A stretch of 64,000 bases of DNA, taken from the NCBI RefSeq assembly GCF_002831625.1, contig NZ_CP025116.1:2409501-2473500 (forward strand), read 5' to 3'. The position numbers and the translations under genes were made by a program. Every line of letters starts with the position of its first letter. Position 1 is the stretch's first letter. The notes beneath the pieces were generated by a model. The model was not told where the DNA came from, made no database searches, and saw nothing but the letters and a program-made list of their open reading frames with translations. This DNA is from Nonlabens sp. MB-3u-79 (GTDB lineage: Bacteria; Bacteroidota; Bacteroidia; Flavobacteriales; Flavobacteriaceae). Shown one piece after another: positions 1 through 64,000 of the stretch.

Positions 1-1
1 A

Positions 2-205
2 TTGTCTGTAGATATGCCACAATACGTAATTCTTAAAGTAACGGCTACGGAGCCAGGTCTTAAAGGAAATACAGCAACAAATGCATCTAAGCCAGCTACG
101 GTTGAAACTGGTGCTGAAGTCAATGTTCCTTTATTTATCAATGAAGGTGATGTTATTAGAATTGATACTGAAAAGGGGAATTATCACGAGAGAATGAAGC
201 AATAA
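2..205 (+). CDS. efp: Elongation factor P, C-terminal part (cut by window edge)
   Basis: These are the last 67 codons of elongation factor P, which binds the ribosome between the P and E sites and helps form peptide bonds at polyproline stretches. The visible part is the third OB-like domain, including [20 protein letters not shown] and the closing [13 protein letters not shown], both typical of EF-P. The family is about 188 residues long, so roughly two thirds (including the modified lysine loop) lies before the window. No start codon is visible. The stop TAA is followed directly by the GTG of the lpxD-like gene, so the two are probably cotranscribed. Confidence 0.95.
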
Positions 206-1144
206 GTGAAACTCCCTAAAACATACCAACTTTCTGAAATAGCTGCAATTATCAATTGTGACTATGTGGGTGAAGCCTCTTTTCCTGTTTTGGGAATGAA
301 TGAAATTCATGTGGTGACCCCAGGCGATATTGTTTTTGTGGATCACCCTAAATACTATGATAAGGCATTGCAAAGTGCCGCTACCATTGTGTTGATTAAT
401 AAACAAGTAGATTGCCCAAAAGGCAAGGCCTTACTTATTTCAGAAGATCCATTTAGAGATTTTAATAAGCTTACACAGTATTTTGTTCCTTTTTCCGCTT
501 TCGCGAAAGCGCAACTTCCCAAAAGCATTGGAGAACACTCACACATTCATCCCAGCGCTACAATAGGTAGGGATGTAGAAATAGGAGATCATACGATTAT
601 CCATGCAAATGTGACTATAGGTGATCGCTCTGTTATAGGTGATCATGTGATCATTAATGCAGGAGTAGTCTTAGGAGGGGATGCTTTTTATTACAAACGC
701 CGGCCAGATGGTTATGATAAATTATTAAGTAACGGTCGAGTGGTTATTGAGGATTATGTTGAACTAGGTGCTAATACCACTATTGACCGTGGTGTTACAG
801 GAGATACTACAATAGGTTATGGAAGTAAACTTGATAACCAAGTGCAAATAGGACATGACACCGTTTTAGGTAAACACGTTCTTATTGCCAGTCAGACAGG
901 TGTTGCAGGCTGTGTAGTGATAGAGGACGAAGTAACCATTTGGGGACAAGTAGGAATTACCAGCGGTGTAACAATAGGGAAGAAGGCAGTTATCTCTGCA
1001 AAGTCTGGAGTAAGTAAATCACTGGAAGGGAATAAAAGTTATTTTGGTATTCCTGCAGATGATTTTAGAAGTAAATACAAGGAAATAGCAGCTATAAAAC
1101 AAATTCCTGAAGCCTTAGAACTTCTTAAAAAATTGAATAAGTAA
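206..1144 (+). CDS. LpxD-like UDP-3-O-(acyl)glucosamine N-acyltransferase
   Basis: 312 residues with the LpxD layout: an N-terminal uridine-binding-like domain (about 1-105), then a left-handed beta helix of hexapeptide repeats (about 110-290) and a C-terminal helix. The segment NQVQIGHD holds the likely catalytic His217. LpxD adds the second 3-hydroxyacyl chain to UDP-glucosamine during lipid A synthesis in the cytoplasm. From knowledge of flavobacterial genomes, a main lpxD usually lies upstream in an lpxD-lpxC/fabZ-lpxA-efp run, so this would be a second paralogue; this cannot be seen here. The GTG start directly abuts the efp stop. Codons for residues 98-102 (AFAKA) are a copy of the dispersed palindrome, in the linker before the helix. 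Confidence 0.85.
   Translation: MKLPKTYQLSEIAAIINCDYVGEASFPVLGMNEIHVVTPGDIVFVDHPKYYDKALQSAATIVLINKQVDCPKGKALLISEDPFRDFNKLTQYFVPFSAFAKAQLPKSIGEHSHIHPSATIGRDVEIGDHTIIHANVTIGDRSVIGDHVIINAGVVLGGDAFYYKRRPDGYDKLLSNGRVVIEDYVELGANTTIDRGVTGDTTIGYGSKLDNQVQIGHDTVLGKHVLIASQTGVAGCVVIEDEVTIWGQVGITSGVTIGKKAVISAKSGVSKSLEGNKSYFGIPADDFRSKYKEIAAIKQIPEALELLKKLNK
496..511. repeat. Dispersed palindrome CGCTTTCGCGAAAGCG, copy 1
   Basis: Perfect 16-bp palindrome inside the lpxD-like gene, read as Ala-Phe-Ala-Lys-Ala in the linker between the two domains. Confidence 0.9.
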
Positions 1145-1234
1145 TAGTTAATAGTTTAACGAAAAGATAGAATTTTATTCTAGGTTAACATTTCATTCTT
1201 ACCTAGTTTAGCACTCCATTAAAAGCTTTTATAA

Positions 1235-1609
1235 ATGTCTGTTGCAGCAAAGAAAATAGTACAAAAATTTTTAGATTCTGACGTGTTTGTTAACGTTGAA
1301 GAGTTTGATCATTACATACATAAGGATCTTAAAATGCATTGGCATGCAAGCTCTGGGTATAGAGAGTTTAGTTACGATGATTATCACAGACTCAGTCAGT
1401 CTACAGCATCTTCCTATGAAAGTATGAGGTCTGAGGTGACGCATATGATCAGTGATAAGAAAGAAGTAGCAGCGAGATTTACAGTTTATGTAAGAACAAT
1501 TGAAAACCCAAGAGAAGAAATTCCTGTTGGCTATTTTGTTTCTATCTTTAAGTTAGAAGACGATAAAATAATAGAGGTGCACCAATCCAGTCACCCATCA
1601 CAAGGTTAA
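1235..1609 (+). CDS. NTF2/SnoaL-like small protein
   Basis: 124 residues whose pattern (N-terminal helices, a Trp/His-rich HWHASSGYREFS turn, then strands ending in KIIEVHQSSHP) fits the cone-shaped NTF2/SnoaL fold. Members range from small-molecule isomerases to catalytically silent binding proteins, so no reaction is assigned. It has no signal peptide and should be cytoplasmic. It sits between the lpxD-like gene (91 bp upstream) and sucD (30 bp downstream) on the same strand, so cotranscription with sucD is likely. Fold assignment is moderately sure, function unknown. Confidence 0.75.
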   Translation: MSVAAKKIVQKFLDSDVFVNVEEFDHYIHKDLKMHWHASSGYREFSYDDYHRLSQSTASSYESMRSEVTHMISDKKEVAARFTVYVRTIENPREEIPVGYFVSIFKLEDDKIIEVHQSSHPSQG

Positions 1610-1639
1610 ATTAAGAATACTCCATATAAATTATAAACA

Positions 1640-2512
1640 ATGAGCGTTTTAGTAAACAAAGATTCTAAAGTAATAGTACAAGGTTTTACTGGTAGTGAAG
1701 GTACCTTCCACGCAGGTCAAATGATCGACTACGGTACTAACGTAGTAGGTGGTGTTACCCCAGGAAAAGGTGGTCAAGAACATTTGGGAAAACCAGTTTT
1801 TAATACTGTTCAAGAAGCAGTAGATAAAGCAGGAGCCAATGTAACCATCATTTTTGTACCGCCAGCTTTTGCTGCAGATGCTATTAAAGAAGCTGCAGAT
1901 GCAGGTATCAAAGTAATCATTACCATTACAGAAGGTATTCCAGTTGCAGATATGGTTAAAACTGCAGACTATATTAAAGATATGGACTGTCGCCTAGTAG
2001 GTCCTAACTGCCCAGGAGTGATTACTCCAGGTGAAGCAAAAGTAGGTATCATGCCAGGTTTTGTATTTAAAAAAGGAAAAATAGGTATTGTATCCAAATC
2101 AGGAACGCTTACTTATGAGGCATCTGACCAAGTTGTAAAACAAGGTTACGGTATTTCTACAGCAATAGGAATAGGTGGTGATCCAATTATAGGAACAACT
2201 ACTAAAGAAGCTGTTGAACTCTTTATGAATGACCCAGAAACAGAAGCTATCGTTATGATAGGTGAAATAGGTGGACAGTTAGAAGCTGACGCTGCACATT
2301 GGATCAAAGCAACTGGTAACAAAAAACCTGTTATAGGTTTTATCGCTGGTGAAACGGCTCCTGCAGGTCGTACTATGGGACACGCGGGTGCAATCGTAGG
2401 CGGAACTGAAGACACTGCTCAAGCTAAAAAAGCGATCATGAGAGAATGTGGAATTCACGTCGTGAATTCTCCAGCTGAAATCGGTAAGAAAGTTGCCGAA
2501 GTTTTAGGATAA
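1640..2512 (+). CDS. sucD: Succinate-CoA ligase, alpha subunit
   Basis: 290 residues, the usual length for SucD. With SucC it interconverts succinyl-CoA and succinate with substrate-level NTP formation in the citric acid cycle. Visible features are the CoA-binding Rossmann start ([11 protein letters not shown], residues 12-22), [12 protein letters not shown] (about 121-132), and the phosphohistidine loop GRTMGHAGA with His248. The beta subunit sucC is not in the window, as is common in Bacteroidota, where the two subunits are often unlinked. The gene is followed within 10 bp by an intrinsic terminator. Confidence 0.97.
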
Positions 2513-2520
2513 ATTCTACA

Positions 2521-2564
2521 AAGCCAGAATACGTACTATTCATTTGATACTTATTCTGGCTTTT
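2521..2564 (+). terminator. Intrinsic terminator after sucD
   Basis: An 11-bp perfect stem, AAGCCAGAATA at 2521-2531 pairing with TATTCTGGCTT at 2552-2562, with a 20-nt loop and a short T run. It lies 9 bp after the sucD stop and before fabG. Confidence 0.75.
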
Positions 2565-2583
2565 ATATAAAACCAACCTACTT

Positions 2584-3330
2584 ATGAAACTATTACAAGG
2601 TAAAAACGTAATCATTACTGGCGCCAGTCGTGGCATAGGTAAAGGTATTGCTGAAGTATTTGCAAAACACGGAGCAAACATCGCTTTCACGTATGCAAGT
2701 TCTGAAGGCCCAGCCTTAGAACTAGAAAAGGAACTTACCGCCTTAGGAATTAAAGCAAAAGCATATAAAAGTAACGCAGCCGATTTTAAGGAGTCACAAG
2801 AACTCGTTGATGCTGTTATTAAAGATTTTGACAGTATCGATGTGTTGATCAATAATGCGGGTATCACTAAGGACAATCTCTTGATGAGAATGAGTGAAGA
2901 TGATTTTGATAAAGTCATTCAGGTCAACTTAAAGTCTGTTTTTAACATGACCAAGGCAGTACAACGTACCATGTTAAAGCAACGATATGGTAGCATCGTT
3001 AATATGAGTAGTATCGTAGGGGTTAAAGGAAATGCTGGACAGACCAATTATGCAGCAAGTAAAGCAGGAATTATAGGTTTTAGTAAATCTGTAGCTTTAG
3101 AATTGGGTTCTCGTAACATACGTTGTAACTCTATTGCTCCTGGTTTTATTGAAACAGAAATGACAGATGCCCTTAATGAAGAAACAGTGCAGAGCTGGAG
3201 AAATGCTATTCCACTCAAACGCGGTGGTACTCCAGAAGATGTTGCAAACGCCTGTGTATTCCTTGCTAGTGATCTTTCGGCTTACATTACTGGTCAGACA
3301 CTACACGTAGATGGCGGAATGTTAACCTAA
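2584..3330 (+). CDS. fabG: 3-oxoacyl-ACP reductase FabG
   Basis: 248-residue classical short-chain dehydrogenase. It has the TGASRGIG cofactor motif (12-19), NNAGITKDNLLMRM, and the catalytic Ser-Tyr-Lys set in MSSIVG and YAASKAG, ending in ITGQTLHVDGGM. This closely fits FabG, which uses NADPH to reduce 3-oxoacyl-ACP in fatty acid elongation. It lies alone after the sucD terminator and 12 bp before the VWA gene, so it is probably the housekeeping copy. The polyketide-type locus at 53-61 kb has no obvious ketoreductase of its own and could draw on this enzyme (inference). Confidence 0.93.
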   Translation: MKLLQGKNVIITGASRGIGKGIAEVFAKHGANIAFTYASSEGPALELEKELTALGIKAKAYKSNAADFKESQELVDAVIKDFDSIDVLINNAGITKDNLLMRMSEDDFDKVIQVNLKSVFNMTKAVQRTMLKQRYGSIVNMSSIVGVKGNAGQTNYAASKAGIIGFSKSVALELGSRNIRCNSIAPGFIETEMTDALNEETVQSWRNAIPLKRGGTPEDVANACVFLASDLSAYITGQTLHVDGGMLT

Positions 3331-3342
3331 AAAAACAATTTC

Positions 3343-5361
3343 ATGACCGTACTCTGGATGATTATTGCTGCAGTAGTAGCTGCGTTAATAGCTCTTTTTC
3401 AATACGGTTATATAGGTGTTTATAAAAACACCAAAAGAAAACCGTGGTTTGCGCTATTGCGCTTTATCACGGTTTTTTGTATTTTATTGTTGTTTATTGC
3501 CCCAAGGTTTGACTCTAAAACTTATGAATCTCTTTTACCTCAGTTGGTAATTATGGTTGATAATTCTAAATCAATGGACTATTTAGAGGCATCGGGTACA
3601 GTTCAAAAGGATTTGCAATTATTACAAGAAAATGAGCAACTCAATTCAAAATTTGAGATGCAAAGCTTCCAGTTTTCTGACGTTATTCAACCTTTAGATT
3701 CCTTAAGTTTTGATCAATCAGAGACAGACTTAGGTATGGCGATTGAGCAACCTCAAGAACTTTTCAAGAATAGAAGTAAAGCTGTCGTTATTCTTACAGA
3801 TGGTCATCAAACTACTGGAAATAGCTATGCATATGTTCCAGTGGATGATAAAACCAGTTTGTATCCAGTCATTTATGGGGATACGACTTCCTATGCAGAT
3901 GTGCAAATCACCAATATAAATGTGAATAGGTATTCCTATCTCAATAATGAATTTCCAGTGGAGGTATTTGTAGCCTATCAAGGCACTGAAGAGGTCACTT
4001 TAAACTTTACAGTAACTCAAGGAAATAAAACGCTGCACAAGGAATCATTTTCTTTTGACGCAAAAAAACGCGCGGCTATTGCCAGTTTTAATTTAACGAG
4101 CACTTCTGTGGGGACACAGTCAATGCTCGCAACCGTACAAACCCTATCTCAGGAGAAGAATACAAAAAATAATTACCAAAGTTTTGCAGTGGAGGTCATT
4201 GATCAACAGACCAATGTACTTATTTTAAGTGACCAAATGCACCCAGATATAGGAGTACTCAAGAAAGCGATCGAATCTAACCAACAACGCAAGGTAAGCA
4301 TCAAGAATACCTCAGATCCCTACGATTTCAATGAGTATAATTTGGTAGTGATGTATGGTGTAAGTTCCGCTTTCGCGAAAGCGTATAGCCAAAAAGCACA
4401 AACCAATAAAAACACATGGATCATCACAGGAGCTGATCCTGATTGGAATTACATGAACGCCAATAATCCTTTATTTCAAATTGACGCAAGTAATGAATAC
4501 GATGAGGCGCAACCTATTCTCAATGATTCTTATGCCTCTTTCAATCTAGAGCAACTTAATTTTGAAGATTATCCACCTATTAAGGTTCCTTTTGGGGATT
4601 TGATATTTAATACCAATGTAGATGTTCTTTTTTATAAGAAAATAGGAAGTATCGCGACCACACAACCTATATGGTTTACCTATGAAAACGCCGATTCTAA
4701 ACACGCAGTAACCTTAACGAGTGGTTTATGGAGGTGGAGAGGCCAAAGTTTTCTTAATAATAAGGACTTTAAAAACTTTGATGACCTAGTAAGTAGTCAA
4801 GTTCAGTATCTTGCAAGTAATAAAAAGAGAAATAGAATAGAAGTGTTTTATGAGTCTTTTTATTATCAGAATAAAGCTATTGTTGTTAATGCTCAATATC
4901 TCGATAAGAATTTTGAGTTTGAAGATAACGGTATCTTGAATATGACTTTAAGATATAAGGAAACTAATGAAATAGTCACGAGACCCTTTGTGTTGAGTGG
5001 CAATTCCTATGTAGTAGATTTAAGTGGTTTGAATGCTGGAGATTATGCCTTTACTGTTCAAGTAGAGAACGATCAATTATCTCGTTCTGGATCTTTTAGT
5101 ATTTTAGATTATGATATCGAAAAGCAACAAGTGAATGCTAGCGATGTCGGTATGAAAAAATTGGTAGGGTCTTCCAATGTTTTTTATCAAGGACAAATGG
5201 ATCAGTTGATGGCTCAACTAAATAGTGACCCATTATTACAAACAGTAGAAAGAGCAACCATAAAGCAAAATAGTCTTATCGACTGGAAAGTGATACTGGT
5301 AGTGATCCTTTTATTGTTAGGTTTAGAATGGTTTTTAAGAAAATATAACGGATTAGTTTAA
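3343..5361 (+). CDS. VWA-domain membrane protein
   Basis: 672 residues. Two N-terminal membrane segments (about 5-25 and 36-53) precede a von Willebrand A domain with a complete metal-binding site: DNSKS at 73-77, a Thr in ETDLGMAI, and LTDGH. A long extracytoplasmic part of beta-rich sequence follows. A last membrane helix (about 645-662) ends in a short basic tail. The layout is like BatA/BatB-type and other Bacteroidota VWA membrane proteins, thought to assemble envelope complexes. The fabG and prohibitin neighbours are 12 bp away on each side, so this looks like one operon. The function is not known. A palindrome copy at 4368-4383 encodes AFAKA in the periplasmic region. Confidence 0.8.
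   Translation: MTVLWMIIAAVVAALIALFQYGYIGVYKNTKRKPWFALLRFITVFCILLLFIAPRFDSKTYESLLPQLVIMVDNSKSMDYLEASGTVQKDLQLLQENEQLNSKFEMQSFQFSDVIQPLDSLSFDQSETDLGMAIEQPQELFKNRSKAVVILTDGHQTTGNSYAYVPVDDKTSLYPVIYGDTTSYADVQITNINVNRYSYLNNEFPVEVFVAYQGTEEVTLNFTVTQGNKTLHKESFSFDAKKRAAIASFNLTSTSVGTQSMLATVQTLSQEKNTKNNYQSFAVEVIDQQTNVLILSDQMHPDIGVLKKAIESNQQRKVSIKNTSDPYDFNEYNLVVMYGVSSAFAKAYSQKAQTNKNTWIITGADPDWNYMNANNPLFQIDASNEYDEAQPILNDSYASFNLEQLNFEDYPPIKVPFGDLIFNTNVDVLFYKKIGSIATTQPIWFTYENADSKHAVTLTSGLWRWRGQSFLNNKDFKNFDDLVSSQVQYLASNKKRNRIEVFYESFYYQNKAIVVNAQYLDKNFEFEDNGILNMTLRYKETNEIVTRPFVLSGNSYVVDLSGLNAGDYAFTVQVENDQLSRSGSFSILDYDIEKQQVNASDVGMKKLVGSSNVFYQGQMDQLMAQLNSDPLLQTVERATIKQNSLIDWKVILVVILLLLGLEWFLRKYNGLV
4368..4383. 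repeat. Dispersed palindrome CGCTTTCGCGAAAGCG, copy 2
   Basis: Perfect 16-bp palindrome within the VWA gene, read as AFAKA in the same codon phase as copy 1. Confidence 0.9.
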
Positions 5362-5372
5362 AAAAGAAAATT

Positions 5373-6188
5373 ATGCAAAAATTACCCAAAGCAGCAGTAT
5401 TAACCTTAGTAGGTTTAGTAATACTAGCAATTATTATTATCAAAAGTTCAGTCGTTATTGAATCTGGACAAGCAGGTGTCTTATTTAAAACACTTGACAA
5501 AGGTGTTGATAGAGAAAATACCTATGGTGAAGGATTTCACATTATTGCCCCGTGGAATGACATGATCATTTATCCAGTAAGACAGCTTTCTGTAAGTGAT
5601 AAAATGAGAGTGCTTTCTGTAAATGGTCTAGAAGTTACTGTAGATGGTACCGTATGGTATCAACCAGAATACAACAAATTGCCTTATTTACACCAAGAAA
5701 AAGGACGTAATTACGAGTCTGCGATTCTTGCTCCAGCCATTAGTGCTGCAGCTAGAAGTGTAGTAGGACGTTATACTCCAGAGCAATTGTACTCTAGTAA
5801 ACGAGATGTTATTCAAAATGAAATCCTTGAAGAAGTTCAAAGAGAATTAGCTTCTCAATATATTCAAGTGAATAGAGTACTTGTAGAAGATGTTACTTTA
5901 CCAATTAAAATTAAAGAGGCTATTGAGCGCAAATTACGTCAGGAACAAGAATCATTAGAATATGAATTTCGTCTGACTAAAGCCTCTAAGGAAGCTGAGA
6001 GACAAAGAATCGACGCAGAAGGAAAAGCAGTAGCAAACAAAATTCTAAGTGCCTCCTTAACTGATAAAATTTTAACGGAAAAAGGAATTGAAGCTACCTT
6101 AGAACTGGCTAAATCTCCTAATTCTAAAGTTATTGTTATAGGTGGCGGTGAAAACGGAAGTTTACCTATCATACTAGGGAATCAGTAA
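5373..6188 (+). CDS. Prohibitin/SPFH-domain membrane protein
   Basis: 271 residues: a single N-terminal membrane anchor (about 8-24), the SPFH domain (about 28-200, starting VIESGQAGVLFK and containing EGFHIIAPWND), then a charged helical segment rich in Glu/Lys/Arg (about 185-240). Prohibitin-like proteins oligomerise into rings in the membrane and often hold or regulate membrane proteases. It lies 11 bp after the VWA membrane protein, so the two may work in one membrane assembly (inference). A perfect bidirectional terminator follows. Confidence 0.9.
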   Translation: MQKLPKAAVLTLVGLVILAIIIIKSSVVIESGQAGVLFKTLDKGVDRENTYGEGFHIIAPWNDMIIYPVRQLSVSDKMRVLSVNGLEVTVDGTVWYQPEYNKLPYLHQEKGRNYESAILAPAISAAARSVVGRYTPEQLYSSKRDVIQNEILEEVQRELASQYIQVNRVLVEDVTLPIKIKEAIERKLRQEQESLEYEFRLTKASKEAERQRIDAEGKAVANKILSASLTDKILTEKGIEATLELAKSPNSKVIVIGGGENGSLPIILGNQ

Positions 6189-6213
6189 GACACATCGATT
6201 TCAATAGATTTAA

Positions 6214-6252
6214 AAAAAGTCCCATTTCATAGGTTATGAAATGGGACTTTTT
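6214..6252. terminator. Strong bidirectional terminator after the prohibitin gene
   Basis: A 17-bp perfect stem (6214-6230 with 6236-6252) and a 5-nt loop, with A run on one side and T run on the other, so it can work on both strands. It lies between the + strand prohibitin gene and the - strand gene ending at 6374. Confidence 0.85.
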
Positions 6253-6373
6253 ATGTTTGTAAAAGTGGCGTGCTACCAAGTGTCTCCATCGAGTCAATAA
6301 CAAGAGTCTTAAAAAAACAGCGCTTATGTCATGAACACATATACGTTCTTGAGGCTAGTGCTCATATCAAACT

Positions 6374-6847
6374 TTATCGGTATATACGGGTGTCTGCTAG
6401 ACCTGCTATGATCCATTTGTCATCGATAAAGAAAAGGGTAAACTTATTGGTCCCTATATGGGAGAGAAAATTATTGTAATAAAATTCATAAGTAGTGGAA
6501 ACCGTTGCTATTTGTGTGTCTCCAGCAAAACTAATTTCTATAAGTCGTTCTTCAAAAGGAATGCTGTCTGGAATACTAGCGATGTTTTTAAGAAACTGCG
6601 AGGCTTCAGTGGTGCTTAATTTGCGGTCTTCTCCATTCACAGACATAGAAGTCAGCGGGATATTCATAAGCATGGATTCTTTTAATGCGGTCGTATCTTG
6701 TGCGTGAAAATGCTTAAAAAAAGTTTTTACGGCACTGATAGCAGTAGGTTTTTCAATAGATACAATGGTAGAATCTTGTGGTAGAGTTTGTTGAGAGTTT
6801 GCTTTCGCGAAAGCGAGAATACAAATAATAGGAATTAGAAGTCTCAT
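6374..6847 (-). CDS. Secreted NTF2-like protein of unknown function
   Basis: 157 residues with a signal peptide (about 1-16: [16 protein letters not shown]). The rest resembles the NTF2/SnoaL fold, with a helical first part ([20 protein letters not shown]) followed by strands ending [19 protein letters not shown]. This type is common as exported proteins in Flavobacteriaceae, with no known reaction. The palindrome copy at 6801-6814 supplies the AFAKA just before the probable signal peptidase cut. It is transcribed away from panB, 59 bp apart. Confidence 0.75.
6801..6814. repeat. Dispersed palindrome GCTTTCGCGAAAGC, copy 3
   Basis: Perfect 14-bp core encoding AFAKA at the end of the signal peptide of the 6374-6847 gene. 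Confidence 0.88.
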
Positions 6848-6856
6848 ATTGTTTCA

Positions 6857-6886
6857 GTTTAATTAGATGTAATATTAGTACTTTTG
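6857..6886 (+). promoter_or_regulatory. Probable promoter of panB
   Basis: TACTTTTG at 6879-6886 fits the Bacteroidota -7 element TAnnTTTG. A TTTA at 6858-6861 lies 17 bp upstream where the TTG element is expected, so the -33 match is weak. The start codon is 20 bp downstream. Confidence 0.4.
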
Positions 6887-6906
6887 CTACACTTAAAACA
6901 AGTGTT

Positions 6907-7725
6907 ATGTCAACCGCAAAGAAGCAATATAAAAGAGTCACTGTAAAATCGCTAACGGAGATGAAGGGAAATAACGAGAAGATCTCGATGTTAACCGCTT
7001 ATGATTATACTATGGCAAAAATTATTGATAGCGCTGGTATAGATGTTATTCTTGTAGGTGATAGCGCTAGTAATGTCATGGCAGGTCATGAAACGACCCT
7101 TCCCATTACGCTGGACCAAATGATTTATCATGCGAGTAGTGTGGTAAGAGGTACAGAACGCGCTCTAGTAGTAGTTGATTTACCTTTCGGTAGTTACCAG
7201 AGTGATCCTAAAGAGGCGTTGCGCAGTGCCATACGCATCATGAAAGAAAGTGGTGGTCACAGTGTAAAGCTGGAAGGTGGAAGCGAAGTAAAGGAATCTA
7301 TCAAACGTATTCTTCATGCAGGTATTCCAGTAATGGGACACTTAGGACTGACGCCTCAGTCTATTTATAAATTTGGGACCTATACCGTTAGAGCAAAAGA
7401 AACAGAAGAAGCAGATAAACTAGTAGAAGATGCACTCGCATTAGAACGCTTGGGATGCTTTGCCTTAGTACTTGAAAAAGTACCAGCAGCACTTGCAGAG
7501 AAAGTAGCAGAGCAGCTTACTATTCCAGTAATAGGAATAGGAGCAGGAGCAGGAGTAGACGGGCAAGTCTTAGTCTCTCATGATATGTTTGGGATGACAC
7601 ACGAATTCAATCCGCGTTTTTTACGTCGTTATTTGAATCTCTATGAAGACATGGGTAATGCCGTGTCTAATTATGTAAAAGATGTAAAAGCAGTGGACTT
7701 TCCTAATGATGAAGAGCAGTATTGA
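6907..7725 (+). CDS. panB: 3-methyl-2-oxobutanoate hydroxymethyltransferase
   Basis: 272 residues, the full family length. PanB transfers a hydroxymethyl group from 5,10-methylene-tetrahydrofolate to 2-oxoisovalerate, giving ketopantoate in the pantothenate/CoA pathway. Visible signatures are [20 protein letters not shown] (metal and substrate site), [17 protein letters not shown] and [16 protein letters not shown]. It is a lone gene here; panC and panD are not in the window. The downstream 480 bp holds no recognisable gene. Confidence 0.96.
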
Positions 7726-8208
7726 TTTTTAAATTACCGATTGCCGATTTGTATAAGGTTAGATACTAAATATTTAATGGAATAAAATATTGGCATAGGT
7801 AGATTTCAAAACATGCCTACAGCTCAGAAAGTTTCTGAGAGAGAAAAGTTCTTTTAGTAGGAGTAAAGCGATTCCTTCAGCTCGCTTAAATAGTATGTTT
7901 TTCAAAGAAACCTAAATATAGAACCTCCTTCCTTCCCTTAAACGGAGGTAGACATAGTTGCTGTTAGTGCTAAGAGTAGAGCTTCAGGCTTTAGTACTGG
8001 ACGAAATATTTTTTTTTAAAATCGAGATATAACCAAGCGTTTTTCCTTGCAGCACAATGACAGGTTAAAAGTATTTATACTTTAGACTGCAAACTATTAC
8101 AGAATACGGTGACTAAAAACTGTTGATTACTTGTGAATACTAAGCTTAAGAATGCTTTAACAACTTCTTCAAGTTCTTTATTTTTAAAAATCACAATCAA
8201 AGACATTC
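7726..8208. other. 483-bp intergenic region between panB and murA
   Basis: I find no convincing reading frame, RNA or strong terminator here. The sequence is AT-rich with a weak ACCTCC/GGAGGT inverted pair near 7923-7950. It may be promoter and leader sequence for murA or decayed DNA. Confidence 0.5.
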
Positions 8209-9519
8209 ATGGGAACATTTATAATAGAAGGCGGACATCAATTAAAAGGAGATATACATCCGCAGGGAGCTAAAAACGAAGCACTTCAAATACTTTGTGC
8301 GGTTTTATTAACGGACCAACCAGTGGAAATTAATAACGTTCCAGACATTATCGATGTGAATAAACTCATCGCTTTGTTGAACAACCTAGGTGTGAAAGTG
8401 ACTAAAAACGGTCCAGAATCTTACACTTTTCAGGCAGATAACATCAACCTAGACTGGTTACAGTCGGAGGAATATAAAACTCAAGGTCGTGGACTAAGGG
8501 GATCGATCATGTTAGTGGGGCCTTTATTAGCGCGTTTTGGGAAAGGTTATATTCCACGCCCTGGCGGTGATAAAATAGGTCGTCGTAGATTAGACACTCA
8601 TTTTGAAGGTTTTATAAAACTAGGAGCAAAATTCAGATACAACAAAGAAGAGTATTTCTATGGAGTAGAGGCAGAGGAGCTTCACGGAGCCTATATCTTA
8701 CTTGATGAAGCTTCTGTAACAGGAACGGCAAACATCGTAATGGCAGCTGTGCTTGCCAAAGGACAAACAACTATCTACAACGCCGCTTGTGAACCTTACC
8801 TACAACAACTTTGCAATATGCTCGTGCGTATGGGGGCAAATATCTCTGGTATAGGTTCTAACATGCTTATTATTGATGGTGTAGAGAAATTAGGGGGTAC
8901 TACACATCGAGTACTTCCTGATATGATTGAGATAGGAAGTTGGATAGGTCTTGCTGCAATGACTAAGTCTGAAGTGACTATTAAAAATGTAGCTTATGAC
9001 GAGTTGGGAATTATTCCCAATACGTTTAGAAAATTAGGAATTACCATCGAGCGCAAAGGAGATGATATTTACATTCCTGCTCATAAAGATGGGTACGAGA
9101 TCCAGAATTACATCGACGGTTCTATTTTGACCATTTCTGATGCACCTTGGCCAGGTTTTACTCCAGATTTATTGAGTATTGTTTTGGTGGTGGCTGCGCA
9201 GGCAAGAGGTAGTGTGTTGATCCACCAGAAGATGTTTGAAAGCCGTTTGTTCTTTGTAGACAAATTGATCGATATGGGAGCAAAAATCATTCTTTGTGAT
9301 CCACACAGAGCTTGTGTTATCGGTCATGATTTTCAATCTCAATTAAAGTCTACCACCATGACCAGCCCAGATATTAGAGCGGGTATCTCCTTACTTATAG
9401 CGGCATTAAGTGCAAAAGGCACTAGTACGATTCACAATATTGAGCAAATTGATCGTGGGTACCAAAATATAGATACTAGGTTAAGAGCGATAGGAGCTAA
9501 GATCGAGCGGGTCAACTAA
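8209..9519 (+). CDS. murA: UDP-N-acetylglucosamine 1-carboxyvinyltransferase MurA
   Basis: 436-residue EPSP-synthase-family enzyme that transfers enolpyruvate from PEP to UDP-GlcNAc, the first committed step of peptidoglycan synthesis. GAKNEAL holds the catalytic Lys22, and RGSIMLVGPLLARFG precedes the mobile loop. In that loop the usual Cys (Cys115 in E. coli, in GGCAIG) is replaced by Asp121, in GGDKIG. Asp at this site keeps activity in other bacteria but removes the fosfomycin target. ATG at 8209 gives the usual N-terminus. No cell-wall genes are adjacent. Confidence 0.96.
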   Translation: MGTFIIEGGHQLKGDIHPQGAKNEALQILCAVLLTDQPVEINNVPDIIDVNKLIALLNNLGVKVTKNGPESYTFQADNINLDWLQSEEYKTQGRGLRGSIMLVGPLLARFGKGYIPRPGGDKIGRRRLDTHFEGFIKLGAKFRYNKEEYFYGVEAEELHGAYILLDEASVTGTANIVMAAVLAKGQTTIYNAACEPYLQQLCNMLVRMGANISGIGSNMLIIDGVEKLGGTTHRVLPDMIEIGSWIGLAAMTKSEVTIKNVAYDELGIIPNTFRKLGITIERKGDDIYIPAHKDGYEIQNYIDGSILTISDAPWPGFTPDLLSIVLVVAAQARGSVLIHQKMFESRLFFVDKLIDMGAKIILCDPHRACVIGHDFQSQLKSTTMTSPDIRAGISLLIAALSAKGTSTIHNIEQIDRGYQNIDTRLRAIGAKIERVN

Positions 9520-9655
9520 TTTTAGTGATTACTATTCCGTTTTTGCAGCTCTAGACTTCGAGAAGCTGAGAATAGCGATGCCGGTATTGATGTCTTATTT
9601 AGATGAGGCTTTTGCGAAAGGACTTTTGACAGGTCATAAAGTGCCAGCATTATAA
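9494..9655 (+). pseudogene. Possible gene remnant after murA
   Basis: A 53-codon open frame without a good start follows murA in another phase. Its end reads MPVLMSYLDEAFAKGLLTGHKVPAL before a TAA. It looks protein-like but matches nothing I recognise. The AFAK part contains a broken palindrome copy (GCTTTTGCGAAAG near 9608-9620). It could be a decayed gene or a chance frame; an ATG at 9578 would give only 25 residues. Confidence 0.25.
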
Positions 9656-9699
9656 AAAGACAGCTATCAATGAACAATTTGCTTTTGTAACATCATTTT

Positions 9700-9735
9700 A
9701 AAACCTGCCTTTACTCCTATATAAAGGCAGGTTTT
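9700..9735 (+). terminator. Intrinsic terminator downstream of murA
   Basis: A 14-bp perfect stem (9700-9713 with 9722-9735) around an 8-nt loop, ending in TTTTATT. It is likely the end of the murA transcript. The rest of 9520-9900 holds the remnant above and leader sequence for the next gene. Confidence 0.8.
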
Positions 9736-9900
9736 ATTATTAGAGCTGTTTTTAATGAACTGCAGCTGACACGGAAATCATTCTATATCAATGTCTTTGA
9801 AAGTTAAAATTGATTCTCGAGATTTATTTATTATGATTCCTTTAACCTAAAATAACTCCTTAGAATTTATATTAGGCAAGGAATTTGATAACTTGCAACT

Positions 9901-10512
9901 ATGAAAAAGATTGTCGCATTCATTTTTATTTTTTCGTTAGGTATTTCTGTTGCTCAGGAAATCCCTAAAACCACACCACGTACTATCGATCCTGTACCTC
10001 AAACTACAACAGGTGGTTCAATGTTATTTCCAGAAAAGAAGGAAACAAAAACCTATACCAGACCTAAAGACAACAACGAAATCAAAATGCGTATTGAAAC
10101 GGATTTGGTAGATCCAGGAATTAAATACGAAAAACAAAAATTTAAAAGAGATGCTCCTGTTGGGGCGGGTTTTAAAAGTGATACTTTCTTAGGTGAGATC
10201 AGAACTGGTGAAAAACTGCTTCGTTTAGTATGCAGAGATCACCAATTTGAAGATGGTGATATGGTTCGCATCTGGCAAGATGATAAAATACTGGTGGATA
10301 AAATTTATCTAAGAAATGTATATCAAGGCGTAAGTATACCTCTTAAAGACGGTTTTAATAAATTAGAAATCGAAGCGCTAAATCAAGGAACTTCAGGTCC
10401 TAATACAGCCGAATTCAAAGTAATGGATTCCAAAGGAAAAGTTATCCAGCAAAACATATGGAATCTGGCCGCCGGAGTAAAAGCAACCTTGATCATTTTA
10501 AAGAATGAGTAA
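9901..10512 (+). CDS. Secreted protein of unknown function
   Basis: 203 residues with a clear signal peptide (about 1-18, MKKIVAFIFIFSLGISVAQ). A Pro/Thr-rich stretch follows, then a beta-rich C-terminal half (DTFLGEIRTGEKLLRLVCRDHQFEDGD) that may be an Ig-like or C2-like sandwich (about 95-200). I recognise this as a conserved-hypothetical type of flavobacterial periplasmic protein but know no function. It stands alone, after the murA terminator and facing the convergent pseudouridine synthase gene. Confidence 0.75.
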   Translation: MKKIVAFIFIFSLGISVAQEIPKTTPRTIDPVPQTTTGGSMLFPEKKETKTYTRPKDNNEIKMRIETDLVDPGIKYEKQKFKRDAPVGAGFKSDTFLGEIRTGEKLLRLVCRDHQFEDGDMVRIWQDDKILVDKIYLRNVYQGVSIPLKDGFNKLEIEALNQGTSGPNTAEFKVMDSKGKVIQQNIWNLAAGVKATLIILKNE

Positions 10513-10613
10513 TGGTTTCTTTAGTGAAAACGCAAGTGAATAGCTGTGTTAAAGATTTCCGATGACCTAAATCATGCTAACTTCAATAGTAGGAACCTGA
10601 AAAAAGAGAACGT

Positions 10614-11198
10614 TTATGGAGTTGTTATCCGCTCTGTAATTTCTAGAACACTTTCCCCTTTTAAATCTTCTACTGTAAAATCTCCTATTCGCACACGGGC
10701 TAATCGCAATACAGGAAAACCTACTGCCGCACACATTTTACGTACCTGTCTAAATTTACCTTCTTTTAAAGTGACAGACACCCAGCTGGTCGGGCCATGT
10801 CGGTCATCTCTTACTCGTTGAAGTGTTTGCGGTAATACCGGTAGCTGTTCTAGAATACGAGCTTGACACTCTTTAGTTAAATAGTTACTACCGTTGATGC
10901 TGATCTCAATACCCGAAGTCATTTTTTCAGCAGCTTCTGAAGTTATAATGCCATCTACTTGAGCATAATATTCCTTTTCTACCTTTCCCTTTTTATTAAT
11001 AATGTTGCTGAGTTGGCCGTCTGTGGTAATCATTAATAATCCTTCGCTAGTTTCGTCCAATCTCCCTACAGACATGCATTCTGATGGGAAGTCGTAAAGA
11101 TCTCCAAGAAAGTTTTTGTTTTTTTGATGCCGGTCGTTCGTCATAAACTGACTTAGCATCTTATAAGGTTTATAGATTAAGAAGTGGCGGTGATCCAT
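10614..11198 (-). CDS. RsuA/RluE-family rRNA pseudouridine synthase
   Basis: 194 residues. The motif VGRLDETSEGLLMITTDG holds the catalytic Asp48, which attacks uridine in RNA. KEGKFRQVRKMCAAVGFPVLRLARVRIGDF is the second conserved RsuA-family block. No N-terminal S4 domain is present, as in RluE, which modifies U2457 of E. coli 23S rRNA, so an RluE-like role is likely. The exact target base is inferred, not shown. It converges with the secreted-protein gene ending at 10512. Confidence 0.88.
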   Translation of the reverse strand: MDHRHFLIYKPYKMLSQFMTNDRHQKNKNFLGDLYDFPSECMSVGRLDETSEGLLMITTDGQLSNIINKKGKVEKEYYAQVDGIITSEAAEKMTSGIEISINGSNYLTKECQARILEQLPVLPQTLQRVRDDRHGPTSWVSVTLKEGKFRQVRKMCAAVGFPVLRLARVRIGDFTVEDLKGESVLEITERITTP

Positions 11199-11241
11199 CC
11201 AGCAAAGTTCATGAAATCAAATAGAAAAGCCGAAGGATTCT

Positions 11242-11595
11242 TTAAAATAAATCTCGCATAATATTTGGCGGAATTGCAAGCTCTTGTTCTCTCATGTTTA
11301 TAGGGATTCGGACTAGCTTTAATAGCTTTAATCCGGATGTGGTGATCACTTCACGCAGTTCTTCTATTTTGGTGTTGGTCAGTTGAATACTTAAAATAGA
11401 GGGCTTCTCTACTGTAATGTAATGCGGAACCAAGGAAAGCAATTGTTTTCTTTTGGTTTTACACAAACGTTCTAACTTTACGTCTAGGTAGCTAGAGCCT
11501 AAGTTTAGCTTTAAAGCCATCCACAATTTTGTAAAAATAGGGGTACTCACCTTTTCTTCCATAATCGCATAATATTGTTGTACTAAGTTTTTCAT
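11242..11595 (-). CDS. Hypothetical protein
   Basis: I chose the start MKNLVQQYYAIMEEK (117 residues) over an upstream ATG at 11625, because AT-rich leader sequence precedes it. The protein is rich in Leu and Lys, has no signal peptide or membrane segment, and appears alpha/beta. I recognise no domain. It lies 43 bp downstream of the start side of the pseudouridine synthase gene on the same strand. Confidence 0.5.
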   Translation of the reverse strand: MKNLVQQYYAIMEEKVSTPIFTKLWMALKLNLGSSYLDVKLERLCKTKRKQLLSLVPHYITVEKPSILSIQLTNTKIEELREVITTSGLKLLKLVRIPINMREQELAIPPNIMRDLF

Positions 11596-11625
11596 AATTA
11601 ATTTTTTAGCTGTTGAGCAAATCAT

Positions 11626-12738
11626 TTATTTTAAAATCCATTACTGTTTTAGTCAAATAAGCATGATAAGCGCTAGGTATGTCATGTGTCCATTTTTGTT
11701 AATTAAGTCTTATCAACATCCGGTCTATTTTGAGAAATTAATTCCACGACTAATATTGTCCCAAAAGCTGCCTCAATAGGATTAAAGCTTATTAAAGAGG
11801 TAAATGCAATTCCTCATCAATTAGGGTGAAAGACCTGTTTAAAAGACTTCTTTTTAAATTTCATCAAAAGGAGGGAACAACAAGCGATTTGTATCGCTAG
11901 AATGATATAAATAAAAACGCTACTATTGTCGTTATGTTGTGGGTGTCATATCCACGCAGCAACCCATAGAGAACTAAAACACCATATTGGTCTGACGGTG
12001 CATTCTTCTTAGTTGAACGCTTGAAAAGCCTTGTTTGCCAGTGACTATCCCATATAGAATATTCGAGACTATTCCCAAATACAGGGGTATTATTACAGTC
12101 GTTTTAGGAGCAACACTTACAAAATAGTAGCGTGTTAAAATAATTGGTATTAAGAGCAGTCTAAATATGATTAATGCTTATGGAATAAGCATAAGTTCCT
12201 TTATTTTGAAAGCTCAAATCTATTGCGTTTTTCCAAGGATCATTTGTGTTGACTCCTAATGTTGTCCTTTTATTTTATGAAAAATACACAATGAATAAAC
12301 AAGAGCTTGTTATTACCCGCTTTAGCGAAAGCTTAACGAGTATCATCATCTTTTATATAACAAGTGGCAGAGGTGCTAGAAATAAGTTACTACGTCGCTT
12401 ATAGGCGCCTTCATGGCATTTTCAAACACCAACTCAAACAATCTACTTTATTGACCAATCCTTCCACTAAAGTAAGAGTTCGATTTTTTAATAAAATGGG
12501 ACAAAAAATAAACGCTCTAAAAGAATCTCTTGAGCGTTATGAACTATTTGATTTTTAAAACAATAGAGACTCAATCAAATAAATCTAAATTATAATAGGT
12601 GTTATGAGAAGTAGTATCCTTGGATGGAACCTGCTATGTGTACTTGTTTTATGTATGTTAAAAATAGACCGACAGACGAATAGCTGTTATTAGTAAACTC
12701 AGATAAAATTAAGTTTTATAAAACCAGGAAAGCACTAT
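11626..12738. other. 1.1-kb gene-poor region with apparent gene remnants
   Basis: No intact gene is seen. On the - strand, 11817-11945 reads as a 42-residue segment with a hydrophobic stretch (VFIYIILAIQIACCSLLLM) but no start, perhaps the tail of a decayed membrane protein. A regulator-like remnant occupies 12291-12558 and is listed separately. A broken copy of the dispersed palindrome lies at about 12319-12332. The region looks like decaying accessory DNA. Confidence 0.45.
12291..12558 (+). pseudogene. Frameshifted helix-turn-helix-like remnant
   Basis: From the ATG at 12291 the frame reads MNKQELVITRFSESLTSIII and runs into a stop. In the next frame, from about 12361, the sequence continues as VAEVLEISYYVAYRRLHGIF and ends at 12558. 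Joined, the two give about 90 residues. The segment LEISYYVAYRRLHG looks like the recognition-helix region of small Bacteroidota HTH regulators, as I remember them. The later part seems shortened, suggesting a shift plus a deletion. It is most simply a dead regulator gene; a short expressed protein from 12364 (GTG) is the alternative. Confidence 0.35.
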
Positions 12739-13356
12739 TTATAATTCTACAGACCCTTTCCCTTCACGTAAAAGAACAGGCTCGTCACCTGTAAGATCTA
12801 TAACTGTAGAGCCTATGTTCCCTCCGTAACCGCCGTCTATGACATAATCCACTAGTTTGTCCCATTTTTCGGCTATAAGACTTGGATCTGTTGTGTATTC
12901 TATAACTTCATCATCATCTTTAATAGAAGTAGAGATGATTGGATTTCCTAATAGTCTTACTAACTCTGTAGCAATTTTATTATCGGGCACACGTATTCCT
13001 ACTGTTTTCTTTTTCTTAAAAACGGCAGGTAAATTATTATTCCCTGGTAAAATAAAGGTATAAGGGCCAGGTAAATTACGCTTGAGAATTTTAAAAGTAT
13101 GGGAATCAATTTGACTGGTGTAATCGCTTAGATTACTCAAGTCTTCACAGATAAAAGAAAAGTTAGCCTTTTCTAGTTTGACTCCTTTGATTCGCGCTAT
13201 TTTTTCTAGTGCCGTTTTATTGGTAATATCACAACCCAAACCATAGACAGTATCAGTAGGATAAATGACTAAAGCACCAGCTCGCATAGCATCTGCGATA
13301 CGCTTTAAGTCCTTTTGATTCGGATTATCGTCGTATATTTTAATCAATTGTGCCAT
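12739..13356 (-). CDS. L-threonylcarbamoyladenylate synthase (TsaC/YrdC/Sua5 family)
   Basis: 205 residues with the YrdC fold. YPTDTVYGLGCD is the nucleotide-binding signature, and GIRVPDN and STVIDLTGDEPVLLREG complete the family pattern. The enzyme makes threonylcarbamoyl-AMP from Thr, bicarbonate and ATP, the first step of the t6A37 modification of tRNAs reading ANN codons. There is no C-terminal Sua5 domain, so it is the short TsaC form. The small membrane-protein gene ends 1 bp upstream on the same strand, so they are likely cotranscribed. Confidence 0.93.
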   Translation of the reverse strand: MAQLIKIYDDNPNQKDLKRIADAMRAGALVIYPTDTVYGLGCDITNKTALEKIARIKGVKLEKANFSFICEDLSNLSDYTSQIDSHTFKILKRNLPGPYTFILPGNNNLPAVFKKKKTVGIRVPDNKIATELVRLLGNPIISTSIKDDDEVIEYTTDPSLIAEKWDKLVDYVIDGGYGGNIGSTVIDLTGDEPVLLREGKGSVEL

Positions 13357-13357
13357 A

Positions 13358-13672
13358 TTAATATTGCGGATTAAAAAATGATTTGATAGGAATCCAGAGA
13401 AAGGCTAAAGCGATAATAGCAATGAGAATGCGCATCCAAAACTTCAAATTGCTATCGCCTGAATTGGGTACTACATCATATTTATATTTACCGTTGTGAT
13501 CTATCTTTATAGAAATAGAATTTTTAGGGGAGTCAGGATTTGTTTTCTGATTTTTTAGAAATATCATCCATCCCAACACAAAAAGCCCGGAAACAATAAC
13601 GATTGTCAAGGTGCTTTGCAGGCTGAATTGCAGTAATTGCTGTGTTGTAATTAAGCTATGATTCAAGTTCAT
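13358..13672 (-). CDS. Small two-helix membrane protein
   Basis: 104 residues with two predicted membrane helices (about 19-39 and 81-97), joined by a polar loop containing KIDHNGKYKYDVVPNSGDSN. No known domain is recognised. It is transcribed just ahead of the tsaC-type gene with a single base between them, which suggests one transcript but not necessarily one function. It is probably an inner-membrane protein. Confidence 0.65.
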   Translation of the reverse strand: MNLNHSLITTQQLLQFSLQSTLTIVIVSGLFVLGWMIFLKNQKTNPDSPKNSISIKIDHNGKYKYDVVPNSGDSNLKFWMRILIAIIALAFLWIPIKSFFNPQY

Positions 13673-13859
13673 ATTTTATATAGGTTAAATTTAATCAATA
13701 AAATTCATTAATAAGCAGGTTCGACTGCGCTTTATGTTTTTAAAAGGCTTGCAGAGCCCTGTTGTTAGATATTCTGTTTCTTCGTTACCCATGTTGTTGC
13801 GCTTAGATTTTTGATACTGCCGTTTCTGTTTCTATTTTTTTAGGGTGTCTTATTTGTTC

Positions 13860-13875
13860 CGCTTTCGCGAAAGCG
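13860..13875. repeat. Dispersed palindrome CGCTTTCGCGAAAGCG, copy 4
   Basis: Perfect 16-bp copy in the intergenic space between the small membrane-protein gene and the aldehyde dehydrogenase gene. No T run flanks it, so it is not a typical terminator. Confidence 0.9.
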
Positions 13876-13930
13876 TGCTAAAAACAACTCTTTATCATTT
13901 AGTGTCAACTGGAGCACACCAATCATGGAA

Positions 13931-15304
13931 TTAAAGCCAGCTCATCAACTTTTTAATCCTACTCAATTTAGCAGTGTAGGGGGCGTATCTAACGGGTAAA
14001 TCGATCCAGGTACCTCTATGTACCACACTTTTGTAATGAGAAAACACTTCAAAAGTTTTCTTCCCATGATAAGAGCCTATACCGCTGCTACCGACGCCAC
14101 CAAAGGGAAGCCTATCATTGATAACCTGAACAATACTATCGTTGATAACACCACCGCCAAAAGCAAATCGCTTGATGAACCACATTTCAAATTTAGAATC
14201 GCCACTAAAGCAATAAGCGCCCAGTGGTTTTTCAAAACTATCGATCCAATGTTCCAGATCTTCTTTTGTAGTATAGGTGATCACGGGTAGCAGAGGTCCA
14301 AATATCTCCTTCTCCATTATTTTAGCATCTTTAGATGGTTCATCAACAAGGGTAGGAGCTATATACAATGCGTCTCTATCGTGGTCGCCACCTTCCAGAA
14401 GTGTTGCTCCCTCCAGCAGGCTCATAAGTGCATCAAAATGATTCTCTCTAATTATTCTAGGAAAATCTGCCGATTCCTTTACGTTCGCACCGAAGAATTC
14501 GTGTATTTGCTTTTTGATTTCAGTAACCAATTGATCTTTAATACTTTTGTGTGCCAACAAGTAATCTGGTGCAATGCAGGTCTGACCTGCATTGAGAAAC
14601 TTAGACCAGACAATACGTTTTGCAGCTACTTTGATATGGGCAGTTTCATGCACCACACATGGGTTTTTACCACCTAATTCCAAGGTTACTGGAGTAAGAT
14701 GTTTTGCTGCTGCTTGATAAATTAGTTGACCTACTGCCGTACTCCCGGTAAAGAAGATATAATTCCAAGGCAAGGCAGTGAGTTCTTGCGCCACTTCTGA
14801 ATCTCCTAAAACGACAGAAACATGTGCCTCATCAAAGGCTTCTTCTATAATTTCTTGCAACAATTTACTCGTGGCTTTGGAGAATTCGCTAGGTTTTAAA
14901 ACCACTGTATTTCCTGCGGCTACGGCACCAATTAATGGAGCCAGCGCAAGCTGAAAAGGATAGTTCCAAGGAGATATAATCAATGTATTTCCATAAGGTT
15001 CTGGGTATCTTCTTGCCTTAGAGGGAAAGTTTAGTATAGACGCCCTAACTATTTTAGGTTGAGACCATTTACTTGTGCTTAAAATGTATTTTTTAAGCTC
15101 CCTAGTGATGGCGTTATACTCCGTAAGAAATGATTCAAACTCGCTCTTACCTAGATCATCTGCGAGTGCTTTGTAAACCTGTTGTTCTCGACTTTCAATC
15201 GCCTTTTTAAGACGTTGAAGACTTTTAACTCTGTATGTTAGCTCTTGTGTCTTACGCGTCTTAAAAAAATCTTGTTGAGTTTTATGGATCTGTTCTACAT
15301 TCAT
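13931..15304 (-). CDS. Aldehyde dehydrogenase family protein
   Basis: 457 residues, the class 3 length without the long C-terminal extension of some relatives. The catalytic pair is visible: Glu209 in VTLELGGKNP and Cys243 in NAGQTCIAPDY. SPWNYPFQLAL and KPSE are cofactor-binding motifs, and EIFGPLLPV is the conserved late motif. The enzyme oxidises an aldehyde to an acid with NAD(P)+, and class 3 members often act on fatty or aromatic aldehydes. Its ATG overlaps the stop of the THI5-like gene by an ATGA, pointing to translational coupling. The substrate is unknown. Confidence 0.93.
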   Translation of the reverse strand: MNVEQIHKTQQDFFKTRKTQELTYRVKSLQRLKKAIESREQQVYKALADDLGKSEFESFLTEYNAITRELKKYILSTSKWSQPKIVRASILNFPSKARRYPEPYGNTLIISPWNYPFQLALAPLIGAVAAGNTVVLKPSEFSKATSKLLQEIIEEAFDEAHVSVVLGDSEVAQELTALPWNYIFFTGSTAVGQLIYQAAAKHLTPVTLELGGKNPCVVHETAHIKVAAKRIVWSKFLNAGQTCIAPDYLLAHKSIKDQLVTEIKKQIHEFFGANVKESADFPRIIRENHFDALMSLLEGATLLEGGDHDRDALYIAPTLVDEPSKDAKIMEKEIFGPLLPVITYTTKEDLEHWIDSFEKPLGAYCFSGDSKFEMWFIKRFAFGGGVINDSIVQVINDRLPFGGVGSSGIGSYHGKKTFEVFSHYKSVVHRGTWIDLPVRYAPYTAKLSRIKKLMSWL

Positions 15305-16212
15305 CGTGATAATAAGGTGTTAGTAAAAAGGGAGGTCGCTTTTAAGTTATGGTTTTCTAACTTTTGGTCTTGAAGCCAGGTCAGGAAATTATGGATACCG
15401 TCAGAGTTCATTTGACCCCAGTGTTGCTTGTCTCCCAAAACAGAACAAGTCAGTATGATAGACTTCTGTAGATCCATATTTTTATCTTTTTCTGGAACCA
15501 GAGCCTTTAAAATTTCAGCAGCCTTCTCTGGATGTTCTTGGGCATAGAAAAAACCTTTTTTAGTAGCATTTAAAAATGATTTTAATGCGACTTCTTTGTT
15601 TGAAACCGTATGTTCAGAGCAACTTATCACAGGAGAATACGAATATGGAATGCCGTAATCCTTCAGTTGGAACAATATCAACTCCGTATTCTGTTGTGCT
15701 GCCTGAACACCTTCCCAATTGGTAAAGATCCAAGTAGCTTGAACTTGATCTTTTTCTATGGTTTCCCAAATACCTAATTTATCAGGGTAGACGCATTCTA
15801 TAATTCCTTTTCCTCCATCATTTTTGATCATTTGCTTCACTATAGCATCTTCATAACGAGCCTTATAAGAAGCATAAGTGGTATGATCTAAATCTTTAGG
15901 GGAGCTAATGCCTATACCAGATTTACAAGCTATCGCACTGAGATCTTCTTGAAACAGAGCTGCAATCGCAACTAAATCAAAAGCTTTTGATTTAGTTTGA
16001 TAACTCATCACGCTCTCCAGCGGACATAAAGCCAGATCTACTTGGCCTAGTTCTACTTTCTTTGCAGGGGTAAGCTGGTAATTATCCTGAGAAGGATCGA
16101 TAATTTCTACAGCTACCTCTTCTTTTGTATAGTAGCCTAATTCTTGAGCTATAAAAAACCCAATGTGATTTGCATTAGGTGTCCAGTCCAGAGCGATTTT
16201 TAACGATGTCAT
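15301..16212 (-). CDS. NMT1/THI5-like protein without signal peptide
   Basis: 303 residues of the periplasmic-binding-protein fold related to NMT1/THI5 and ThiY. The start LKIALDWTPNANHIGFFIAQELGYY is typical of the family. ThiY-type members bind thiamine pyrimidine precursors for an ABC transporter, while THI5 makes the pyrimidine itself. This protein has no signal peptide or lipobox, and no permease or ATPase gene is nearby, so a cytosolic role is likely. The fungal CCCFC cluster is not visible. It overlaps the aldehyde dehydrogenase gene by 4 bp. Function is uncertain between a soluble binding protein and an enzyme. Confidence 0.75.
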   Translation of the reverse strand: MTSLKIALDWTPNANHIGFFIAQELGYYTKEEVAVEIIDPSQDNYQLTPAKKVELGQVDLALCPLESVMSYQTKSKAFDLVAIAALFQEDLSAIACKSGIGISSPKDLDHTTYASYKARYEDAIVKQMIKNDGGKGIIECVYPDKLGIWETIEKDQVQATWIFTNWEGVQAAQQNTELILFQLKDYGIPYSYSPVISCSEHTVSNKEVALKSFLNATKKGFFYAQEHPEKAAEILKALVPEKDKNMDLQKSIILTCSVLGDKQHWGQMNSDGIHNFLTWLQDQKLENHNLKATSLFTNTLLSR

Positions 16213-16296
16213 CGATTGTTTTTAAATTCAAAACAATTTACATCATAGAATAATAAGTTATGTGAAGGAGTTTGTAAAGTTTAGTTTAAAGTGCTA

Positions 16297-16983
16297 TCAA
16301 TCCCCGACAGCGGCCTTCCACAAAGCATCTTTTTCATTTACAGGAGCGACGATTTTCACAGGTTCTTTTTTCACTGGATGTATGAATTCTAAGGTTCTCG
16401 CATGAAGATGAATACTGCCGTCTTTGTTACTGCGTTTGGCGCCGTATTTTAAATCTCCTTTGATCACACAGCCTATTTTACTCAGTTGTGATCTGATCTG
16501 GTGGTGTCTTCCTGTTTCTAATTTAACTTCTAAAAGTGTATAACGATCCAGTTCTTTAATAACCGAGTAGGAGAGTGCTGCTTTTTTAGAGTTAGGCACC
16601 TCATGATCATGTGCGTAGCTTTTATTTTGCTTTGGATTACGGACCAAGTAATGTTCCAAACGGTCTTTTTTCTTAGGTACATTTCCTTCTACAATTGCCC
16701 AATAGGTTTTATCTGTTTCATGAGCAGCAAAAAGGTTGTTCATCCTTGGCAATGCTTTTGAGGTGCGAGCAAAGATCACGACACCACTTGTAGGACGGTC
16801 TAATCTATGTACAACACCTAAAAAGACAGCACCAGGTTTATCGTATTTCTTAGCGATATAATCTTTGATCAAATCAGGAAGAATCTCATCTCCGGTTTTA
16901 TCTCCTTGCACGAGATCTCCAGACTGCTTATTAATAGCAATGAGGTGGTTGTCTTCAAAAAGGATGCGGTGGTTGATGGACAT
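16297..16983 (-). CDS. RluA-family pseudouridine synthase
   Basis: I chose the start MSINHRILFEDNHL, giving 228 residues; an upstream ATG at 17025 would add a Ser/Thr-rich tail unlike the family. VVHRLDRPTSGVVIFA holds the catalytic Asp, and GRHHQIRSQLS is the second conserved block. No S4 domain is seen. RluA-type enzymes convert specific uridines of rRNA or tRNA to pseudouridine, but the target cannot be told from sequence. It lies 84 bp upstream of the THI5-like gene on the same strand. Confidence 0.9.
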   Translation of the reverse strand: MSINHRILFEDNHLIAINKQSGDLVQGDKTGDEILPDLIKDYIAKKYDKPGAVFLGVVHRLDRPTSGVVIFARTSKALPRMNNLFAAHETDKTYWAIVEGNVPKKKDRLEHYLVRNPKQNKSYAHDHEVPNSKKAALSYSVIKELDRYTLLEVKLETGRHHQIRSQLSKIGCVIKGDLKYGAKRSNKDGSIHLHARTLEFIHPVKKEPVKIVAPVNEKDALWKAAVGD

Positions 16984-17388
16984 AGGTGATAAACTTGTGG
17001 TAAAGGTACTACTTGTAGTGCTCAATTCCCTATGTTTTTGGAATGGACAGACCTAATCTTGTTCTGTTTGAAATGCCGACACTTTACCTGTTGGAATTAT
17101 TGTAAAAATCAGATCAAACGTTCTTTAAAAGCCAAAAATTTAGACTGCAAAGGAATATCTTTTTTATGGGAGGTATCTTTGTATTCATGGTTAAAGAATT
17201 CATAGATAGAACCCTTAGAAGCAATAAACGCATGAAAAAGTTAAGCCCCTATTTGCAAAAGCAAATAGGGGCTTAACCAACTCTTCGTCATACTAAAGAC
17301 TATTCAACTACTTCGATAAACTCAGAACGATCTAATAGATCAATACTGATTATAGATGATCAAAGGAGTACATCAATTCTTTTTTAAA
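16984..17388. other. Intergenic region between M42 peptidase and RluA genes
   Basis: No gene is recognised. It holds the likely terminator of the M42 peptidase gene (17240-17277) and upstream sequence of the RluA gene. Confidence 0.5.
17240..17277 (-). terminator. Terminator of the M42 peptidase gene
   Basis: A 17-bp perfect stem (17240-17256 with 17261-17277) and an AAAA loop. On the - strand it is followed by CTTTTTC, while the + strand side lacks a T run, so it should act on the - strand transcript ending 110 bp earlier. Confidence 0.75.
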
Positions 17389-18498
17389 TTAAAACAAACC
17401 TTCATTTTTATTAGAAAAATAATTGAAATCGTGATTGTTTTCAATCTTCAATAAAGTTTCATAAATCATTTTGATGACGTTTTCTACATCGTCCCTGTGT
17501 ACCATTTCCACGGTAGTATGCATATAACGCAAAGGAAGCGATATCAAGGCACTTGGAACGCCGCCATTAGAATAAGCAAATGCATCTGTATCTGTTCCTG
17601 TAGAACGAGACGTAGCTCTTTTTTGATAAGGAATCTTTTTCTCATCTGCAGCATCCATGATCAGGTTGCGCAAGTTGTTTTGAATCGCTGGCGCATAAGC
17701 GAGGACAGGGCCTTTTCCTATGGCTGCATCTCCATTAGATTTCTTTTCGATCATTGGAGTAGTAGTGTCGTGAGTTACATCTGTAACGATCGCCACGTTA
17801 GGTTTTATGGTTTGCGTGATCATTTCTGCTCCTCGCAGGCCTATTTCTTCTTGAACAGAATTAGTTATATAAAGGCCGAAATCCAATTCTTGCTTATTTT
17901 CCTTCAGTAATCGCGCTACTTCAGCAATCATGAAGCCGCCCATGCGGTTGTCTAGTGCACGACATACAAATTTATTTTTGTTCAAAACAAAAAACTCATC
18001 TGGATAAGTAATTACACATCCCACATCAACTCCTAGCGCTAGCACTTCGTCCTTAGTCTCACAGCCACAATCTATAAAAATATTGTCTGGTTTAGGAGCC
18101 TCTTCTTTTGACTTATCTCTTGTGTGAATCGCTGGCCAGCCGAATACTCCTGTCACGACTCCCTTCTTGGTATGAATGTTTACTTTTTTAGAAGGAGCAA
18201 TTTGATGGTCAGAGCCACCGTTGCGCACCACATAAACAAGTCCGTCGTCAGTAATGTAATTCACATACCACGAGATCTCATCTGCATGTCCTTCTATAAC
18301 AACTTTAAATTTGGCATCTGGATTGATAACTCCTACTGCTGTACCGTAATTATCTGTGATAAAGCTGTCTACATAAGGTTTTAGGTAGTCCATCCATACC
18401 TTTTGGCCGTTCCATTCATAACCAGTAGGAGAGGCGGTATTTAGGTATTTTTCCAGAAAGTCGAGTGATTTTTTATTTAAAATGCTTTTGTCAGCCAT
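17389..18498 (-). CDS. M42-family metalloaminopeptidase
   Basis: 369 residues, matching M42/FrvX-type peptidases, which form large tetrahedral shells and trim peptides in the cytoplasm. Metal and catalytic residues are in place: His71 in EGHADE, bridging Asp183 in ALDNRMGG, Glu217-Glu218 in VQEEIG, Asp240 in VTDVTHD, and the late His in RYMHTTVEM. Some members prefer acidic or Leu residues; the preference here is not known. Divergent from the DUF4294 gene. The transcript ends at the hairpin near 17240. Confidence 0.92.
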   Translation of the reverse strand: MADKSILNKKSLDFLEKYLNTASPTGYEWNGQKVWMDYLKPYVDSFITDNYGTAVGVINPDAKFKVVIEGHADEISWYVNYITDDGLVYVVRNGGSDHQIAPSKKVNIHTKKGVVTGVFGWPAIHTRDKSKEEAPKPDNIFIDCGCETKDEVLALGVDVGCVITYPDEFFVLNKNKFVCRALDNRMGGFMIAEVARLLKENKQELDFGLYITNSVQEEIGLRGAEMITQTIKPNVAIVTDVTHDTTTPMIEKKSNGDAAIGKGPVLAYAPAIQNNLRNLIMDAADEKKIPYQKRATSRSTGTDTDAFAYSNGGVPSALISLPLRYMHTTVEMVHRDDVENVIKMIYETLLKIENNHDFNYFSNKNEGLF

Positions 18499-18545
18499 GT
18501 GATAAATTTTAGAGCGTGAAGATAATAATATGGTCGCAAAAACGC

Positions 18546-18573
18546 TTGTATTCTATTGGGTTTCTTATTTTTG
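18546..18573 (+). promoter_or_regulatory. Promoter of the DUF4294 gene
   Basis: TTG at 18546-18548, a 17-bp gap and TATTTTTG at 18566-18573 match the Bacteroidota promoter pattern fully. It lies inside the 5' extension of the longest reading frame (ATG 18530), so the true start must be downstream, at 18599. Confidence 0.65.
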
Positions 18574-18598
18574 GAACACTTTTAGAGCATACTTGTTT

Positions 18599-19393
18599 AT
18601 GATAAAGAATTTAATTTTTTTACTAGTGGCTTTTGGTGGTCTCGCTTTCGCGAAAGCGCAAGAAACACCAACACCTAAACCTGTTTCAAAGGACTCGATA
18701 GTAAAGTCAGTAGAGCAATATTTCTATGTAGACGGCGACTCATTGAGTGCCATAGAACTGGATAAGGTACTTTTGATACAAGACTTAAACTTTGACAGCA
18801 GGTACGAACGCATTCGTTATTTAATCTTAAAACGTAAGGTGGAAAAAGTATGGCCTTATGCAAAACTGGCGGCCGAACGTTTAACCGTACTCGATAAACG
18901 ACTGGCTTCTTTAGAAACTACCAACCAAAAGAAGAAATATTCTAAGATGGTTGAGGACTATATCGAAGACGAATTCAAAGAAAAACTTAAAAAATTTTCC
19001 AAATCTGAAGGACAAATACTCATTAAGCTCATTCACCGGCAGACTGGAAACACAGCTTATGACTTATTAAAGCGCTTAAGAAGTGGATGGAGTGCTTTCT
19101 GGTTTGATAAAACAGCCAGCGTTTTTGATATGTCTCTAAAAGAAGAGTACCGACCAGAAACCGTTGTGGATGATTTTTACGTGGAAGACATTCTTCTCAA
19201 CAGCATTATTGATGACAAGTTAGAAGATCAAAAACCAGCTATTGAGTTTGATTATTTTGCTGCTCGAGCCCATTGGAAAACGTATGAAAAAGAACTTCCA
19301 GCAAATTATGACAGCATCCAACTCGCTGCAAGAGCAAAACGCATACAGGAATACAACGAGAAAAAAGCACGTAAAGCCAAGCGTAAAAATTAA
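18599..19393 (+). CDS. DUF4294-domain secreted protein
   Basis: 264 residues from the chosen start MIKNLIFLLVAFGG, which gives a proper signal peptide ending AFAKA-QE. A longer frame from 18530 would put odd aromatic sequence before it and start ahead of the promoter. The conserved part (about 50-200: QDLNFDSRYERIRYLILKRKVEKVWPYAKLAAERL and later IKLIHRQTGNTAYDLLKRLRSGWSAFWFD) fits DUF4294, found in Bacteroidota and of unknown function. The C-terminus is very basic (KKARKAKRKN). The palindrome copy at 18643-18658 forms the end of the signal peptide. Confidence 0.88.
   Translation: MIKNLIFLLVAFGGLAFAKAQETPTPKPVSKDSIVKSVEQYFYVDGDSLSAIELDKVLLIQDLNFDSRYERIRYLILKRKVEKVWPYAKLAAERLTVLDKRLASLETTNQKKKYSKMVEDYIEDEFKEKLKKFSKSEGQILIKLIHRQTGNTAYDLLKRLRSGWSAFWFDKTASVFDMSLKEEYRPETVVDDFYVEDILLNSIIDDKLEDQKPAIEFDYFAARAHWKTYEKELPANYDSIQLAARAKRIQEYNEKKARKAKRKN
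18643..18658. repeat. Dispersed palindrome CGCTTTCGCGAAAGCG, copy 5
   Basis: Perfect 16-bp copy encoding AFAKA at the signal peptidase site of the DUF4294 protein. Confidence 0.9.
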
Positions 19394-19835
19394 TTTTTTT
19401 CCAGTTTCTAGAGTTAAGATGTTCTAGGTACTCCATACCTGCAGCAGCTTCAAAAGGACCATTAGAATACATGAGAAACGGTATAATAGAAAATGTCTAT
19501 AGTGAGTTTTTTAATTATTTAAAATAATGTTAATCAATTATTTATATGGTTTAAGTAAACAAATAATTGACGTCTTTAAATAGACTTAAACGTTCTTATT
19601 TTATCCTTCCATCAGTACACAGCACACCCTGTAATTACATTAAAATCTGTTTAAATTGTTGTACGATGGATTAGAAATTAGTGTTCCTGCTTGCGATTTG
19701 ATCAATTCATACAACTTTTATGTACAGCTGAAATAAGGAGTTCTAAAAAAGTAAATATTTTTACTGTTGCGCTTTCTTAATCTTATAGCAGCCCTTACAT
19801 TTGTTATTTAAAATAATTCTAAATAATAAATTATA
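19394..19835. other. 442-bp intergenic region
   Basis: I see no gene. A -7-like TACATTTG lies at 19796-19803, 32 bp before the next start codon, and could be its promoter, but no TTG sits at the right distance. Confidence 0.4.
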
Positions 19836-20345
19836 ATGGGTAGAAAAACTTCTCAAAAAATGCGCGAGTTGCACAGGTATCTGGGCTTTTTCCTTGCAGG
19901 TATCATGGCTGTTTATGCGATTAGTGGTATTGCTTTAATCTTTAGAGATACAGACTTATTAAAGCAAGAGGTCAGCATTGAACAAATAGTACAACCACAA
20001 CTGTCCATAAGCGAAATTGGCCCAGCGCTTAAAATAAAGAAACTGGAAGTAGACAGAAATGAGGCTGGGACTTACTATTTTGAAAATGGCACCTATAACA
20101 GTCTTACCGGAGAGGCGCAATTCACTAAAATGGAATTGCCTTACCTATTAGATAAGCTCACTCACTTCCATAAAGCAAAAACAGGGCAGCCCTTGTTCTT
20201 TTTAAACATCTTCTTTGGTGTGGGTTTGCTATTCTTTGTCATATCGGCATTCTGGATGTTTATGCCTGGCACAAAAATTTTTCAAAAAGGAATCCTTTTT
20301 ACTGCTGCTGGATTGATCTTAACATTGATCTTGCTATTTGTGTAG
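19836..20345 (+). CDS. PepSY-like membrane protein
   Basis: 169 residues. A first helix (about 15-36, RYLGFFLAGIMAVYAISGIALIF) resembles the first membrane segment of PepSY-associated/PiuB proteins. A polar domain of about 80 residues (40-115) follows, then two helices (about 122-143 and 150-168). PiuB-type proteins occur with iron-siderophore reduction, but the gene is shorter than those and has no iron-uptake neighbour. It may be a reduced relative. A shared terminator separates it from the desaturase gene on the other strand. Confidence 0.65.
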   Translation: MGRKTSQKMRELHRYLGFFLAGIMAVYAISGIALIFRDTDLLKQEVSIEQIVQPQLSISEIGPALKIKKLEVDRNEAGTYYFENGTYNSLTGEAQFTKMELPYLLDKLTHFHKAKTGQPLFFLNIFFGVGLLFFVISAFWMFMPGTKIFQKGILFTAAGLILTLILLFV

Positions 20346-20377
20346 TTGTTACTGCTCAACTAGATTTCATTGTAAAT

Positions 20378-20424
20378 AAAAAAATCCTCCAAATAGACAC
20401 TTGATCTATTTGGAGGATTTTTTT
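20378..20424. terminator. Strong bidirectional terminator between convergent genes
   Basis: A 20-bp perfect stem (20378-20397 with 20405-20424), 7-nt loop, with A run and T run on opposite sides. It ends both the PepSY-like gene (+) and the desaturase gene (-). Confidence 0.88.
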
Positions 20425-20440
20425 CTAAAACCTAGTGATA

Positions 20441-21169
20441 TCAAGCCCTTTTAAGCTGTATGATACCTACAGCGTTCAGTAATCTAATAATAAGGTAGGT
20501 GATGTCTATTTCGTACCATTTCACACCAAAGTTGGCGCGATTAGCGTATTTGTGGTGGTTGTTGTGATAACCTTCTCCCATCATTAAGAAATCAAATCTA
20601 AACAAGTTCTTACTGGTATTTTTCATTTGGTAATTCACATAACCATAGATATGACCGAACCAGTTGATGATTACCCCATGAATAGGAGCCATCATAAGGG
20701 TGACTGGTAATAATATCCATTGCCACCAAGCGGTTACGAAGAAAGCAAAGAACAATACATACAACGTAATCCATAAAAGTCTAGAGAAACGGGAGCTAGC
20801 AAATTTGTCAAAAGCTTTCCATTGAGGTACATTTTTAGTAAAACGTGGCTCTACTGCTATGCGATCTAGATTAATGTCTTGATAGATGGTTTTAGTTTTC
20901 CACATCATAGCAAACATATTGTCATCAAATTTTGGGGAATGTGGATCTTTTTCTGTGTCGGTAAAAGCGTGATGCATTCTATGCATGATGCCGTAACCGT
21001 AGGCACTGAGATAACTAGAACCTTGGAAGATCCATGTGAGTACAAAAGTAATGCGTTCCATTGTTTTAGACATCGTAAACACTTGGTGCGCTGCATAACG
21101 ATGTAAAAAGAAGGATTGAAAGAAGAGTCCACCGTACCAAAGTGCTACAACTAAAAGTATAACAGCCAT
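20441..21169 (-). CDS. Acyl-CoA desaturase (membrane fatty acid desaturase)
   Basis: 242 residues with the three histidine boxes of the diiron membrane desaturases: HRYAAH at 23-28, HRMHH at 63-67 and HNNHH near 205. Several hydrophobic segments lie between them. The layout is that of delta-9-type acyl-CoA/acyl-lipid desaturases, which insert a cis double bond into fatty acyl chains using O2 and electrons. Position specificity is not certain. The Crp/Fnr-type regulator gene lies 55 bp upstream on the same strand and could control it (inference). Confidence 0.9.
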   Translation of the reverse strand: MAVILLVVALWYGGLFFQSFFLHRYAAHQVFTMSKTMERITFVLTWIFQGSSYLSAYGYGIMHRMHHAFTDTEKDPHSPKFDDNMFAMMWKTKTIYQDINLDRIAVEPRFTKNVPQWKAFDKFASSRFSRLLWITLYVLFFAFFVTAWWQWILLPVTLMMAPIHGVIINWFGHIYGYVNYQMKNTSKNLFRFDFLMMGEGYHNNHHKYANRANFGVKWYEIDITYLIIRLLNAVGIIQLKRA

Positions 21170-21183
21170 AAGTCTTTTTTTTA

Positions 21184-21191
21184 CAAAGGTA
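21184..21191 (-). promoter_or_regulatory. Candidate -7 element for the desaturase gene
   Basis: On the - strand this reads TACCTTTG, 14 bp before the ATG. No clear TTG is found at -33, so only half of the promoter is supported. Confidence 0.4.
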
Positions 21192-21224
21192 GGAGCAGTA
21201 CAGGTGTAAAACTATGAACCTAGA

Positions 21225-21797
21225 TCAAGAAATTCGCTTTCTGATTCGGCTCAATGCTTGTGCGGTAACCCCTATATAAGAGCTGATATATTTCAACGGC
21301 ATGACACGTATCAATTGAGGTCTTTCTTTAAATAACTTCACGTACCTCTCTTCAGCATTGAGATTCAAGAGATTCTGTTCGCGTTTAGATTTTATTAGAA
21401 AAAGGCGCTCTGCAGTTAATCGGCCTATAAGATTCCCGATTTGTGTCTTTTTGTATACTTCTTGTAGGTCGTCATAAGTAATGCTGAGCAAACTGGTTTT
21501 AGTCAGCGTTTGTAATTGATACAACGAAGGCTGTCTGGTTAAAAAAGAGTCGTAGGCACTTATGAACTGGTTTTCAAAACTAAAGCCAAAAGTGATGTCT
21601 TTTTCATCGTCCTCTTTAGGGATAAACAAGCGTACGATACCAGATTCTATAAATGAGATTTGATTTTCTACCTCACCTAATTTTAAAAAAACTTCTTTTT
21701 TAGGAATCACTCGTTGGGTTAATTTTGAGGTAAAGAATTCCCAGTCTTCCTTAGAGATGAGAGCAATACTTTCTAAATATTCTTTAATTTGTTCCAT
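21225..21797 (-). CDS. Crp/Fnr-family transcriptional regulator
   Basis: 190 residues: a cyclic-nucleotide-binding-like beta roll (about 15-115, containing FLKLGEVENQISFIESGIVRLF), a long dimer helix, and a C-terminal winged HTH (about 145-190) whose end MPLKYISSYIGVTAQALSRIRKRI is typical of Bacteroidota Crp-like proteins. No Cys cluster for an iron-sulfur centre is seen, so it is not a classical FNR. The ligand is unknown. It lies directly upstream of the desaturase gene on the same strand. Confidence 0.88.
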   Translation of the reverse strand: MEQIKEYLESIALISKEDWEFFTSKLTQRVIPKKEVFLKLGEVENQISFIESGIVRLFIPKEDDEKDITFGFSFENQFISAYDSFLTRQPSLYQLQTLTKTSLLSITYDDLQEVYKKTQIGNLIGRLTAERLFLIKSKREQNLLNLNAEERYVKLFKERPQLIRVMPLKYISSYIGVTAQALSRIRKRIS

Positions 21798-21823
21798 TGA
21801 GGTCGAGCCTACTGATTCCGTTT

Positions 21824-21831
21824 CAAAGATA
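21824..21831 (-). promoter_or_regulatory. Candidate -7 element for the Crp/Fnr gene
   Basis: Reads TATCTTTG on the - strand, 26 bp before the ATG, matching TAnnTTTG. No TTG at the expected distance. Confidence 0.4.
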
Positions 21832-22038
21832 GGTGCATAGAAATGAATTCATAGAACGCAGCTTCCTAATTAAAAGGTAATTTATTTATAAAACATAGCG
21901 CACGAACCTATTTGATGGAGGATTGAAATGTTCGGTAGAATAGAGAAGAGATACTAATAAAGACCGTCTCAACCTTTACTTGTTTTTTAGCTACACATAA
22001 GGATGCCATCCAGTGAATCGCTTGTCTATTGCATCATT

Positions 22039-22344
22039 TTATCCCTGCAACGCCATAGTTGCTTTACAATTAGGACAAATAATTTTATTGCCCTTCATTA
22101 AATCTTGAGTAAGAAACGGGATCGCAGTTCCACAATCAGGACAAGGGATGCTGGAGGTTTTTCCCTTTTTAATTTTAGTAAACTTCTTGAATAAATCCAT
22201 TTTCTCTTGATCCATGTCTGTTTTTTCTGTCATTCCTATTTTTACATCACAGTTGGAACAGCTAAAGCTTTTCCCTTTTAGAAATTCTTCTGTGTTTATA
22301 GAAATCAGCGTTTGGCAATTGGGGCAAGGGATGTTATCAGACAT
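22039..22344 (-). CDS. Small protein with two zinc ribbons
   Basis: 101 residues from the chosen start MSDNIPCPNCQ. An upstream ATG at 22392 precedes the promoter element and adds sequence with no domain. Two CxxC pairs form each ribbon: CPNC (7-10) with CSNC, then CPDC with CPNC. Such tandem treble-clef/zinc-ribbon proteins bind zinc and often nucleic acid or protein partners, but nothing more specific can be said. No membrane segment is present in the chosen form. Confidence 0.7.
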   Translation of the reverse strand: MSDNIPCPNCQTLISINTEEFLKGKSFSCSNCDVKIGMTEKTDMDQEKMDLFKKFTKIKKGKTSSIPCPDCGTAIPFLTQDLMKGNKIICPNCKATMALQG

Positions 22345-22370
22345 TGGAGTGGTGTGGATGAAATGCATCA

Positions 22371-22378
22371 CAAATATA
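22371..22378 (-). promoter_or_regulatory. Candidate -7 element for the zinc-ribbon gene
   Basis: Reads TATATTTG on the - strand, 26 bp before the ATG at 22344. It supports that start over the one at 22392. Confidence 0.45.
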
Positions 22379-22503
22379 AGCTGAAGCACCACTCCTAAAA
22401 CAGAATAATAATAAAGTCCTGATAGGTTGTTCTACAGATGTATTATTTTTATCCTTGCTAGTACCAAGTGCTTTTAGCGGATTTACCACATCATAAAAAA
22501 CAA

Positions 22504-23529
22504 ATGACCATGACCATCATCAACATTCAACCATTAGGATTTCCATGGAAAACACAAGATCCTTTTTTGTTCTGTGCCTATCATCGAGATTTATATCCAG
22601 CTGGGGATAAGCATTTAGGAATTCCTGATGTTCAAAAAGCGGGTAGGAATATAGGTCAGGATTTTATGATCAAAGATGGTTTTAGAATGTACCACGGTAG
22701 TCACGTCCCTGGTTTCCCATACCATCCGCACCGCGGATTTGAAACCATTACCATTAATAAAGAAGGAATTGTAGATCATTCGGACTCTTTGGGTGGTGCA
22801 GGTCGTTTTGGCGCTGGAGATGTGCAATGGATGACCGCTGGAAAAGGCATTTTACACAGTGAGATGTTTCCGATGTTGCACGATCATAAGGAAAATACGC
22901 TAGAAATATTTCAGGTATGGCTCAATCTACCAAAAGTGAGTAAAATGGTGCCGCCGCATTTTAAAATGTTGTGGAATGAAGAAGTGCCTGTGATTCATCA
23001 AAAAGATCAAAACGGTCGTTCTACCGCAGTAGATCTTATTGCTGGAAATTTAAACGAAGTTCATTCCTTGGATCCGACGCCAGATTCTTGGGCAGCAAAT
23101 GCCGATAATGAAGTGCTGGTTGCTACTATAAAAATGGAAGCTGGTGCTACTTATATATTACCAAAAGCCCAAAGCAGTGAAGCTAAAAGGAATCTCTATT
23201 TCTATAGAGGTACGCAACTAGAAATAGCAGGTAAAACAGTAGCTGAAAATCATTCTATTGAGGTTGTTGCAACTGAAGATTTAGAGATCAAAAATATTGG
23301 AGCAGATGCTTTTCTTCTCGTTTTACAAGGCAAGCCTATTAAGGAGCCCGTGGCACAACACGGACCATTTGTGATGAACACACAGGAAGAAATTAGGGAA
23401 GCCTTTGCAGACTACCAAGAAACCCAGTTCGGTGGCTGGCCGTGGCCAGAACAAGAGCAAGTTCACGAGCGCAATAAAGGCAGGTTTGCTTTGCACAGTG
23501 ATGGCAGAGTGGAAGAGAAAGGGATATGA
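22504..23529 (+). CDS. Pirin-family bicupin protein
   Basis: 341 residues from ATG 22504 (a second ATG is at 22510). The first cupin holds the metal site in FPYHPHRGFETIT (His74, His76) plus HSE later, as in pirins. The second cupin carries the pirin C-terminal pattern PIKEPVAQHGPFVMN. Some pirins act as quercetin 2,3-dioxygenases and others as redox-sensing regulators; which applies here is unknown. It is cytoplasmic, alone on its strand, with no flavonoid or stress genes next to it. Confidence 0.88.
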   Translation: MTMTIINIQPLGFPWKTQDPFLFCAYHRDLYPAGDKHLGIPDVQKAGRNIGQDFMIKDGFRMYHGSHVPGFPYHPHRGFETITINKEGIVDHSDSLGGAGRFGAGDVQWMTAGKGILHSEMFPMLHDHKENTLEIFQVWLNLPKVSKMVPPHFKMLWNEEVPVIHQKDQNGRSTAVDLIAGNLNEVHSLDPTPDSWAANADNEVLVATIKMEAGATYILPKAQSSEAKRNLYFYRGTQLEIAGKTVAENHSIEVVATEDLEIKNIGADAFLLVLQGKPIKEPVAQHGPFVMNTQEEIREAFADYQETQFGGWPWPEQEQVHERNKGRFALHSDGRVEEKGI

Positions 23530-23851
23530 ATTCTTAATAATGATTAACGCCCAATGAATACCGATTTTCAATTGGTCAATTCTAAAGTATTGTTTGGAGG
23601 CTTAGCGCAATGCCTAGTTGAATACTAAATGGATCTCGTTGAGCAGGTAGCATATTTGAGTGCAGGCAAGGTCAATACCTATGAGTGTGATTCGATCTGT
23701 TATTATAAACACAGGTTTATGACTGTTGCTCCAACGGGCATCTTCATTATGAAAAGCTACATGAGTAAGAAGTTAGGGAAGTTCTGAAAGACTTGGTGGA
23801 GCACTAAAGATATTTCAACCTAGCATTTCACAATCCTTTTCCAATCAAACT
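23530..23851. other. 322-bp intergenic region with one short frame
   Basis: Only the 52-codon frame at 23629-23787 (listed separately) stands out. No terminator or RNA structure is convincing. Confidence 0.4.
23629..23787 (+). CDS. Possible small protein (52 aa)
   Basis: An ATG-initiated frame reads MDLVEQVAYLSAGKVNTYEC, continues with a Tyr/Cys-rich middle and ends MKSYMSKKLGKF. Composition looks protein-like and it fills a gap between a + strand and a - strand gene. I recognise no family. It could be a real small protein, a gene remnant or chance. Confidence 0.3.
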   Translation: MDLVEQVAYLSAGKVNTYECDSICYYKHRFMTVAPTGIFIMKSYMSKKLGKF

Positions 23852-24751
23852 CTACGAATACAATATCAAAAACACACCGATCATTATTCCAGCTAGGGGG
23901 ATTAGTTTTTTGCGTTTATTTTTCTCTTTAAAGAGCAAACCGCCTAGAACTACCGCAATGATGATCTGGCTTCTTTTTATAGCACTGAGCAGCATGATTA
24001 AGGCTTCTGGATCTTGTAGGGCTTTAAAATAGAAATAATCGGCGGTTTGTAATAGGATGCCGACTGCTGGAATGGACCACCGGAATTTAAAATCCCTGCG
24101 TTTTTGAGCGTACGGAAACCAAGTAATAGAAAGGATCAATATTAAAATCAAAATCGTGTACAAACAAAACCAAAATTGCAAGGTCTGTGGGTTGAGTAGT
24201 AAGGTCTGAACTAAAAACTTATCGTACAAACCACTGGAAGCACCTAAAAAGGTAGCGGCGATAATTGCAAAAATCCATTTGTTACTTTTAAAATGAATGC
24301 CTTCTTTTTTGCCGATTTTAGAATACAGCAGCACCGACAATATGATCATAAAAAACCCCATCCATTGATAGGTGTTAGGAGCCTCATTATAAATAAAAAT
24401 GGCTCCAATAAAGGTGAAAAATGGCCCAGCAGATCTTATAGGAGTAACAATAGTCAGCGGTAAATGCTTTAATGCTTGATAAGCCAGTATCCAAGAAGCC
24501 GCCATAATCATGGATTTGATAAAAATAAACCCGTGTGTAGACCAAGAAATAGGTTCTATATAAAAGCCTATTTCTTTAGTGGTTGTCGGATAAAAAACAG
24601 ATCCCAAATAAAAAGGCAGAATCACCAAGAAACCCGCTATCAAGGTGCCTAACAGGACAGGGAACACCTCGTTGCCTTGTACAGCATGCTTCTTACATAA
24701 GTTGTGTAATCCTAAAAATAAAGCTGCCAAAAGGCCTAAATACATCCACAT
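23852..24751 (-). CDS. DMT/EamA-family transporter
   Basis: 299 residues with ten predicted membrane helices arranged as two five-helix EamA repeats (about 1-140 and 155-299). The second repeat includes ATFLGASSGLYDKFLV and ends LIPLAGIMIGVFLILY. Members export or import metabolites such as amino acids, nucleotide sugars or drugs. The substrate cannot be read from sequence and no pathway genes are adjacent. Confidence 0.88.
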   Translation of the reverse strand: MWMYLGLLAALFLGLHNLCKKHAVQGNEVFPVLLGTLIAGFLVILPFYLGSVFYPTTTKEIGFYIEPISWSTHGFIFIKSMIMAASWILAYQALKHLPLTIVTPIRSAGPFFTFIGAIFIYNEAPNTYQWMGFFMIILSVLLYSKIGKKEGIHFKSNKWIFAIIAATFLGASSGLYDKFLVQTLLLNPQTLQFWFCLYTILILILILSITWFPYAQKRRDFKFRWSIPAVGILLQTADYFYFKALQDPEALIMLLSAIKRSQIIIAVVLGGLLFKEKNKRKKLIPLAGIMIGVFLILYS

Positions 24752-25123
24752 GCCGCGAAGATAGTTTTTTGGTCAGATGAAGCAAGCTTTTGAGTTTAGA
24801 TAGGTTTTGTTGATTGCCTATGTTACTGACATAACAAAGAATCAAAATACCGGAATACGATAACTGTTGTCCTGGTATTGTTTTTATCTTTTCAGTTTGT
24901 ATACACAACTTTATATTTTTAAGATGAGGTAAAGCAGACAACAACTTATATTTGCGAGCGCATTAACAACGTTTGTTAAGCAGTCAAATCTTCTCATTAC
25001 ACTTTTGTAGTTGAGATTTATAATATTGTATATTACCCAAATCTGTTCGTATTACTATGCTTTGTTAACGAATGGCTTTATTAAACTCCAACATAGCTTT
25101 AATCAAGTACCAAAATTTAATAA
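24752..25123. other. Divergent intergenic region before rimK
   Basis: About 370 bp, with no gene seen. TAGCTTTA at 25094-25101 is a near match to the -7 element for the rimK gene. Confidence 0.4.
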
Positions 25124-25996
25124 ATGAAATTTGCAATCTTATCAGCCAGTCCAAATCTCTATTCTACTAAAAGAATTATCGAGGCAGGTAAAAAGAAAGG
25201 TCATGAAATGATCATTATAGATCACACCAAATGTGATCTTGTTATTGAAAAAAAGAAACCCATTGTTATTTATAAAGACGAAGAGATACGAGACCTTGAT
25301 GGAGTTATCCCTCGTATAGGTGCTTCGGTAACCTTTTTTGGTACCGCTGTGGTGCGACAGTTTGAAATGATGAAAATATTCACCGCTACAGAGTCACAAG
25401 CCTTAGTGCGTTCTAGAGATAAGTTGAGAAGTCTTCAAATATTAGCTCGTGCAGGTCTTGATTTACCAAAAACGGTATTTAGTAATTACTCTAAAAACGT
25501 AAGTAATGTAGTTGAGAAGGTAGGTGGCGCCCCCTTAGTTATTAAATTGTTAGAAGGAACTCAGGGGTTAGGTGTAGTCTTAGCAGATAATAAAAACTCA
25601 GCAGAGTCTATCCTAGAAGCTTTTAACGGTTTACAAGCCCGTGTGATTGTACAAGAATTTATTAAAGAGGCAAAAGGTGCCGACATACGTGCTTTTATAG
25701 TTGATGGTGTAGTAGTAGGAGCGATGAAAAGACAAGGAAAGGAAGGAGAGTTCAGGTCTAATTTACACAGAGGTGGAACAGCAGATATTATTGAATTAAC
25801 TGACGAAGAAGAAAATGCGGCTTTAAAAGCAGCTAAAGTAATGGGATTAGGTATTGCAGGTGTAGATATGTTGCAGTCGGCAAGAGGTCCTTTAATTTTA
25901 GAAGTAAACTCTTCTCCTGGGCTAGAAGGTATTGAGACAGCAACAGGTAAAGACATAGCTTCCCAAATCATCAAATATGTAGAGAGAAATGCCTAA
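25124..25996 (+). CDS. rimK: RimK-family ATP-grasp alpha-L-glutamate ligase
   Basis: 290 residues with the RimK layout: preATP domain (about 1-95) ending ATESQALVRSRDKLRSLQILARAGL, then the ATP-grasp domain with GGAPLVIKLLEGTQGLGV, AKGADIRAFIVDG, GEFRSNLHRGG and LEVNSSPGLEGIE. RimK ligates glutamates to the C-terminus of ribosomal protein S6 in E. coli; relatives act on other acceptors. The stop overlaps the next gene by 8 bp, so the two are cotranscribed and coupled. No rimB-type protease is present in the window. Confidence 0.92.
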   Translation: MKFAILSASPNLYSTKRIIEAGKKKGHEMIIIDHTKCDLVIEKKKPIVIYKDEEIRDLDGVIPRIGASVTFFGTAVVRQFEMMKIFTATESQALVRSRDKLRSLQILARAGLDLPKTVFSNYSKNVSNVVEKVGGAPLVIKLLEGTQGLGVVLADNKNSAESILEAFNGLQARVIVQEFIKEAKGADIRAFIVDGVVVGAMKRQGKEGEFRSNLHRGGTADIIELTDEEENAALKAAKVMGLGIAGVDMLQSARGPLILEVNSSPGLEGIETATGKDIASQIIKYVERNA

Positions 25997-26957
25997 CAGT
26001 AGTAATATCGAAGTTTTAGGAAAAGTTATTTCAGAAGGGAAAGGAATTCAGATCAATCTCGACATTGCTAAACTTCATACGCGTACAAAAATAGAAGTCC
26101 CTATCATTATTGAGAGGGCAAAAGAACCTGGTCCAACTATTTTAATTACTGGAGGAATCCATGGTGACGAAATTAACGGAGTAGAAATTGTGAGACAACT
26201 GGTCGCTAATGGGTATCACAAGCCTCAAAAAGGCATGGTGATTTGTATTCCAGTAGTTAATATTTTTGGATTTTTAAATCAAACCCGTCAGTTTCCCGAT
26301 GGTAGGGATTTAAACCGTGTTTTCCCTGGTTCTAAAAGAGGTTCTCTAGCCAGTATATTTGCTTATCACTTGATGAAAGAAATTGTCCCGCTGGCCGATT
26401 ACTGTTTAGACTTTCATACGGGTGGTGCTGATCGTTTTAATGCCCCTCAAATACGAATTAATGAAGGAGACGAAGAAAGCTTAGAGTTAGCTAAAATCTT
26501 TGGAGCTCCGTTTATTATGAAATCTAAACGCAGAGAAAAATCGTATAGAGATTCTGTCATCAAACTAGGAAAAAAAGTTCTTTTATTTGAAGGTGGGAAA
26601 TCTTTAGATATAGACAAATCAGTAACTAAAGTAGGTGTCAAAGGAGCTTTGAATTTGATGCATCATTTAGGGGTTAGGGACTTTTCAAAAGAACTGGCTT
26701 CCAAGGCAAAAGTTAGTGAGCCTATTGTTGTAGCAAGTTCTAAATGGATCAGAGCTAGTTATTCTGGCATGTTTCGCAGTAATGCAGTGTTGGGAAGGTT
26801 ATATAACAAAGGGGATAAGCTAGGTAGTATTTCAGATCCTTTCGGCTTTTTTGAAAAAGACGTCAAAGCTCCTATAAAAGGCTATGTCTTTTGTATCAAT
26901 AAAGCACCTATTGTCAATAAAGGGGATGCCGTTATCAATATGTCTGTAGAAAAGTAG
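25989..26957 (+). CDS. Succinylglutamate desuccinylase/aspartoacylase-family deacylase
   Basis: 322 residues of the zinc carboxypeptidase-like AstE/ASPA fold. His58 and Glu61 in GGIHGDEING, and His143 in LDFHTGG, are the zinc ligands; DGRDLNRVFPGS carries substrate-binding Arg and Asn. A late beta domain (about 235-322) follows. Overlap with rimK implies that the enzyme acts on something glutamylated, perhaps reversing or trimming the RimK product. That is inference from the gene pair. Confidence 0.88.
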   Translation: MPNSSNIEVLGKVISEGKGIQINLDIAKLHTRTKIEVPIIIERAKEPGPTILITGGIHGDEINGVEIVRQLVANGYHKPQKGMVICIPVVNIFGFLNQTRQFPDGRDLNRVFPGSKRGSLASIFAYHLMKEIVPLADYCLDFHTGGADRFNAPQIRINEGDEESLELAKIFGAPFIMKSKRREKSYRDSVIKLGKKVLLFEGGKSLDIDKSVTKVGVKGALNLMHHLGVRDFSKELASKAKVSEPIVVASSKWIRASYSGMFRSNAVLGRLYNKGDKLGSISDPFGFFEKDVKAPIKGYVFCINKAPIVNKGDAVINMSVEK

Positions 26958-27125
26958 GGGCGTACTTATAAGAGTTGCTCTATATATATTGAAGAGAAGA
27001 TCTAATTTTTTGTCCTTGGCACTAGAACTCTTTTGGCTTATTCCCGCATGTAGTTTTTTGGATAACAAGTAGCATATCTGATGCCAACTAATTCTTAGAG
27101 TGTTATGTGCTGTTTTTTTTTGCCT

Positions 27126-27141
27126 CGCTTTCGCGAAAGCG
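27126..27141. repeat. Dispersed palindrome CGCTTTCGCGAAAGCG, copy 6
   Basis: Perfect 16-bp copy between the convergent deacylase and MscS-like genes. A poly-T tract lies just before it on the + strand, not after, so it is not a standard + strand terminator. Confidence 0.9.
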
Positions 27142-27176
27142 GAAGTAGTATAAACATTCTTAACAATAGCAATAGG

Positions 27177-28460
27177 TTACTGGTTGTTGCTCTCTATAGC
27201 GTGAACAGTGCTTTTAGTCCAATCGGTAAAACTCGAATTACTAGGCAGTTCAAATATTTCCAAATTAAAATATGGTACTGCTGCAATCAGATGGTCAAAT
27301 ATATCGGCCATGATGTACTCATAATTTTGCCAGCGCTTATCACTACTAAAAGCATACATCTCTATAGGAATACCATGAGCAGTAGGGGCTAACTGTCGCA
27401 CCATGATCATCATTTCCTTATTGGTACCCGAATGGTTCTCAATATAGGTCTCCATATACTTTCTAAACACGCCTATATTGGTAAGGTTTCTACCGTTTAA
27501 CAACAATTCTTTATTGATGTTATTTTCTGCGTTATACGTGGTAATATCAGATTGGCGAGATTCTAAATAGGAAGAAATCAGCTGAATGTCTTTTAATTGT
27601 TCTACTTCATCTATGGTTAGATGTTTGATACTGTCTAATTTGATATTTAAAGCTCTTTTAATACGTCTGCCGTCTGATTCTTCCATACCACGCCAGTTTT
27701 TAAAAGAATCAGAAATAAGGGCATAGGTAGGTATGGTGGTAATGGTTTTATCAAAGTTTTGAACTTTAACTGTCGATAGGTTGATCTCGACCACATCACC
27801 ATCAGCGCCGTATTTTTCAAAAGTGATCCAGTCACCTATGCGCACCATATCGTTTATAGACACCTGGATACTGGCTACAAAACCAAGAATGGTATCTTTA
27901 AACACTAAAATAATGATGGCTGAAGCCGCACCAATAGTCGTGATGAATTTTATAAACTCTATCCCTGTCATGATCGCAAAAGCAGAAAGTATCCCGAGCA
28001 ACCAAGCAAAGATCATAATCACCTGTATGTAGCTGTCTATAGGCTTATCATTTAAGCGAGGTAAAGTTTTGAAGTAATCTTTAAGAGCATTTAAAAAGCT
28101 ACGAGCTATCCATAAAATGAGCAGGATTGCAAATACCTTAAGACCTTTTTCCACTACAGCCTCAAGGTATGGGAAATCGACAAATACCTTAGGGTTAAAC
28201 TCCAGGATCAACAGAAGCGGAATGATATGAGCTACATTTTGAGGTACCCTGTTTTTAACTAAAAAATTATCAAAAGCGGTTTTTGTTTTTTCGCTAAATT
28301 GAGTGAATAACTTGATGATCACTTTACTCGTGATAAAATCAATAATAAACGCTAAGACCAAGAGCACAAAGAGCAAGCTGATGAGGTTTGCATATTTGGC
28401 TGCTGTGTCTGACAATCCTGATGCTACTAAATAATCATATAACAGATGTTCTATTTTCAT
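27177..28460 (-). CDS. MscS-family mechanosensitive channel (YbdG-like)
   Basis: 427 residues. Membrane helices lie at about 24-45, 75-90, 104-122, 145-163 and the pore-lining TM3 region (about 168-205, TTIGAASAIIILVFKDTILGFVASIQ). A cytoplasmic beta domain with MVRIGDWITFEKYGADGDVVEINLSTVKVQNFDKTITTIPTY follows. The long C-terminal part and the extra helices fit YbdG/MscM-type channels, which release solutes on hypo-osmotic shock. It is convergent with the rimK operon. Confidence 0.9.
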   Translation of the reverse strand: MKIEHLLYDYLVASGLSDTAAKYANLISLLFVLLVLAFIIDFITSKVIIKLFTQFSEKTKTAFDNFLVKNRVPQNVAHIIPLLLILEFNPKVFVDFPYLEAVVEKGLKVFAILLILWIARSFLNALKDYFKTLPRLNDKPIDSYIQVIMIFAWLLGILSAFAIMTGIEFIKFITTIGAASAIIILVFKDTILGFVASIQVSINDMVRIGDWITFEKYGADGDVVEINLSTVKVQNFDKTITTIPTYALISDSFKNWRGMEESDGRRIKRALNIKLDSIKHLTIDEVEQLKDIQLISSYLESRQSDITTYNAENNINKELLLNGRNLTNIGVFRKYMETYIENHSGTNKEMMIMVRQLAPTAHGIPIEMYAFSSDKRWQNYEYIMADIFDHLIAAVPYFNLEIFELPSNSSFTDWTKSTVHAIESNNQ

Positions 28461-28540
28461 AAAAGTGGCCTTTGTTGGGAACTATTGGTGATGTAATTAG
28501 TGTTATTTTCTAGTTTGTAAAATTAGGTATCCTTATATAG

Positions 28541-28702
28541 AATTGCCTTGGTTTAACAAGATTTATTTTTAAATTTATCAAGCAAGACAAAGAAGGTAGA
28601 CCGCTTTATACTAAGAAAGTAGACCGTACAGATGTCGTTGGTATTCTTTATTATCAAAGAAATAAAGTAGCCTTTTTGCAAAGGATGTTGTCATGTGGAT
28701 AA
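28541..28702 (+). pseudogene. Possible gene remnant upstream of the cold-shock gene
   Basis: A 53-codon frame without a start codon contains FIKQDKEGRPLYTKKVDRTD, then VVGILYYQRNKVAFLQRML, and ends at TAA 28702. The composition is strikingly protein-like for an intergenic stretch. I do not recognise the family. Its 3' end overlaps the promoter of the cold-shock gene. Confidence 0.25.
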
Positions 28703-28717
28703 ATGGTACTATCTTTG
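28688..28717 (+). promoter_or_regulatory. Promoter of the cold-shock gene
   Basis: TTG at 28688-28690, a 19-bp gap and TATCTTTG at 28710-28717 match the Bacteroidota consensus. The 5' leader is about 30 nt. Confidence 0.7.
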
Positions 28718-28756
28718 CAGTAATATTAGTATTAATAAAAAATAAATTACATTAAG

Positions 28757-28948
28757 ATGAGTAAAGGAACAGTAAAATTTTTCAATGACACTAAAGGATT
28801 TGGATTTATCACAGAAGAAGGAGTTGAAAAAGACCATTTTGTACACATTTCAGGATTAATCGATGAGATTAGAGAAGGTGACGAAGTAGAATTTGATTTA
28901 CAAGAAGGAAACAAAGGACCAAACGCAGTAAACGTAAAGGTTCTCTAA
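28757..28948 (+). CDS. Cold-shock domain protein
   Basis: 63 residues forming one cold-shock domain that binds single-stranded RNA or DNA. KGFGFITEE is RNP1, and HFVHISGL is RNP2 (the usual DVFVH is HFVH here). Such proteins melt mRNA structure in cold or fast growth. It has its own promoter and a strong terminator, so it is a single-gene unit. Confidence 0.95.
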   Translation: MSKGTVKFFNDTKGFGFITEEGVEKDHFVHISGLIDEIREGDEVEFDLQEGNKGPNAVNVKVL

Positions 28949-28969
28949 TATATATTTATATATTTAGAC

Positions 28970-29001
28970 AAAAGCCCCATCAATTTTGATGGGGCTTTTT
29001 T
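28970..29001. terminator. Terminator after the cold-shock gene
   Basis: AAAAGCCCCATCAA at 28970-28983 pairs with TTGATGGGGCTTTT at 28986-28999, followed by TT. A and T runs on both sides allow action on both strands, which would also end the DUF4494 transcript. Confidence 0.85.
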
Positions 29002-29096
29002 ATGGTCTTTATTTAAAGGTGTTGGAATCATAAGATGTTGCGATTAGATCCGATAGATGCTGCATTACATCAATAAACTCTGTATGTAATGGCAGG

Positions 29097-29660
29097 TTAT
29101 TCTTCCTCGGCAGTAGCGAGAACGTCTGCTAGTTCTAGATCTTTGTCCATAGTATGTACAACAGGTACTGAATTTTTAAGAGCGACAAATGATTTTAATT
29201 GCTCCATATCTTCCTCTTCACCAGAGAAATAAGGAAATACGTCCATAATAGGCGACTCAGCCACCGCTGGGATGGTGTATTCTCCCATCGTATCTTTCAT
29301 AGTTAGGACTGTGTTTTCATAAGCTTCCTTGACATCATTAGCTTGAACTAATAAGTACATATTGGTCTTGCGTTCCTTACCGCTTTCTTCGTCAAAGGCA
29401 ATTAAGGATACACGGGATTTGAACCAGCGATCTGTATTTTCAAACGGGTGGATCTCTGCATAATTGGCCACCTTGATATTGGTGATTTTAATTTCTTCGC
29501 TTTCTGGCAAATAAGCTGCCATTTCTTCAGTGATTCTACTTTCGGCTTCTGTATAAGAAATCGCATCCACCAGGAAGGGCTCTGTCTTTATTTTTTGTGT
29601 GCCAGAGGCTTCATCAAATTTTCTATATTTTACTTTGCACTCGTACCAAGTTGCACTCAT
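29097..29660 (-). CDS. DUF4494-domain protein
   Basis: 187 residues from the chosen start MSATWYECKVKYRKFDEASG. An upstream ATG at 29708 overlaps the promoter and adds no conserved sequence. The first part (about 1-150) carries the DUF4494 pattern TEPFLVDAISYTEAESRI, with AEIHPFEN and WFKSRVSLIAFDEESGKERKT. The family is Bacteroidota-specific and of unknown function. The C-terminus is acidic (ATAEEE). Confidence 0.82.
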   Translation of the reverse strand: MSATWYECKVKYRKFDEASGTQKIKTEPFLVDAISYTEAESRITEEMAAYLPESEEIKITNIKVANYAEIHPFENTDRWFKSRVSLIAFDEESGKERKTNMYLLVQANDVKEAYENTVLTMKDTMGEYTIPAVAESPIMDVFPYFSGEEEDMEQLKSFVALKNSVPVVHTMDKDLELADVLATAEEE

Positions 29661-29680
29661 ATTTTTTGTTTTAAGGACGC

Positions 29681-29708
29681 CAAATATAGGCTGCTGCGCC
29701 AGCTCCAA
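29681..29708 (-). promoter_or_regulatory. Promoter of the DUF4494 gene
   Basis: On the - strand, TTG (29708-29706), a 17-bp gap and TATATTTG (29688-29681). The match is complete and lies 20 bp before the ATG at 29660. Confidence 0.6.
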
Positions 29709-29896
29709 TCCTTAAAGACCAGAATAGATGTTCACAATTCCAAGGCGGCATTTATAGGGCTTTTAAAGTGAGGGAGTTAGCCGTTTTTTTTCTTTGATCA
29801 AATCAAGGCATATTGCGAAAGGGAGGTAGCAGTTGATTTGAACCCCGATTCAGGTCGGTGCTGTTATTATAATTTTTTCATCAAAATGATTTGAAA

Positions 29897-30340
29897 CTAC
29901 CCGTCGATTCCCGACAAACTCTCCAATGCATAAAATAACCGATTCTTAGCATTGTCCTGCGATCCAAATATGGATCTGTAGAGTTGGCCATTGGAGCTGA
30001 TCAGGAGCCATTGTGGTGTGCCTTCAGCATGGAATTGCTCGTAGACTTTGTGGTGCTGGTCTATATAGATAGGGAAAGGGATCTGGCCACTAGTAAAAAC
30101 ACTTTTTATATTTTCTTTTGTGCCTTCTCTTGTTGGAAAATCCGCATGGATGGCGGCTACTTGTATACTAGGGTACTGACATTGGAATTCATAGGCGAGT
30201 GGCAGGGCACGCCCTGTACAACCTAGACAGTCATTGTTATAAATAAGTAACAACAGCACTTTGTCTTTATAGCGTTTTATCAAATCGACTTCTAGACGAT
30301 CAAGATCTGTAACGGCTATGGATGCGATACCTGTGTTCAT
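29897..30340 (-). CDS. Thioredoxin-like protein
   Basis: 147 residues with a thioredoxin fold and a redox pair Cys38/Cys41 in NNDCLGCTGRAL, then the cis-Pro region AEGTPQWLLISSNGQ. No signal peptide, so it should be cytoplasmic. The CLGC centre is unlike the CGPC of thioredoxin, and the protein is closer to AhpC/TSA-like or TlpA-like small members. Partner unknown. Upstream lies a possible structured RNA element. Confidence 0.75.
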   Translation of the reverse strand: MNTGIASIAVTDLDRLEVDLIKRYKDKVLLLLIYNNDCLGCTGRALPLAYEFQCQYPSIQVAAIHADFPTREGTKENIKSVFTSGQIPFPIYIDQHHKVYEQFHAEGTPQWLLISSNGQLYRSIFGSQDNAKNRLFYALESLSGIDG

Positions 30341-30388
30341 TAGATTAAAGTTGACCTTTTTTCTTGATTCTTATTTCCTTTCTGTTTT

Positions 30389-30474
30389 GCGTAACCGATT
30401 GCAACGGCATCCTTTTGTTTTTCTTTTTAAAACAAAAGATAAAGTGAAAAGCGGGACCCGTTAGGGAAACGCCC
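30389..30474 (-). other. Candidate structured RNA / dispersed intergenic element
   Basis: On the - strand the segment starts GGGCGTTTCCC and ends GGTTACGC. GCGT pairs with the terminal ACGC. Inside are a CCC-TAAC-GGG hairpin and a longer ATCTTTTGTTT / AAACAAAAGGAT hairpin, giving a three-way-junction shape. I remember similar GGGCGTT...CCTAACGC elements from many Bacteroidota genomes; their name is not certain to me. It lies between the ThiE-like gene and the thioredoxin-like gene. Confidence 0.35.
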
Positions 30475-30500
30475 AAACCATTACAAACAACTTTTTTCAC

Positions 30501-31136
30501 CTATTTAAAGGTATGTCGCATCTCATCGGTTGAAGAGGCTCCCAACAATTCATTGAATGTTTTTATGGTATTAAAGTCGGAAGTAATAGCCTCAGCAACC
30601 ATAATACCAGAAACGCCAGTGGCTAGAATGTCTGTTACATCTTCTGTGGTAATCTTGCCAAAACCAATAAGAGGAGTATCTGTGTTTAAAGCCTCTGATA
30701 TAAGGGTATAACCATTCTTACCTAAAGCTTTACTTGTGGTTTCTGAAGTTGTTTTAAAAGGCCCCAATCCTATATAATCTACTTCTTTAGTGAGCAAAGT
30801 CTTACATTCTTCTAAGCTATGTGCTGTAGCGCCTATAGTTTGCCAAGGGTGCAACTCTTCTCTAGCTAGAGTAGGGCAGGCATCATTTTGTTCTAGGTAA
30901 AGACCGTCTGCTTTGACCTCATGGGCAATCTTATAAAAGGTCTTAATAACCAACCTGGTTTGAAAATGCGCTGTTATTTTTAATACTTCTTGAGCGAGTT
31001 TCAAATGATCTTTTCCATCAATATGCTCCAGGTCAAGTTGTACCAATTCGGCTCCAGAGCTGCAGGCTTTTTGGATGTTTTCTAAATGTGCGGCGCTAGT
31101 AGTTGCTTGTGAAAGGTAATGTAGCTTAGGGATCAT
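30501..31136 (-). CDS. Thiamine-phosphate synthase-like protein (ThiE/TenI family)
   Basis: 211 residues of a TIM-barrel resembling ThiE: QLDLEH near 34-39, VIKTFYKIAHEVKADGLYL, IGATAHSLEECK, VDYIGLGPFKTTSETTSK and IMVAEAI. ThiE joins the thiamine pyrimidine and thiazole phosphates; TenI-type relatives aromatise the thiazole. No other thi genes are next to it, so it may be a paralogue outside the main thi operon. Which reaction it performs is not settled by the sequence. Confidence 0.8.
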   Translation of the reverse strand: MIPKLHYLSQATTSAAHLENIQKACSSGAELVQLDLEHIDGKDHLKLAQEVLKITAHFQTRLVIKTFYKIAHEVKADGLYLEQNDACPTLAREELHPWQTIGATAHSLEECKTLLTKEVDYIGLGPFKTTSETTSKALGKNGYTLISEALNTDTPLIGFGKITTEDVTDILATGVSGIMVAEAITSDFNTIKTFNELLGASSTDEMRHTFK

Positions 31137-31579
31137 AAGTTCTTATTTTATGCAATAGAATACATATGGATGTATGGATCTCCAAAAGTATCTATTTAAA
31201 ATGGGATAGGAGTGCTATTGAAACTACAATTGAACGCAAGTAGTAACAATCTATATGAGTTTGAATGTGATTTGTCCCTTCTTTACACCGCCTATAACGG
31301 CTTCTATCTCCTTATCTATTTTGCTCATATAATAATTATACAACGTGATTTTGAATGATTTTTTTGTTTACATTTCGTAAGAATAACAGGCTGAAAAAAA
31401 ATGTTTTCTTTAAGTAATTTAAAGGCTGTTTATTCCTTAAATATGTAAAGATACTATAGCGATCTAGCGGGCGCAACCACGTGTAACTTCTTAAACTTAA
31501 GGGGTGCTAAAAGCCTATTGGACTTGAGGTGGTCAACATCCATGACACATATAATTAGAAATCTAAAAATTTAAAAATA
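31137..31579. other. 443-bp intergenic region
   Basis: No full gene. On the - strand 31251-31328 is a 25-codon frame reading MSKIDKEIEAVIGGVKKGQI, then TFKLI and a stop. It looks protein-like and may be a truncated gene. Nothing else is supported. Confidence 0.35.
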
Positions 31580-31915
31580 ATGAAAACAAAAGCAATAGTA
31601 TTTTTATGTGCAGTAGGTATATTTTTCTCTTCTTTTAAAACAATAGATCAGGAATTAAAGACTGCTGTAGTAATTTATGACGGTTACGAATATGAAGAGT
31701 TTAATTTCACTATTTCAGGTACTGAATACGGAGAAGACAGCTTCCTTTCTTTTACTGTAGTACCTGAGGAAATATTAAAATCTTTTGATTTAGAATCATA
31801 CGACCTGATAGGAGAAAGTTTTAAAATTACTTATGAAGTTGTTTCCAAAAAAACAGTAGATGGGGAGTTCTCTCTAGAGACTTACGTGTTAAAAACATTA
31901 AAAAAAGTAGAATAA
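31580..31915 (+). CDS. Small secreted protein of unknown function
   Basis: 111 residues with a signal peptide (about 1-19, MKTKAIVFLCAVGIFFSSF). The rest is acidic and beta-rich (VVIYDGYEYEEFNFTISG). No family is recognised. It lies 54 bp before the orphan ATP-grasp gene on the same strand, so a common transcript is possible. Confidence 0.65.
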   Translation: MKTKAIVFLCAVGIFFSSFKTIDQELKTAVVIYDGYEYEEFNFTISGTEYGEDSFLSFTVVPEEILKSFDLESYDLIGESFKITYEVVSKKTVDGEFSLETYVLKTLKKVE

Positions 31916-31969
31916 CAGTAAATCGGAACTGCTTGAAGTGGTCCCGTATTTTTATAAGATCTTATACTT

Positions 31970-33298
31970 ATGGAATCAGATAACAGTACAATTGTCAAGT
32001 TTAAAAATAAAACAGTGAGCGTGAAAAGAAAAATCCTCTTTGTTTCCAAGTATGGAGAGACTTTGGATATTGCAAATGCTATCCAATCAGAAGGCCATAG
32101 TATTAAGTTTTTTATACAAGAAAGAGGTTGTAAAGAAATTGGTTATGGCTTTTGTCCTAAAGTTACCGATTGGAAGAAACATACCGATTGGGCAGACTTA
32201 ATTATTTTTGATTACACCGGTTATGGAGCCATTTGCGAAGAACTTAGAAATGCTGGAAAACTTGTTGTAGGTGGATCCATTTATACGGATTCATTAGAGT
32301 TAGACCGCAATTTTGGCCATCAACAATTGAAAGCTCATAAGATTAAAGTACTGCCATCTTATGAATTTACTAATTTTCAAGAGGCTATTGTATTTATTGA
32401 AAAACATCCAGATACTTATGTTATCAAACCTTCTGGTGAAACCCAAGAATTCAAGCAGTTGTTATTTGTAGGTAGTGATGATGAAGGATTAGATGTGATC
32501 CGAGTTTTAAAAGCTTATGAAAAATCATGGGGTAATAATTTTGGTGATTTTCAACTTCAAAAAAAGGTAAAAGGTGTAGAGATTTCTATAGCTTCCTTTT
32601 TTAACGGAAAGGAGTTCTTAAAACCTATCAATATCACTTTTGAACATAAGAAATTATTCCCTAAGGAATTAGGGGTTTCCACTGGGGAGATGGGGACCAG
32701 CATGTTTTGGACTAAAGATTCTCCCATATTTGATGCGACTCTAAAGAAATTTGAAAGCACTCTAGCCAAATCTAATTTTATAGGACATATAGACATCAAT
32801 TGTATCGTCAACGGAAACGGTATTTACCCATTAGAATTTACCTCCAGATTTGGATACCCACAAATTCTAATCCAGCGGGCTGGAATTAATGAACCTTTAG
32901 GCGATTTCTTCTACCGATTGGCTTCTGGTCAGAAATTTGATATCAAAGTTAAAAAAGGATTTCAGGTAGGAGTTTTTATTGTCGTACCACCATTTCCCTA
33001 TGAGGATAAGAAAACCTTTCAACTCTTTTCTAAAGATGCTGTGGTAATTCTTAAAAAGGAAGCCAAAGAGGGCATACATATAATGCACCTTAAAAAAGTA
33101 AATAATGAATGGCTTATTACTGGGGACACTGGAATAGCGCTTCTTATTAGTGGAACAGGGCTCACCATGAAAGATGCACAGCGGCATATGTACAACCGAG
33201 TACAAAACGTCATTGTCAATAATAGTTACTACCGCACCGATATTGGAGATCGATGGCAAGAGGACTCCGACAAGTTATGGTCTTGGGGGCTGTTATAA
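31970..33298 (+). CDS. PurD-like ATP-grasp ligase of unknown substrate
   Basis: 442 residues. An N-terminal Rossmann-like part (about 18-110, KRKILFVSKYGETLDIANAI) and ATP-grasp core (about 125-320) resemble phosphoribosylamine-glycine ligase. IYPLEFTSRFGYPQ carries the metal and ATP ligands late in the core. ATP-grasp ligases join a carboxylate to an amine using ATP. No purine genes are nearby and the N-terminus is divergent, so a role outside purine synthesis is likely. A GNAT gene starts 8 bp after the stop. Confidence 0.75.
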   Translation: MESDNSTIVKFKNKTVSVKRKILFVSKYGETLDIANAIQSEGHSIKFFIQERGCKEIGYGFCPKVTDWKKHTDWADLIIFDYTGYGAICEELRNAGKLVVGGSIYTDSLELDRNFGHQQLKAHKIKVLPSYEFTNFQEAIVFIEKHPDTYVIKPSGETQEFKQLLFVGSDDEGLDVIRVLKAYEKSWGNNFGDFQLQKKVKGVEISIASFFNGKEFLKPINITFEHKKLFPKELGVSTGEMGTSMFWTKDSPIFDATLKKFESTLAKSNFIGHIDINCIVNGNGIYPLEFTSRFGYPQILIQRAGINEPLGDFFYRLASGQKFDIKVKKGFQVGVFIVVPPFPYEDKKTFQLFSKDAVVILKKEAKEGIHIMHLKKVNNEWLITGDTGIALLISGTGLTMKDAQRHMYNRVQNVIVNNSYYRTDIGDRWQEDSDKLWSWGLL

Positions 33299-33306
33299 AC
33301 GACCGT

Positions 33307-33744
33307 ATGACACTTAAAATTTTAAAAAACGAATCTATTTTTATAGACCTATTGCCTTTAGAGTGGCAAGAAGGTATTCAATCGATTTGGAAAAAAAATA
33401 AAGAACATGCTCTTATATATGTACTGGAGCAGGATGATGAAATTTGTGCAGGAGGTATTGTTTTTTCTGCTTTAACACCAGAAATGGAGGTTTATAAAGA
33501 GGAGGCTCGTTATTGGTTCTTAAAAGGTTATTTGTACATAGGTTATGTTTGGGTACCTGAAGATAAAAGAAATAAAAGTTACGGGAGTCTATGGCTTAAA
33601 AACTTGTTGTTAATGAATCCCAAGCAGCATTATTGGCTGACCACAGAAGAGCAACAACTCCGTTATTTTTATGAAAAAGAAGGTTTTACTTATGTCAAAA
33701 CAATGAAGTATCAAGACCTGGAGGAAGAGCTGTTTGTTTACTAG
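33307..33744 (+). CDS. GNAT-family N-acetyltransferase-like protein
   Basis: 145 residues from the chosen start MTLKILKNESIFIDLLPLEW, 8 bp after the ATP-grasp stop; an earlier ATG at 33253 would overlap that gene by 46 bp. YIGYVWVPEDKRNKSYGSLWLKNLLL resembles the acetyl-CoA-binding beta4-alpha3 region, although the usual Q/RxxGxG/A is only partly kept (RNKSYGS). FYEKEGFTYVKTM is the typical end. It probably acylates an amine. The tight pairing suggests the product or substrate of the ATP-grasp ligase. Confidence 0.72.
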   Translation: MTLKILKNESIFIDLLPLEWQEGIQSIWKKNKEHALIYVLEQDDEICAGGIVFSALTPEMEVYKEEARYWFLKGYLYIGYVWVPEDKRNKSYGSLWLKNLLLMNPKQHYWLTTEEQQLRYFYEKEGFTYVKTMKYQDLEEELFVY

Positions 33745-33947
33745 AAATGGTATGGAACCTTTTGTAGTTGGTTAATTCTAATTTGCATCTTAATAGGTTA
33801 TTTAGGAGAGGATTTGCATTATATCTGTGTATCAAGATTAAATGGCTTCTGGATACTATTCCCCTAATAACTTAATATTATAAATGAACCATAATGTATA
33901 TTATGTCAAATAGAATTTATTAGAACTAACTAACTATATAGAATCAT

Positions 33948-34679
33948 TTACTTAGCCTCTTCTAGCATGGTTGCCTTTAGCTCCTCTCTGGATGCTATAA
34001 GGTCATCATGAAAACTGTTGACGAGGTCTCCGTATCCATTGATGTACAAAAATCGCAATGAAGCTATTCTCGATTTGTGTTCCTCACTCTTTAATAAATA
34101 ATTGATACAATCATTCTCACATTTTAAGTCGGTAATTAAAGTGGTATACCAAAGTTGTGTTTCTTCTAGGTATTCCAGATTTGTAGTAAACTTTTTATAA
34201 ATGATTTGTTCCATATCATTTATATCCTTAAAATAGGATTTATAAATCCCGCTCAGGTTGATTAAATTTTCAGAGGCTTGAGAATTATGTAATACCGCAT
34301 TATCTATCCAATTGCTGTTCTGTTTATCGAGACTTAAATCTTTAACATCAAACAATATGGTAGACAATATTCCTTTTTTATCTACTTTAGTTTTATCGTA
34401 CTCCCGCTCTAGAACTCTTAGATAGGTATTGTCCAAAGTATCTAATTCTTTTAGAAACTCATCCAAGTCATTAATATCTTTATCCAGTTGCGTCAAGACC
34501 TTTTCTTGTAATTGGACATTAGCTATTGCAATTTGTTCTTCTTTATTCCAGTTATTGATCCACAATGCTATCAGGATACCTGCTACCACGAGAATAATTT
34601 CTCCTGTTGCATACAGCATATACTTGCGCAAACCGCTAGCTTTAATCTGCTCTAATCTTGCTTTATTAAAAAATCTCAT
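33948..34679 (-). CDS. DUF6090-family membrane protein
   Basis: 243 residues. The N-terminus RKYMLYATGEIILVVAGILIALWINNWN (about 18-46) includes the single membrane helix and is the hallmark of DUF6090. A coiled-coil-prone segment follows (about 48-95), then a helical domain. The family is abundant in flavobacteria, often in several copies, and has no known function. It lies 25 bp after the DUF4251 gene on the same strand. Confidence 0.82.
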   Translation of the reverse strand: MRFFNKARLEQIKASGLRKYMLYATGEIILVVAGILIALWINNWNKEEQIAIANVQLQEKVLTQLDKDINDLDEFLKELDTLDNTYLRVLEREYDKTKVDKKGILSTILFDVKDLSLDKQNSNWIDNAVLHNSQASENLINLSGIYKSYFKDINDMEQIIYKKFTTNLEYLEETQLWYTTLITDLKCENDCINYLLKSEEHKSRIASLRFLYINGYGDLVNSFHDDLIASREELKATMLEEAK

Positions 34680-34704
34680 ATTTGATTGGTTCCAAATTTT
34701 AGAC

Positions 34705-35262
34705 TTACTCCTCTTCTACTTCCAGCCATTTTAATCGGCCTTCGTATTTCATAAAGGTACGGTGTGAACTGTTAATGCTTAACCTCACATTATTAGGTTG
34801 GTAAATTTGAAGTTCGACGTCCAGCGTTTCTGCATCATTTCTTGTGGTAAATTCATAAGAAAGATAGCCTTTTTTCTCATTGATACTGCTCTTGATATTT
34901 TTTATATCGGCTATAAAGTTAAAACCTGTATCGGTACCATAGCCTCCACTCATGCGGCGCTCTCCGTAAAATGGCAAGGCAAATTCGCTCTCTTGCTCTG
35001 CTATCTTTAGGCTGTAATGATCGCCTTGTACATCGATGCGTGAAACGTTGTTACCAGTGCGTATCAATAGATCGTTGGCCACATTATTAAGAGCTTGAGT
35101 ATTAAATGGAATCACAACATCTGCCTCAAATTCAAAACCTTGCTGGCTCATTTGTTTTTGTAGGTCTACTAATTTATTTCGGTCATCCTCTGTAAAACTG
35201 GTTTTACAAGAGCTAAAAGTCAGTAACACTAGCAGGAATAAGGAATAGGTTATAGTTTTCAT
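34705..35262 (-). CDS. DUF4251-domain lipoprotein
   Basis: 185 residues from the chosen start MKTITYSLFLLVLLTFSSCKT, which gives a lipoprotein signal with the lipidated Cys19 (LTFSSC). The body matches DUF4251 in general shape: LPFYGERRMSGGYGTDTGFNF, with later LDVELQIYQPNNVRLSIN. Members are envelope proteins of unknown function in Bacteroidota. A longer version from 35286 would add a basic leader. It is likely in one transcript with the DUF6090 gene. Confidence 0.78.
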   Translation of the reverse strand: MKTITYSLFLLVLLTFSSCKTSFTEDDRNKLVDLQKQMSQQGFEFEADVVIPFNTQALNNVANDLLIRTGNNVSRIDVQGDHYSLKIAEQESEFALPFYGERRMSGGYGTDTGFNFIADIKNIKSSINEKKGYLSYEFTTRNDAETLDVELQIYQPNNVRLSINSSHRTFMKYEGRLKWLEVEEE

Positions 35263-35464
35263 TTTGCTTCTTTTCATTATAAACACACAAATAATGCCGT
35301 AAGGCCAGAACTTGTTTTGCTTTTTGGGCTAAGCATAATCAGAGCGCGAAAGCAAATTTTTAATGATGCGATTTATCTTTCTTAAAGGTCCTGCATCCCA
35401 CTTCTGTACTTTTATAAACTTGTACACAATATACTAAGAAAATCACCTTGAATTCAAGGGGCCA

Positions 35465-37333
35465 TTAACGTTTTAAGGTCACATGTCCTGTAATGAGTTG
35501 CTCCTTATAGTATAACTTGTACCAGTAATCATTGCTAGGAAGGGGCTGATTGCGATACATTCCTGTCCACCCTTCTTCTAGGTCATTAATTTGTTGTAAC
35601 AATTTTCCATACCTATCATAGAGTTCGAGTCTTGCGCCAGGAAATCGGTCAATACCATAAATTTTAAAGGTATCGTGAAATCCATCAGCATTAGGGGTGA
35701 AAAATTTAGGGATTCGAATCCGCAAAAACTCTTGTGTAACGACTTCACAACCAAAACGGTCTCTAACTCTAGCAGTAACCTGTAAAAAAGTGGTGATATC
35801 AAACGTATTTCTAGTAGTCCATTGACTTCCATCAATACTGAACTGGTAATCGCCTGGAGTTTGTAAATTGATTCTAAGCTCCTCTCCTATTAGATCGAGT
35901 GATGATATCACAGGAAGTTCAACCACGCTCACCATAAAGTTGGCAATAGAAGAACAACCAGCTTCATTGAAAACCTCACAGGTGTAGGTTCCTTCAGTTC
36001 CTACGCTAATGCTAGGTGTAGTTGCTCCAGTATTCCAAACATACCTCCCATTAGGAACTTGTGGATCCAACACTACCATATCAGTTGGACAGATGGTAAA
36101 ATCGGCATTGTTGACTACTGGATTATTTTCTATGATATATACTACTGGAACTCTTGTAGGACGCACACAACCACTCAACGAATCACGTGTTTCAACATAA
36201 TAAGTTCCCGCTGAAGTTGGGGTATATTCGGCTGAATTGCTATTTATCAATGTGCCCGCAGTAGCACTGTCGTACCAATAGGCTTCTAATCCTGGCGCAA
36301 GATCAACAATAAGATCTACTAGTTCGCCATCACAGGATACAAAAGGGTCGCTTCTAGGGACAGCCGGGCCAACGACTACTTCTCTAAATTCAAAAATTTC
36401 AGAAAAATTGACACATTGTGAATTATTGAGATTTATAGCGTCTTCAGCGACTTTAACTCTATAAAAAGTAGTAGTAGTAGTTACAACCGGAGTGGTATAG
36501 GTAGCGGTATTGGCACCAGCGATATCCATAAAATTAATTCCATCACTACTAGTTTGCCACTGGTATGCTGGAGTGACAAAAACGTTTGTTGATGCTGCAG
36601 CATTTAAGATAATGGAGGTACCAGGGTCATTTTCACAAATGGAAGAAAAATTTGCGTTTGCTGAATTGAGAACTTCGGTAATATCTCCGCAGGCTTTAAA
36701 TTCTATATCGTCTATAGCCAAATCATTCCCACAACCTCCTATACCTTCATTGATCATTTTTAAGATACAACCGTTTTGTCCAGGTGCTGTTGTAAACGTA
36801 AGTCCGTACTTCACCCATAAAGGTGTGGTATCAGAATTGCGCGGACTCATCACCCCATCAGAAAGTAAGTTGGTATCTGTACTGTCCCAAATTTCAAATC
36901 GTACTTGAATAGGAATTTCATTAGTCCCACAGGGATTATTATTGCTCAATACATTTATTACCCAAGAGCTGAATTCATAAGGTGTGTTCTCACAAAGTCC
37001 TAAAATCGGAGTTTGATAAAAAACCCCTGGATTAAAATCAGCATTAACGATCAGCATTTTTCCATTGGGATTCCCAGTATGGTCTGGTGCATTCCAGAAG
37101 CTTCCTAGTTGTTGCATATTACTTGAAATGGTGTATTCACCATCCTGAACCCCACTGTTTACATAAACATAACTGGTAACGCTAGCTGGTAAGGCGGGAC
37201 CATTGGTAATTCCTTGACCAAAATCTTCTGTAAAGATCGCATCTCCACTTTGACCAGAGCAAAATCCTAATTGCGCTTTCGCGAAAGCGGAACATAAAAA
37301 TACACAGAGAAAAAGGCTAAAAAATTTATTCAT
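35465..37333 (-). CDS. T9SS-secreted surface protein with type B sorting domain
   Basis: 622 residues. Signal peptide (about 1-20, ending SAFAKA-Q), then a lectin/MAM-like beta domain (about 30-210, with many paired Cys), a PKD/Ig-like part (about 220-530), and the gliding-motility-associated C-terminal domain (about 540-622, IPKFFTPNADGFHDTFKIYG, LYDRYGK). This type B domain directs export by the type IX system and attachment to the cell surface. Ligand unknown. It diverges from the 2092-aa type B gene. The palindrome at 37274-37289 encodes the end of its signal peptide. Confidence 0.88.
   Translation of the reverse strand: MNKFFSLFLCVFLCSAFAKAQLGFCSGQSGDAIFTEDFGQGITNGPALPASVTSYVYVNSGVQDGEYTISSNMQQLGSFWNAPDHTGNPNGKMLIVNADFNPGVFYQTPILGLCENTPYEFSSWVINVLSNNNPCGTNEIPIQVRFEIWDSTDTNLLSDGVMSPRNSDTTPLWVKYGLTFTTAPGQNGCILKMINEGIGGCGNDLAIDDIEFKACGDITEVLNSANANFSSICENDPGTSIILNAAASTNVFVTPAYQWQTSSDGINFMDIAGANTATYTTPVVTTTTTFYRVKVAEDAINLNNSQCVNFSEIFEFREVVVGPAVPRSDPFVSCDGELVDLIVDLAPGLEAYWYDSATAGTLINSNSAEYTPTSAGTYYVETRDSLSGCVRPTRVPVVYIIENNPVVNNADFTICPTDMVVLDPQVPNGRYVWNTGATTPSISVGTEGTYTCEVFNEAGCSSIANFMVSVVELPVISSLDLIGEELRINLQTPGDYQFSIDGSQWTTRNTFDITTFLQVTARVRDRFGCEVVTQEFLRIRIPKFFTPNADGFHDTFKIYGIDRFPGARLELYDRYGKLLQQINDLEEGWTGMYRNQPLPSNDYWYKLYYKEQLITGHVTLKR
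37274..37289. repeat. Dispersed palindrome CGCTTTCGCGAAAGCG, copy 7
   Basis: Perfect 16-bp copy encoding AFAKA before the probable signal cleavage site of the 622-aa surface protein. Confidence 0.9.
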
Positions 37334-38219
37334 ATTCGAAAAGTACTATGGTTTGCCTGTTTTCTATAAAATAAGGTGTTTAATTTTTAAAATTTTAACG
37401 ATTACTTGATTATCAAGACATGGAGGATTAAGATCAGCCTTTAACCTAACGCTTATGATAATCCGCTTAAGGACAACTCTACTAGGAGTCGAAGACTTAG
37501 CAAATAGCTTCTGTATAGCTGGTATTTCTGTTTTGACCGGTACAACATTTCAATGGCGCTTTTGCGAAAGCAAAACATCCAAAAAAAACACAGGTTTTAA
37601 GGGTTAAAGTGTTATTCATTTGTGAATAAAAACACGATTTTTTTGTTTTTTATTAAAAATGAGCATCTTTTTTAAGCTTTTAACGATTAACGGAATTGTA
37701 AAACATCGACGAACAACATAATTAACGGCTTTTTTAATTAATTATTAGTTAATATGAAGTACAGCTCTCCCTATTGTCTTATTCCAGGTATTGAGACATT
37801 TTTAAAAGTTTATTTGCTCCTTTTATGAAGGCTATTATTTAAATGGAAACAGCCGTTATTGTTGGGCTAGTTCAATTTTTTTGATCTTTTTTTTTACACA
37901 TAGGACATTTCCCTTTTAACCAAAATGAAACATAAACGTCACTCTTGTCAAATAAAAACAGATCAAACAATAAAAAAAAAATAGGTAAAAGATTTTACTC
38001 ATATGTTAAACGAACTGACGTTTTCCAGCTTTATTTATAATTTAAATGGTGTAATTTTAAGGATAAACGATCATTATTTTTAACAAAGATAGGTTAGCGG
38101 AATAAATTACTTTTTATCGAAGTTTAATCAGTTGTTCAAAAATAGAATTGCTTTTTTTGATTGAAGGGTGTTGTAGAATTACTTTTACTGTCAATTAGCG
38201 ATTTACATACTATACAAAT
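37334..38219. other. 886-bp divergent regulatory region between two surface-protein genes
   Basis: Very AT-rich with long A and T tracts and no reading frame of note. A broken palindrome copy (CGCTTTTGCGAAAGC) lies at 37557-37571. Such length and composition suggest a regulated promoter region or a long 5' leader for the 2092-aa gene. Confidence 0.5.
38157..38187 (+). promoter_or_regulatory. Candidate promoter of the 2092-aa surface-protein operon
   Basis: TTG at 38157-38159, a 20-bp gap and TACTTTTA at 38180-38187, one base off the TAnnTTTG consensus, 32 bp before the ATG. Confidence 0.4.
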
Positions 38220-41200
38220 ATGAAAGGATTTTTACTCCGAAAAATGAAAATAATGCCATATGCAGTGGCTTTACTTTTCTTTGTGTCATTAAACACTATT
38301 AATGCACAATGTCCAACGGTGCCTGTTTCTCCTCAGGTAATTTGTGACGCTGCTGGTTTTGACTTTAACGATTTGAATGCATTTGCAACACCAGCACCTG
38401 GAAACAGTTTGCGCTGGTATCTAAATGCCACTGGTGGAACACCTCTACAGCAATCACAACTGGTTAGACAAGGTACTTATTATGCTGGCGATCCAACAGG
38501 AACTTGCGGTACTCGTCCAGCTTTAGTAGTAGACTTTACAGTAGATCCTAGCGGCCAAAGTCTGGATGCTATTTTCTGTTCTAATGAGAATCCTACGGTA
38601 CAGACTTATATAGACAATGCACTTATCATTAATTCACCGGCGGGTGGAAGTGTTCAGGTTTATGGCGACTTTGCACTCACTAACCTGCTAAATCCAGCAA
38701 CAGCCTTATCAGGAAACACCAATTACTTTATAGTATTTGTTGATTCCGTTGGTTGTCGTAGCCAAATAGAAACAGGTAGTACTGCTGTATTTCCTTCACC
38801 TGTGCCACCTACTCCTCTAGCGACTCAGCAATTTTGTTCAGATACCAATCCAACTATAGCTGACTTGCTTCCTGGAACAACAGCTAACTTTAATTGGTTC
38901 GAAAATGTGGATGGATCTAATAATCCTATTCCACCGGCTTTGTTAGATACAGATGCTTTAGTAGATGGTGCTACCTATTATGTTCAGGCAGATAATTTCT
39001 TTTGTGAAAGTGATCCAGCAGCTGTAGTTGTTCAAATCAATGACCCAGTTGATGCAGGAATGAGCAATAGTTTAGAGTATTGTGAAGATAATATCCCCGC
39101 AGCAGATTTTGACCTATTTCCTTTATTAGGTCCTAATGCTGACACTGGAGGAGCATGGACTGGTCCTCTGACTACATCAAATGGAGATCAAGGAACTGTC
39201 AACATAAGTGGACAAGTAATAGGCGTTTATAATTTTGTTTATACCGTTTCCGGAGTTGGCGTGTGTCCAGATGAAACCGCAACGGTTTCTATTGAGGTTT
39301 TAGAAATTTTATCTTCTGGTTTGCCTTCCGCAATAAACCCAGTAAGTTTTTGTGTATCTCAATTACCTACATCTTATGACCTGACTTTATTATTGGACAA
39401 CGAAGACATAGGAGGAACATGGACACAAGGAACAACCAGTATGGATCCAACGGTGACTTCACCTTTAGATTTGTCGTCATTCATTCCTGGAACTTATGAC
39501 TTTACATACAGTCAAAACTTAACTCCTAATCCATGTCCAGAGGAATCTACCACCGTACAAGTCATTGTGCTAGCAGATCCTAATGCAGGAACTGCTGTGG
39601 TTACTGAATTTTGCGAAAATGACCTTAGTGTTAATTCTCCTTATGATTTGTTCAGTTCCTTAGATGGATCTCAAGATAATAATCTTGGAACTTGGACAGA
39701 CGCTATGAATAACACGGTCACCAATTCGGTTGATATTACTGCTTTTACAGTAGCAGGAAGTCCTTATAACTATACCTACACTATTGATAACGGTTCTTGT
39801 CAGGATTCTGAAACGATTGTAATTGATGTTTTACCAGCACCAGAATCTGGTAATTATATAGGAACACCTTTTACAGTTTGTGAAGATCAAGCAGCGGCTA
39901 ACTCGCCTTATGATCTTTTCAACTTACTAGATGGAACACAAGACACGAACGGAACATGGTATGCTGGTAACACCTCTGCAGGAACAGCAGTAACCAATCC
40001 AATCGACTTAACCACATTAGCAAACGGAACCTTTGATTTTACTTATGCAGTTCCTGCGATAGGAACTTGTACAGATGTAGATGTGGTGGTAACGGTAATT
40101 ATCAATGAATTACCGAATACAGGAACTCCTACTCCATTCTTAGTTTGTGAAAGTGAACTAGCAGCTAACTCCCCTTTAGATTTATTCGGACAACTGTCTG
40201 GACAAGATGCTGGTGGAACTTGGTCTGATGACGATGCTACTGGCGCCTTAACAGGCAACACTGTGGATCTTACCGGATTGATCGTAGGTGGCTATAATTT
40301 TTCTTATTCGATTACAGACGCTAACGGATGTATGAACAGCTCTACAGTTATAGTAACCGTTGCTCCAGCACCAGAATCTGGTAATTATATAGGAACACCT
40401 TTTACAGTTTGTGAAGATCAAGCAGCGGCCAACTCGCCTTATGATCTTTTCAACTTACTAGATGGAACACAAGACACGAACGGAACATGGTATGCTGGTA
40501 ACACCTCTGCAGGAACAGCAGTAACCAATCCAATCGACTTAACCACATTAGCAAACGGAACCTTTGATTTTACTTATGCAGTTCCTGCGATAGGAACTTG
40601 TACGGATGTAGATGTGGTAGTAACGGTAATTATCAATGAATTACCTAATACAGGAACTCCTACTCCATTCTTAGTTTGTGAAGATGAACTAGCAACTAAT
40701 TCCCCTTTAGATTTATTCGGACAGCTGTCTGGACAAGATGCTGGTGGAACTTGGTCTGATGACGATACTACTGGAGCATTAACAGGCAACACTGTGGATC
40801 TTACCGGATTGATTGTAGGCGACTATAATTTTTCTTATTCCATTACAGATACTAACGGATGTATGAACAGCTCAACAGTTTTAGTAACTGTAGCTCCGGC
40901 ACCAGAATCTGGTAACTATATAGGAACACCTTTTACAGTTTGTGAAGATCAAGCAGCGTCCAACTCGCCTTATGATCTTTTCAACTTACTAGATGGAACG
41001 CAAGACACGAACGGAACATGGTATGCTGGAAACACCTCTGCAGGTACAGCAGTAAACAATCCAATCGACTTAACTACATTAGCAAACGGAACCTTTGATT
41101 TTACTTATGCAGTTCCTGCGATAGGAACTTGTACAGATGTAGATGTGGTAGTAACGGTAATTATCAATGAATTACCGAATACAGGAATTCCTACTCCATT

Positions 41201-44200
41201 CTTGGTTTGTGAAGATGAACTAGCAGCTAACTCCCCTTTAGATTTATTCGGACAGCTGTCTGGACAAGATGCTGGTGGAACTTGGTCTGATGACGATGCT
41301 ACTGGCGCCTTAACAGGCAACACTGTTGATCTTACCGGATTGATCGTAGGTACTTATAACTTCTCTTATTCGATTACAGACGCTAACGGATGTATGAACA
41401 GCTCTACAGTTTTAGTAACTGTAGCTCCGGCACCAGAATCTGGTAATTATATAGGAACACCTTTTACAGTTTGTGAAGATCAAGCAGCGGCCAACTCGCC
41501 TTATGACCTTTTCAACTTACTTGATGGAACACAAGACACGAACGGAACATGGTATGCAGGAAACACTTCGGCAGGTACAGCAGTAACCAATCCGATCGAC
41601 TTAACTGCATTAGCCAACGGAACCTTTGACTTTACTTATGCAGTTCCTGCGATAGGAACTTGTACTGATGTAGATGTGGTAGTAACGGTAATTATCAATG
41701 AATTACCTAATACAGGAACTCCTACTCCATTCTTAGTTTGTGAAAATGAACTAGCAGCTAACTCCCCTTTAGATTTATTCGGACAGCTGTCTGGACAAGA
41801 TGCTGGTGGAACTTGGTCTGATGACGATACTACTGGCGCCTTAACAGGCAACACTGTTGATCTTACCGGATTGATCGTAGGTACTTATAACTTCTCTTAT
41901 ACGATCACTGATGGGAATACCTGTACCAACAGTTCAACAGTTGCAGTAACTGTAGCTCCGGCACCAGAATCTGGTAATTATATAGGAACACCTTTTACAG
42001 TTTGTGAAGATCAAGCAGCAGCTAACTCGCCTTATGACCTTTTCAACTTACTGGATGGAACACAAGACACGAATGGAACATGGTATGCAGGAAACACCTC
42101 TGCAGGTACAGCGGTAGCTAATCCAATTGACTTAACCACATTATCAAACGGAACCTTTGATTTTACTTATGCCGTTCCTGCGATAGGAACTTGTACTGAT
42201 ATAGATGTAACGGTTACGATCATCATTAATGCGCTTACAGAGGCAGGAACAGCTACAACATTTGTAGTTTGTGCCAATGAATTGGCAGCTAACTCCCCTT
42301 TAGATTTATTCGGTCAACTGTCTGGACAAGATGCTGGTGGAACTTGGTCTGATGACGATGCTACCGGCGCCTTAACAGGAAACAATGTTGACCTTACTGG
42401 ATTTGTTGTAGGGGACTATAACTTTACCTATACCGTTACTAATGGATCTTGTTCAGATACGGCAACAGTACTTGTTAGTGTGTTGGATGCACCTAATGCC
42501 GGTACTTCTACTGACTTAGACATCTGTCTTTCAGATATCACTACAGGACAAACATTAGATTTATTTACTCAGTTGACTGGAAATGATGCTGGTGGAAACT
42601 GGTCTGATGATGATCTTACGGGTGAACTGACTGGTTCTATTTTAAACATTTCTGCTTTAACCACGGGAGTTTATAATTTCACGTATTCCGTTTCTCCTTC
42701 TACCACTTGTAGTGCAGACATGGAAACGGTACAAATAACGATCAGCAATATTAATGCTCCTACTGCTCCGGCTATTCAAGACTTTTGTGATCAAGCAACT
42801 GTTGCTGATTTATCAGTGATGGGTAATGCCGTGATATGGTATGAAGATGCGGCATTAATGAATCCGCTAATAGGCACAGATGCTCTTTTAGATGGAGAAG
42901 ATTATTTTGCTACACAAACAGATGCGATAACCAATTGTGAATCTAACGATAGTGTTGCCGTGACGGTAAATATATTTGCATCACCTAATTCTGGTGTTGC
43001 CGTATTACTTTCTGTTTGTAACGATCAAAGCATGGTAGATTTATTTACTGCTTTAGATGGCACACAGGATGCTGGTGGTACTTGGATCGATACAGATGCA
43101 ACCATGGCACTGACAGGAAATATATTTGATTCAACTGCAGTAGTTGCTGGAACCTATAGCTTTGAATATATGGTAAGTGCAACGGCACCTTGTACAGATG
43201 CTTCTACCATTGTAATGGTAACCGTAGAAACTCCGGTAGACGCAGGAACAGATGCTGTTTTAGATGCATGTACTGACAATGGAACAACAGATTTATTCAC
43301 TTTATTGGGAACAGCTACTACTGGTGGAACATGGAGTCCTGCATTAGCTAGTAATAGTGGTGTATTTGACCCAGCTACTGACCTTGCAGCTACTTATAGC
43401 TATACGGTTACTAGTTCTTGTAACACATCTTCAGCTGATGTTGTTGTTACGATTACTGAAGCTCCTGATGCTGGAACAGACAATATGATTTCTACTTGTG
43501 TATCTGACGGTATCATTGACTTATTAACTCAATTAGGCGGTACACCTGACGCGACAGGGACTTGGTTTCCATTACTAGATAGTGGAACTAATATATTTGA
43601 CCCAACAGTGGACGTTGCAGGAATGTATACTTATACGGTTACTGCAACTTCTCCTTGTGCTACAGATGCTTCAGCTACCTTAGACATTCAAGTGGATGAA
43701 AGTGCAGCGCCTACTCTGATAAGCGCAACTCTTGATTTTTGTGCGACTGATAATCCTACAGTAATGGATCTAGATACAGCTGTAACTGGAGATATGATAG
43801 TATGGTATGATGCCATCGATGCAACGATTCCATTAGCAGCTACCGAAAGTCTTATCGATGCAACCACTTATTTTGCATCTCAAACAGAAGCAAATGGATG
43901 TGAATCCAGTATCAGAACAGAAGTAATGGTTATTGTAGGAGATGCACCAACCCCTACTTTAGATCAAGATGGAGAACTTTTCTGTATCAATGATAATCCT
44001 ACTTTGCAACAACTTACTTTGAACGTATTGGAATATGATTCTATTGCTAATAACGTTGTTTGGTACAATGCGGTTGATGGCACGAATGCCTTACCTCTTA
44101 CTACAATAATGACAAGTGGAACTACGTATTACGCTGCTTTAATAGATGCAGCAACTGGTTGTGAAAGCAGTATAAGACTAGAAGTAACGGTAGATTTATC

Positions 44201-44498
44201 AGCTTGTGGAGATCTAACCATTCCAGACGGGTTTTCACCTAATGCTGATGGGGTCAATGATACTTTTGATATTGATAACTTGAACTTTCTTTATCCTAAT
44301 TTCAGTATTGAGTTCTATAACCGATATGGAAGTCGCGTTTATAGTGGAACTGCCAACACACCTAGATTTAACGGTTTCAGTAATCAATCGGCCTTATTGA
44401 GTGACGGAGAGTTACCAGTAGGTGTTTATTACTACATCCTTAAATACAACGATGGAACTACAAAACCATCCCAAGGTAGAATTTACTTAAGCCGATAG
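38220..44498 (+). CDS. Giant T9SS type B surface protein with internal repeats
   Basis: 2092 residues: signal peptide (about 1-29, ending NAQ), Cys-containing beta domains, then five 177-residue repeats (about 539-1423), each made of two half-units (starting TPFTVCEDQAA and TPFLVCEDELA) with recurring Cys and GTW motifs. Diverged repeats follow, then the type B sorting domain at the end (IPDGFSPNADGVNDTFDIDN, FYNRYG, KPSQGRIYLSR). It is probably a secreted adhesin-like filament, recalling SprB of gliding bacteria, but no specific ligand can be named. PorP/SprF and OmpA-family genes follow within 26 and 20 bp, as in known SprB-SprF pairs. Confidence 0.88.
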   Translation: MKGFLLRKMKIMPYAVALLFFVSLNTINAQCPTVPVSPQVICDAAGFDFNDLNAFATPAPGNSLRWYLNATGGTPLQQSQLVRQGTYYAGDPTGTCGTRPALVVDFTVDPSGQSLDAIFCSNENPTVQTYIDNALIINSPAGGSVQVYGDFALTNLLNPATALSGNTNYFIVFVDSVGCRSQIETGSTAVFPSPVPPTPLATQQFCSDTNPTIADLLPGTTANFNWFENVDGSNNPIPPALLDTDALVDGATYYVQADNFFCESDPAAVVVQINDPVDAGMSNSLEYCEDNIPAADFDLFPLLGPNADTGGAWTGPLTTSNGDQGTVNISGQVIGVYNFVYTVSGVGVCPDETATVSIEVLEILSSGLPSAINPVSFCVSQLPTSYDLTLLLDNEDIGGTWTQGTTSMDPTVTSPLDLSSFIPGTYDFTYSQNLTPNPCPEESTTVQVIVLADPNAGTAVVTEFCENDLSVNSPYDLFSSLDGSQDNNLGTWTDAMNNTVTNSVDITAFTVAGSPYNYTYTIDNGSCQDSETIVIDVLPAPESGNYIGTPFTVCEDQAAANSPYDLFNLLDGTQDTNGTWYAGNTSAGTAVTNPIDLTTLANGTFDFTYAVPAIGTCTDVDVVVTVIINELPNTGTPTPFLVCESELAANSPLDLFGQLSGQDAGGTWSDDDATGALTGNTVDLTGLIVGGYNFSYSITDANGCMNSSTVIVTVAPAPESGNYIGTPFTVCEDQAAANSPYDLFNLLDGTQDTNGTWYAGNTSAGTAVTNPIDLTTLANGTFDFTYAVPAIGTCTDVDVVVTVIINELPNTGTPTPFLVCEDELATNSPLDLFGQLSGQDAGGTWSDDDTTGALTGNTVDLTGLIVGDYNFSYSITDTNGCMNSSTVLVTVAPAPESGNYIGTPFTVCEDQAASNSPYDLFNLLDGTQDTNGTWYAGNTSAGTAVNNPIDLTTLANGTFDFTYAVPAIGTCTDVDVVVTVIINELPNTGIPTPFLVCEDELAANSPLDLFGQLSGQDAGGTWSDDDATGALTGNTVDLTGLIVGTYNFSYSITDANGCMNSSTVLVTVAPAPESGNYIGTPFTVCEDQAAANSPYDLFNLLDGTQDTNGTWYAGNTSAGTAVTNPIDLTALANGTFDFTYAVPAIGTCTDVDVVVTVIINELPNTGTPTPFLVCENELAANSPLDLFGQLSGQDAGGTWSDDDTTGALTGNTVDLTGLIVGTYNFSYTITDGNTCTNSSTVAVTVAPAPESGNYIGTPFTVCEDQAAANSPYDLFNLLDGTQDTNGTWYAGNTSAGTAVANPIDLTTLSNGTFDFTYAVPAIGTCTDIDVTVTIIINALTEAGTATTFVVCANELAANSPLDLFGQLSGQDAGGTWSDDDATGALTGNNVDLTGFVVGDYNFTYTVTNGSCSDTATVLVSVLDAPNAGTSTDLDICLSDITTGQTLDLFTQLTGNDAGGNWSDDDLTGELTGSILNISALTTGVYNFTYSVSPSTTCSADMETVQITISNINAPTAPAIQDFCDQATVADLSVMGNAVIWYEDAALMNPLIGTDALLDGEDYFATQTDAITNCESNDSVAVTVNIFASPNSGVAVLLSVCNDQSMVDLFTALDGTQDAGGTWIDTDATMALTGNIFDSTAVVAGTYSFEYMVSATAPCTDASTIVMVTVETPVDAGTDAVLDACTDNGTTDLFTLLGTATTGGTWSPALASNSGVFDPATDLAATYSYTVTSSCNTSSADVVVTITEAPDAGTDNMISTCVSDGIIDLLTQLGGTPDATGTWFPLLDSGTNIFDPTVDVAGMYTYTVTATSPCATDASATLDIQVDESAAPTLISATLDFCATDNPTVMDLDTAVTGDMIVWYDAIDATIPLAATESLIDATTYFASQTEANGCESSIRTEVMVIVGDAPTPTLDQDGELFCINDNPTLQQLTLNVLEYDSIANNVVWYNAVDGTNALPLTTIMTSGTTYYAALIDAATGCESSIRLEVTVDLSACGDLTIPDGFSPNADGVNDTFDIDNLNFLYPNFSIEFYNRYGSRVYSGTANTPRFNGFSNQSALLSDGELPVGVYYYILKYNDGTTKPSQGRIYLSR
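39834..42488 (+). repeat. Five tandem 531-bp repeats inside the giant surface-protein gene
   Basis: Units begin at 39834, 40365, 40896, 41427 and 41958 with the phrase CCAGCACCAGAATCTGG or CCGGCACCAGAATCTGG. The period is 531 bp (177 codons) and the reading frame is kept. Most unit-to-unit differences are a few bases; the fifth unit diverges in its second half. The near identity at DNA level suggests recent duplication or gene conversion. Confidence 0.92.
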
Positions 44499-44523
44499 TC
44501 ACTTCAAGAAAGAAACAAACAAA

Positions 44524-45474
44524 ATGAAAAATTTTAATATAACACCTTTATTAATTGTATTGATCGGTATGCTTTCCTTGAGCACGGTTGCTCAGCAGGA
44601 TCCGCAGTTTACTCAATACATGTATAATCAAAGTATCTTGAACCCGGCTTATGCTACTGCAAACAAGTCTGAGCTCAATGTGGGTGCTTTGTATAGAACA
44701 CAATGGGTAGGACTGGAAGGCGCTCCTAAGACAGCTTCTTTATTTGTTCATTATCCTGTAAGTGATCGCGTGGAAGTGGGAATCTCTTTTACAAATGATG
44801 ACATAGGAAATGTCGTTACAGAAAATAATATCTATGCAGATTTTGCCTATGTATTACCTGTTTCTGAAACGGCTAAACTTTCCTTGGGTATAAAAGCGGG
44901 TCTTACTTTATTTGATGCTAACTTTAATGGGTTCAACCTTCAGTCTGGTGGCGTAGATACTGATGTAGCTTTTAATGAAAATGTAACTCAAAGTTTTCCT
45001 AACGTAGGTTTAGGAGGTTTTTATTTTACAGATAAATTCTATGTAGGTTTATCGGCTCCTAATTTATTAACGACAACACATTTAGAGAATGAAAACGGCA
45101 TACAGTCTACTGGTGTCCAAGACATTCATTTTTTCTTAAATAGTGGTTATGTATTTGATATTAATCCAGACTTAAAGTTCAAGCCTTCTTTTTTACTAAA
45201 AGGTGTAAAAGGAGCTCCTTTATCTGCAGATCTGAATGCAAACTTCTTGTTTAATGACACATTAGAAGCTGGTATAGGTTATCGTTTAGATGACTCTGTC
45301 AGTGCACTGGTTAACTTTAAAGTATCTCCAGAGCTTAGATTAGGGTATGCTTATGATTACACCACAAGTAATTTAGGTAACTTTAATTCTGGATCTCACG
45401 AGATCATTTTACTGTATAACATTAAAACAAAATTCTGGAGAGGTGGTTACGATCGTTCTCCTAGATTTTTCTAA
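44524..45474 (+). CDS. PorP/SprF-family outer-membrane protein
   Basis: 316 residues with a signal peptide (about 1-23) and the PorP/SprF start QQDPQFTQYMYNQSILNPAYA, followed by a membrane beta-barrel ending in Phe. SprF-like proteins are needed for export of their partner type B protein through the type IX system and for attachment to the cell. The gene directly follows the 2092-aa type B gene (25 bp), so this is most likely its dedicated partner. Confidence 0.92.
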   Translation: MKNFNITPLLIVLIGMLSLSTVAQQDPQFTQYMYNQSILNPAYATANKSELNVGALYRTQWVGLEGAPKTASLFVHYPVSDRVEVGISFTNDDIGNVVTENNIYADFAYVLPVSETAKLSLGIKAGLTLFDANFNGFNLQSGGVDTDVAFNENVTQSFPNVGLGGFYFTDKFYVGLSAPNLLTTTHLENENGIQSTGVQDIHFFLNSGYVFDINPDLKFKPSFLLKGVKGAPLSADLNANFLFNDTLEAGIGYRLDDSVSALVNFKVSPELRLGYAYDYTTSNLGNFNSGSHEIILLYNIKTKFWRGGYDRSPRFF

Positions 45475-45494
45475 ACCTATTCATCACCATACTT

Positions 45495-47378
45495 ATGAGA
45501 TTAATAATTACTATATTGATGACCGCATTGCTAGTAGGAACTTATAGCCATGCCCAGAATTTAAGTCTGAAAAAGACTGATAAATTATTCAAAAATCAGG
45601 CGTATACGGAAGCTATAGCTAATTATAAAAACCTGGAGGCTTCTGAGGGAGTTCTTCAAAAGCTAGCAGACTCTTATTATTACACCAATGATTTTGAAAA
45701 CGCAGCAAAGACCTACACCAAGCTTAAAGATACATATAGCGATATTATAGACAAAGATCGTGTATATAGATATGCACAATCGCTTCTTGCTGTTAAGGAT
45801 TATCAAACAGCAGATGTCTATTTAAAATCTTACTACGGTAAAGATTGGAACACAGAAGAATTTCTCTCTGAATTAAAGAGAACCACACCTCACGTTTTTG
45901 AAGTAGTGCCAGTTACAAATAAAGGGTCTAAAAGTGATTTTGGTCTATCTTTTATAGACTCCAATAATGTTGCTTTTGCTTCTTCTCGTAATATGGATCG
46001 ACCTGTTTTTTCTTGGAATGGTTTACCTTATCTGGACCTTTACGAAGCTCAATTAAACGGTACTACATTAAGTGAGGTGACACCATTTTCTGAAGAAATA
46101 AATACGGCTCTTCATGAGAGTAATGCCGTTTTTACCAATAAAGGTAAAGTCATGTATTTCAATCGTAACAATGAAAAACGAATTAAAATAGATGGAGAAA
46201 GGGTTTCTAATATTCAATTGTACCGCGCAGAAAAAGTGGATAATAAATGGTCCAATGTGACTTTATTACCTTTTAATAATGAATTGTATAGTGTGGAACA
46301 TCCTTCTATTAGTAAAGACGGTATGACACTTTACTTTTCAAGCAATATGCCTGGTGGATACGGTGAATTTGATATCTACAAAGTAGCAATCAATGAGGAT
46401 GGTTCTTATGGTGCCCCTGTTAACTTAGGAGCTTCTATCAATACTGCTTATAGAGATCAATTTCCTTATATCAGTAATATCAACACCTTGTATTATGCCA
46501 CTAACGGTAAACAAGGCGTAGGTGGATTGGATATACATAGAGCAAACCTGGTGAATGGTGAGTTTGACACTCCTGTTAATTTGGGTACTAGTATCAATAG
46601 CTCTAATGATGATTATGCTTTTGTAATTGATGAAGCCACAAATGAGAGTTATTTTTCCTCTAACAGAGATGGTTTAGATCAAATCTATACAGGAAAAAGA
46701 GAGGAAAATATACTTACTAAATATCAGGTAGTAGGTGTCGTACAAGACAGCATCAGTAAAAAGACGTTACCAGGTTCACTTGTTTCCTTATTGGATGAGC
46801 GTGGAGTTGTTATAGATGACATGATCACTGGTAACGACGCTTCTTACCTATTTAAAATCGAGCCAAATAAAAAATATACAGTTCGTGCTACTCGCAAGCT
46901 ATATATCCCTCGTAATGTAGATTTTTCTACAGATAAAAACGGAAAAGTGAGTCATGATATATTTTTAACGCTTCTCTCCTATCAAGATGCAGAAGAAATT
47001 ATAAAAAAAGATCGCAAGGGAGATGTACAAGTAGAATTAGAACAAATATTTTTTGATTTTGATCAGGCGGTTATTAAACCTGAAGCTGCTGCTACTTTAG
47101 ATGATCTTGTAGCTATCATGAATAAATATCCTGAAATGCACGTAGAGGTATCTGCTCACACGGATGTCCGTGGACCTAGTGAATACAATCTAACCTTATC
47201 TAAACAACGTGCCGCTTCTACTATGAAATACTTGATCAGTCAAGGGATTGATGAAAATCGATTGCGCAGTATAGGTTATGGTGAGATGCAACCACTTAAT
47301 GAATGTGTTAAAGAAGGTATTTGTACTGATGAAGAATATGATATCAACCGTCGTTGCGAATTTAAAGTGATGCAATAA
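45495..47378 (+). CDS. OmpA-family protein with TPR, WD40-like and carboxypeptidase-regulatory domains
   Basis: 627 residues: signal peptide (about 1-20), TPR-like helices (about 22-120), PD40/WD40-like beta propeller (about 150-400, FGLSFIDSNNVAFASSRN and SISKDGMTLYFSSNMPGGYG), a carboxypeptidase-regulatory-like fold (about 410-500), and the OmpA peptidoglycan-binding domain (about 515-627, FFDFDQAVIKPEAAATLDDL, AHTDVRG, RRCEFKVM). This order is that of PorE-like T9SS proteins, which tie the machinery to the cell wall. It is the last gene of the surface operon; a terminator follows. Confidence 0.9.
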   Translation: MRLIITILMTALLVGTYSHAQNLSLKKTDKLFKNQAYTEAIANYKNLEASEGVLQKLADSYYYTNDFENAAKTYTKLKDTYSDIIDKDRVYRYAQSLLAVKDYQTADVYLKSYYGKDWNTEEFLSELKRTTPHVFEVVPVTNKGSKSDFGLSFIDSNNVAFASSRNMDRPVFSWNGLPYLDLYEAQLNGTTLSEVTPFSEEINTALHESNAVFTNKGKVMYFNRNNEKRIKIDGERVSNIQLYRAEKVDNKWSNVTLLPFNNELYSVEHPSISKDGMTLYFSSNMPGGYGEFDIYKVAINEDGSYGAPVNLGASINTAYRDQFPYISNINTLYYATNGKQGVGGLDIHRANLVNGEFDTPVNLGTSINSSNDDYAFVIDEATNESYFSSNRDGLDQIYTGKREENILTKYQVVGVVQDSISKKTLPGSLVSLLDERGVVIDDMITGNDASYLFKIEPNKKYTVRATRKLYIPRNVDFSTDKNGKVSHDIFLTLLSYQDAEEIIKKDRKGDVQVELEQIFFDFDQAVIKPEAAATLDDLVAIMNKYPEMHVEVSAHTDVRGPSEYNLTLSKQRAASTMKYLISQGIDENRLRSIGYGEMQPLNECVKEGICTDEEYDINRRCEFKVMQ

Positions 47379-47397
47379 GAAACAAATAGAATACTTT

Positions 47398-47435
47398 AAA
47401 TCCCAATAGCTAGTTGTAGTTATTGGGATTTTTTT
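47398..47435 (+). terminator. Terminator of the surface-protein operon
   Basis: AAATCCCAATA at 47398-47408 pairs with TATTGGGATTT at 47421-47431 around a 12-nt loop, followed by more T residues. Confidence 0.8.
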
Positions 47436-47451
47436 GTTGGTGGTATGTATG

Positions 47452-47489
47452 GATATTGATCTCGCTTTCGCGAAAGCGAGATCAATATC
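47452..47489. repeat. 38-bp perfect palindrome containing dispersed palindrome copy 8
   Basis: The 16-bp core CGCTTTCGCGAAAGCG at 47463-47478 is extended on both sides by 11 bases that also pair perfectly (GATATTGATCT and its complement). It is a 19-bp arm with no loop, just after the operon terminator and without a T run. Confidence 0.92.
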
Positions 47490-47668
47490 ATCAAATAAAC
47501 GTTTGCTAAAAACATATTAGAAAAACCACACTGCTGCTAGACCTGTTAAATTATTAAGGATGCCTTTTATGGCTTAAACCTTAAAGCTTTACTAAAGCTA
47601 TACTAATGATTGTATAAAGACAACACCAACAATCTATGAGTAACTTAACTTAGAGTAAAATCAACAAA

Positions 47669-47974
47669 ATGACTATTCAATTTAATTACCAGCACGTTTC
47701 TGGAAGTACAGATCTAGAGAATTACACAAAAGAAAAATTACAAACTATTTTTGACCGATACAGTTGGATCACTAGAGCTGATGTGTTTTTTATAGCCGAA
47801 AACACCTCTAGCGATCAAACAGGGATGATTGCTCAAATAAGATTAAGTGCTCCAGGCCCACGACTGTTTGCCGAAGAAAGTCACAATACATTTACAAAAT
47901 CCGTAAGCAAGGTGGTAGACCAACTTAAAACGCAGTGCGAAAAGAGAAAGGCAACCATAATTACACATTCCTAA
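47669..47974 (+). CDS. HPF/RaiA-like ribosome hibernation factor, paralogue 1
   Basis: 101 residues with the short HPF/YfiA fold, beta-alpha-beta-beta-beta-alpha: MTIQFNYQHVSGSTDLENYT and a final helix SVSKVVDQLKTQCEKRKA. Such proteins bind the 30S decoding site and silence ribosomes in stationary phase. It lacks the long C-terminal dimerisation domain. It lies 1 bp before the ArsC-like gene, so they are probably in one transcript. A second, more diverged HPF-like gene is at 49523. Confidence 0.82.
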   Translation: MTIQFNYQHVSGSTDLENYTKEKLQTIFDRYSWITRADVFFIAENTSSDQTGMIAQIRLSAPGPRLFAEESHNTFTKSVSKVVDQLKTQCEKRKATIITHS

Positions 47975-47975
47975 G

Positions 47976-48377
47976 ATGATATCCCTAGCTGCAAATCACA
48001 GACAAATTGTTTTATTATACAATTCAAATCAAAAAAGCCATCGGGAGATATTGGCTTACGCAAAGGCTGCTGGCAAATATTTGCTTGCTGTAGATGTTTC
48101 TAAAGACAAAGTTGCTGCAACGGTTTGGACAGAAATAGCAGATGTGCTTCAAGTCAATGTTAGCGACCTGCTGCACACAGATCATTCCTCTTATGAAAAT
48201 AAATATGGCAAAGGTCATCAGATAGATGACACAGGAGCCCTTAAAACACTGCAAAAGGATCCTGAAATGCTGTTGTATCCCATTGCCATAAATGGTGAAA
48301 AAGGAATAGAAGTGAAATTATATAATGAAATGTTGAAATTATTTGATGTGGATACAGCAGCAATCAAAATCCCATAA
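47976..48377 (+). CDS. ArsC/Spx-like protein lacking the catalytic cysteine
   Basis: 133 residues matching the ArsC/Spx thioredoxin-like fold, with IVLLYNSNQKSHREILAYAK at the start and the late helix region of ArsC-type proteins. In arsenate reductases and Spx the first loop holds a Cys (NPxCSKSR or CxxC); here it reads NSNQKSHRE with no Cys, and no Cys occurs anywhere in the protein, so reductase activity is not expected. It may be a binding or regulatory variant. It sits between an HPF-like gene (1 bp before) and TerC. Confidence 0.68.
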   Translation: MISLAANHRQIVLLYNSNQKSHREILAYAKAAGKYLLAVDVSKDKVAATVWTEIADVLQVNVSDLLHTDHSSYENKYGKGHQIDDTGALKTLQKDPEMLLYPIAINGEKGIEVKLYNEMLKLFDVDTAAIKIP

Positions 48378-48449
48378 TATTTTTACTACCAAAATTAAAA
48401 ATCCAGCTTTGTAAAGGTGGATTTTTATATTTTACAATTATCTTTCCTT

Positions 48450-49412
48450 ATGATCATTTGGATATCCTTTATCGTCTTAGTCAGCATCTTTTTATGCTTG
48501 GATCTTTTTGTTTTTAACAGAAAGGCCCATGTCATAAAAACCAAAGAAGCTTCAAAATTCACTGCCTTGTGGGTAGGTATTGCGTTGCTTTTTACTGGTG
48601 TTATTTATTTTATATACGATGGAGGTTATTTAGCAAACCCTGACCAACTCAACGGTAGCGATGCTGCTATCAAGTATTTAACAGGCTACTTAATAGAGCT
48701 TTCGTTGAGCGTTGATAATATTTTTGTCATCGCAGTTATCTTTAAGTCCTTTTCTATAGATCAAAAATACCAACATAGAGTTCTCTTTTGGGGAATTGTT
48801 GGAGCGCTTGTTTTTAGGGCCTTGATGATCCTTTTTGGGATTGCTCTGATTAATGAGATCAGTTGGATGACCTACATTTTTGGAGCCTTTTTATTGTATA
48901 CCGCCTTTAAAATGATCAAAAGTAAAGAAGAAGAATTTGATCCAAAAACTTCCTATATATATAAATTTTCTAGAAAGCTATTTCCTGTTACAGATCGCAT
49001 AGAAGGGCAGCAATTGTTTATTAAAAAAATGGGGAAGCGTATTGCTACTCCTCTATTCTTAGCATTGGTAGTCATTGAACTGACCGATGTGCTGTTTGCT
49101 TTAGATTCGATTCCAGCAATACTTGCTATTACCGCAGACCCATTTTTAGTATTCTCTAGTAATATACTAGCGATTATGGGATTGCGTAGTATGTATTTTT
49201 TCTTAGCTAATTTATTGGATAAGTTTCAGCACATTCATTACAGTCTAGTTGCTATTCTAGCTTTCGTTGGTATCAAAATGATTTTAGTTCATTACGTGCC
49301 TTTTCCAGAATGGCTTTCTCTAGCAGTCATTTTTGTTTCTCTAGCAGTGGGCGCTTTATTCTCCCTACGAGATAAGAAAACGGAAGATGATATTCAAGAA
49401 CAAAATAAATGA
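48450..49412 (+). CDS. TerC/Alx-family membrane protein
   Basis: 320 residues from the chosen ATG MIIWISFIVLVSIFLCLDLF (a GTG at 48417 would add 11 residues). About nine membrane helices are seen. Conserved acidic residues within the membrane occur in LSLSVDNIFVIAVIF and VVIELTDVLFALDSIPAI. TerC/Alx proteins export manganese or other metal ions and act in tellurite or alkaline stress. It is probably cotranscribed with the HPF and ArsC-like genes before it. Confidence 0.9.
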   Translation: MIIWISFIVLVSIFLCLDLFVFNRKAHVIKTKEASKFTALWVGIALLFTGVIYFIYDGGYLANPDQLNGSDAAIKYLTGYLIELSLSVDNIFVIAVIFKSFSIDQKYQHRVLFWGIVGALVFRALMILFGIALINEISWMTYIFGAFLLYTAFKMIKSKEEEFDPKTSYIYKFSRKLFPVTDRIEGQQLFIKKMGKRIATPLFLALVVIELTDVLFALDSIPAILAITADPFLVFSSNILAIMGLRSMYFFLANLLDKFQHIHYSLVAILAFVGIKMILVHYVPFPEWLSLAVIFVSLAVGALFSLRDKKTEDDIQEQNK

Positions 49413-49522
49413 TTAAATACTTAAAAAACGCTGGATTAAGTTGTTGCTGTTGCTTCTAACTATTTTAACATTTTATAAAAAACCGTCATTGCTTTTGCTA
49501 CGTAAGTATTCTAAAAGACAAC

Positions 49523-49816
49523 ATGATCCATTTCTCTTACATTCACGTTCCTTCTAATCGCAACCTGGAAGCTTTTACCAGTAAATCTATACAACAGCTC
49601 AATAAACACTCTTGTTTAGACAGGGTTGACGTTACTTTTAAAAAGATATTTGATCTAAAAAATCGAACTAGAGAGGTAGCACACATAGCAATTACCTGTG
49701 ATGGACATCAAGTACACTGCGTCATAGCTTCTCTTAATTTCAAAAAATCAGTAGGAATTGCAGTAAAATCTTTAGGAAATAAATTGATGGCCAACAGTGA
49801 TCAACTTTCTGCATAA
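49523..49816 (+). CDS. HPF-like protein, paralogue 2
   Basis: 97 residues with the same fold plan as the HPF-like protein at 47669 (MIHFSYIHVPSNRNLEAFTS and a helix SVGIAVKSLGNKLM), but more diverged in the loops and with extra Cys/His residues (ITCDGHQVHCV). It may bind ribosomes or have lost that role. It lies 110 bp after TerC, followed by a terminator. Confidence 0.68.
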   Translation: MIHFSYIHVPSNRNLEAFTSKSIQQLNKHSCLDRVDVTFKKIFDLKNRTREVAHIAITCDGHQVHCVIASLNFKKSVGIAVKSLGNKLMANSDQLSA

Positions 49817-49823
49817 CTAAAAA

Positions 49824-49853
49824 TGCCTTGAACATATTCAAGGCACCTTTTTT
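49824..49853 (+). terminator. Terminator after the HPF-TerC group
   Basis: TGCCTTGAA at 49824-49832 pairs with TTCAAGGCA at 49837-49845 around a 4-nt loop, then CC and six T residues. Confidence 0.8.
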
Positions 49854-49896
49854 GTTTAACTTGTAACAAGAATTACTTGAGTATACTTCCTAACTT

Positions 49897-50517
49897 TTAA
49901 TTATCGTTTAGGTCACCAGTAGCTTTGTAGTCTCCATTAAAAACAAAATCATTTTGTTTTTTACGAGATCGCTCACCTGTTTCAGCCTCTTGTAAAAAAT
50001 CAGGAACATCGCTTAGTTCTCCACCGTAATATCCCAGTGCTATAGCAGTTGCTACATGAAAAGTTTCTGGAAACTTGAATTCTTTTTTAGCTTTCTCATA
50101 GTCCAGTCCAGCCATTTGATGGAATGCTATTCCCATACTCTGTGCTTGTAGTGCCATATTTGCAGAAAACTGTCCTAAATCATGAGGTGCGTGATAATTG
50201 TCATCACCTTTAGGTGTTTTGGTGTCTACCACACCTAATAATAATACTGGAGCATTCTTTGCCCATTTCTGATTGAACTCAACCAAGACGTCCATAATGC
50301 GATCATAGGTATCACTTCCTTTGATACCCCAAACTATATTCCAGGGCTGCAAATTATTAGAGCTAGGAGCCCATCTTCCCGCTTCAAAAAGCATCTGAAG
50401 TTCCTTTTGAGAAACAGGTTGATCAGAAAATGTACGCGGACTCCACCTGTTTTTAATAAGATCTATAATATCGTGATCGGTAGGTGTTTTTTTATTAAAA
50501 TCTGTAATGTTCTTCAT
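49897..50517 (-). CDS. Nitroreductase-family flavoprotein
   Basis: 206 residues. RWSPRTFSDQPVS near 24-36 is the FMN-phosphate region, GRWAPSSNNLQPWN (about 52-65) holds the core FMN loop, and FHVATAIALGYYGG is the late conserved block. These FMN homodimers reduce nitro groups, quinones or other electrophiles with NAD(P)H. The natural substrate is unknown. Single gene between a convergent HPF gene and the PEP carboxylase gene. Confidence 0.9.
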   Translation of the reverse strand: MKNITDFNKKTPTDHDIIDLIKNRWSPRTFSDQPVSQKELQMLFEAGRWAPSSNNLQPWNIVWGIKGSDTYDRIMDVLVEFNQKWAKNAPVLLLGVVDTKTPKGDDNYHAPHDLGQFSANMALQAQSMGIAFHQMAGLDYEKAKKEFKFPETFHVATAIALGYYGGELSDVPDFLQEAETGERSRKKQNDFVFNGDYKATGDLNDN

Positions 50518-50619
50518 AGTTGTGTTTTGATTTAAAATTAATAATTAATCAAGCCGTTAAGTTAATGCTTTAGAAAGCTTTAACCCTGCTTAAATCCATT
50601 TCAAAGAATGGAAAGTTCC

Positions 50620-53184
50620 CTATGCTGAATTACGACTGGCATTAATATTTCCATATAGAGATCTAGTGACCATGCGCTCATAGGTTTCTGTACTTTCAGT
50701 CACCTTTCCTGCATTGATATCTTGAACCATTTTTAAGGCATACTGCTGTATGGTTAATAATGGCAAGACTATCTTTTCTCTAGCTTGAATACTCGCTCGT
50801 CCTGCTGGCTCATTTTCCATTAATGTTTTCATTCCAGAGATCTTCAACATGTACTTTTTAGAACGCTCATATTCTGCATAAATCATCTTCCAAAACTCAC
50901 CATAAATAGGATCATGCTCCATATATGCAGTTAAAGCAAAGAATGACTTGGTTAAACTCATCATGCTATTATCTAGTAAAGTACGGAAAAATTTATTGTT
51001 TTTATATAGTTCTTCTGCCGCTTCCCAATTACCAGCTTTATCCATTGTTTCTAGCGCGGTACCTACACCGTAAAACCCAGGAACATTCTGTTTTAATTGA
51101 CTCCAAGAACCTACAAATGGTATAGCTCTTAAATCTTTAAATCTCAATTCTGCACTTCCAGCACGCTTGCTAGGGCGACTTCCTATATTGGTTTTGGCAT
51201 AATATTTTAAGGTACTCATCTGTTCCAGATAGGATAAGAACTGTGGGTGCGCTTTGAAATCTGTGTAAGCTATATAACTTGATTTTGCCAGTTGATCCAT
51301 AGTTGCTTTATCTTTTTCTGAAAAGTCATTGGCATCACTAGCGTATACGGCGTTACTCACCCCACTACTAATCATTTGCTCCAGATTGTATTGGCAGCTT
51401 TCTAACGTACCAAACTTAGAGCTAATAGTCTGGCCTTGAACTGTTAATTGAATGTGTTTAGCTTCTATTTTTGTTCCCATAGAAGCATAAAACTGGTGCG
51501 TTTGACCTCCACCACGAGCAGGTGGGCCACCTCTACCATCAAAGAATACAATAGAAATACCGTATTCCCTAGAAACGGTACTTAATGCTTCCTTAGCTTC
51601 ATAAATAGCCCAATTGGCCATTAAATAGCCACCATCTTTAGTACCGTCACTAAAGCCCAACATGATATGTTGTGTGTCATCGCGTCTTTTTACGTGAGCT
51701 CGGTAATGCTCATTTTCATAAAGTGATCGCATCACATCTGGAGCTTTTATCAGGTCTGGAACGGTTTCAAATAAGGGCACTACATCTATTTTGGGTTGTG
51801 GCATATTACACAACCTTATCATTGCATAGACCTCCATAATTTGAGAAGCCATTTGTGTATTAGAAATAATGTAACGATTACAACCTTTTTCCCCATTGCG
51901 TTCTTGGATATTTTTAATGGCGTAAATACTGCTTAACGTGCGTTGTGTGTAGTCGTCTGTAAAGTCTTTAGGATCGATAGAACCTTCTACCTGTGCCAGT
52001 ACGTTCACTTTCTCTTCTTCAGATAAGCTGTTGTAGTTGGTGGGTAGTTTCGCTTTCGCGAAAGCGAGGATCTCATCAAAAACCGCATCATGAGCACTGC
52101 TATCCTGACGTATATCTAAAGTGGCAAAATGGAAACCGAACAATTCGATTTTATGTATAAAACTATCTATTTGACCAAGAAATAAGGAGTTATGCTGCTC
52201 TATAACAGTAGATCTGATCTCGTTCATTCTATCGATAAGATCTTGAGGTGCAAACTCCAATACATCCTTTTCAAAAATAGCTTTGTAACACATGCTTTCT
52301 AGAGCCGCTAACTGCTCTTCAACGCCTTTAAAAGTGAGTCTTCTACGCAGCTTGCGTAAATCCCTATAATAATTTCTAAATATGGTGGAACGCAATCGTT
52401 TAGCCACATTTATAGTAATAGCAGTCGTAACAAACGGATTTCCATCACGATCACCACCAGGCCAAAACCCTATTTCAACAATCTGATTCTTAAACTCCTG
52501 CGGATTCTCAATATGTGTTTTAAGGTAATCGTAAATATTACCCATGGCCTGATAGAATACGTGTTCCAGATACCAAATTAAACTTACCGCTTCATCAAAA
52601 GGAGTAGGTTTTTCCTTTTTAAAGAAAGGGGTTTTACCCAATTGTGAAAGCAGTAGTTTTACCTCCTGAAGTTGATTAGCTTTAATCGCATCGCCCAGAT
52701 CATTAATAATTCCCAGAACAGAACCTGGGTAAAACTGTGTAGGGTGAGCGGTTAATACAGGACGTACTTTAAACTCTTTTAAATAAGCTGCCAGTTCTTC
52801 TGTTTTATTAAGTTCCACTGCTTCCTCTTTGACGCTACGTAAGGAACCACGCCCATCAATATTGTTGACTTTACTAAAAGCAGCATCTTCAATGGCATCA
52901 AACAACACCACTTGTCTTTCTATATACTGAATAAACCTAAAAAGCATGTCTTCTCGTTCTTTAGGACTGGTATCACGCATGTATCTTTCAAAAAAGTATT
53001 CAACGATCTCTGTGGGGTTTTTACCTTTTTCATAGCCTTTCACACACATTTCATGAAACAAGGGTAACAATCCGCCAGTATTAGAAATCTGATCAAATGG
53101 CAGGGTCATAAAAATCCCATTGAAAATCTGGTACTTAGATTCTACTTCATTTTTAAAACGTTCAATTTTTGGTAATCTTGACAT
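50620..53184 (-). CDS. ppc: Phosphoenolpyruvate carboxylase
   Basis: 854 residues, the usual bacterial length. His147 in LTAHPTQ, GFSDGTKDGG and FFDGRGGPPARGGG (the bicarbonate/PEP loop) are the PEPC signatures. The enzyme makes oxaloacetate from PEP and bicarbonate, refilling the citric acid cycle. The palindrome at 52051-52066 inserts AFAKA in a helix region (DEILAFAKAKLPTNY). The ACP gene is 45 bp upstream on the same strand, but a functional link between them is not expected. Confidence 0.96.
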   Translation of the reverse strand: MSRLPKIERFKNEVESKYQIFNGIFMTLPFDQISNTGGLLPLFHEMCVKGYEKGKNPTEIVEYFFERYMRDTSPKEREDMLFRFIQYIERQVVLFDAIEDAAFSKVNNIDGRGSLRSVKEEAVELNKTEELAAYLKEFKVRPVLTAHPTQFYPGSVLGIINDLGDAIKANQLQEVKLLLSQLGKTPFFKKEKPTPFDEAVSLIWYLEHVFYQAMGNIYDYLKTHIENPQEFKNQIVEIGFWPGGDRDGNPFVTTAITINVAKRLRSTIFRNYYRDLRKLRRRLTFKGVEEQLAALESMCYKAIFEKDVLEFAPQDLIDRMNEIRSTVIEQHNSLFLGQIDSFIHKIELFGFHFATLDIRQDSSAHDAVFDEILAFAKAKLPTNYNSLSEEEKVNVLAQVEGSIDPKDFTDDYTQRTLSSIYAIKNIQERNGEKGCNRYIISNTQMASQIMEVYAMIRLCNMPQPKIDVVPLFETVPDLIKAPDVMRSLYENEHYRAHVKRRDDTQHIMLGFSDGTKDGGYLMANWAIYEAKEALSTVSREYGISIVFFDGRGGPPARGGGQTHQFYASMGTKIEAKHIQLTVQGQTISSKFGTLESCQYNLEQMISSGVSNAVYASDANDFSEKDKATMDQLAKSSYIAYTDFKAHPQFLSYLEQMSTLKYYAKTNIGSRPSKRAGSAELRFKDLRAIPFVGSWSQLKQNVPGFYGVGTALETMDKAGNWEAAEELYKNNKFFRTLLDNSMMSLTKSFFALTAYMEHDPIYGEFWKMIYAEYERSKKYMLKISGMKTLMENEPAGRASIQAREKIVLPLLTIQQYALKMVQDINAGKVTESTETYERMVTRSLYGNINASRNSA
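52051..52066. repeat. Dispersed palindrome CGCTTTCGCGAAAGCG, copy 9
   Basis: Perfect 16-bp copy inside ppc, read as AFAKA. Confidence 0.9.
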
Positions 53185-53229
53185 ATGATAGGTAATTTAT
53201 ATGATTGGTAATTTAATGGCAAATGAAAT

Positions 53230-53481
53230 TTAAGAAGCGATTTTTGCTGTGACTATTTCAATAGCGTCACGTACCGTTTGCATAGCTTCCATATCCTTCT
53301 CATCAAGAGTAATATCAAAGGCGTCTTCCACATCGAGAACAATATCTACTAAATGGGCACTGTTGATGCCCAGGTCTTGCATTAAATGGCTGTCCAGTTG
53401 TATAGCGTCTTCATTTACATCTTGCGGTAAATAGACTTTAACAATCTTAAAAAGCTCTTGCTGTATTTCGTTTTCTTGCAT
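53230..53481 (-). CDS. Acyl carrier protein
   Basis: 83 residues of an acidic four-helix carrier protein. LGINSAHLVDIVLDVEDAF holds Ser41, the expected phosphopantetheine site; the usual DSL is NSA here, which sets it apart from the housekeeping AcpP. It carries acyl chains as thioesters. It lies downstream of the ketosynthase gene on the same strand and is likely its partner in the biosynthetic locus. Confidence 0.88.
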   Translation of the reverse strand: MQENEIQQELFKIVKVYLPQDVNEDAIQLDSHLMQDLGINSAHLVDIVLDVEDAFDITLDEKDMEAMQTVRDAIEIVTAKIAS

Positions 53482-53515
53482 GTTATTATTTCAATAGAAT
53501 CTTAAAAGTACTATC

Positions 53516-53533
53516 AAAAAACGGATTTTCCGT
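53516..53533 (-). terminator. Weak terminator-like hairpin between ketosynthase and ACP genes
   Basis: ACGGA and TCCGT (53521-53533) form a 5-bp stem with a 3-nt loop, followed on the - strand by five to six T residues. It may only partly end the ketosynthase transcript. Confidence 0.35.
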
Positions 53534-53615
53534 AGAGGTTAGGGAGAGTTTAAGAGTTTAAACCATTAAAAATAACGTCCAGATCAGTGAAGCCCCTTTT
53601 CTGAGAATTCAGTAT

Positions 53616-54902
53616 TTAAGAACTATACTTTTTAAGTAGGACACATGCGTTTACATCTCCGAAACCGAAACTCGCCTTGGCCAAAATATTAAGATCTACG
53701 TTTGCAGAGCTTAAAGGGAAGCTGGTTTTGTCAATTAAATCAGTAATCTCAGGATGTAAAGAGCTGATATTGCTATTTCCATAGACCTTTTGCTCTTTTA
53801 ATTGTAGCACTGCTCCTACCAATTCCACACTACCTGCTGCAGCTAAGCAGTGGCCTATATAAGATTTAAAGGTATTTATAAAAGGAAACTCTGCGCCTTT
53901 ACGGTTTAAAGCGGTCGACCAATTTTTAATTTCAAAAGCATCTTTTGAAGTTGCGGTGAGATGTCCATTAATGGCATCAATCTCTGTTGCAGTTACTCCA
54001 GCATCTTTCATTGCCAGATGTATACAATCTTGTACAGCTTGACCATTAGGAGCTGTCATAGAGCCGTCAGCTCTATGTCCACCAGAATTTACAGCGCCAC
54101 CCAATACCTCTGCATAGATAGTTGCCCCTCGTTTTTGAGCACTTTCTAAATGCTCTAAAATAAAAGCTCCAGCCCCAGATCCAGGCACAAAACCTGCTGC
54201 ATCATCTGATAAAGGCCTGCTTGCATTTTCTGGATCCTCGTTGTATTTAGTTGGTAAAATCCGCATTGCATCAAATCCGCCCCAAATATAAGGTCCAGAA
54301 TCGCTAGTAGAACCCACCAGCATTTGCGATGCTTTTCCAGCAGCAATACGCTCATAGCCCATAAGAAAGGCTTCTGTACCTGTGCAGCAAGCACTAGAAT
54401 TACTGGTGACCATATTACCACAGCCTAATTCTCCTGCCAGCCAGGCACTGATACCGCTGGTCATGGTTTGAATCACGCTGGTACTTCCTAAGCGGCGCAC
54501 TTTTTTATCATCAATTAAATGAATGGCTTCCCTGAATTTTTCACCACCGCTTTGTCCAGTTCCAAAAATGATTCCCATTTCTGATAGGGCCTTTTCTGGA
54601 CCAGCGATTTCCAAACCAGCATCCTTAAAAGCTTCTTTTCCAGCGATAACACCATAAACCAGGCCACTAGCTTTTAAGCCTCTCAGTTGTAAAGGTGTAA
54701 AATTATCGGTAAGTAATTCTTCAGTAATTTGTGGGGTGCCAGACACTTGGCAGCCAAAGTTTAAATCGGCTAATTGTGGATCAAATCGTATTCCAGAGGT
54801 TTGTTCTTGTAAGGCTTTCGCGAAAGCGGAAACCCCAACGGCATTAGGTGCCACAACCCCCATTCCTGTAATAACAACTCGTCTTCTATTATTTGTATTC
54901 AT
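53616..54902 (-). CDS. FabF-like beta-ketoacyl-ACP synthase
   Basis: 428 residues of the KAS II type. The catalytic set is present: Cys172 in SNSSACCTGTEA, His315 in NGHLTATSKD, Lys347 and His352 in FKSYIGHCLAAAG. The Cys-Cys pair and HLTAT instead of the usual HGTST mark it as divergent from housekeeping FabF. It extends acyl-ACP with malonyl-ACP by Claisen condensation. The ACP gene follows. The palindrome copy at 54814-54827 encodes AFAKA near residue 26. Confidence 0.9.
   Translation of the reverse strand: MNTNNRRRVVITGMGVVAPNAVGVSAFAKALQEQTSGIRFDPQLADLNFGCQVSGTPQITEELLTDNFTPLQLRGLKASGLVYGVIAGKEAFKDAGLEIAGPEKALSEMGIIFGTGQSGGEKFREAIHLIDDKKVRRLGSTSVIQTMTSGISAWLAGELGCGNMVTSNSSACCTGTEAFLMGYERIAAGKASQMLVGSTSDSGPYIWGGFDAMRILPTKYNEDPENASRPLSDDAAGFVPGSGAGAFILEHLESAQKRGATIYAEVLGGAVNSGGHRADGSMTAPNGQAVQDCIHLAMKDAGVTATEIDAINGHLTATSKDAFEIKNWSTALNRKGAEFPFINTFKSYIGHCLAAAGSVELVGAVLQLKEQKVYGNSNISSLHPEITDLIDKTSFPLSSANVDLNILAKASFGFGDVNACVLLKKYSS
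54814..54827. repeat. Dispersed palindrome GCTTTCGCGAAAGC, copy 10
   Basis: Perfect 14-bp core near the 5' end of the ketosynthase gene, read as AFAKA. Confidence 0.88.
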
Positions 54903-55183
54903 AGCTGCACTAAACTACATAATCTTTAGTAGATATGAGGTATTGTTATTTATGGACTTTTACTCTTTGATTGATTGAATAGGACTTCATAGATGCAACA
55001 GGTGGAGACTTTTCAAATTTTGTGTTCAAGTGATAAGGTTAAATTAAGCCCAGATATAGGTGTGCGTTTTATTCATAGGTGTATCTTTATTGCAGTATTC
55101 CTAAAGGATTCAGGTTTTGGTCTTGGTAAACATCAGGCAAGTGGTCTGGTTTAGGAATAGGACAGTACTTAAAAAAACAGATT

Positions 55184-56059
55184 ATGAGACATACCCTATC
55201 TTTATTGGTTGCACTATTGGTTATAGGCTTTTGTAGCTCCCAAAAGGAAGACGTGCAAGAACAGTATTTATCAAATGATATAGTTCCTTCTGTGCATCAT
55301 CCTAAAATGGACATACTGATGGAAGAAGTCATCGAATTAGAAGAGAAGAACTATTTCTCAGAAGACGAAGAGGCTGAAACTACACTTGAAGAAGAAACTA
55401 GGCCGATGAACAAAGAAGCCTTTGATCACAGCCGTTTTGATCAATTGCTTAAAAAATATGTCAACAAAAACGGTATAGTAAATTATGCTGGAATTAAAAA
55501 AGATCAAAAACCCTTAAAGGACTACTTAGAAACCATTAGGGTACACGCACCAGACGATACGTGGAGCCGTCAGGATCAGTTTGCCTATTACTTGAATGCT
55601 TATAATGCGATGACCATTGATTTGATTGTCAGAAACTATCCATTAAAGAGTATCAAAGACATCAAGGATCCTTGGGAACAACGCAACTGGAACATAGGCA
55701 AAAAATCGATCAGTCTAGAAGAGATTGAGCATGAAATTTTAAGGAAAATGAACGAGCCACGCATTCATTTTGGGATCAACTGCGCCTCTTTTTCTTGTCC
55801 GCCATTGATGAATGAAGCTTTTACAGCTGCTAAAGTGGATGTACAATTGGAGCGTTTAGCAGTACAATTTATCAATGATCCTAAGCGCAATAAGATAACA
55901 GCAGATAGAATCGAAATTTCCAATATCTTCAGATGGTTCAAAAAGGATTTTACCGAAAATGGTGATCTCATTGATTTTTTAAACAAATACAGTAAAGTTC
56001 CAATTGATAAAAATGCCCGAGTGCGTCATATGGATTACGATTGGAGTTTGAACGAATAA
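55184..56059 (+). CDS. DUF547-domain secreted protein
   Basis: 291 residues with an N-terminal signal (about 1-17); a Cys at 17 (IGFCSS) might be lipidated, but the lipobox is imperfect. An acidic spacer (about 50-75) follows, then DUF547 (about 80-280, including YLNAYNAMTIDLIVRNYP and HFGINCASFSCPPL). DUF547 is structurally related to papain-like/transglutaminase folds, and the conserved Cys in INCAS could be catalytic (inference). It is the only + strand gene within the biosynthetic locus. Confidence 0.85.
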   Translation: MRHTLSLLVALLVIGFCSSQKEDVQEQYLSNDIVPSVHHPKMDILMEEVIELEEKNYFSEDEEAETTLEEETRPMNKEAFDHSRFDQLLKKYVNKNGIVNYAGIKKDQKPLKDYLETIRVHAPDDTWSRQDQFAYYLNAYNAMTIDLIVRNYPLKSIKDIKDPWEQRNWNIGKKSISLEEIEHEILRKMNEPRIHFGINCASFSCPPLMNEAFTAAKVDVQLERLAVQFINDPKRNKITADRIEISNIFRWFKKDFTENGDLIDFLNKYSKVPIDKNARVRHMDYDWSLNE

Positions 56060-56098
56060 GCGTTGATTTGAGTTAGTTGCGTAAGCGACAAAACGAGA

Positions 56099-56539
56099 TT
56101 AGTTAGCGATTATAATCCCACTCATCCAGCCTTCAGCGATCTTATCCTCGTTCTCATCTATCATTTGTACCATAACCTTCAATTTACCAAAACGAAAATA
56201 TTCTTTCTTTGCAGTAACGATGACTGTTGTTTCTGGTAAAACAGTATTTAAGAAAGTAATGTGATTTTCTGTAAAGGCAAATTGAAGAGGTTTCTCTTCA
56301 TCTTGCATCAAATAACTCCCTAAGCAAGCCAAACCTATTTGAGCCATACATTCTGTTAGAATAACGCCAGGAGTTACTGGGTGGTCTTTAAAATGGTGCT
56401 TATAGAAGTATTCGGTCTTTTGAAAATGGTAAATCCCGATTACACTATTGTCATCGATCTCTAATAATTGATCTACAAACTTAAATCCGTCACCATAAGG
56501 GAGATTGGCGACTATTTTTTCTATTGGATTCAGGAGCAT
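56099..56539 (-). CDS. FabZ-like 3-hydroxyacyl-ACP dehydratase
   Basis: 146 residues with the hot-dog fold. HHFKDHPVTPGVILTECMAQIG carries the FabZ active site His49 and Glu63. The enzyme removes water from 3-hydroxyacyl-ACP to give the trans-2-enoyl form. It is distinct from the LpxC/FabZ fusion usual in Bacteroidota. It lies between the ketosynthase and the reductase genes of the locus, set apart by a repeat tract, and has its own promoter-like site. Confidence 0.87.
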   Translation of the reverse strand: MLLNPIEKIVANLPYGDGFKFVDQLLEIDDNSVIGIYHFQKTEYFYKHHFKDHPVTPGVILTECMAQIGLACLGSYLMQDEEKPLQFAFTENHITFLNTVLPETTVIVTAKKEYFRFGKLKVMVQMIDENEDKIAEGWMSGIIIAN

Positions 56540-57176
56540 TTTTTTGGATTATTAAGTATGATGTACAAATCTATAGAATTTTGAAGTTGGATTTCAACTT
56601 GGCTTCAAGTTTTGGTTTCCCAACCCTAATTTTAAGTTAGCGTTCCCCAAAGATAAAGGCTTCAGAAGCACCATTCTATTTCATTTCAATTTTAAAAATT
56701 TCAACCTTTAGGTCGAGGTAAGATTTCATTTTTTTAATTCAAGTTCAAATTCGACTTCGAGTTCAACTTCGAGTTCTCTGGCCTATCCTAAATCCTTTCC
56801 AAAGGAAAGGACTGCTGTTTTCTTTGTAATGGCTTTTGAGAGTAGATTCGGGTTAGAGTTCGAGTTCAAGTTCGAGTTCAACTTCGTGTTCAAGTTCGAG
56901 TTCGACTTCGAGTTCAAGTTCGAGTTCTCTGGCCTATCCTAAATCCTTTCCAAAGGAAAGGACTGCTGTTTTCTTTGTAATGGCTTTTGAGAGTAGATTT
57001 GGGTTAGAGTTCGTGTTCGAGTTCAAGTTCGAGTTCGAGTTCGAGTTCAAGTTCGAGTTCAAATTCAAGTTCGACTCAGAGTTCGACTTCGAGTTCGACT
57101 TCGACTTCGAGTTCAAGTTCAAATTCGACTTCGAGTTTCCGTTCCCCATCCCTAAAGGGTGCGGAAACAATAACTT
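56540..57176. repeat. Hexanucleotide-like low-complexity tract with a 95-bp direct repeat
   Basis: From about 56740 to 57140 the DNA consists largely of variants of GAGTTC, AAGTTC, GACTTC and AACTTC. A 95-bp unit is present twice, at 56768-56862 and 56919-57013 (spacing 151 bp), with one mismatch. It contains CCTTTCCAAAGGAAAGG, a short inverted repeat. The frames across it read as low-complexity Ser/Asn/Lys or Glu/Phe strings and are not taken as genes. Confidence 0.85.
56566..56597 (-). promoter_or_regulatory. Candidate promoter of the dehydratase gene
   Basis: On the - strand, TTG (56597-56595), a 21-bp gap and TAGATTTG (56573-56566), 26 bp before the ATG at 56539. Confidence 0.45.
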
Positions 57177-57959
57177 TTACTGCAAATTTTCACCGCCATC
57201 TACTTTGATAACCGTTCCAGTAATCCAGCTTGCTTCTTCCCTACTCATTAAATACACCGCGTTTGCCACTCGCTCTGGAGTGGTTAATTCTTGATGAGGA
57301 TTACGCTTTAGACTTGCTGCCATCAATTCTTCGTATATAGGAATCATACTCAAACTCAAGGTATCGGTAACTCCGGCTTGTATACAATTGGAAGTAATTT
57401 GGTATGGAGCAAACTCAATGGCTATACTCCTATTGATGGCTTCTAAAACTGCTTTTGCGGCGCTCACGGCAGCATAAGATTTCATAGGCTTGGTACTTCC
57501 TTCACTTGTAAAACTTAGAATCTTTGCTGGTTGAGCAAACAAATTAGTGTCGTAAAGTGCTTTGGTCCAGCTGTACAAGCTTATCCCCATAGAATGAATC
57601 GTTTGCTGGAAATCATTAGTAGTTAATGTTTGATTCCCTGTTAATGGCTTTAGATTGCCTTTAGAGATGCTGTGCAGCAGCACACTAATTTTTCCACCTT
57701 TTAAAAAGTCTTCTATTTTTGACAAGTTTTGTTCTAGTTGATCCTCTCTAGTCGCATCACTATTAATGGTAACTAACTGTATGTCATAAGAACGCAATAC
57801 ATCAAACCTAGCTTCTATATGTTCCATTTGCATTCTGGCTGCTCTATAGAAAATGATCAAATTCATTCCATGTTGAGCCAATTTTAAAGCACTAGCATAA
57901 CCTAAGCCACTACTACCGCCTAAAATTAAAGCATACTTATCTTTAAACTCTGTTACCAT
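57177..57959 (-). CDS. SDR with enoyl-ACP-reductase-like active site (FabI/FabL type)
   Basis: 260 residues of the short-chain dehydrogenase fold: GGSSGLGYA (14-22), LLHSISKG in place of the NNAG motif, and Tyr162 and Lys169 in SYAAVSAAKA. The Tyr-(six residues)-Lys spacing is that of FabI and FabL enoyl reductases, not the Tyr-xxx-Lys of FabG. The end TGTVIKVDGG is common to the fold. It probably saturates an enoyl-ACP chain. It overlaps the type III PKS gene by 7 bp, so the two are coupled. Confidence 0.82.
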   Translation of the reverse strand: MVTEFKDKYALILGGSSGLGYASALKLAQHGMNLIIFYRAARMQMEHIEARFDVLRSYDIQLVTINSDATREDQLEQNLSKIEDFLKGGKISVLLHSISKGNLKPLTGNQTLTTNDFQQTIHSMGISLYSWTKALYDTNLFAQPAKILSFTSEGSTKPMKSYAAVSAAKAVLEAINRSIAIEFAPYQITSNCIQAGVTDTLSLSMIPIYEELMAASLKRNPHQELTTPERVANAVYLMSREEASWITGTVIKVDGGENLQ

Positions 57960-59005
57960 TCTAACAGTATTCTTTGAGCTGTAAATCCGGGTCCAAAACT
58001 CAACATCAAACCCTTAGAGCCTTTGTTGAGCTCACGACTCATAAAGCGTTCTAAAACAAATAGAACCGTCGCGCTACTCATGTTTCCATAGATACGCAAT
58101 ACTTCTTTGGTGTCGTCTATATTTTTACCGAGTTTATGAAACAGTTCTTCTACGGTTTGTACGATCTTTTTACCTCCAGGATGGAAAATTAAATGATCAA
58201 TGTCGTTGATAGTTAATCCATTCTTTTCTAAAAACGGATGAATAATAGCTGGAAAATGACTGGCTATAGTTTCTGGAACAGATTTGTCCAACACCATTTG
58301 CAAACCACTGTTCACTAGGTCAAACCCCATCATGTGTGTTGCATCTGGGAAGTGATACATTTCATGGGCTTTTATGGTTGGGCCGTTGTCTTCTTCACAA
58401 GAAGAAAGCAATACACAGGCGCATCCATCACCAAAAATAGCAGCACTCACCATATTAGCCATAGAGAAATCATCTAATTGGAAGGTTGCCGTCGGTGCTT
58501 CTACAGCTAGTACTGCTGCTTTTTTATTTGGATTTGCTCTCAGGAAATTTTCAGCATAGATCAGTCCAGAGATTCCAGCGACACAACCCATTTCTGTAAC
58601 TGGTAAACGCACGATATCTTGTCTCATCCCCATGGAGTTGATCAAATAGGCATCAATAGACGGGATCATGATACCTGTGCAACTTACGGTGATGATGTAG
58701 TCGAGTTCTTGAGCATTCCAAGAGGCTTTTTCTAAAGCTTTCTCTATTGCCGTTTGAGCCAGTGGTACCACTTCTCTTTTATAAATATCATTGCGGTCTT
58801 GAAAAGAAGTCCTCGTAAAGACCTCTATAGGATCCATGATGGAATAACGTTTATCCACGCCTGCACCTTCAAAAATTTTGATGGTTTTACGTCTCAAACG
58901 CTCGTCCTGACCAGAAAGCCATTCTTCAACAAAGGGTAAAATGTCTTTGGTTTCCTTATAATACTGCGGCGTTACCGTCGCTACACTTTTAATTTTTACG
59001 CTCAT
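57953..59005 (-). CDS. Type III polyketide synthase
   Basis: 350 residues with the complete chalcone-synthase-type triad: Cys141 in EMGCVAGISG, His275 in FHPGGKKIVQ, Asn308 in YGNMSSATVLF. Such enzymes load an acyl starter and extend it with malonyl-CoA, then cyclise the product to a pyrone, resorcinol or phloroglucinol. Surrounding acyl-chain genes suggest a fatty starter. The start overlaps the methyltransferase gene by 17 bp and the stop overlaps the reductase gene. Confidence 0.93.
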   Translation of the reverse strand: MSVKIKSVATVTPQYYKETKDILPFVEEWLSGQDERLRRKTIKIFEGAGVDKRYSIMDPIEVFTRTSFQDRNDIYKREVVPLAQTAIEKALEKASWNAQELDYIITVSCTGIMIPSIDAYLINSMGMRQDIVRLPVTEMGCVAGISGLIYAENFLRANPNKKAAVLAVEAPTATFQLDDFSMANMVSAAIFGDGCACVLLSSCEEDNGPTIKAHEMYHFPDATHMMGFDLVNSGLQMVLDKSVPETIASHFPAIIHPFLEKNGLTINDIDHLIFHPGGKKIVQTVEELFHKLGKNIDDTKEVLRIYGNMSSATVLFVLERFMSRELNKGSKGLMLSFGPGFTAQRILLEW

Positions 59006-59723
59006 CTATTGGAATTATCCATATAAAACGGAACGACCACTTCCATGTCCATCGGTCATTTTTTACGCCTATAGCAGCTGCATATTTCTTAAAATCTCTG
59101 CCTTTAAAACCTGATGCAATACTGATCAATCCATCGTGTTTAGAGATCTCATGTTTTATAAAAATAGGGCTTATATATTTAAAAAAAAGAAAGGCAATCC
59201 TATGCCTGTGCAAGTCGTTAATAATGATACTTTTTGTTGTAATCTCTTTAAACTTGGAAAGAAAACTTACGATTTCTTCGTCATCAAAATGATGCATGGT
59301 TAAAGAGCTAATCAGAATATCACATTGCAATTCTGCTGGGTTGGTCTGCAGAATATCGCTTTCGCGAAAGCTTAACCTTGACAATCCCTCACTCTTATTA
59401 CGAGCTTTCTCAATAGATCGGGCAGCAAAATCTAGCCCAAGAAAGCTGATATTTTCTCTATTCAAATGGGCTTCTAAATAACGCAACATCTCGCCATCAC
59501 CACAACCTGCATCTACTATTACCAATGCTTGATCGGGGTGTTTTGAGACTTCTTTTTTTACCGCCTGAAGCATAAATTTAAATCCGCCTAGCAGATTATT
59601 CACCGTATTGATATCGTCAACAGCATGTTGCAAGGTGACTTCATCCAGCTTTGGATCATCCATCCATTCTGGATCGGTGTTGCGTTTATGAGATTCGTAA
59701 GTAATACTAGATAGGTTTCCCAT
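58989..59723 (-). CDS. SAM-dependent methyltransferase of the type III PKS operon
   Basis: 244 residues with a class I methyltransferase core: VIVDAGCGDGEML (about 68-80) is the SAM-binding motif, and FLGLDFAARSIEKAR, then CDILISSLTMHHFDDEE, follow. It probably methylates the aromatic or pyrone product. It overlaps the flavoprotein gene upstream and the PKS gene downstream by 17 bp each. A palindrome copy at 59358-59371 is read in a different phase here (LSFRES), the only such coding copy. Confidence 0.88.
   Translation of the reverse strand: MGNLSSITYESHKRNTDPEWMDDPKLDEVTLQHAVDDINTVNNLLGGFKFMLQAVKKEVSKHPDQALVIVDAGCGDGEMLRYLEAHLNRENISFLGLDFAARSIEKARNKSEGLSRLSFRESDILQTNPAELQCDILISSLTMHHFDDEEIVSFLSKFKEITTKSIIINDLHRHRIAFLFFKYISPIFIKHEISKHDGLISIASGFKGRDFKKYAAAIGVKNDRWTWKWSFRFIWIIPIDERKN
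59358..59371. repeat. Dispersed palindrome GCTTTCGCGAAAGC, copy 11
   Basis: Perfect 14-bp core inside the methyltransferase gene, read as LSFRES rather than AFAKA. Confidence 0.88.
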
Positions 59724-60816
59724 GAGTGCCTTTTATGGTGGTAGATAATAAAAAAGGGAATTTACGAAGGAACCATAGACCCCAGCTTGTATAGGTCTTG
59801 TTTAAAAGTATTCCTTGCAGGATACGTCCTATTTTTAAACGTTTGCGGAATGTTTTTTTCCACCTATTGGCATAATTCTTCAAGGCTTGTTCTCGGGATA
59901 AATCATTCCTAAGGAAAGGATGTAACTCTTCAAAAGCGATTTTGGCGCTGTGTATAGCCATAGCCATTCCATTACCGCAAAGCGGGTGTATTAAACCTGC
60001 TGTATCTCCTAACATAAGAATGTTGTTTTCTACAGGTTCTTTCTTTTCAAAAGAGATTTGAGAAATTGTAATGGGCTGCTCCCAGGCAGGGACAGCTTCT
60101 TTAAAAAAACTGTTTAAAAACTCATTTTTTGACAGTACTTCCTCATTAAAGTCTGTGACGTTTTTATGCTTTTTAAAAGAATCATAACTAGCTAAGTAGC
60201 AAAGGTTCACATATCCATTTTCTACCTTAGAAATACCCGCATAACCACCATCAAAGTTGTGTAGTTCTACCAGGCGATCACTCATATCGTACTTGTAATG
60301 CATCTTAACTGCGAGCCATGGTGATTTTTGTTGTATAAATTCACGATCTAGCTTTTTATCTAACAGAGATCGTTTTCCAGTTGCCATGATAAATTGCTTA
60401 CACTGCAAATTTTGAGAAGTAGTGTTGACTTGAAAAGAACCTTTTTCAAAAACAGCATCAATGACCTTATCTTGAAGGAAATCGGCGTTTTTAATGGCTT
60501 TTTGATACAGTAGGTGATCGAGATGATACCTTGAAATTCCTTTACCACCCTGAGGCAATGGGCACTCTATAGATCGATGACCAGCAAGGGTGAATTTTAA
60601 GTTTTCTAAATCAACAGACGATTCTCGATCCAGATCAATCTCTAGGCTCTTTAGGAAACCGATGACTTCATTGCTCAAATACTCACCACACATTTTATGG
60701 CGCGGATACGCATCTGGATCTATACACAGGACGTTGAAATCTTTAGAAAACAAAATTGCCGCTGTAAGACCTGAAAGTCCTCCACCGGCAATAATTATAT
60801 CGTATTCTTTTTTCAC
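59707..60816 (-). CDS. FAD-dependent oxidoreductase (geranylgeranyl reductase/monooxygenase-like)
   Basis: 369 residues with the FAD motif IIAGGGLSGLTAAI (8-21), CGEYLS near 43-48, and LGDTAGLIHPLCGNGMAMAIHSA. This is the pattern of flavoprotein monooxygenases and geranylgeranyl-reductase-like proteins. In the operon it could hydroxylate the ring or reduce the chain. The start is GTG. It is the first gene of the tightly overlapping set with methyltransferase, PKS and reductase. Confidence 0.87.
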   Translation of the reverse strand: MKKEYDIIIAGGGLSGLTAAILFSKDFNVLCIDPDAYPRHKMCGEYLSNEVIGFLKSLEIDLDRESSVDLENLKFTLAGHRSIECPLPQGGKGISRYHLDHLLYQKAIKNADFLQDKVIDAVFEKGSFQVNTTSQNLQCKQFIMATGKRSLLDKKLDREFIQQKSPWLAVKMHYKYDMSDRLVELHNFDGGYAGISKVENGYVNLCYLASYDSFKKHKNVTDFNEEVLSKNEFLNSFFKEAVPAWEQPITISQISFEKKEPVENNILMLGDTAGLIHPLCGNGMAMAIHSAKIAFEELHPFLRNDLSREQALKNYANRWKKTFRKRLKIGRILQGILLNKTYTSWGLWFLRKFPFLLSTTIKGTHGKPI

Positions 60817-60820
60817 TATT

Positions 60821-60849
60821 CAAAGATAGTAGCTCTAGATACATTTCAG
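60821..60849 (-). promoter_or_regulatory. Candidate promoter of the type III PKS operon
   Basis: On the - strand, CTG (60849-60847, one base off TTG), an 18-bp gap and TATCTTTG (60828-60821). The GTG start is only about 4 bp downstream of the element, so the mRNA would be leaderless or nearly so. Confidence 0.5.
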
Positions 60850-60850
60850 C

Positions 60851-61066
60851 TTAATTAGACTCTTTATCTTTATATTTTGTCTTCTGTATAAGTTTTAAAA
60901 CTAAATAAACAACTAATAGAGTTCCAAATAAAGTCAATAAAGTGATTGCGGTGTTCATTAAAGAGCCACCTTCAGGGTCGGGACCAAAGAATACTAAAAA
61001 AGCAAATATAATAGTCAAGGTCCAAAGTACATAGCGAAAATTATCCGCCTCATCCATAAATTTCAT
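60851..61066 (-). CDS. Small two-helix membrane protein
   Basis: 71 residues with two membrane segments (about 11-27 and 38-62) and a charged tail (QKTKYKDKESN). No family is recognised. It lies between the E1 gene (61 bp upstream) and the flavoprotein gene on the same strand. An internal ATG (MDEADNF) is an alternative start. Confidence 0.6.
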   Translation of the reverse strand: MKFMDEADNFRYVLWTLTIIFAFLVFFGPDPEGGSLMNTAITLLTLFGTLLVVYLVLKLIQKTKYKDKESN

Positions 61067-61127
61067 AACTTCATTTTATTAGTTTGCTCAGGGGTGTATC
61101 AAAAGTATCATATTTATTAACTTTAAT

Positions 61128-63128
61128 TTAATATTTTAGCAACTTTTTTAATTTTTCTTTTAAATCTTGTAACGGAAGGTAATTATTTTCTAAGCCTTTT
61201 TCAAAAGGAATCGGTGTGTCAATACTTCCTAACCTCATTACAGGAGCATCTAAATATTCAAAGCATTCTTCACTAATAAAGGCTGCTATATCACTAATAA
61301 CGCTTCCTGTTAGATTGTCTTCGGTTACTAATAAAACCCTTCCTGTTTTTTGAACTGATTTAATTATCGCCTGTTTATCTAAAGGAACTAACGTTCTTAA
61401 ATCTATAAGGTCTATAGAAAGATTTTCTTCCTTGATCAATTGCTTTGCCCAATGTACTCCTGCTCCAAAAGTAATGATGGTGGCATCATTACCTACGCAA
61501 ATGTTTAATGCTTTTCCTAATTCAATATTGTAGTAACCGTCTGGAACGTCATCATAAATGGAACGATATAATGCTTTATGTTCAAAGAATAGTACTGGAT
61601 TGGGATCTTCTATGGAGGCAATTAATAAGCCTTTAGCGTCTGCTGGAGTTGAAGGGTATACGATTTTAAGTCCTGGCACGGTATAAAACCAAGATTCATT
61701 GGTTTGTGAGTGAAAAGGCCCAGCTCCTACTCCTGCTCCACAAGGCATACGTATCACCACATCTGCTTTTTGATTCCAACGGTAATAAGATTTGGCCAGG
61801 TAATTAACAATAGGATTAAAGCCGCTGCTCACAAAATCGGCAAACTGCATCTCTACGACTGCTTTCATCCCCATAATACTCAAACCCATTCCAGCTTCTA
61901 CAATTGCGCTTTCACAAATAGGGGTGTTTCTAACGCGTTCTCTTCCGTATTTTTCTACAAATCCATCGGTTATTTTAAATACTCCCCCGTATTCTGCGAC
62001 GTCTTGTCCCATAATCACCAGATTGTCATAGGCATCCATAGCTTCCTCTAGTCCATCTTTTATAGCATCTATCAAACGTATGTTTTGAGAAGAACTATCG
62101 GGATTCACTTGATTGAATGTGTGTGGTGCAAACACATCTGCCAGTTCTAGTTCTGTTGTTGATTCAGGTAAAGCTTTCGCGAAAGCGGTATCTAAACCAT
62201 CGTTGATCTCTTTTTTAAACTCCTTATTCCAGTTTTTAATTAGATCGCTAGAAATAATATGTTCTTCCAGTAAAAACTTTTCAAATCTGGATAAAGGATC
62301 TCTTTGTTCCCAATATTCCAACAATTCATCAGGCACATATTTGGTGCCACTTGCCTCTTCATGACCACGTCTTCTAAAGGTCTTGAACTCGATCAACACT
62401 GGATGAGGACGTTCCCGCATGTCATTCAATATCGCCGAAATTTTAGTGTATACTTCTATGATATTATTCCCATCTATAATATGAGATTCCATACCATAGC
62501 CCAATGCACGGTCTGCGAGGTGTTCACAATTGTATTGTTCTGAAGTAGGTGTGCTGAGTCCATAACCGTTGTTTTCTATACAGAAAAGCACCGGTAAACT
62601 CCAAACACTGGCTACATTAAGCGCCTCGTGAAAATCGCCTTCACTCGTCCCACCTTCACCAGTGAAAACCGCAGTGGCTTTACCAGTGTTGTTCATTTTT
62701 TGGGCAAGTGCAATCCCGTCTGCAACCCCTAGTTGTGGACCTAGGTGTGAGATCATCCCAATGATTTTATACTCTTGAGTACCAAAGTGAAAACTTCGGT
62801 CCCGGCCTTTGGTAAAGCCTTCTGCTTTCCCCTGCCACTGTGCAAAGAGCTTCCATAAGGGTATTTCTCGAGAGGTAAAAACACCAAGATTTCTATGCAT
62901 AGGTAAGATGTACTCATCCTTTTGCATAGCAGCGGTAAGACCTATAGAAATTGCTTCCTGGCCTATTCCAGAAAACCATTTAGAAATACGGCCTTGACGC
63001 AAGAGAATTAACATCTTCTCTTCTATCAATCGAGGCATTAGCATTTTTTTATATAAATCTATAAGCACCTTATGATCTAAGGTATTGCTGTATAGTTTTT
63101 TTAAGTCAGTTTGATCTGTATCTATCAT
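61128..63128 (-). CDS. 2-oxoacid dehydrogenase E1, fused alpha and beta subunits
   Basis: 666 residues. The alpha half (about 1-330) holds the ThDP/Mg site in FTGEGGTSEGDFHEALN and ENNGYGLSTP. The beta half (about 345-666) begins RLIDAIKDGLEEAMDAYDNLVIMGQDVAEYGGVF. This fused form of pyruvate- or branched-chain-type E1 is typical of Bacteroidota. It decarboxylates a 2-oxoacid and passes the acyl group to lipoyl-E2. Branched-chain acyl-CoA could serve as fatty acid starters (inference). E2 and E3 genes are not in the window. Palindrome copy 12 encodes AFAKA in the linker between halves. Confidence 0.93.
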   Translation of the reverse strand: MIDTDQTDLKKLYSNTLDHKVLIDLYKKMLMPRLIEEKMLILLRQGRISKWFSGIGQEAISIGLTAAMQKDEYILPMHRNLGVFTSREIPLWKLFAQWQGKAEGFTKGRDRSFHFGTQEYKIIGMISHLGPQLGVADGIALAQKMNNTGKATAVFTGEGGTSEGDFHEALNVASVWSLPVLFCIENNGYGLSTPTSEQYNCEHLADRALGYGMESHIIDGNNIIEVYTKISAILNDMRERPHPVLIEFKTFRRRGHEEASGTKYVPDELLEYWEQRDPLSRFEKFLLEEHIISSDLIKNWNKEFKKEINDGLDTAFAKALPESTTELELADVFAPHTFNQVNPDSSSQNIRLIDAIKDGLEEAMDAYDNLVIMGQDVAEYGGVFKITDGFVEKYGRERVRNTPICESAIVEAGMGLSIMGMKAVVEMQFADFVSSGFNPIVNYLAKSYYRWNQKADVVIRMPCGAGVGAGPFHSQTNESWFYTVPGLKIVYPSTPADAKGLLIASIEDPNPVLFFEHKALYRSIYDDVPDGYYNIELGKALNICVGNDATIITFGAGVHWAKQLIKEENLSIDLIDLRTLVPLDKQAIIKSVQKTGRVLLVTEDNLTGSVISDIAAFISEECFEYLDAPVMRLGSIDTPIPFEKGLENNYLPLQDLKEKLKKLLKY
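62173..62186. repeat. Dispersed palindrome GCTTTCGCGAAAGC, copy 12
   Basis: Perfect 14-bp core in the linker between alpha and beta halves of the E1 fusion, read as AFAKA. Confidence 0.88.
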
Positions 63129-63143
63129 TAGTACGTAGTGTAT

Positions 63144-63151
63144 TTCAAATG
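63144..63151 (-). promoter_or_regulatory. Candidate -7 element for the E1 gene
   Basis: Reads TACATTTG on the - strand, 15 bp before the ATG at 63128. No clear -33 TTG. Confidence 0.4.
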
Positions 63152-63207
63152 TAAGATAATCTGTCTACTTCCTTTAAGGTTGTAGCAAAAGAGTAGTCCT
63201 CATTTAC

Positions 63208-63215
63208 TAACTTTG
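63208..63215 (+). promoter_or_regulatory. Candidate -7 element for the PAP2 gene
   Basis: TAACTTTG, 19 bp before the ATG at 63235, fits TAnnTTTG. No TTG at the usual spacing. Confidence 0.45.
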
Positions 63216-63234
63216 TATCAACAATCAAAGTTCT

Positions 63235-63993
63235 ATGAAACAACTTCTTTTACTATTCTTCATTTTCTTTTCGATCACCTGTCATAGCCAGCAAAAAGTA
63301 GCTGATTCCCTTCCGTTTCAAAAAGAAGTAAGTTTTAAATACTCTTCCCTCCTGCTTCCTACTGGACTAGTAAGCTACGGTATTCTAGGGATTAAGAATG
63401 ACCCTGTTAGAAAATGGGATCGGGATATAAGAAAGAGTCTGGACCCTAATGGCACTAAAACTTCTGTAGATGACTACATTCTATTCACTCCTATTGCAGC
63501 TGCTTACGGGCTCGACCTTGCAGGTATAAAGGGGCGAAACAACATGCTTGATAAAAGTACTATTTTAGGAACCTCTACCCTATTGCTGTATTCCAGTGTG
63601 AATATCATCAAGAACAATACAAACATAAGAAGACCCAGCGGCAAGTCTCAAAGCAGCTTTCCATCTGGTCACACAGCGATTTCATTTATGGCAGCAGAAT
63701 TCCTGCATCAAGAATACGGTCAAGTATCCCTATGGTACAGTATAGCCGGTTATTCCATGGCAACAGCGACTGGCTTTTTGCGCATGTACAATGACAAACA
63801 CTGGTTCAGTGATGTTATGGCAGGAGCTGGAATAGGAATTTTATCCATAAAAATAGCTTACTGGCTGTATCCTTTACTAAAGAATGTTATCTTTAAAAAC
63901 AGAAATAAAACACTAGAATCTCAAGTACAGTTTCAATTGACACCCTTGTACACAGGTAATGAGTTGTTGCTCGCTACTTCACTGAGATTTTAA
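63235..63993 (+). CDS. PAP2-family phosphatase
   Basis: 252 residues with a signal peptide (about 1-19). The three phosphatase motifs are all present: KNNTNIRRP (126-134), SFPSGHT (141-147) and the R-x5-H-x3-D motif from Arg183 through His189 to Asp193. They belong to the acid phosphatase/lipid phosphatase fold with a His nucleophile. Hydrophobic helices suit a membrane or periplasmic lipid phosphatase, for example on undecaprenyl or phosphatidyl phosphates. The C-terminus ends in RF like an outer-membrane protein. It diverges from the E1 gene and is complete in the window. Confidence 0.9.
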   Translation: MKQLLLLFFIFFSITCHSQQKVADSLPFQKEVSFKYSSLLLPTGLVSYGILGIKNDPVRKWDRDIRKSLDPNGTKTSVDDYILFTPIAAAYGLDLAGIKGRNNMLDKSTILGTSTLLLYSSVNIIKNNTNIRRPSGKSQSSFPSGHTAISFMAAEFLHQEYGQVSLWYSIAGYSMATATGFLRMYNDKHWFSDVMAGAGIGILSIKIAYWLYPLLKNVIFKNRNKTLESQVQFQLTPLYTGNELLLATSLRF

Positions 63994-64000
63994 TTACAGA

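What the first reader, a model, noticed from the sequence alone, without database searches (positions are those of the whole stretch)
496..62186. A 14-16 bp palindrome repeated 12 times, about once per 5 kb
GCTTTCGCGAAAGC (mostly as CGCTTTCGCGAAAGCG) occurs perfectly at 496, 4368, 6801, 13860, 18643, 27126, 37274, 47463, 52051, 54814, 59358 and 62173. A given 14-mer is expected far less than once by chance in 64 kb, and more so in AT-rich DNA. Nine copies are in genes and three between genes. Broken copies at about 9608, 12319 and 37557 suggest that copies arise and decay. The even spacing and tolerance inside essential genes (ppc, E1) argue for a chromosome-wide role (protein binding, methylation, segregation) or a selfish spread mechanism. 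It recalls HIP1 of cyanobacteria in behaviour but not in sequence.
Basis: partly seen in the sequence, partly recalled or inferred. Interest (0 to 1): 0.85.

Follow-up and report, generated by a model that had tools for sequence, protein, structure and literature searches.

The report
Evenly spaced palindrome across Nonlabens chromosomes
A group of marine bacteria carries the same exact palindromic DNA signal hundreds of times, spaced every few thousand bases and kept in place while the genes around it drift, so an unknown host factor probably reads it along the whole chromosome.

Summary
Confirmed, and stronger than reported. The genome holds 563 perfect copies of GCTTTCGCGAAAGC and none of the reversed control. 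The 14-mer is the centre of a wider symmetric site with T/A peaks and C-poor 5' flanks to about 19 bp, in intergenic copies too. Spacing is over-regular. Orthologous places keep the core in 32 of 39 window cases, against 6.8% of other 14-mers. Metal-resistance elements and phages, some temperate, carry it; P12024-type phages do not. In elements in motif-poor hosts it decays faster, so the maintaining factor is probably host-encoded. ParB, three methyltransferase families and a pilus-type ATPase fail as common factor. Best reading: binding site of an unidentified dimeric, chromosome-organising protein; uptake signal and Chi-like self mark remain rivals.

The parts
497..510 (.). perfect core, in ORF 206-1144 (AFAKA)
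4369..4382 (.). perfect core, in ORF 3343-5361 (AFAKA)
6801..6814 (.). perfect core, in ORF 6374-6847, at the end of an N-terminal hydrophobic stretch (AFAKA)
   Evidence: signal peptide judged by eye
9608..9621 (.). doubtful near copy, 2 mismatches, intergenic
   Evidence: G005 ortholog differs at 5 of 14
12319..12332 (.). decayed copy, 1 mismatch, intergenic; perfect in relative G005
13861..13874 (.). perfect core, intergenic, perfect in G005
18644..18657 (.). perfect core, in ORF 18530-19393 (AFAKA), perfect in G005
27127..27140 (.). perfect core, intergenic between convergent ORFs
37275..37288 (.). perfect core, in ORF 35465-37333 (AFAKA after a hydrophobic N-terminus); perfect in G002, 1 mismatch in G005
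37558..37571 (.). near copy, 1 mismatch, intergenic
47464..47477 (.). perfect core, intergenic, the palindrome runs on over all 38 bases printed; perfect in G005 and G002
52052..52065 (.). perfect core in ppc (ORF 50620-53184), variable loop; perfect in 7 of 8 relatives aligned, split by an insertion in G005
54814..54827 (.). perfect core in ORF 53616-54902 (AFAKA); perfect in 6 of 9 relatives aligned
59358..59371 (.). perfect core in ORF 58989-59723 (frame SFRES); perfect in 7 of 8 relatives aligned
62173..62186 (.). perfect core in ORF 61128-63128 (AFAKA); perfect in 7 of 8 relatives aligned

Best explanation
Each copy is the specific binding site of one host-encoded, dimeric DNA-binding protein. 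It reads a 14-16 bp palindromic core and leans on AT-rich, C-poor flanks, for a footprint of roughly 40-50 bp. Hundreds of evenly spaced sites let the protein organise the whole chromosome (anchoring, looping, compaction or segregation). Selection therefore keeps a site every few kb in most DNA that lives long in the chromosome, including mobile elements and prophages. Shown: the site, its extent, spacing, conservation in place, taxonomic range, presence on metal-resistance elements and on phage contigs (some with integrase or transposase), and a higher share of one-mismatch copies in motif-poor hosts. Inferred: the dimeric reader, that it is one protein, that it is host-encoded, and that its job is chromosome organisation.
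For: Exact 14-mer: CTTTCGCGAAAG 82 observed against 0.01 expected in 463.5 kb. Symmetric flank signal, 4.8 bits per side over 372 sites, also in 81 intergenic sites. Over-regular spacing and count variance per 20 kb below the mean, 2.16 against 3.48. No ori-ter trend: Spearman -0.23, p 0.30 over 23 stretches. Motif kept in 32 of 39 orthologous window cases against 11,933 of 175,217 other 14-mers; all against all, 279 of 348 site-by-genome pairs perfect. Copies at host-like density on an element of about 78 kb in G120 (16 copies) and on phage contigs, also inside phage genes. None within 2 mismatches in Nonlabens phages P12024S and P12024L. One-mismatch to perfect ratio 23:57 in elements of motif-poor hosts against 25:165 in motif-rich genomes, Fisher p 0.003.
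Against: No reader protein was identified. Three gaps of 19-20 kb occur in the first 507 kb; the two looked at in part hold ordinary genes such as PDH E1/E2, an ABC transporter and Rho, so a site every 5 kb is not a strict need. Spacing on the G120 element is uneven, 222 to 12,499 bases. Known organisers with palindromic sites favour or avoid ori or ter (recalled: MatP, SlmA, Noc); this motif does neither. Density rises with GC content (Spearman 0.65, p 0.0007). T every third base in the flanks is not explained by a plain dimer.
Confidence: 0.42

Rival explanations
1. DNA uptake signal: naturally competent cells prefer DNA with the motif, and recombination of taken-up DNA spreads and maintains copies, as with DUS and USS.
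For: Density, even spacing, coding location, exactness, conservation in place and a strong core with weaker flanks recall Pasteurellaceae USS (recalled). P12024S and P12024L lack it.
Against: T2S/T4P ATPase PF00437 is above cut-off in 0 of 13 motif-rich genomes and 2 of 19 motif-poor ones; weak matches below cut-off occur in most of both groups. Other uptake machinery was not sought. A palindromic uptake signal is not known to me. Phages carry it within their genes.
Confidence: 0.2
2. Chi-like self mark: a recombination or defence nuclease, or a protein guarding against it, recognises the site and spares or repairs self DNA.
For: Spacing of about 5 kb is like E. coli Chi (recalled). 5' flanks are G/T-rich and C-poor with T every third base, as RecA-type loading might prefer (recalled). 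Absent from P12024-type phages.
Against: Known Chi sites are 5-8 bases, asymmetric and read on single strands (recalled); this is a long palindrome. AddAB/RecBCD were not examined. Phages with integrase or transposase carry it and the P12024 type does not, although both would gain from it.
Confidence: 0.2
3. HIP-type site created and kept by DNA methylation and repair.
For: Iterated palindrome in coding DNA, as HIP1. The paper links HIPs to orphan methyltransferases (PMC4390886, passages).
Against: G000 and G008 lack PF01555, PF00145 and PF02086 altogether; the three are missing from 6, 5 and 10 of 12 motif-rich genomes. TCGCGA outside the motif is not enriched (27 observed, 26.5 expected). 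Flanks to 19 bp exceed a methyltransferase's usual reach (recalled).
Confidence: 0.06
4. A selfish repeat, or a regulon-type operator without chromosome-wide role.
For: High copy number. 9 of 23 own intergenic copies lie between divergent ORFs, which make up 12.2 of 61.0 kb of intergenic DNA, a mild excess. At ppc, four of five relatives without the motif align with a gap near the site.
Against: Of 45 pairs in which the aligned genome lacks the motif, 29 have no gap in the core and 23 none within 20 bp, so copies mostly come or go without an inserted unit. 75 of 104 own copies lie inside ORFs. Spacing is over-regular.
Confidence: 0.08

Closest known systems
HIP1 and other highly iterated palindromes of cyanobacteria
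   Same: Palindrome repeated hundreds of times, mostly in genes, restricted to certain lineages
   Different: Core of 14-16 bp rather than 8; symmetric flanks to about 19 bp; none of the three methyltransferase families tested is common to carriers
DNA uptake sequences (Pasteurellaceae USS, Neisseria DUS)
   Same: Even spacing, exactness, conservation in place, strong core with weaker flanks (properties of USS/DUS recalled)
   Different: Palindromic; no PF00437 ATPase above cut-off in motif-rich genomes; present on phages and mobile elements
Chi sites
   Same: Spacing of about 5 kb, genome-wide (Chi recalled)
   Different: Long palindrome rather than short oriented octamer
parS/Noc, SlmA, matS sites
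   Same: Palindromic core of similar length read by a dimer (recalled)
   Different: Hundreds of copies with no ori or ter preference; chromosomal ParB tested and disfavoured

Membership tests
HIP (highly iterated palindrome) | strong over-representation of a palindrome genome-wide | tested here: met
   563 copies, reversed control 0; CTTTCGCGAAAG 82 against 0.01 expected
HIP (highly iterated palindrome) | methyltransferase common to carriers that reads the inner sequence | tested here: not met
   PF01555, PF00145 and PF02086 missing from 6, 5 and 10 of 12 motif-rich genomes; none of the three in G000 or G008. Other families, such as type I and IIG, not tested
DNA uptake sequence | sequence-dependent DNA uptake | not testable with these tools
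   needs transformation assay
DNA uptake sequence | type IV pilus type uptake machinery | tested here: not met
   PF00437 above cut-off in 0 of 13 motif-rich genomes; other pilus or competence genes not sought
DNA uptake sequence | even spacing and depletion of close pairs | tested here: met
   first 100 sites of G000 and 61 of G004
Chi site | asymmetric, orientation-biased short motif | tested here: not met
   exact palindrome with symmetric flanks
Chi site | modulates RecBCD/AddAB | not tested
   enzyme genes not searched; effect needs experiment
ParB/Noc site (parS, NBS) | ParB-family reader particular to carriers | tested here: not met
   each of 28 genomes has a ParB of about 300 residues with like DNA-binding region by eye; a second, 616-residue ParB-domain protein in motif-rich G014 and G019 is absent from the other seven motif-rich ones and present in motif-poor G264; parS matches kept in all nine motif-rich genomes
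matS/SlmA-type macrodomain site | enriched in or excluded from ter | tested here: not met
   no trend with ori distance over 23 stretches

The most novel reading that the evidence does not exclude
A previously undescribed chromosome-wide DNA addressing system of marine Flavobacteriaceae: one host protein reads a palindrome of 40-50 bp at hundreds of regularly spaced sites. Long-term residents of the chromosome, including mobile metal-resistance elements and transposable phages, come to carry the address, while P12024-type phages do without.
Probability: 0.42. Interest if true: 0.9.

Novelty: new variant of a known kind. Interest (0 to 1): 0.78.

Why it matters
Genome-wide iterated motifs have repeatedly led to basic machinery such as DNA uptake, Chi recombination and chromosome segregation. 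This one is unusually exact, palindromic and regularly spaced, occurs in cultured marine genera, and is not tied to the usual suspects tested here. It also marks DNA that has probably resided in these hosts, so it may trace mobile elements that moved to other genera, and its decay there gives a natural experiment.

Tried and rejected
ParB with altered specificity: disfavoured; parS matches kept in nine of nine motif-rich genomes. 11 of 19 motif-poor genomes had no parS match within one mismatch; not pursued. DNA methyltransferases PF01555, PF00145, PF02086 as common factor: rejected. Pilus-based uptake: no PF00437 ATPase above cut-off. A codon-usage origin of the flank pattern: rejected, intergenic copies show it. 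Long gaps as foreign islands: not borne out, the parts looked at hold ordinary genes. An element-encoded reader: disfavoured by the higher share of one-mismatch copies in motif-poor hosts. The stretches there were mostly chosen because they hold perfect copies, which works against the result, but related copies are not independent. Similar palindromes in other genera: none of 10 or 12 bases above two copies in 10 sets sampled, 20-60 kb each. Motif shared at orthologous places between Nonlabens and Dokdonia: 0 of 5 and 0 of 4 testable sites, too few to say much. Single origin on a ParB tree: the best tree needs three changes and 0% of 200 bootstrap trees need only one, but well-supported branches do not rule out one origin; one gene only. 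Copies at matching places in two related transposable phages: not shown, no alignment covers them. BLAST of a 42-base consensus in phage and plasmid records: one and four records, none of Flavobacteriia. TCGCGA enrichment outside the motif: none. Close pair of sites as a clue to a special gene: only sugar-metabolism-like ORFs seen, not followed. Literature: no description of the motif found by the searches. Papers: PMC4390886 seen as passages only; PMC5217627 searched for six terms with no occurrence; all others seen only as search listings. Recalled, from no call: properties of parS, Noc, SlmA, matS, USS/DUS, Chi and RecA; the accession numbers of P12024S and P12024L, and that these phages are virulent (no integrase is annotated).
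Full report
WHAT IS THERE. The 14-mer GCTTTCGCGAAAGC occurs 12 times perfectly in the window, with three near copies; 0.12 matches with up to two mismatches are expected. The window lies at 2,409,501-2,473,500 of a single contig of 3,184,776 bases, which holds 563 perfect copies and none of the reversed pattern. In a sample of 463.5 kb (window plus 20 stretches), CTTTCGCGAAAG occurs 82 times against 0.01 expected under a third-order Markov model, and there are 81 perfect 14-mers against 12 with one mismatch. Nine window copies are in ORFs and three between them. In 104 own copies, 48 use frame 0 (AFAKA), 12 frame 1, 15 frame 2 and 29 are intergenic or unassigned, where 85.9% of the sample is coding. 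At three window places AFAKA follows a hydrophobic stretch near the N-terminus and could serve as a signal peptide end (by eye).

THE SITE IS LARGER THAN THE 14-MER. Symmetrised flanks of 104 own copies, and of 372 distinct copies from Nonlabens, Dokdonia, G234 and G250, show C at the next position in 84% and 88%, T at 3 and 4 bp, further T peaks at 7, 10 and 13 bp, and few C up to about 19 bp. The 372 come partly from loci fetched because they hold the motif, and include orthologs. The same pattern is seen in 81 intergenic copies, so it is not a codon effect; the 45 and 37 copies in frames 1 and 2 show it more weakly. Flank information is about 4.8 bits per side. Among 44 one-mismatch copies, 36 changes fall at core positions 1, 5 and 6, counted from the outside in.

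DISTRIBUTION ON THE CHROMOSOME. For the first 100 sites (to 507 kb) the spacing CV is 0.69 against 0.99 (sd 0.10, minimum 0.72 in 5,000 random placements), and two spacings are below 1 kb where 17.6 are expected. In a second genome, G004 (61 sites), CV is 0.69 against 0.98 (sd 0.12) and 4 spacings are below 1 kb against 14.5. Counts per 20 kb have variance 2.16 against mean 3.48, show no trend with distance from the origin (Spearman -0.23, p 0.30), and rise with GC (0.65, p 0.0007). The origin was placed by a parS pair at 961,580 and 963,473. Three gaps of 19-20 kb occur among these 100 sites; the parts of two that were looked at hold ordinary genes such as PDH E1/E2, an ABC transporter and Rho.

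TAXONOMIC RANGE. All 23 genomes of genus g1 examined hold 288-857 copies; of 36 other genomes in that hold none and one holds 6. Among 397 family genomes, 80 have a match: four of g1, G234 with 408, G250 with 857, and 74 others with 1-19; 317 have none. In 118 genomes of the phylum, nine have a match, all but the own genome with 1-4. Ten sampled sets from other genera showed no comparable palindrome.

CONSERVATION. Where window sites could be aligned to ten relatives, 32 of 39 orthologous places keep the perfect core, against 11,933 of 175,217 (6.8%) of other 14-mers in the same alignments; in relatives other than G005 the background is at most 3.8% (alignments). Comparing eleven Nonlabens genomes all against all, 279 of 348 site-by-genome pairs are perfect, 24 have one mismatch and 45 have lost or never had the site; of these 45, 29 show no gap in the core and 23 none within 20 bp (pairs are not independent). 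In ppc the motif encodes AFAKA in a loop that varies: of five relatives lacking it, one aligns without a gap and four with one, and G005 has it split by an insertion. None of nine testable sites was shared between Nonlabens and Dokdonia. The exact motif is thus common to genera while the few testable places are not.

MOBILE ELEMENTS AND PHAGES. Several of the low counts in other genera are clustered (listed places). All 16 copies of G120 lie within 78 kb; those of G330 lie in two stretches of 11 and 7 plus one copy. ORFs sampled from two hosts (L031, L034) encode RND efflux, outer-membrane efflux, copper-type ATPase, multicopper oxidase and ArsP-type proteins; six ORFs of the G120 element have relatives in the own genome stretch L063 at 62-87% protein identity. 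Conjugation genes were not tested, so 'element' is used loosely. In motif-poor hosts there are 57 perfect and 23 one-mismatch copies, against 165 and 25 in motif-rich stretches, Fisher p 0.003; orthologous copies are not independent. I read this as decay without the host factor. Of 120 viral stretches fetched (scan stopped at its limit), 24 hold 33 copies with flank score 9 or more, where random flanks average 5.5 and own sites 10.8; the other stretches hold only copies with lower scores. On these 24 loci the perfect to one-mismatch count is 28 to 7, in between. Of 20 proteins scanned from such contigs 17 match phage families: portal, head, connector, baseplate, primase and others; transposase is found on two and integrase on one of the contigs scanned, so those I call temperate, while for the rest it is unknown. 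Copies lie inside a head gene, a head protease gene and an ATPase gene. Nonlabens phages P12024S and P12024L have no copy within two mismatches, and 80 stretches (831 kb) around related terminases, one of them P12024L by length and identity, have no copy within one mismatch; the hosts of the others are unknown.

WHO READS IT. Each of 28 genomes, nine of them motif-rich, has a ParB of about 300 residues with a like DNA-binding region (by eye); two motif-rich genomes (G014, G019) and some motif-poor ones have a second ParB-domain protein. All nine motif-rich genomes have two or three parS matches within one mismatch. This speaks against ParB. Methyltransferase families PF01555, PF00145 and PF02086 were sought in 12 motif-rich and 5 motif-poor genomes: they are missing from 6, 5 and 10 of the 12, and the own genome and G008 lack all three. 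Other methyltransferase families were not sought. PF00437 is above cut-off in 0 of 13 motif-rich and 2 of 19 motif-poor genomes.

MECHANISM. A palindrome this long with symmetric flanks most simply means a dimeric protein on double-stranded DNA. Over-regular, genome-wide spacing with retention in place means that selection acts on having sites spread widely. Presence on elements and phages, with a larger share of imperfect copies once elements sit in motif-poor hosts, points to a host function acting on long-term chromosomal DNA. I therefore favour chromosome organisation (0.42), then uptake (0.20) and a Chi-like self mark (0.20). The flank pattern of T every third base and C-poor 5' strands is unexplained and would suit a process on single strands, which is the main reason to keep the Chi-like rival.

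NOVELTY. The searches named in Tried and rejected found no description of this motif. It resembles HIP1, DUS/USS and Chi in part, but misses a defining feature of each where tested. It is best filed as a new variant of genome-wide iterated motifs with an unknown reader.

Noticed in passing
window 56738-57137: Tandem array of a 6-base unit (GTTCGA/TTCGAG type) with a 151-base higher unit; the same 10-mer recurs at L057 and L067 of the own genome
   Followed up: partly
L067:5619-5745, L060:13329-13497, L057:4302-4491, L066:10179-12279: Other short repeated words in the own genome (CTCATACCTC, CACATTCCAC, and GCACTAGCCC with first copies 210 bases apart)
   Followed up: no
window 30384-30462: Flavo-1 RNA (RF01705), 64.1 bits, the only Rfam match in the window at the gathering threshold
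   Followed up: no
L103 near 12048 (G005 ppc): An insertion adding 21 bases splits the palindrome near its centre in ppc of the closest relative compared
   Followed up: partly
window 38220-44498: 2,092-residue ORF with Ig-like and CHU_C type IX secretion domains, inside a 10 kb stretch without perfect motif
   Followed up: no
L384-L386 (G120, G330): Non-palindromic 10-mer ATTTCCGAAG found 11 times in 60 kb, 138 times expectation, in the genus next to Nonlabens on the ParB tree; could be another iterated motif or a local repeat
   Followed up: no
L031, L034 and elements in G120, G330; L063 of the own genome: Copper/heavy-metal resistance genes shared between Nonlabens and other genera, traceable by the motif
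   Followed up: partly
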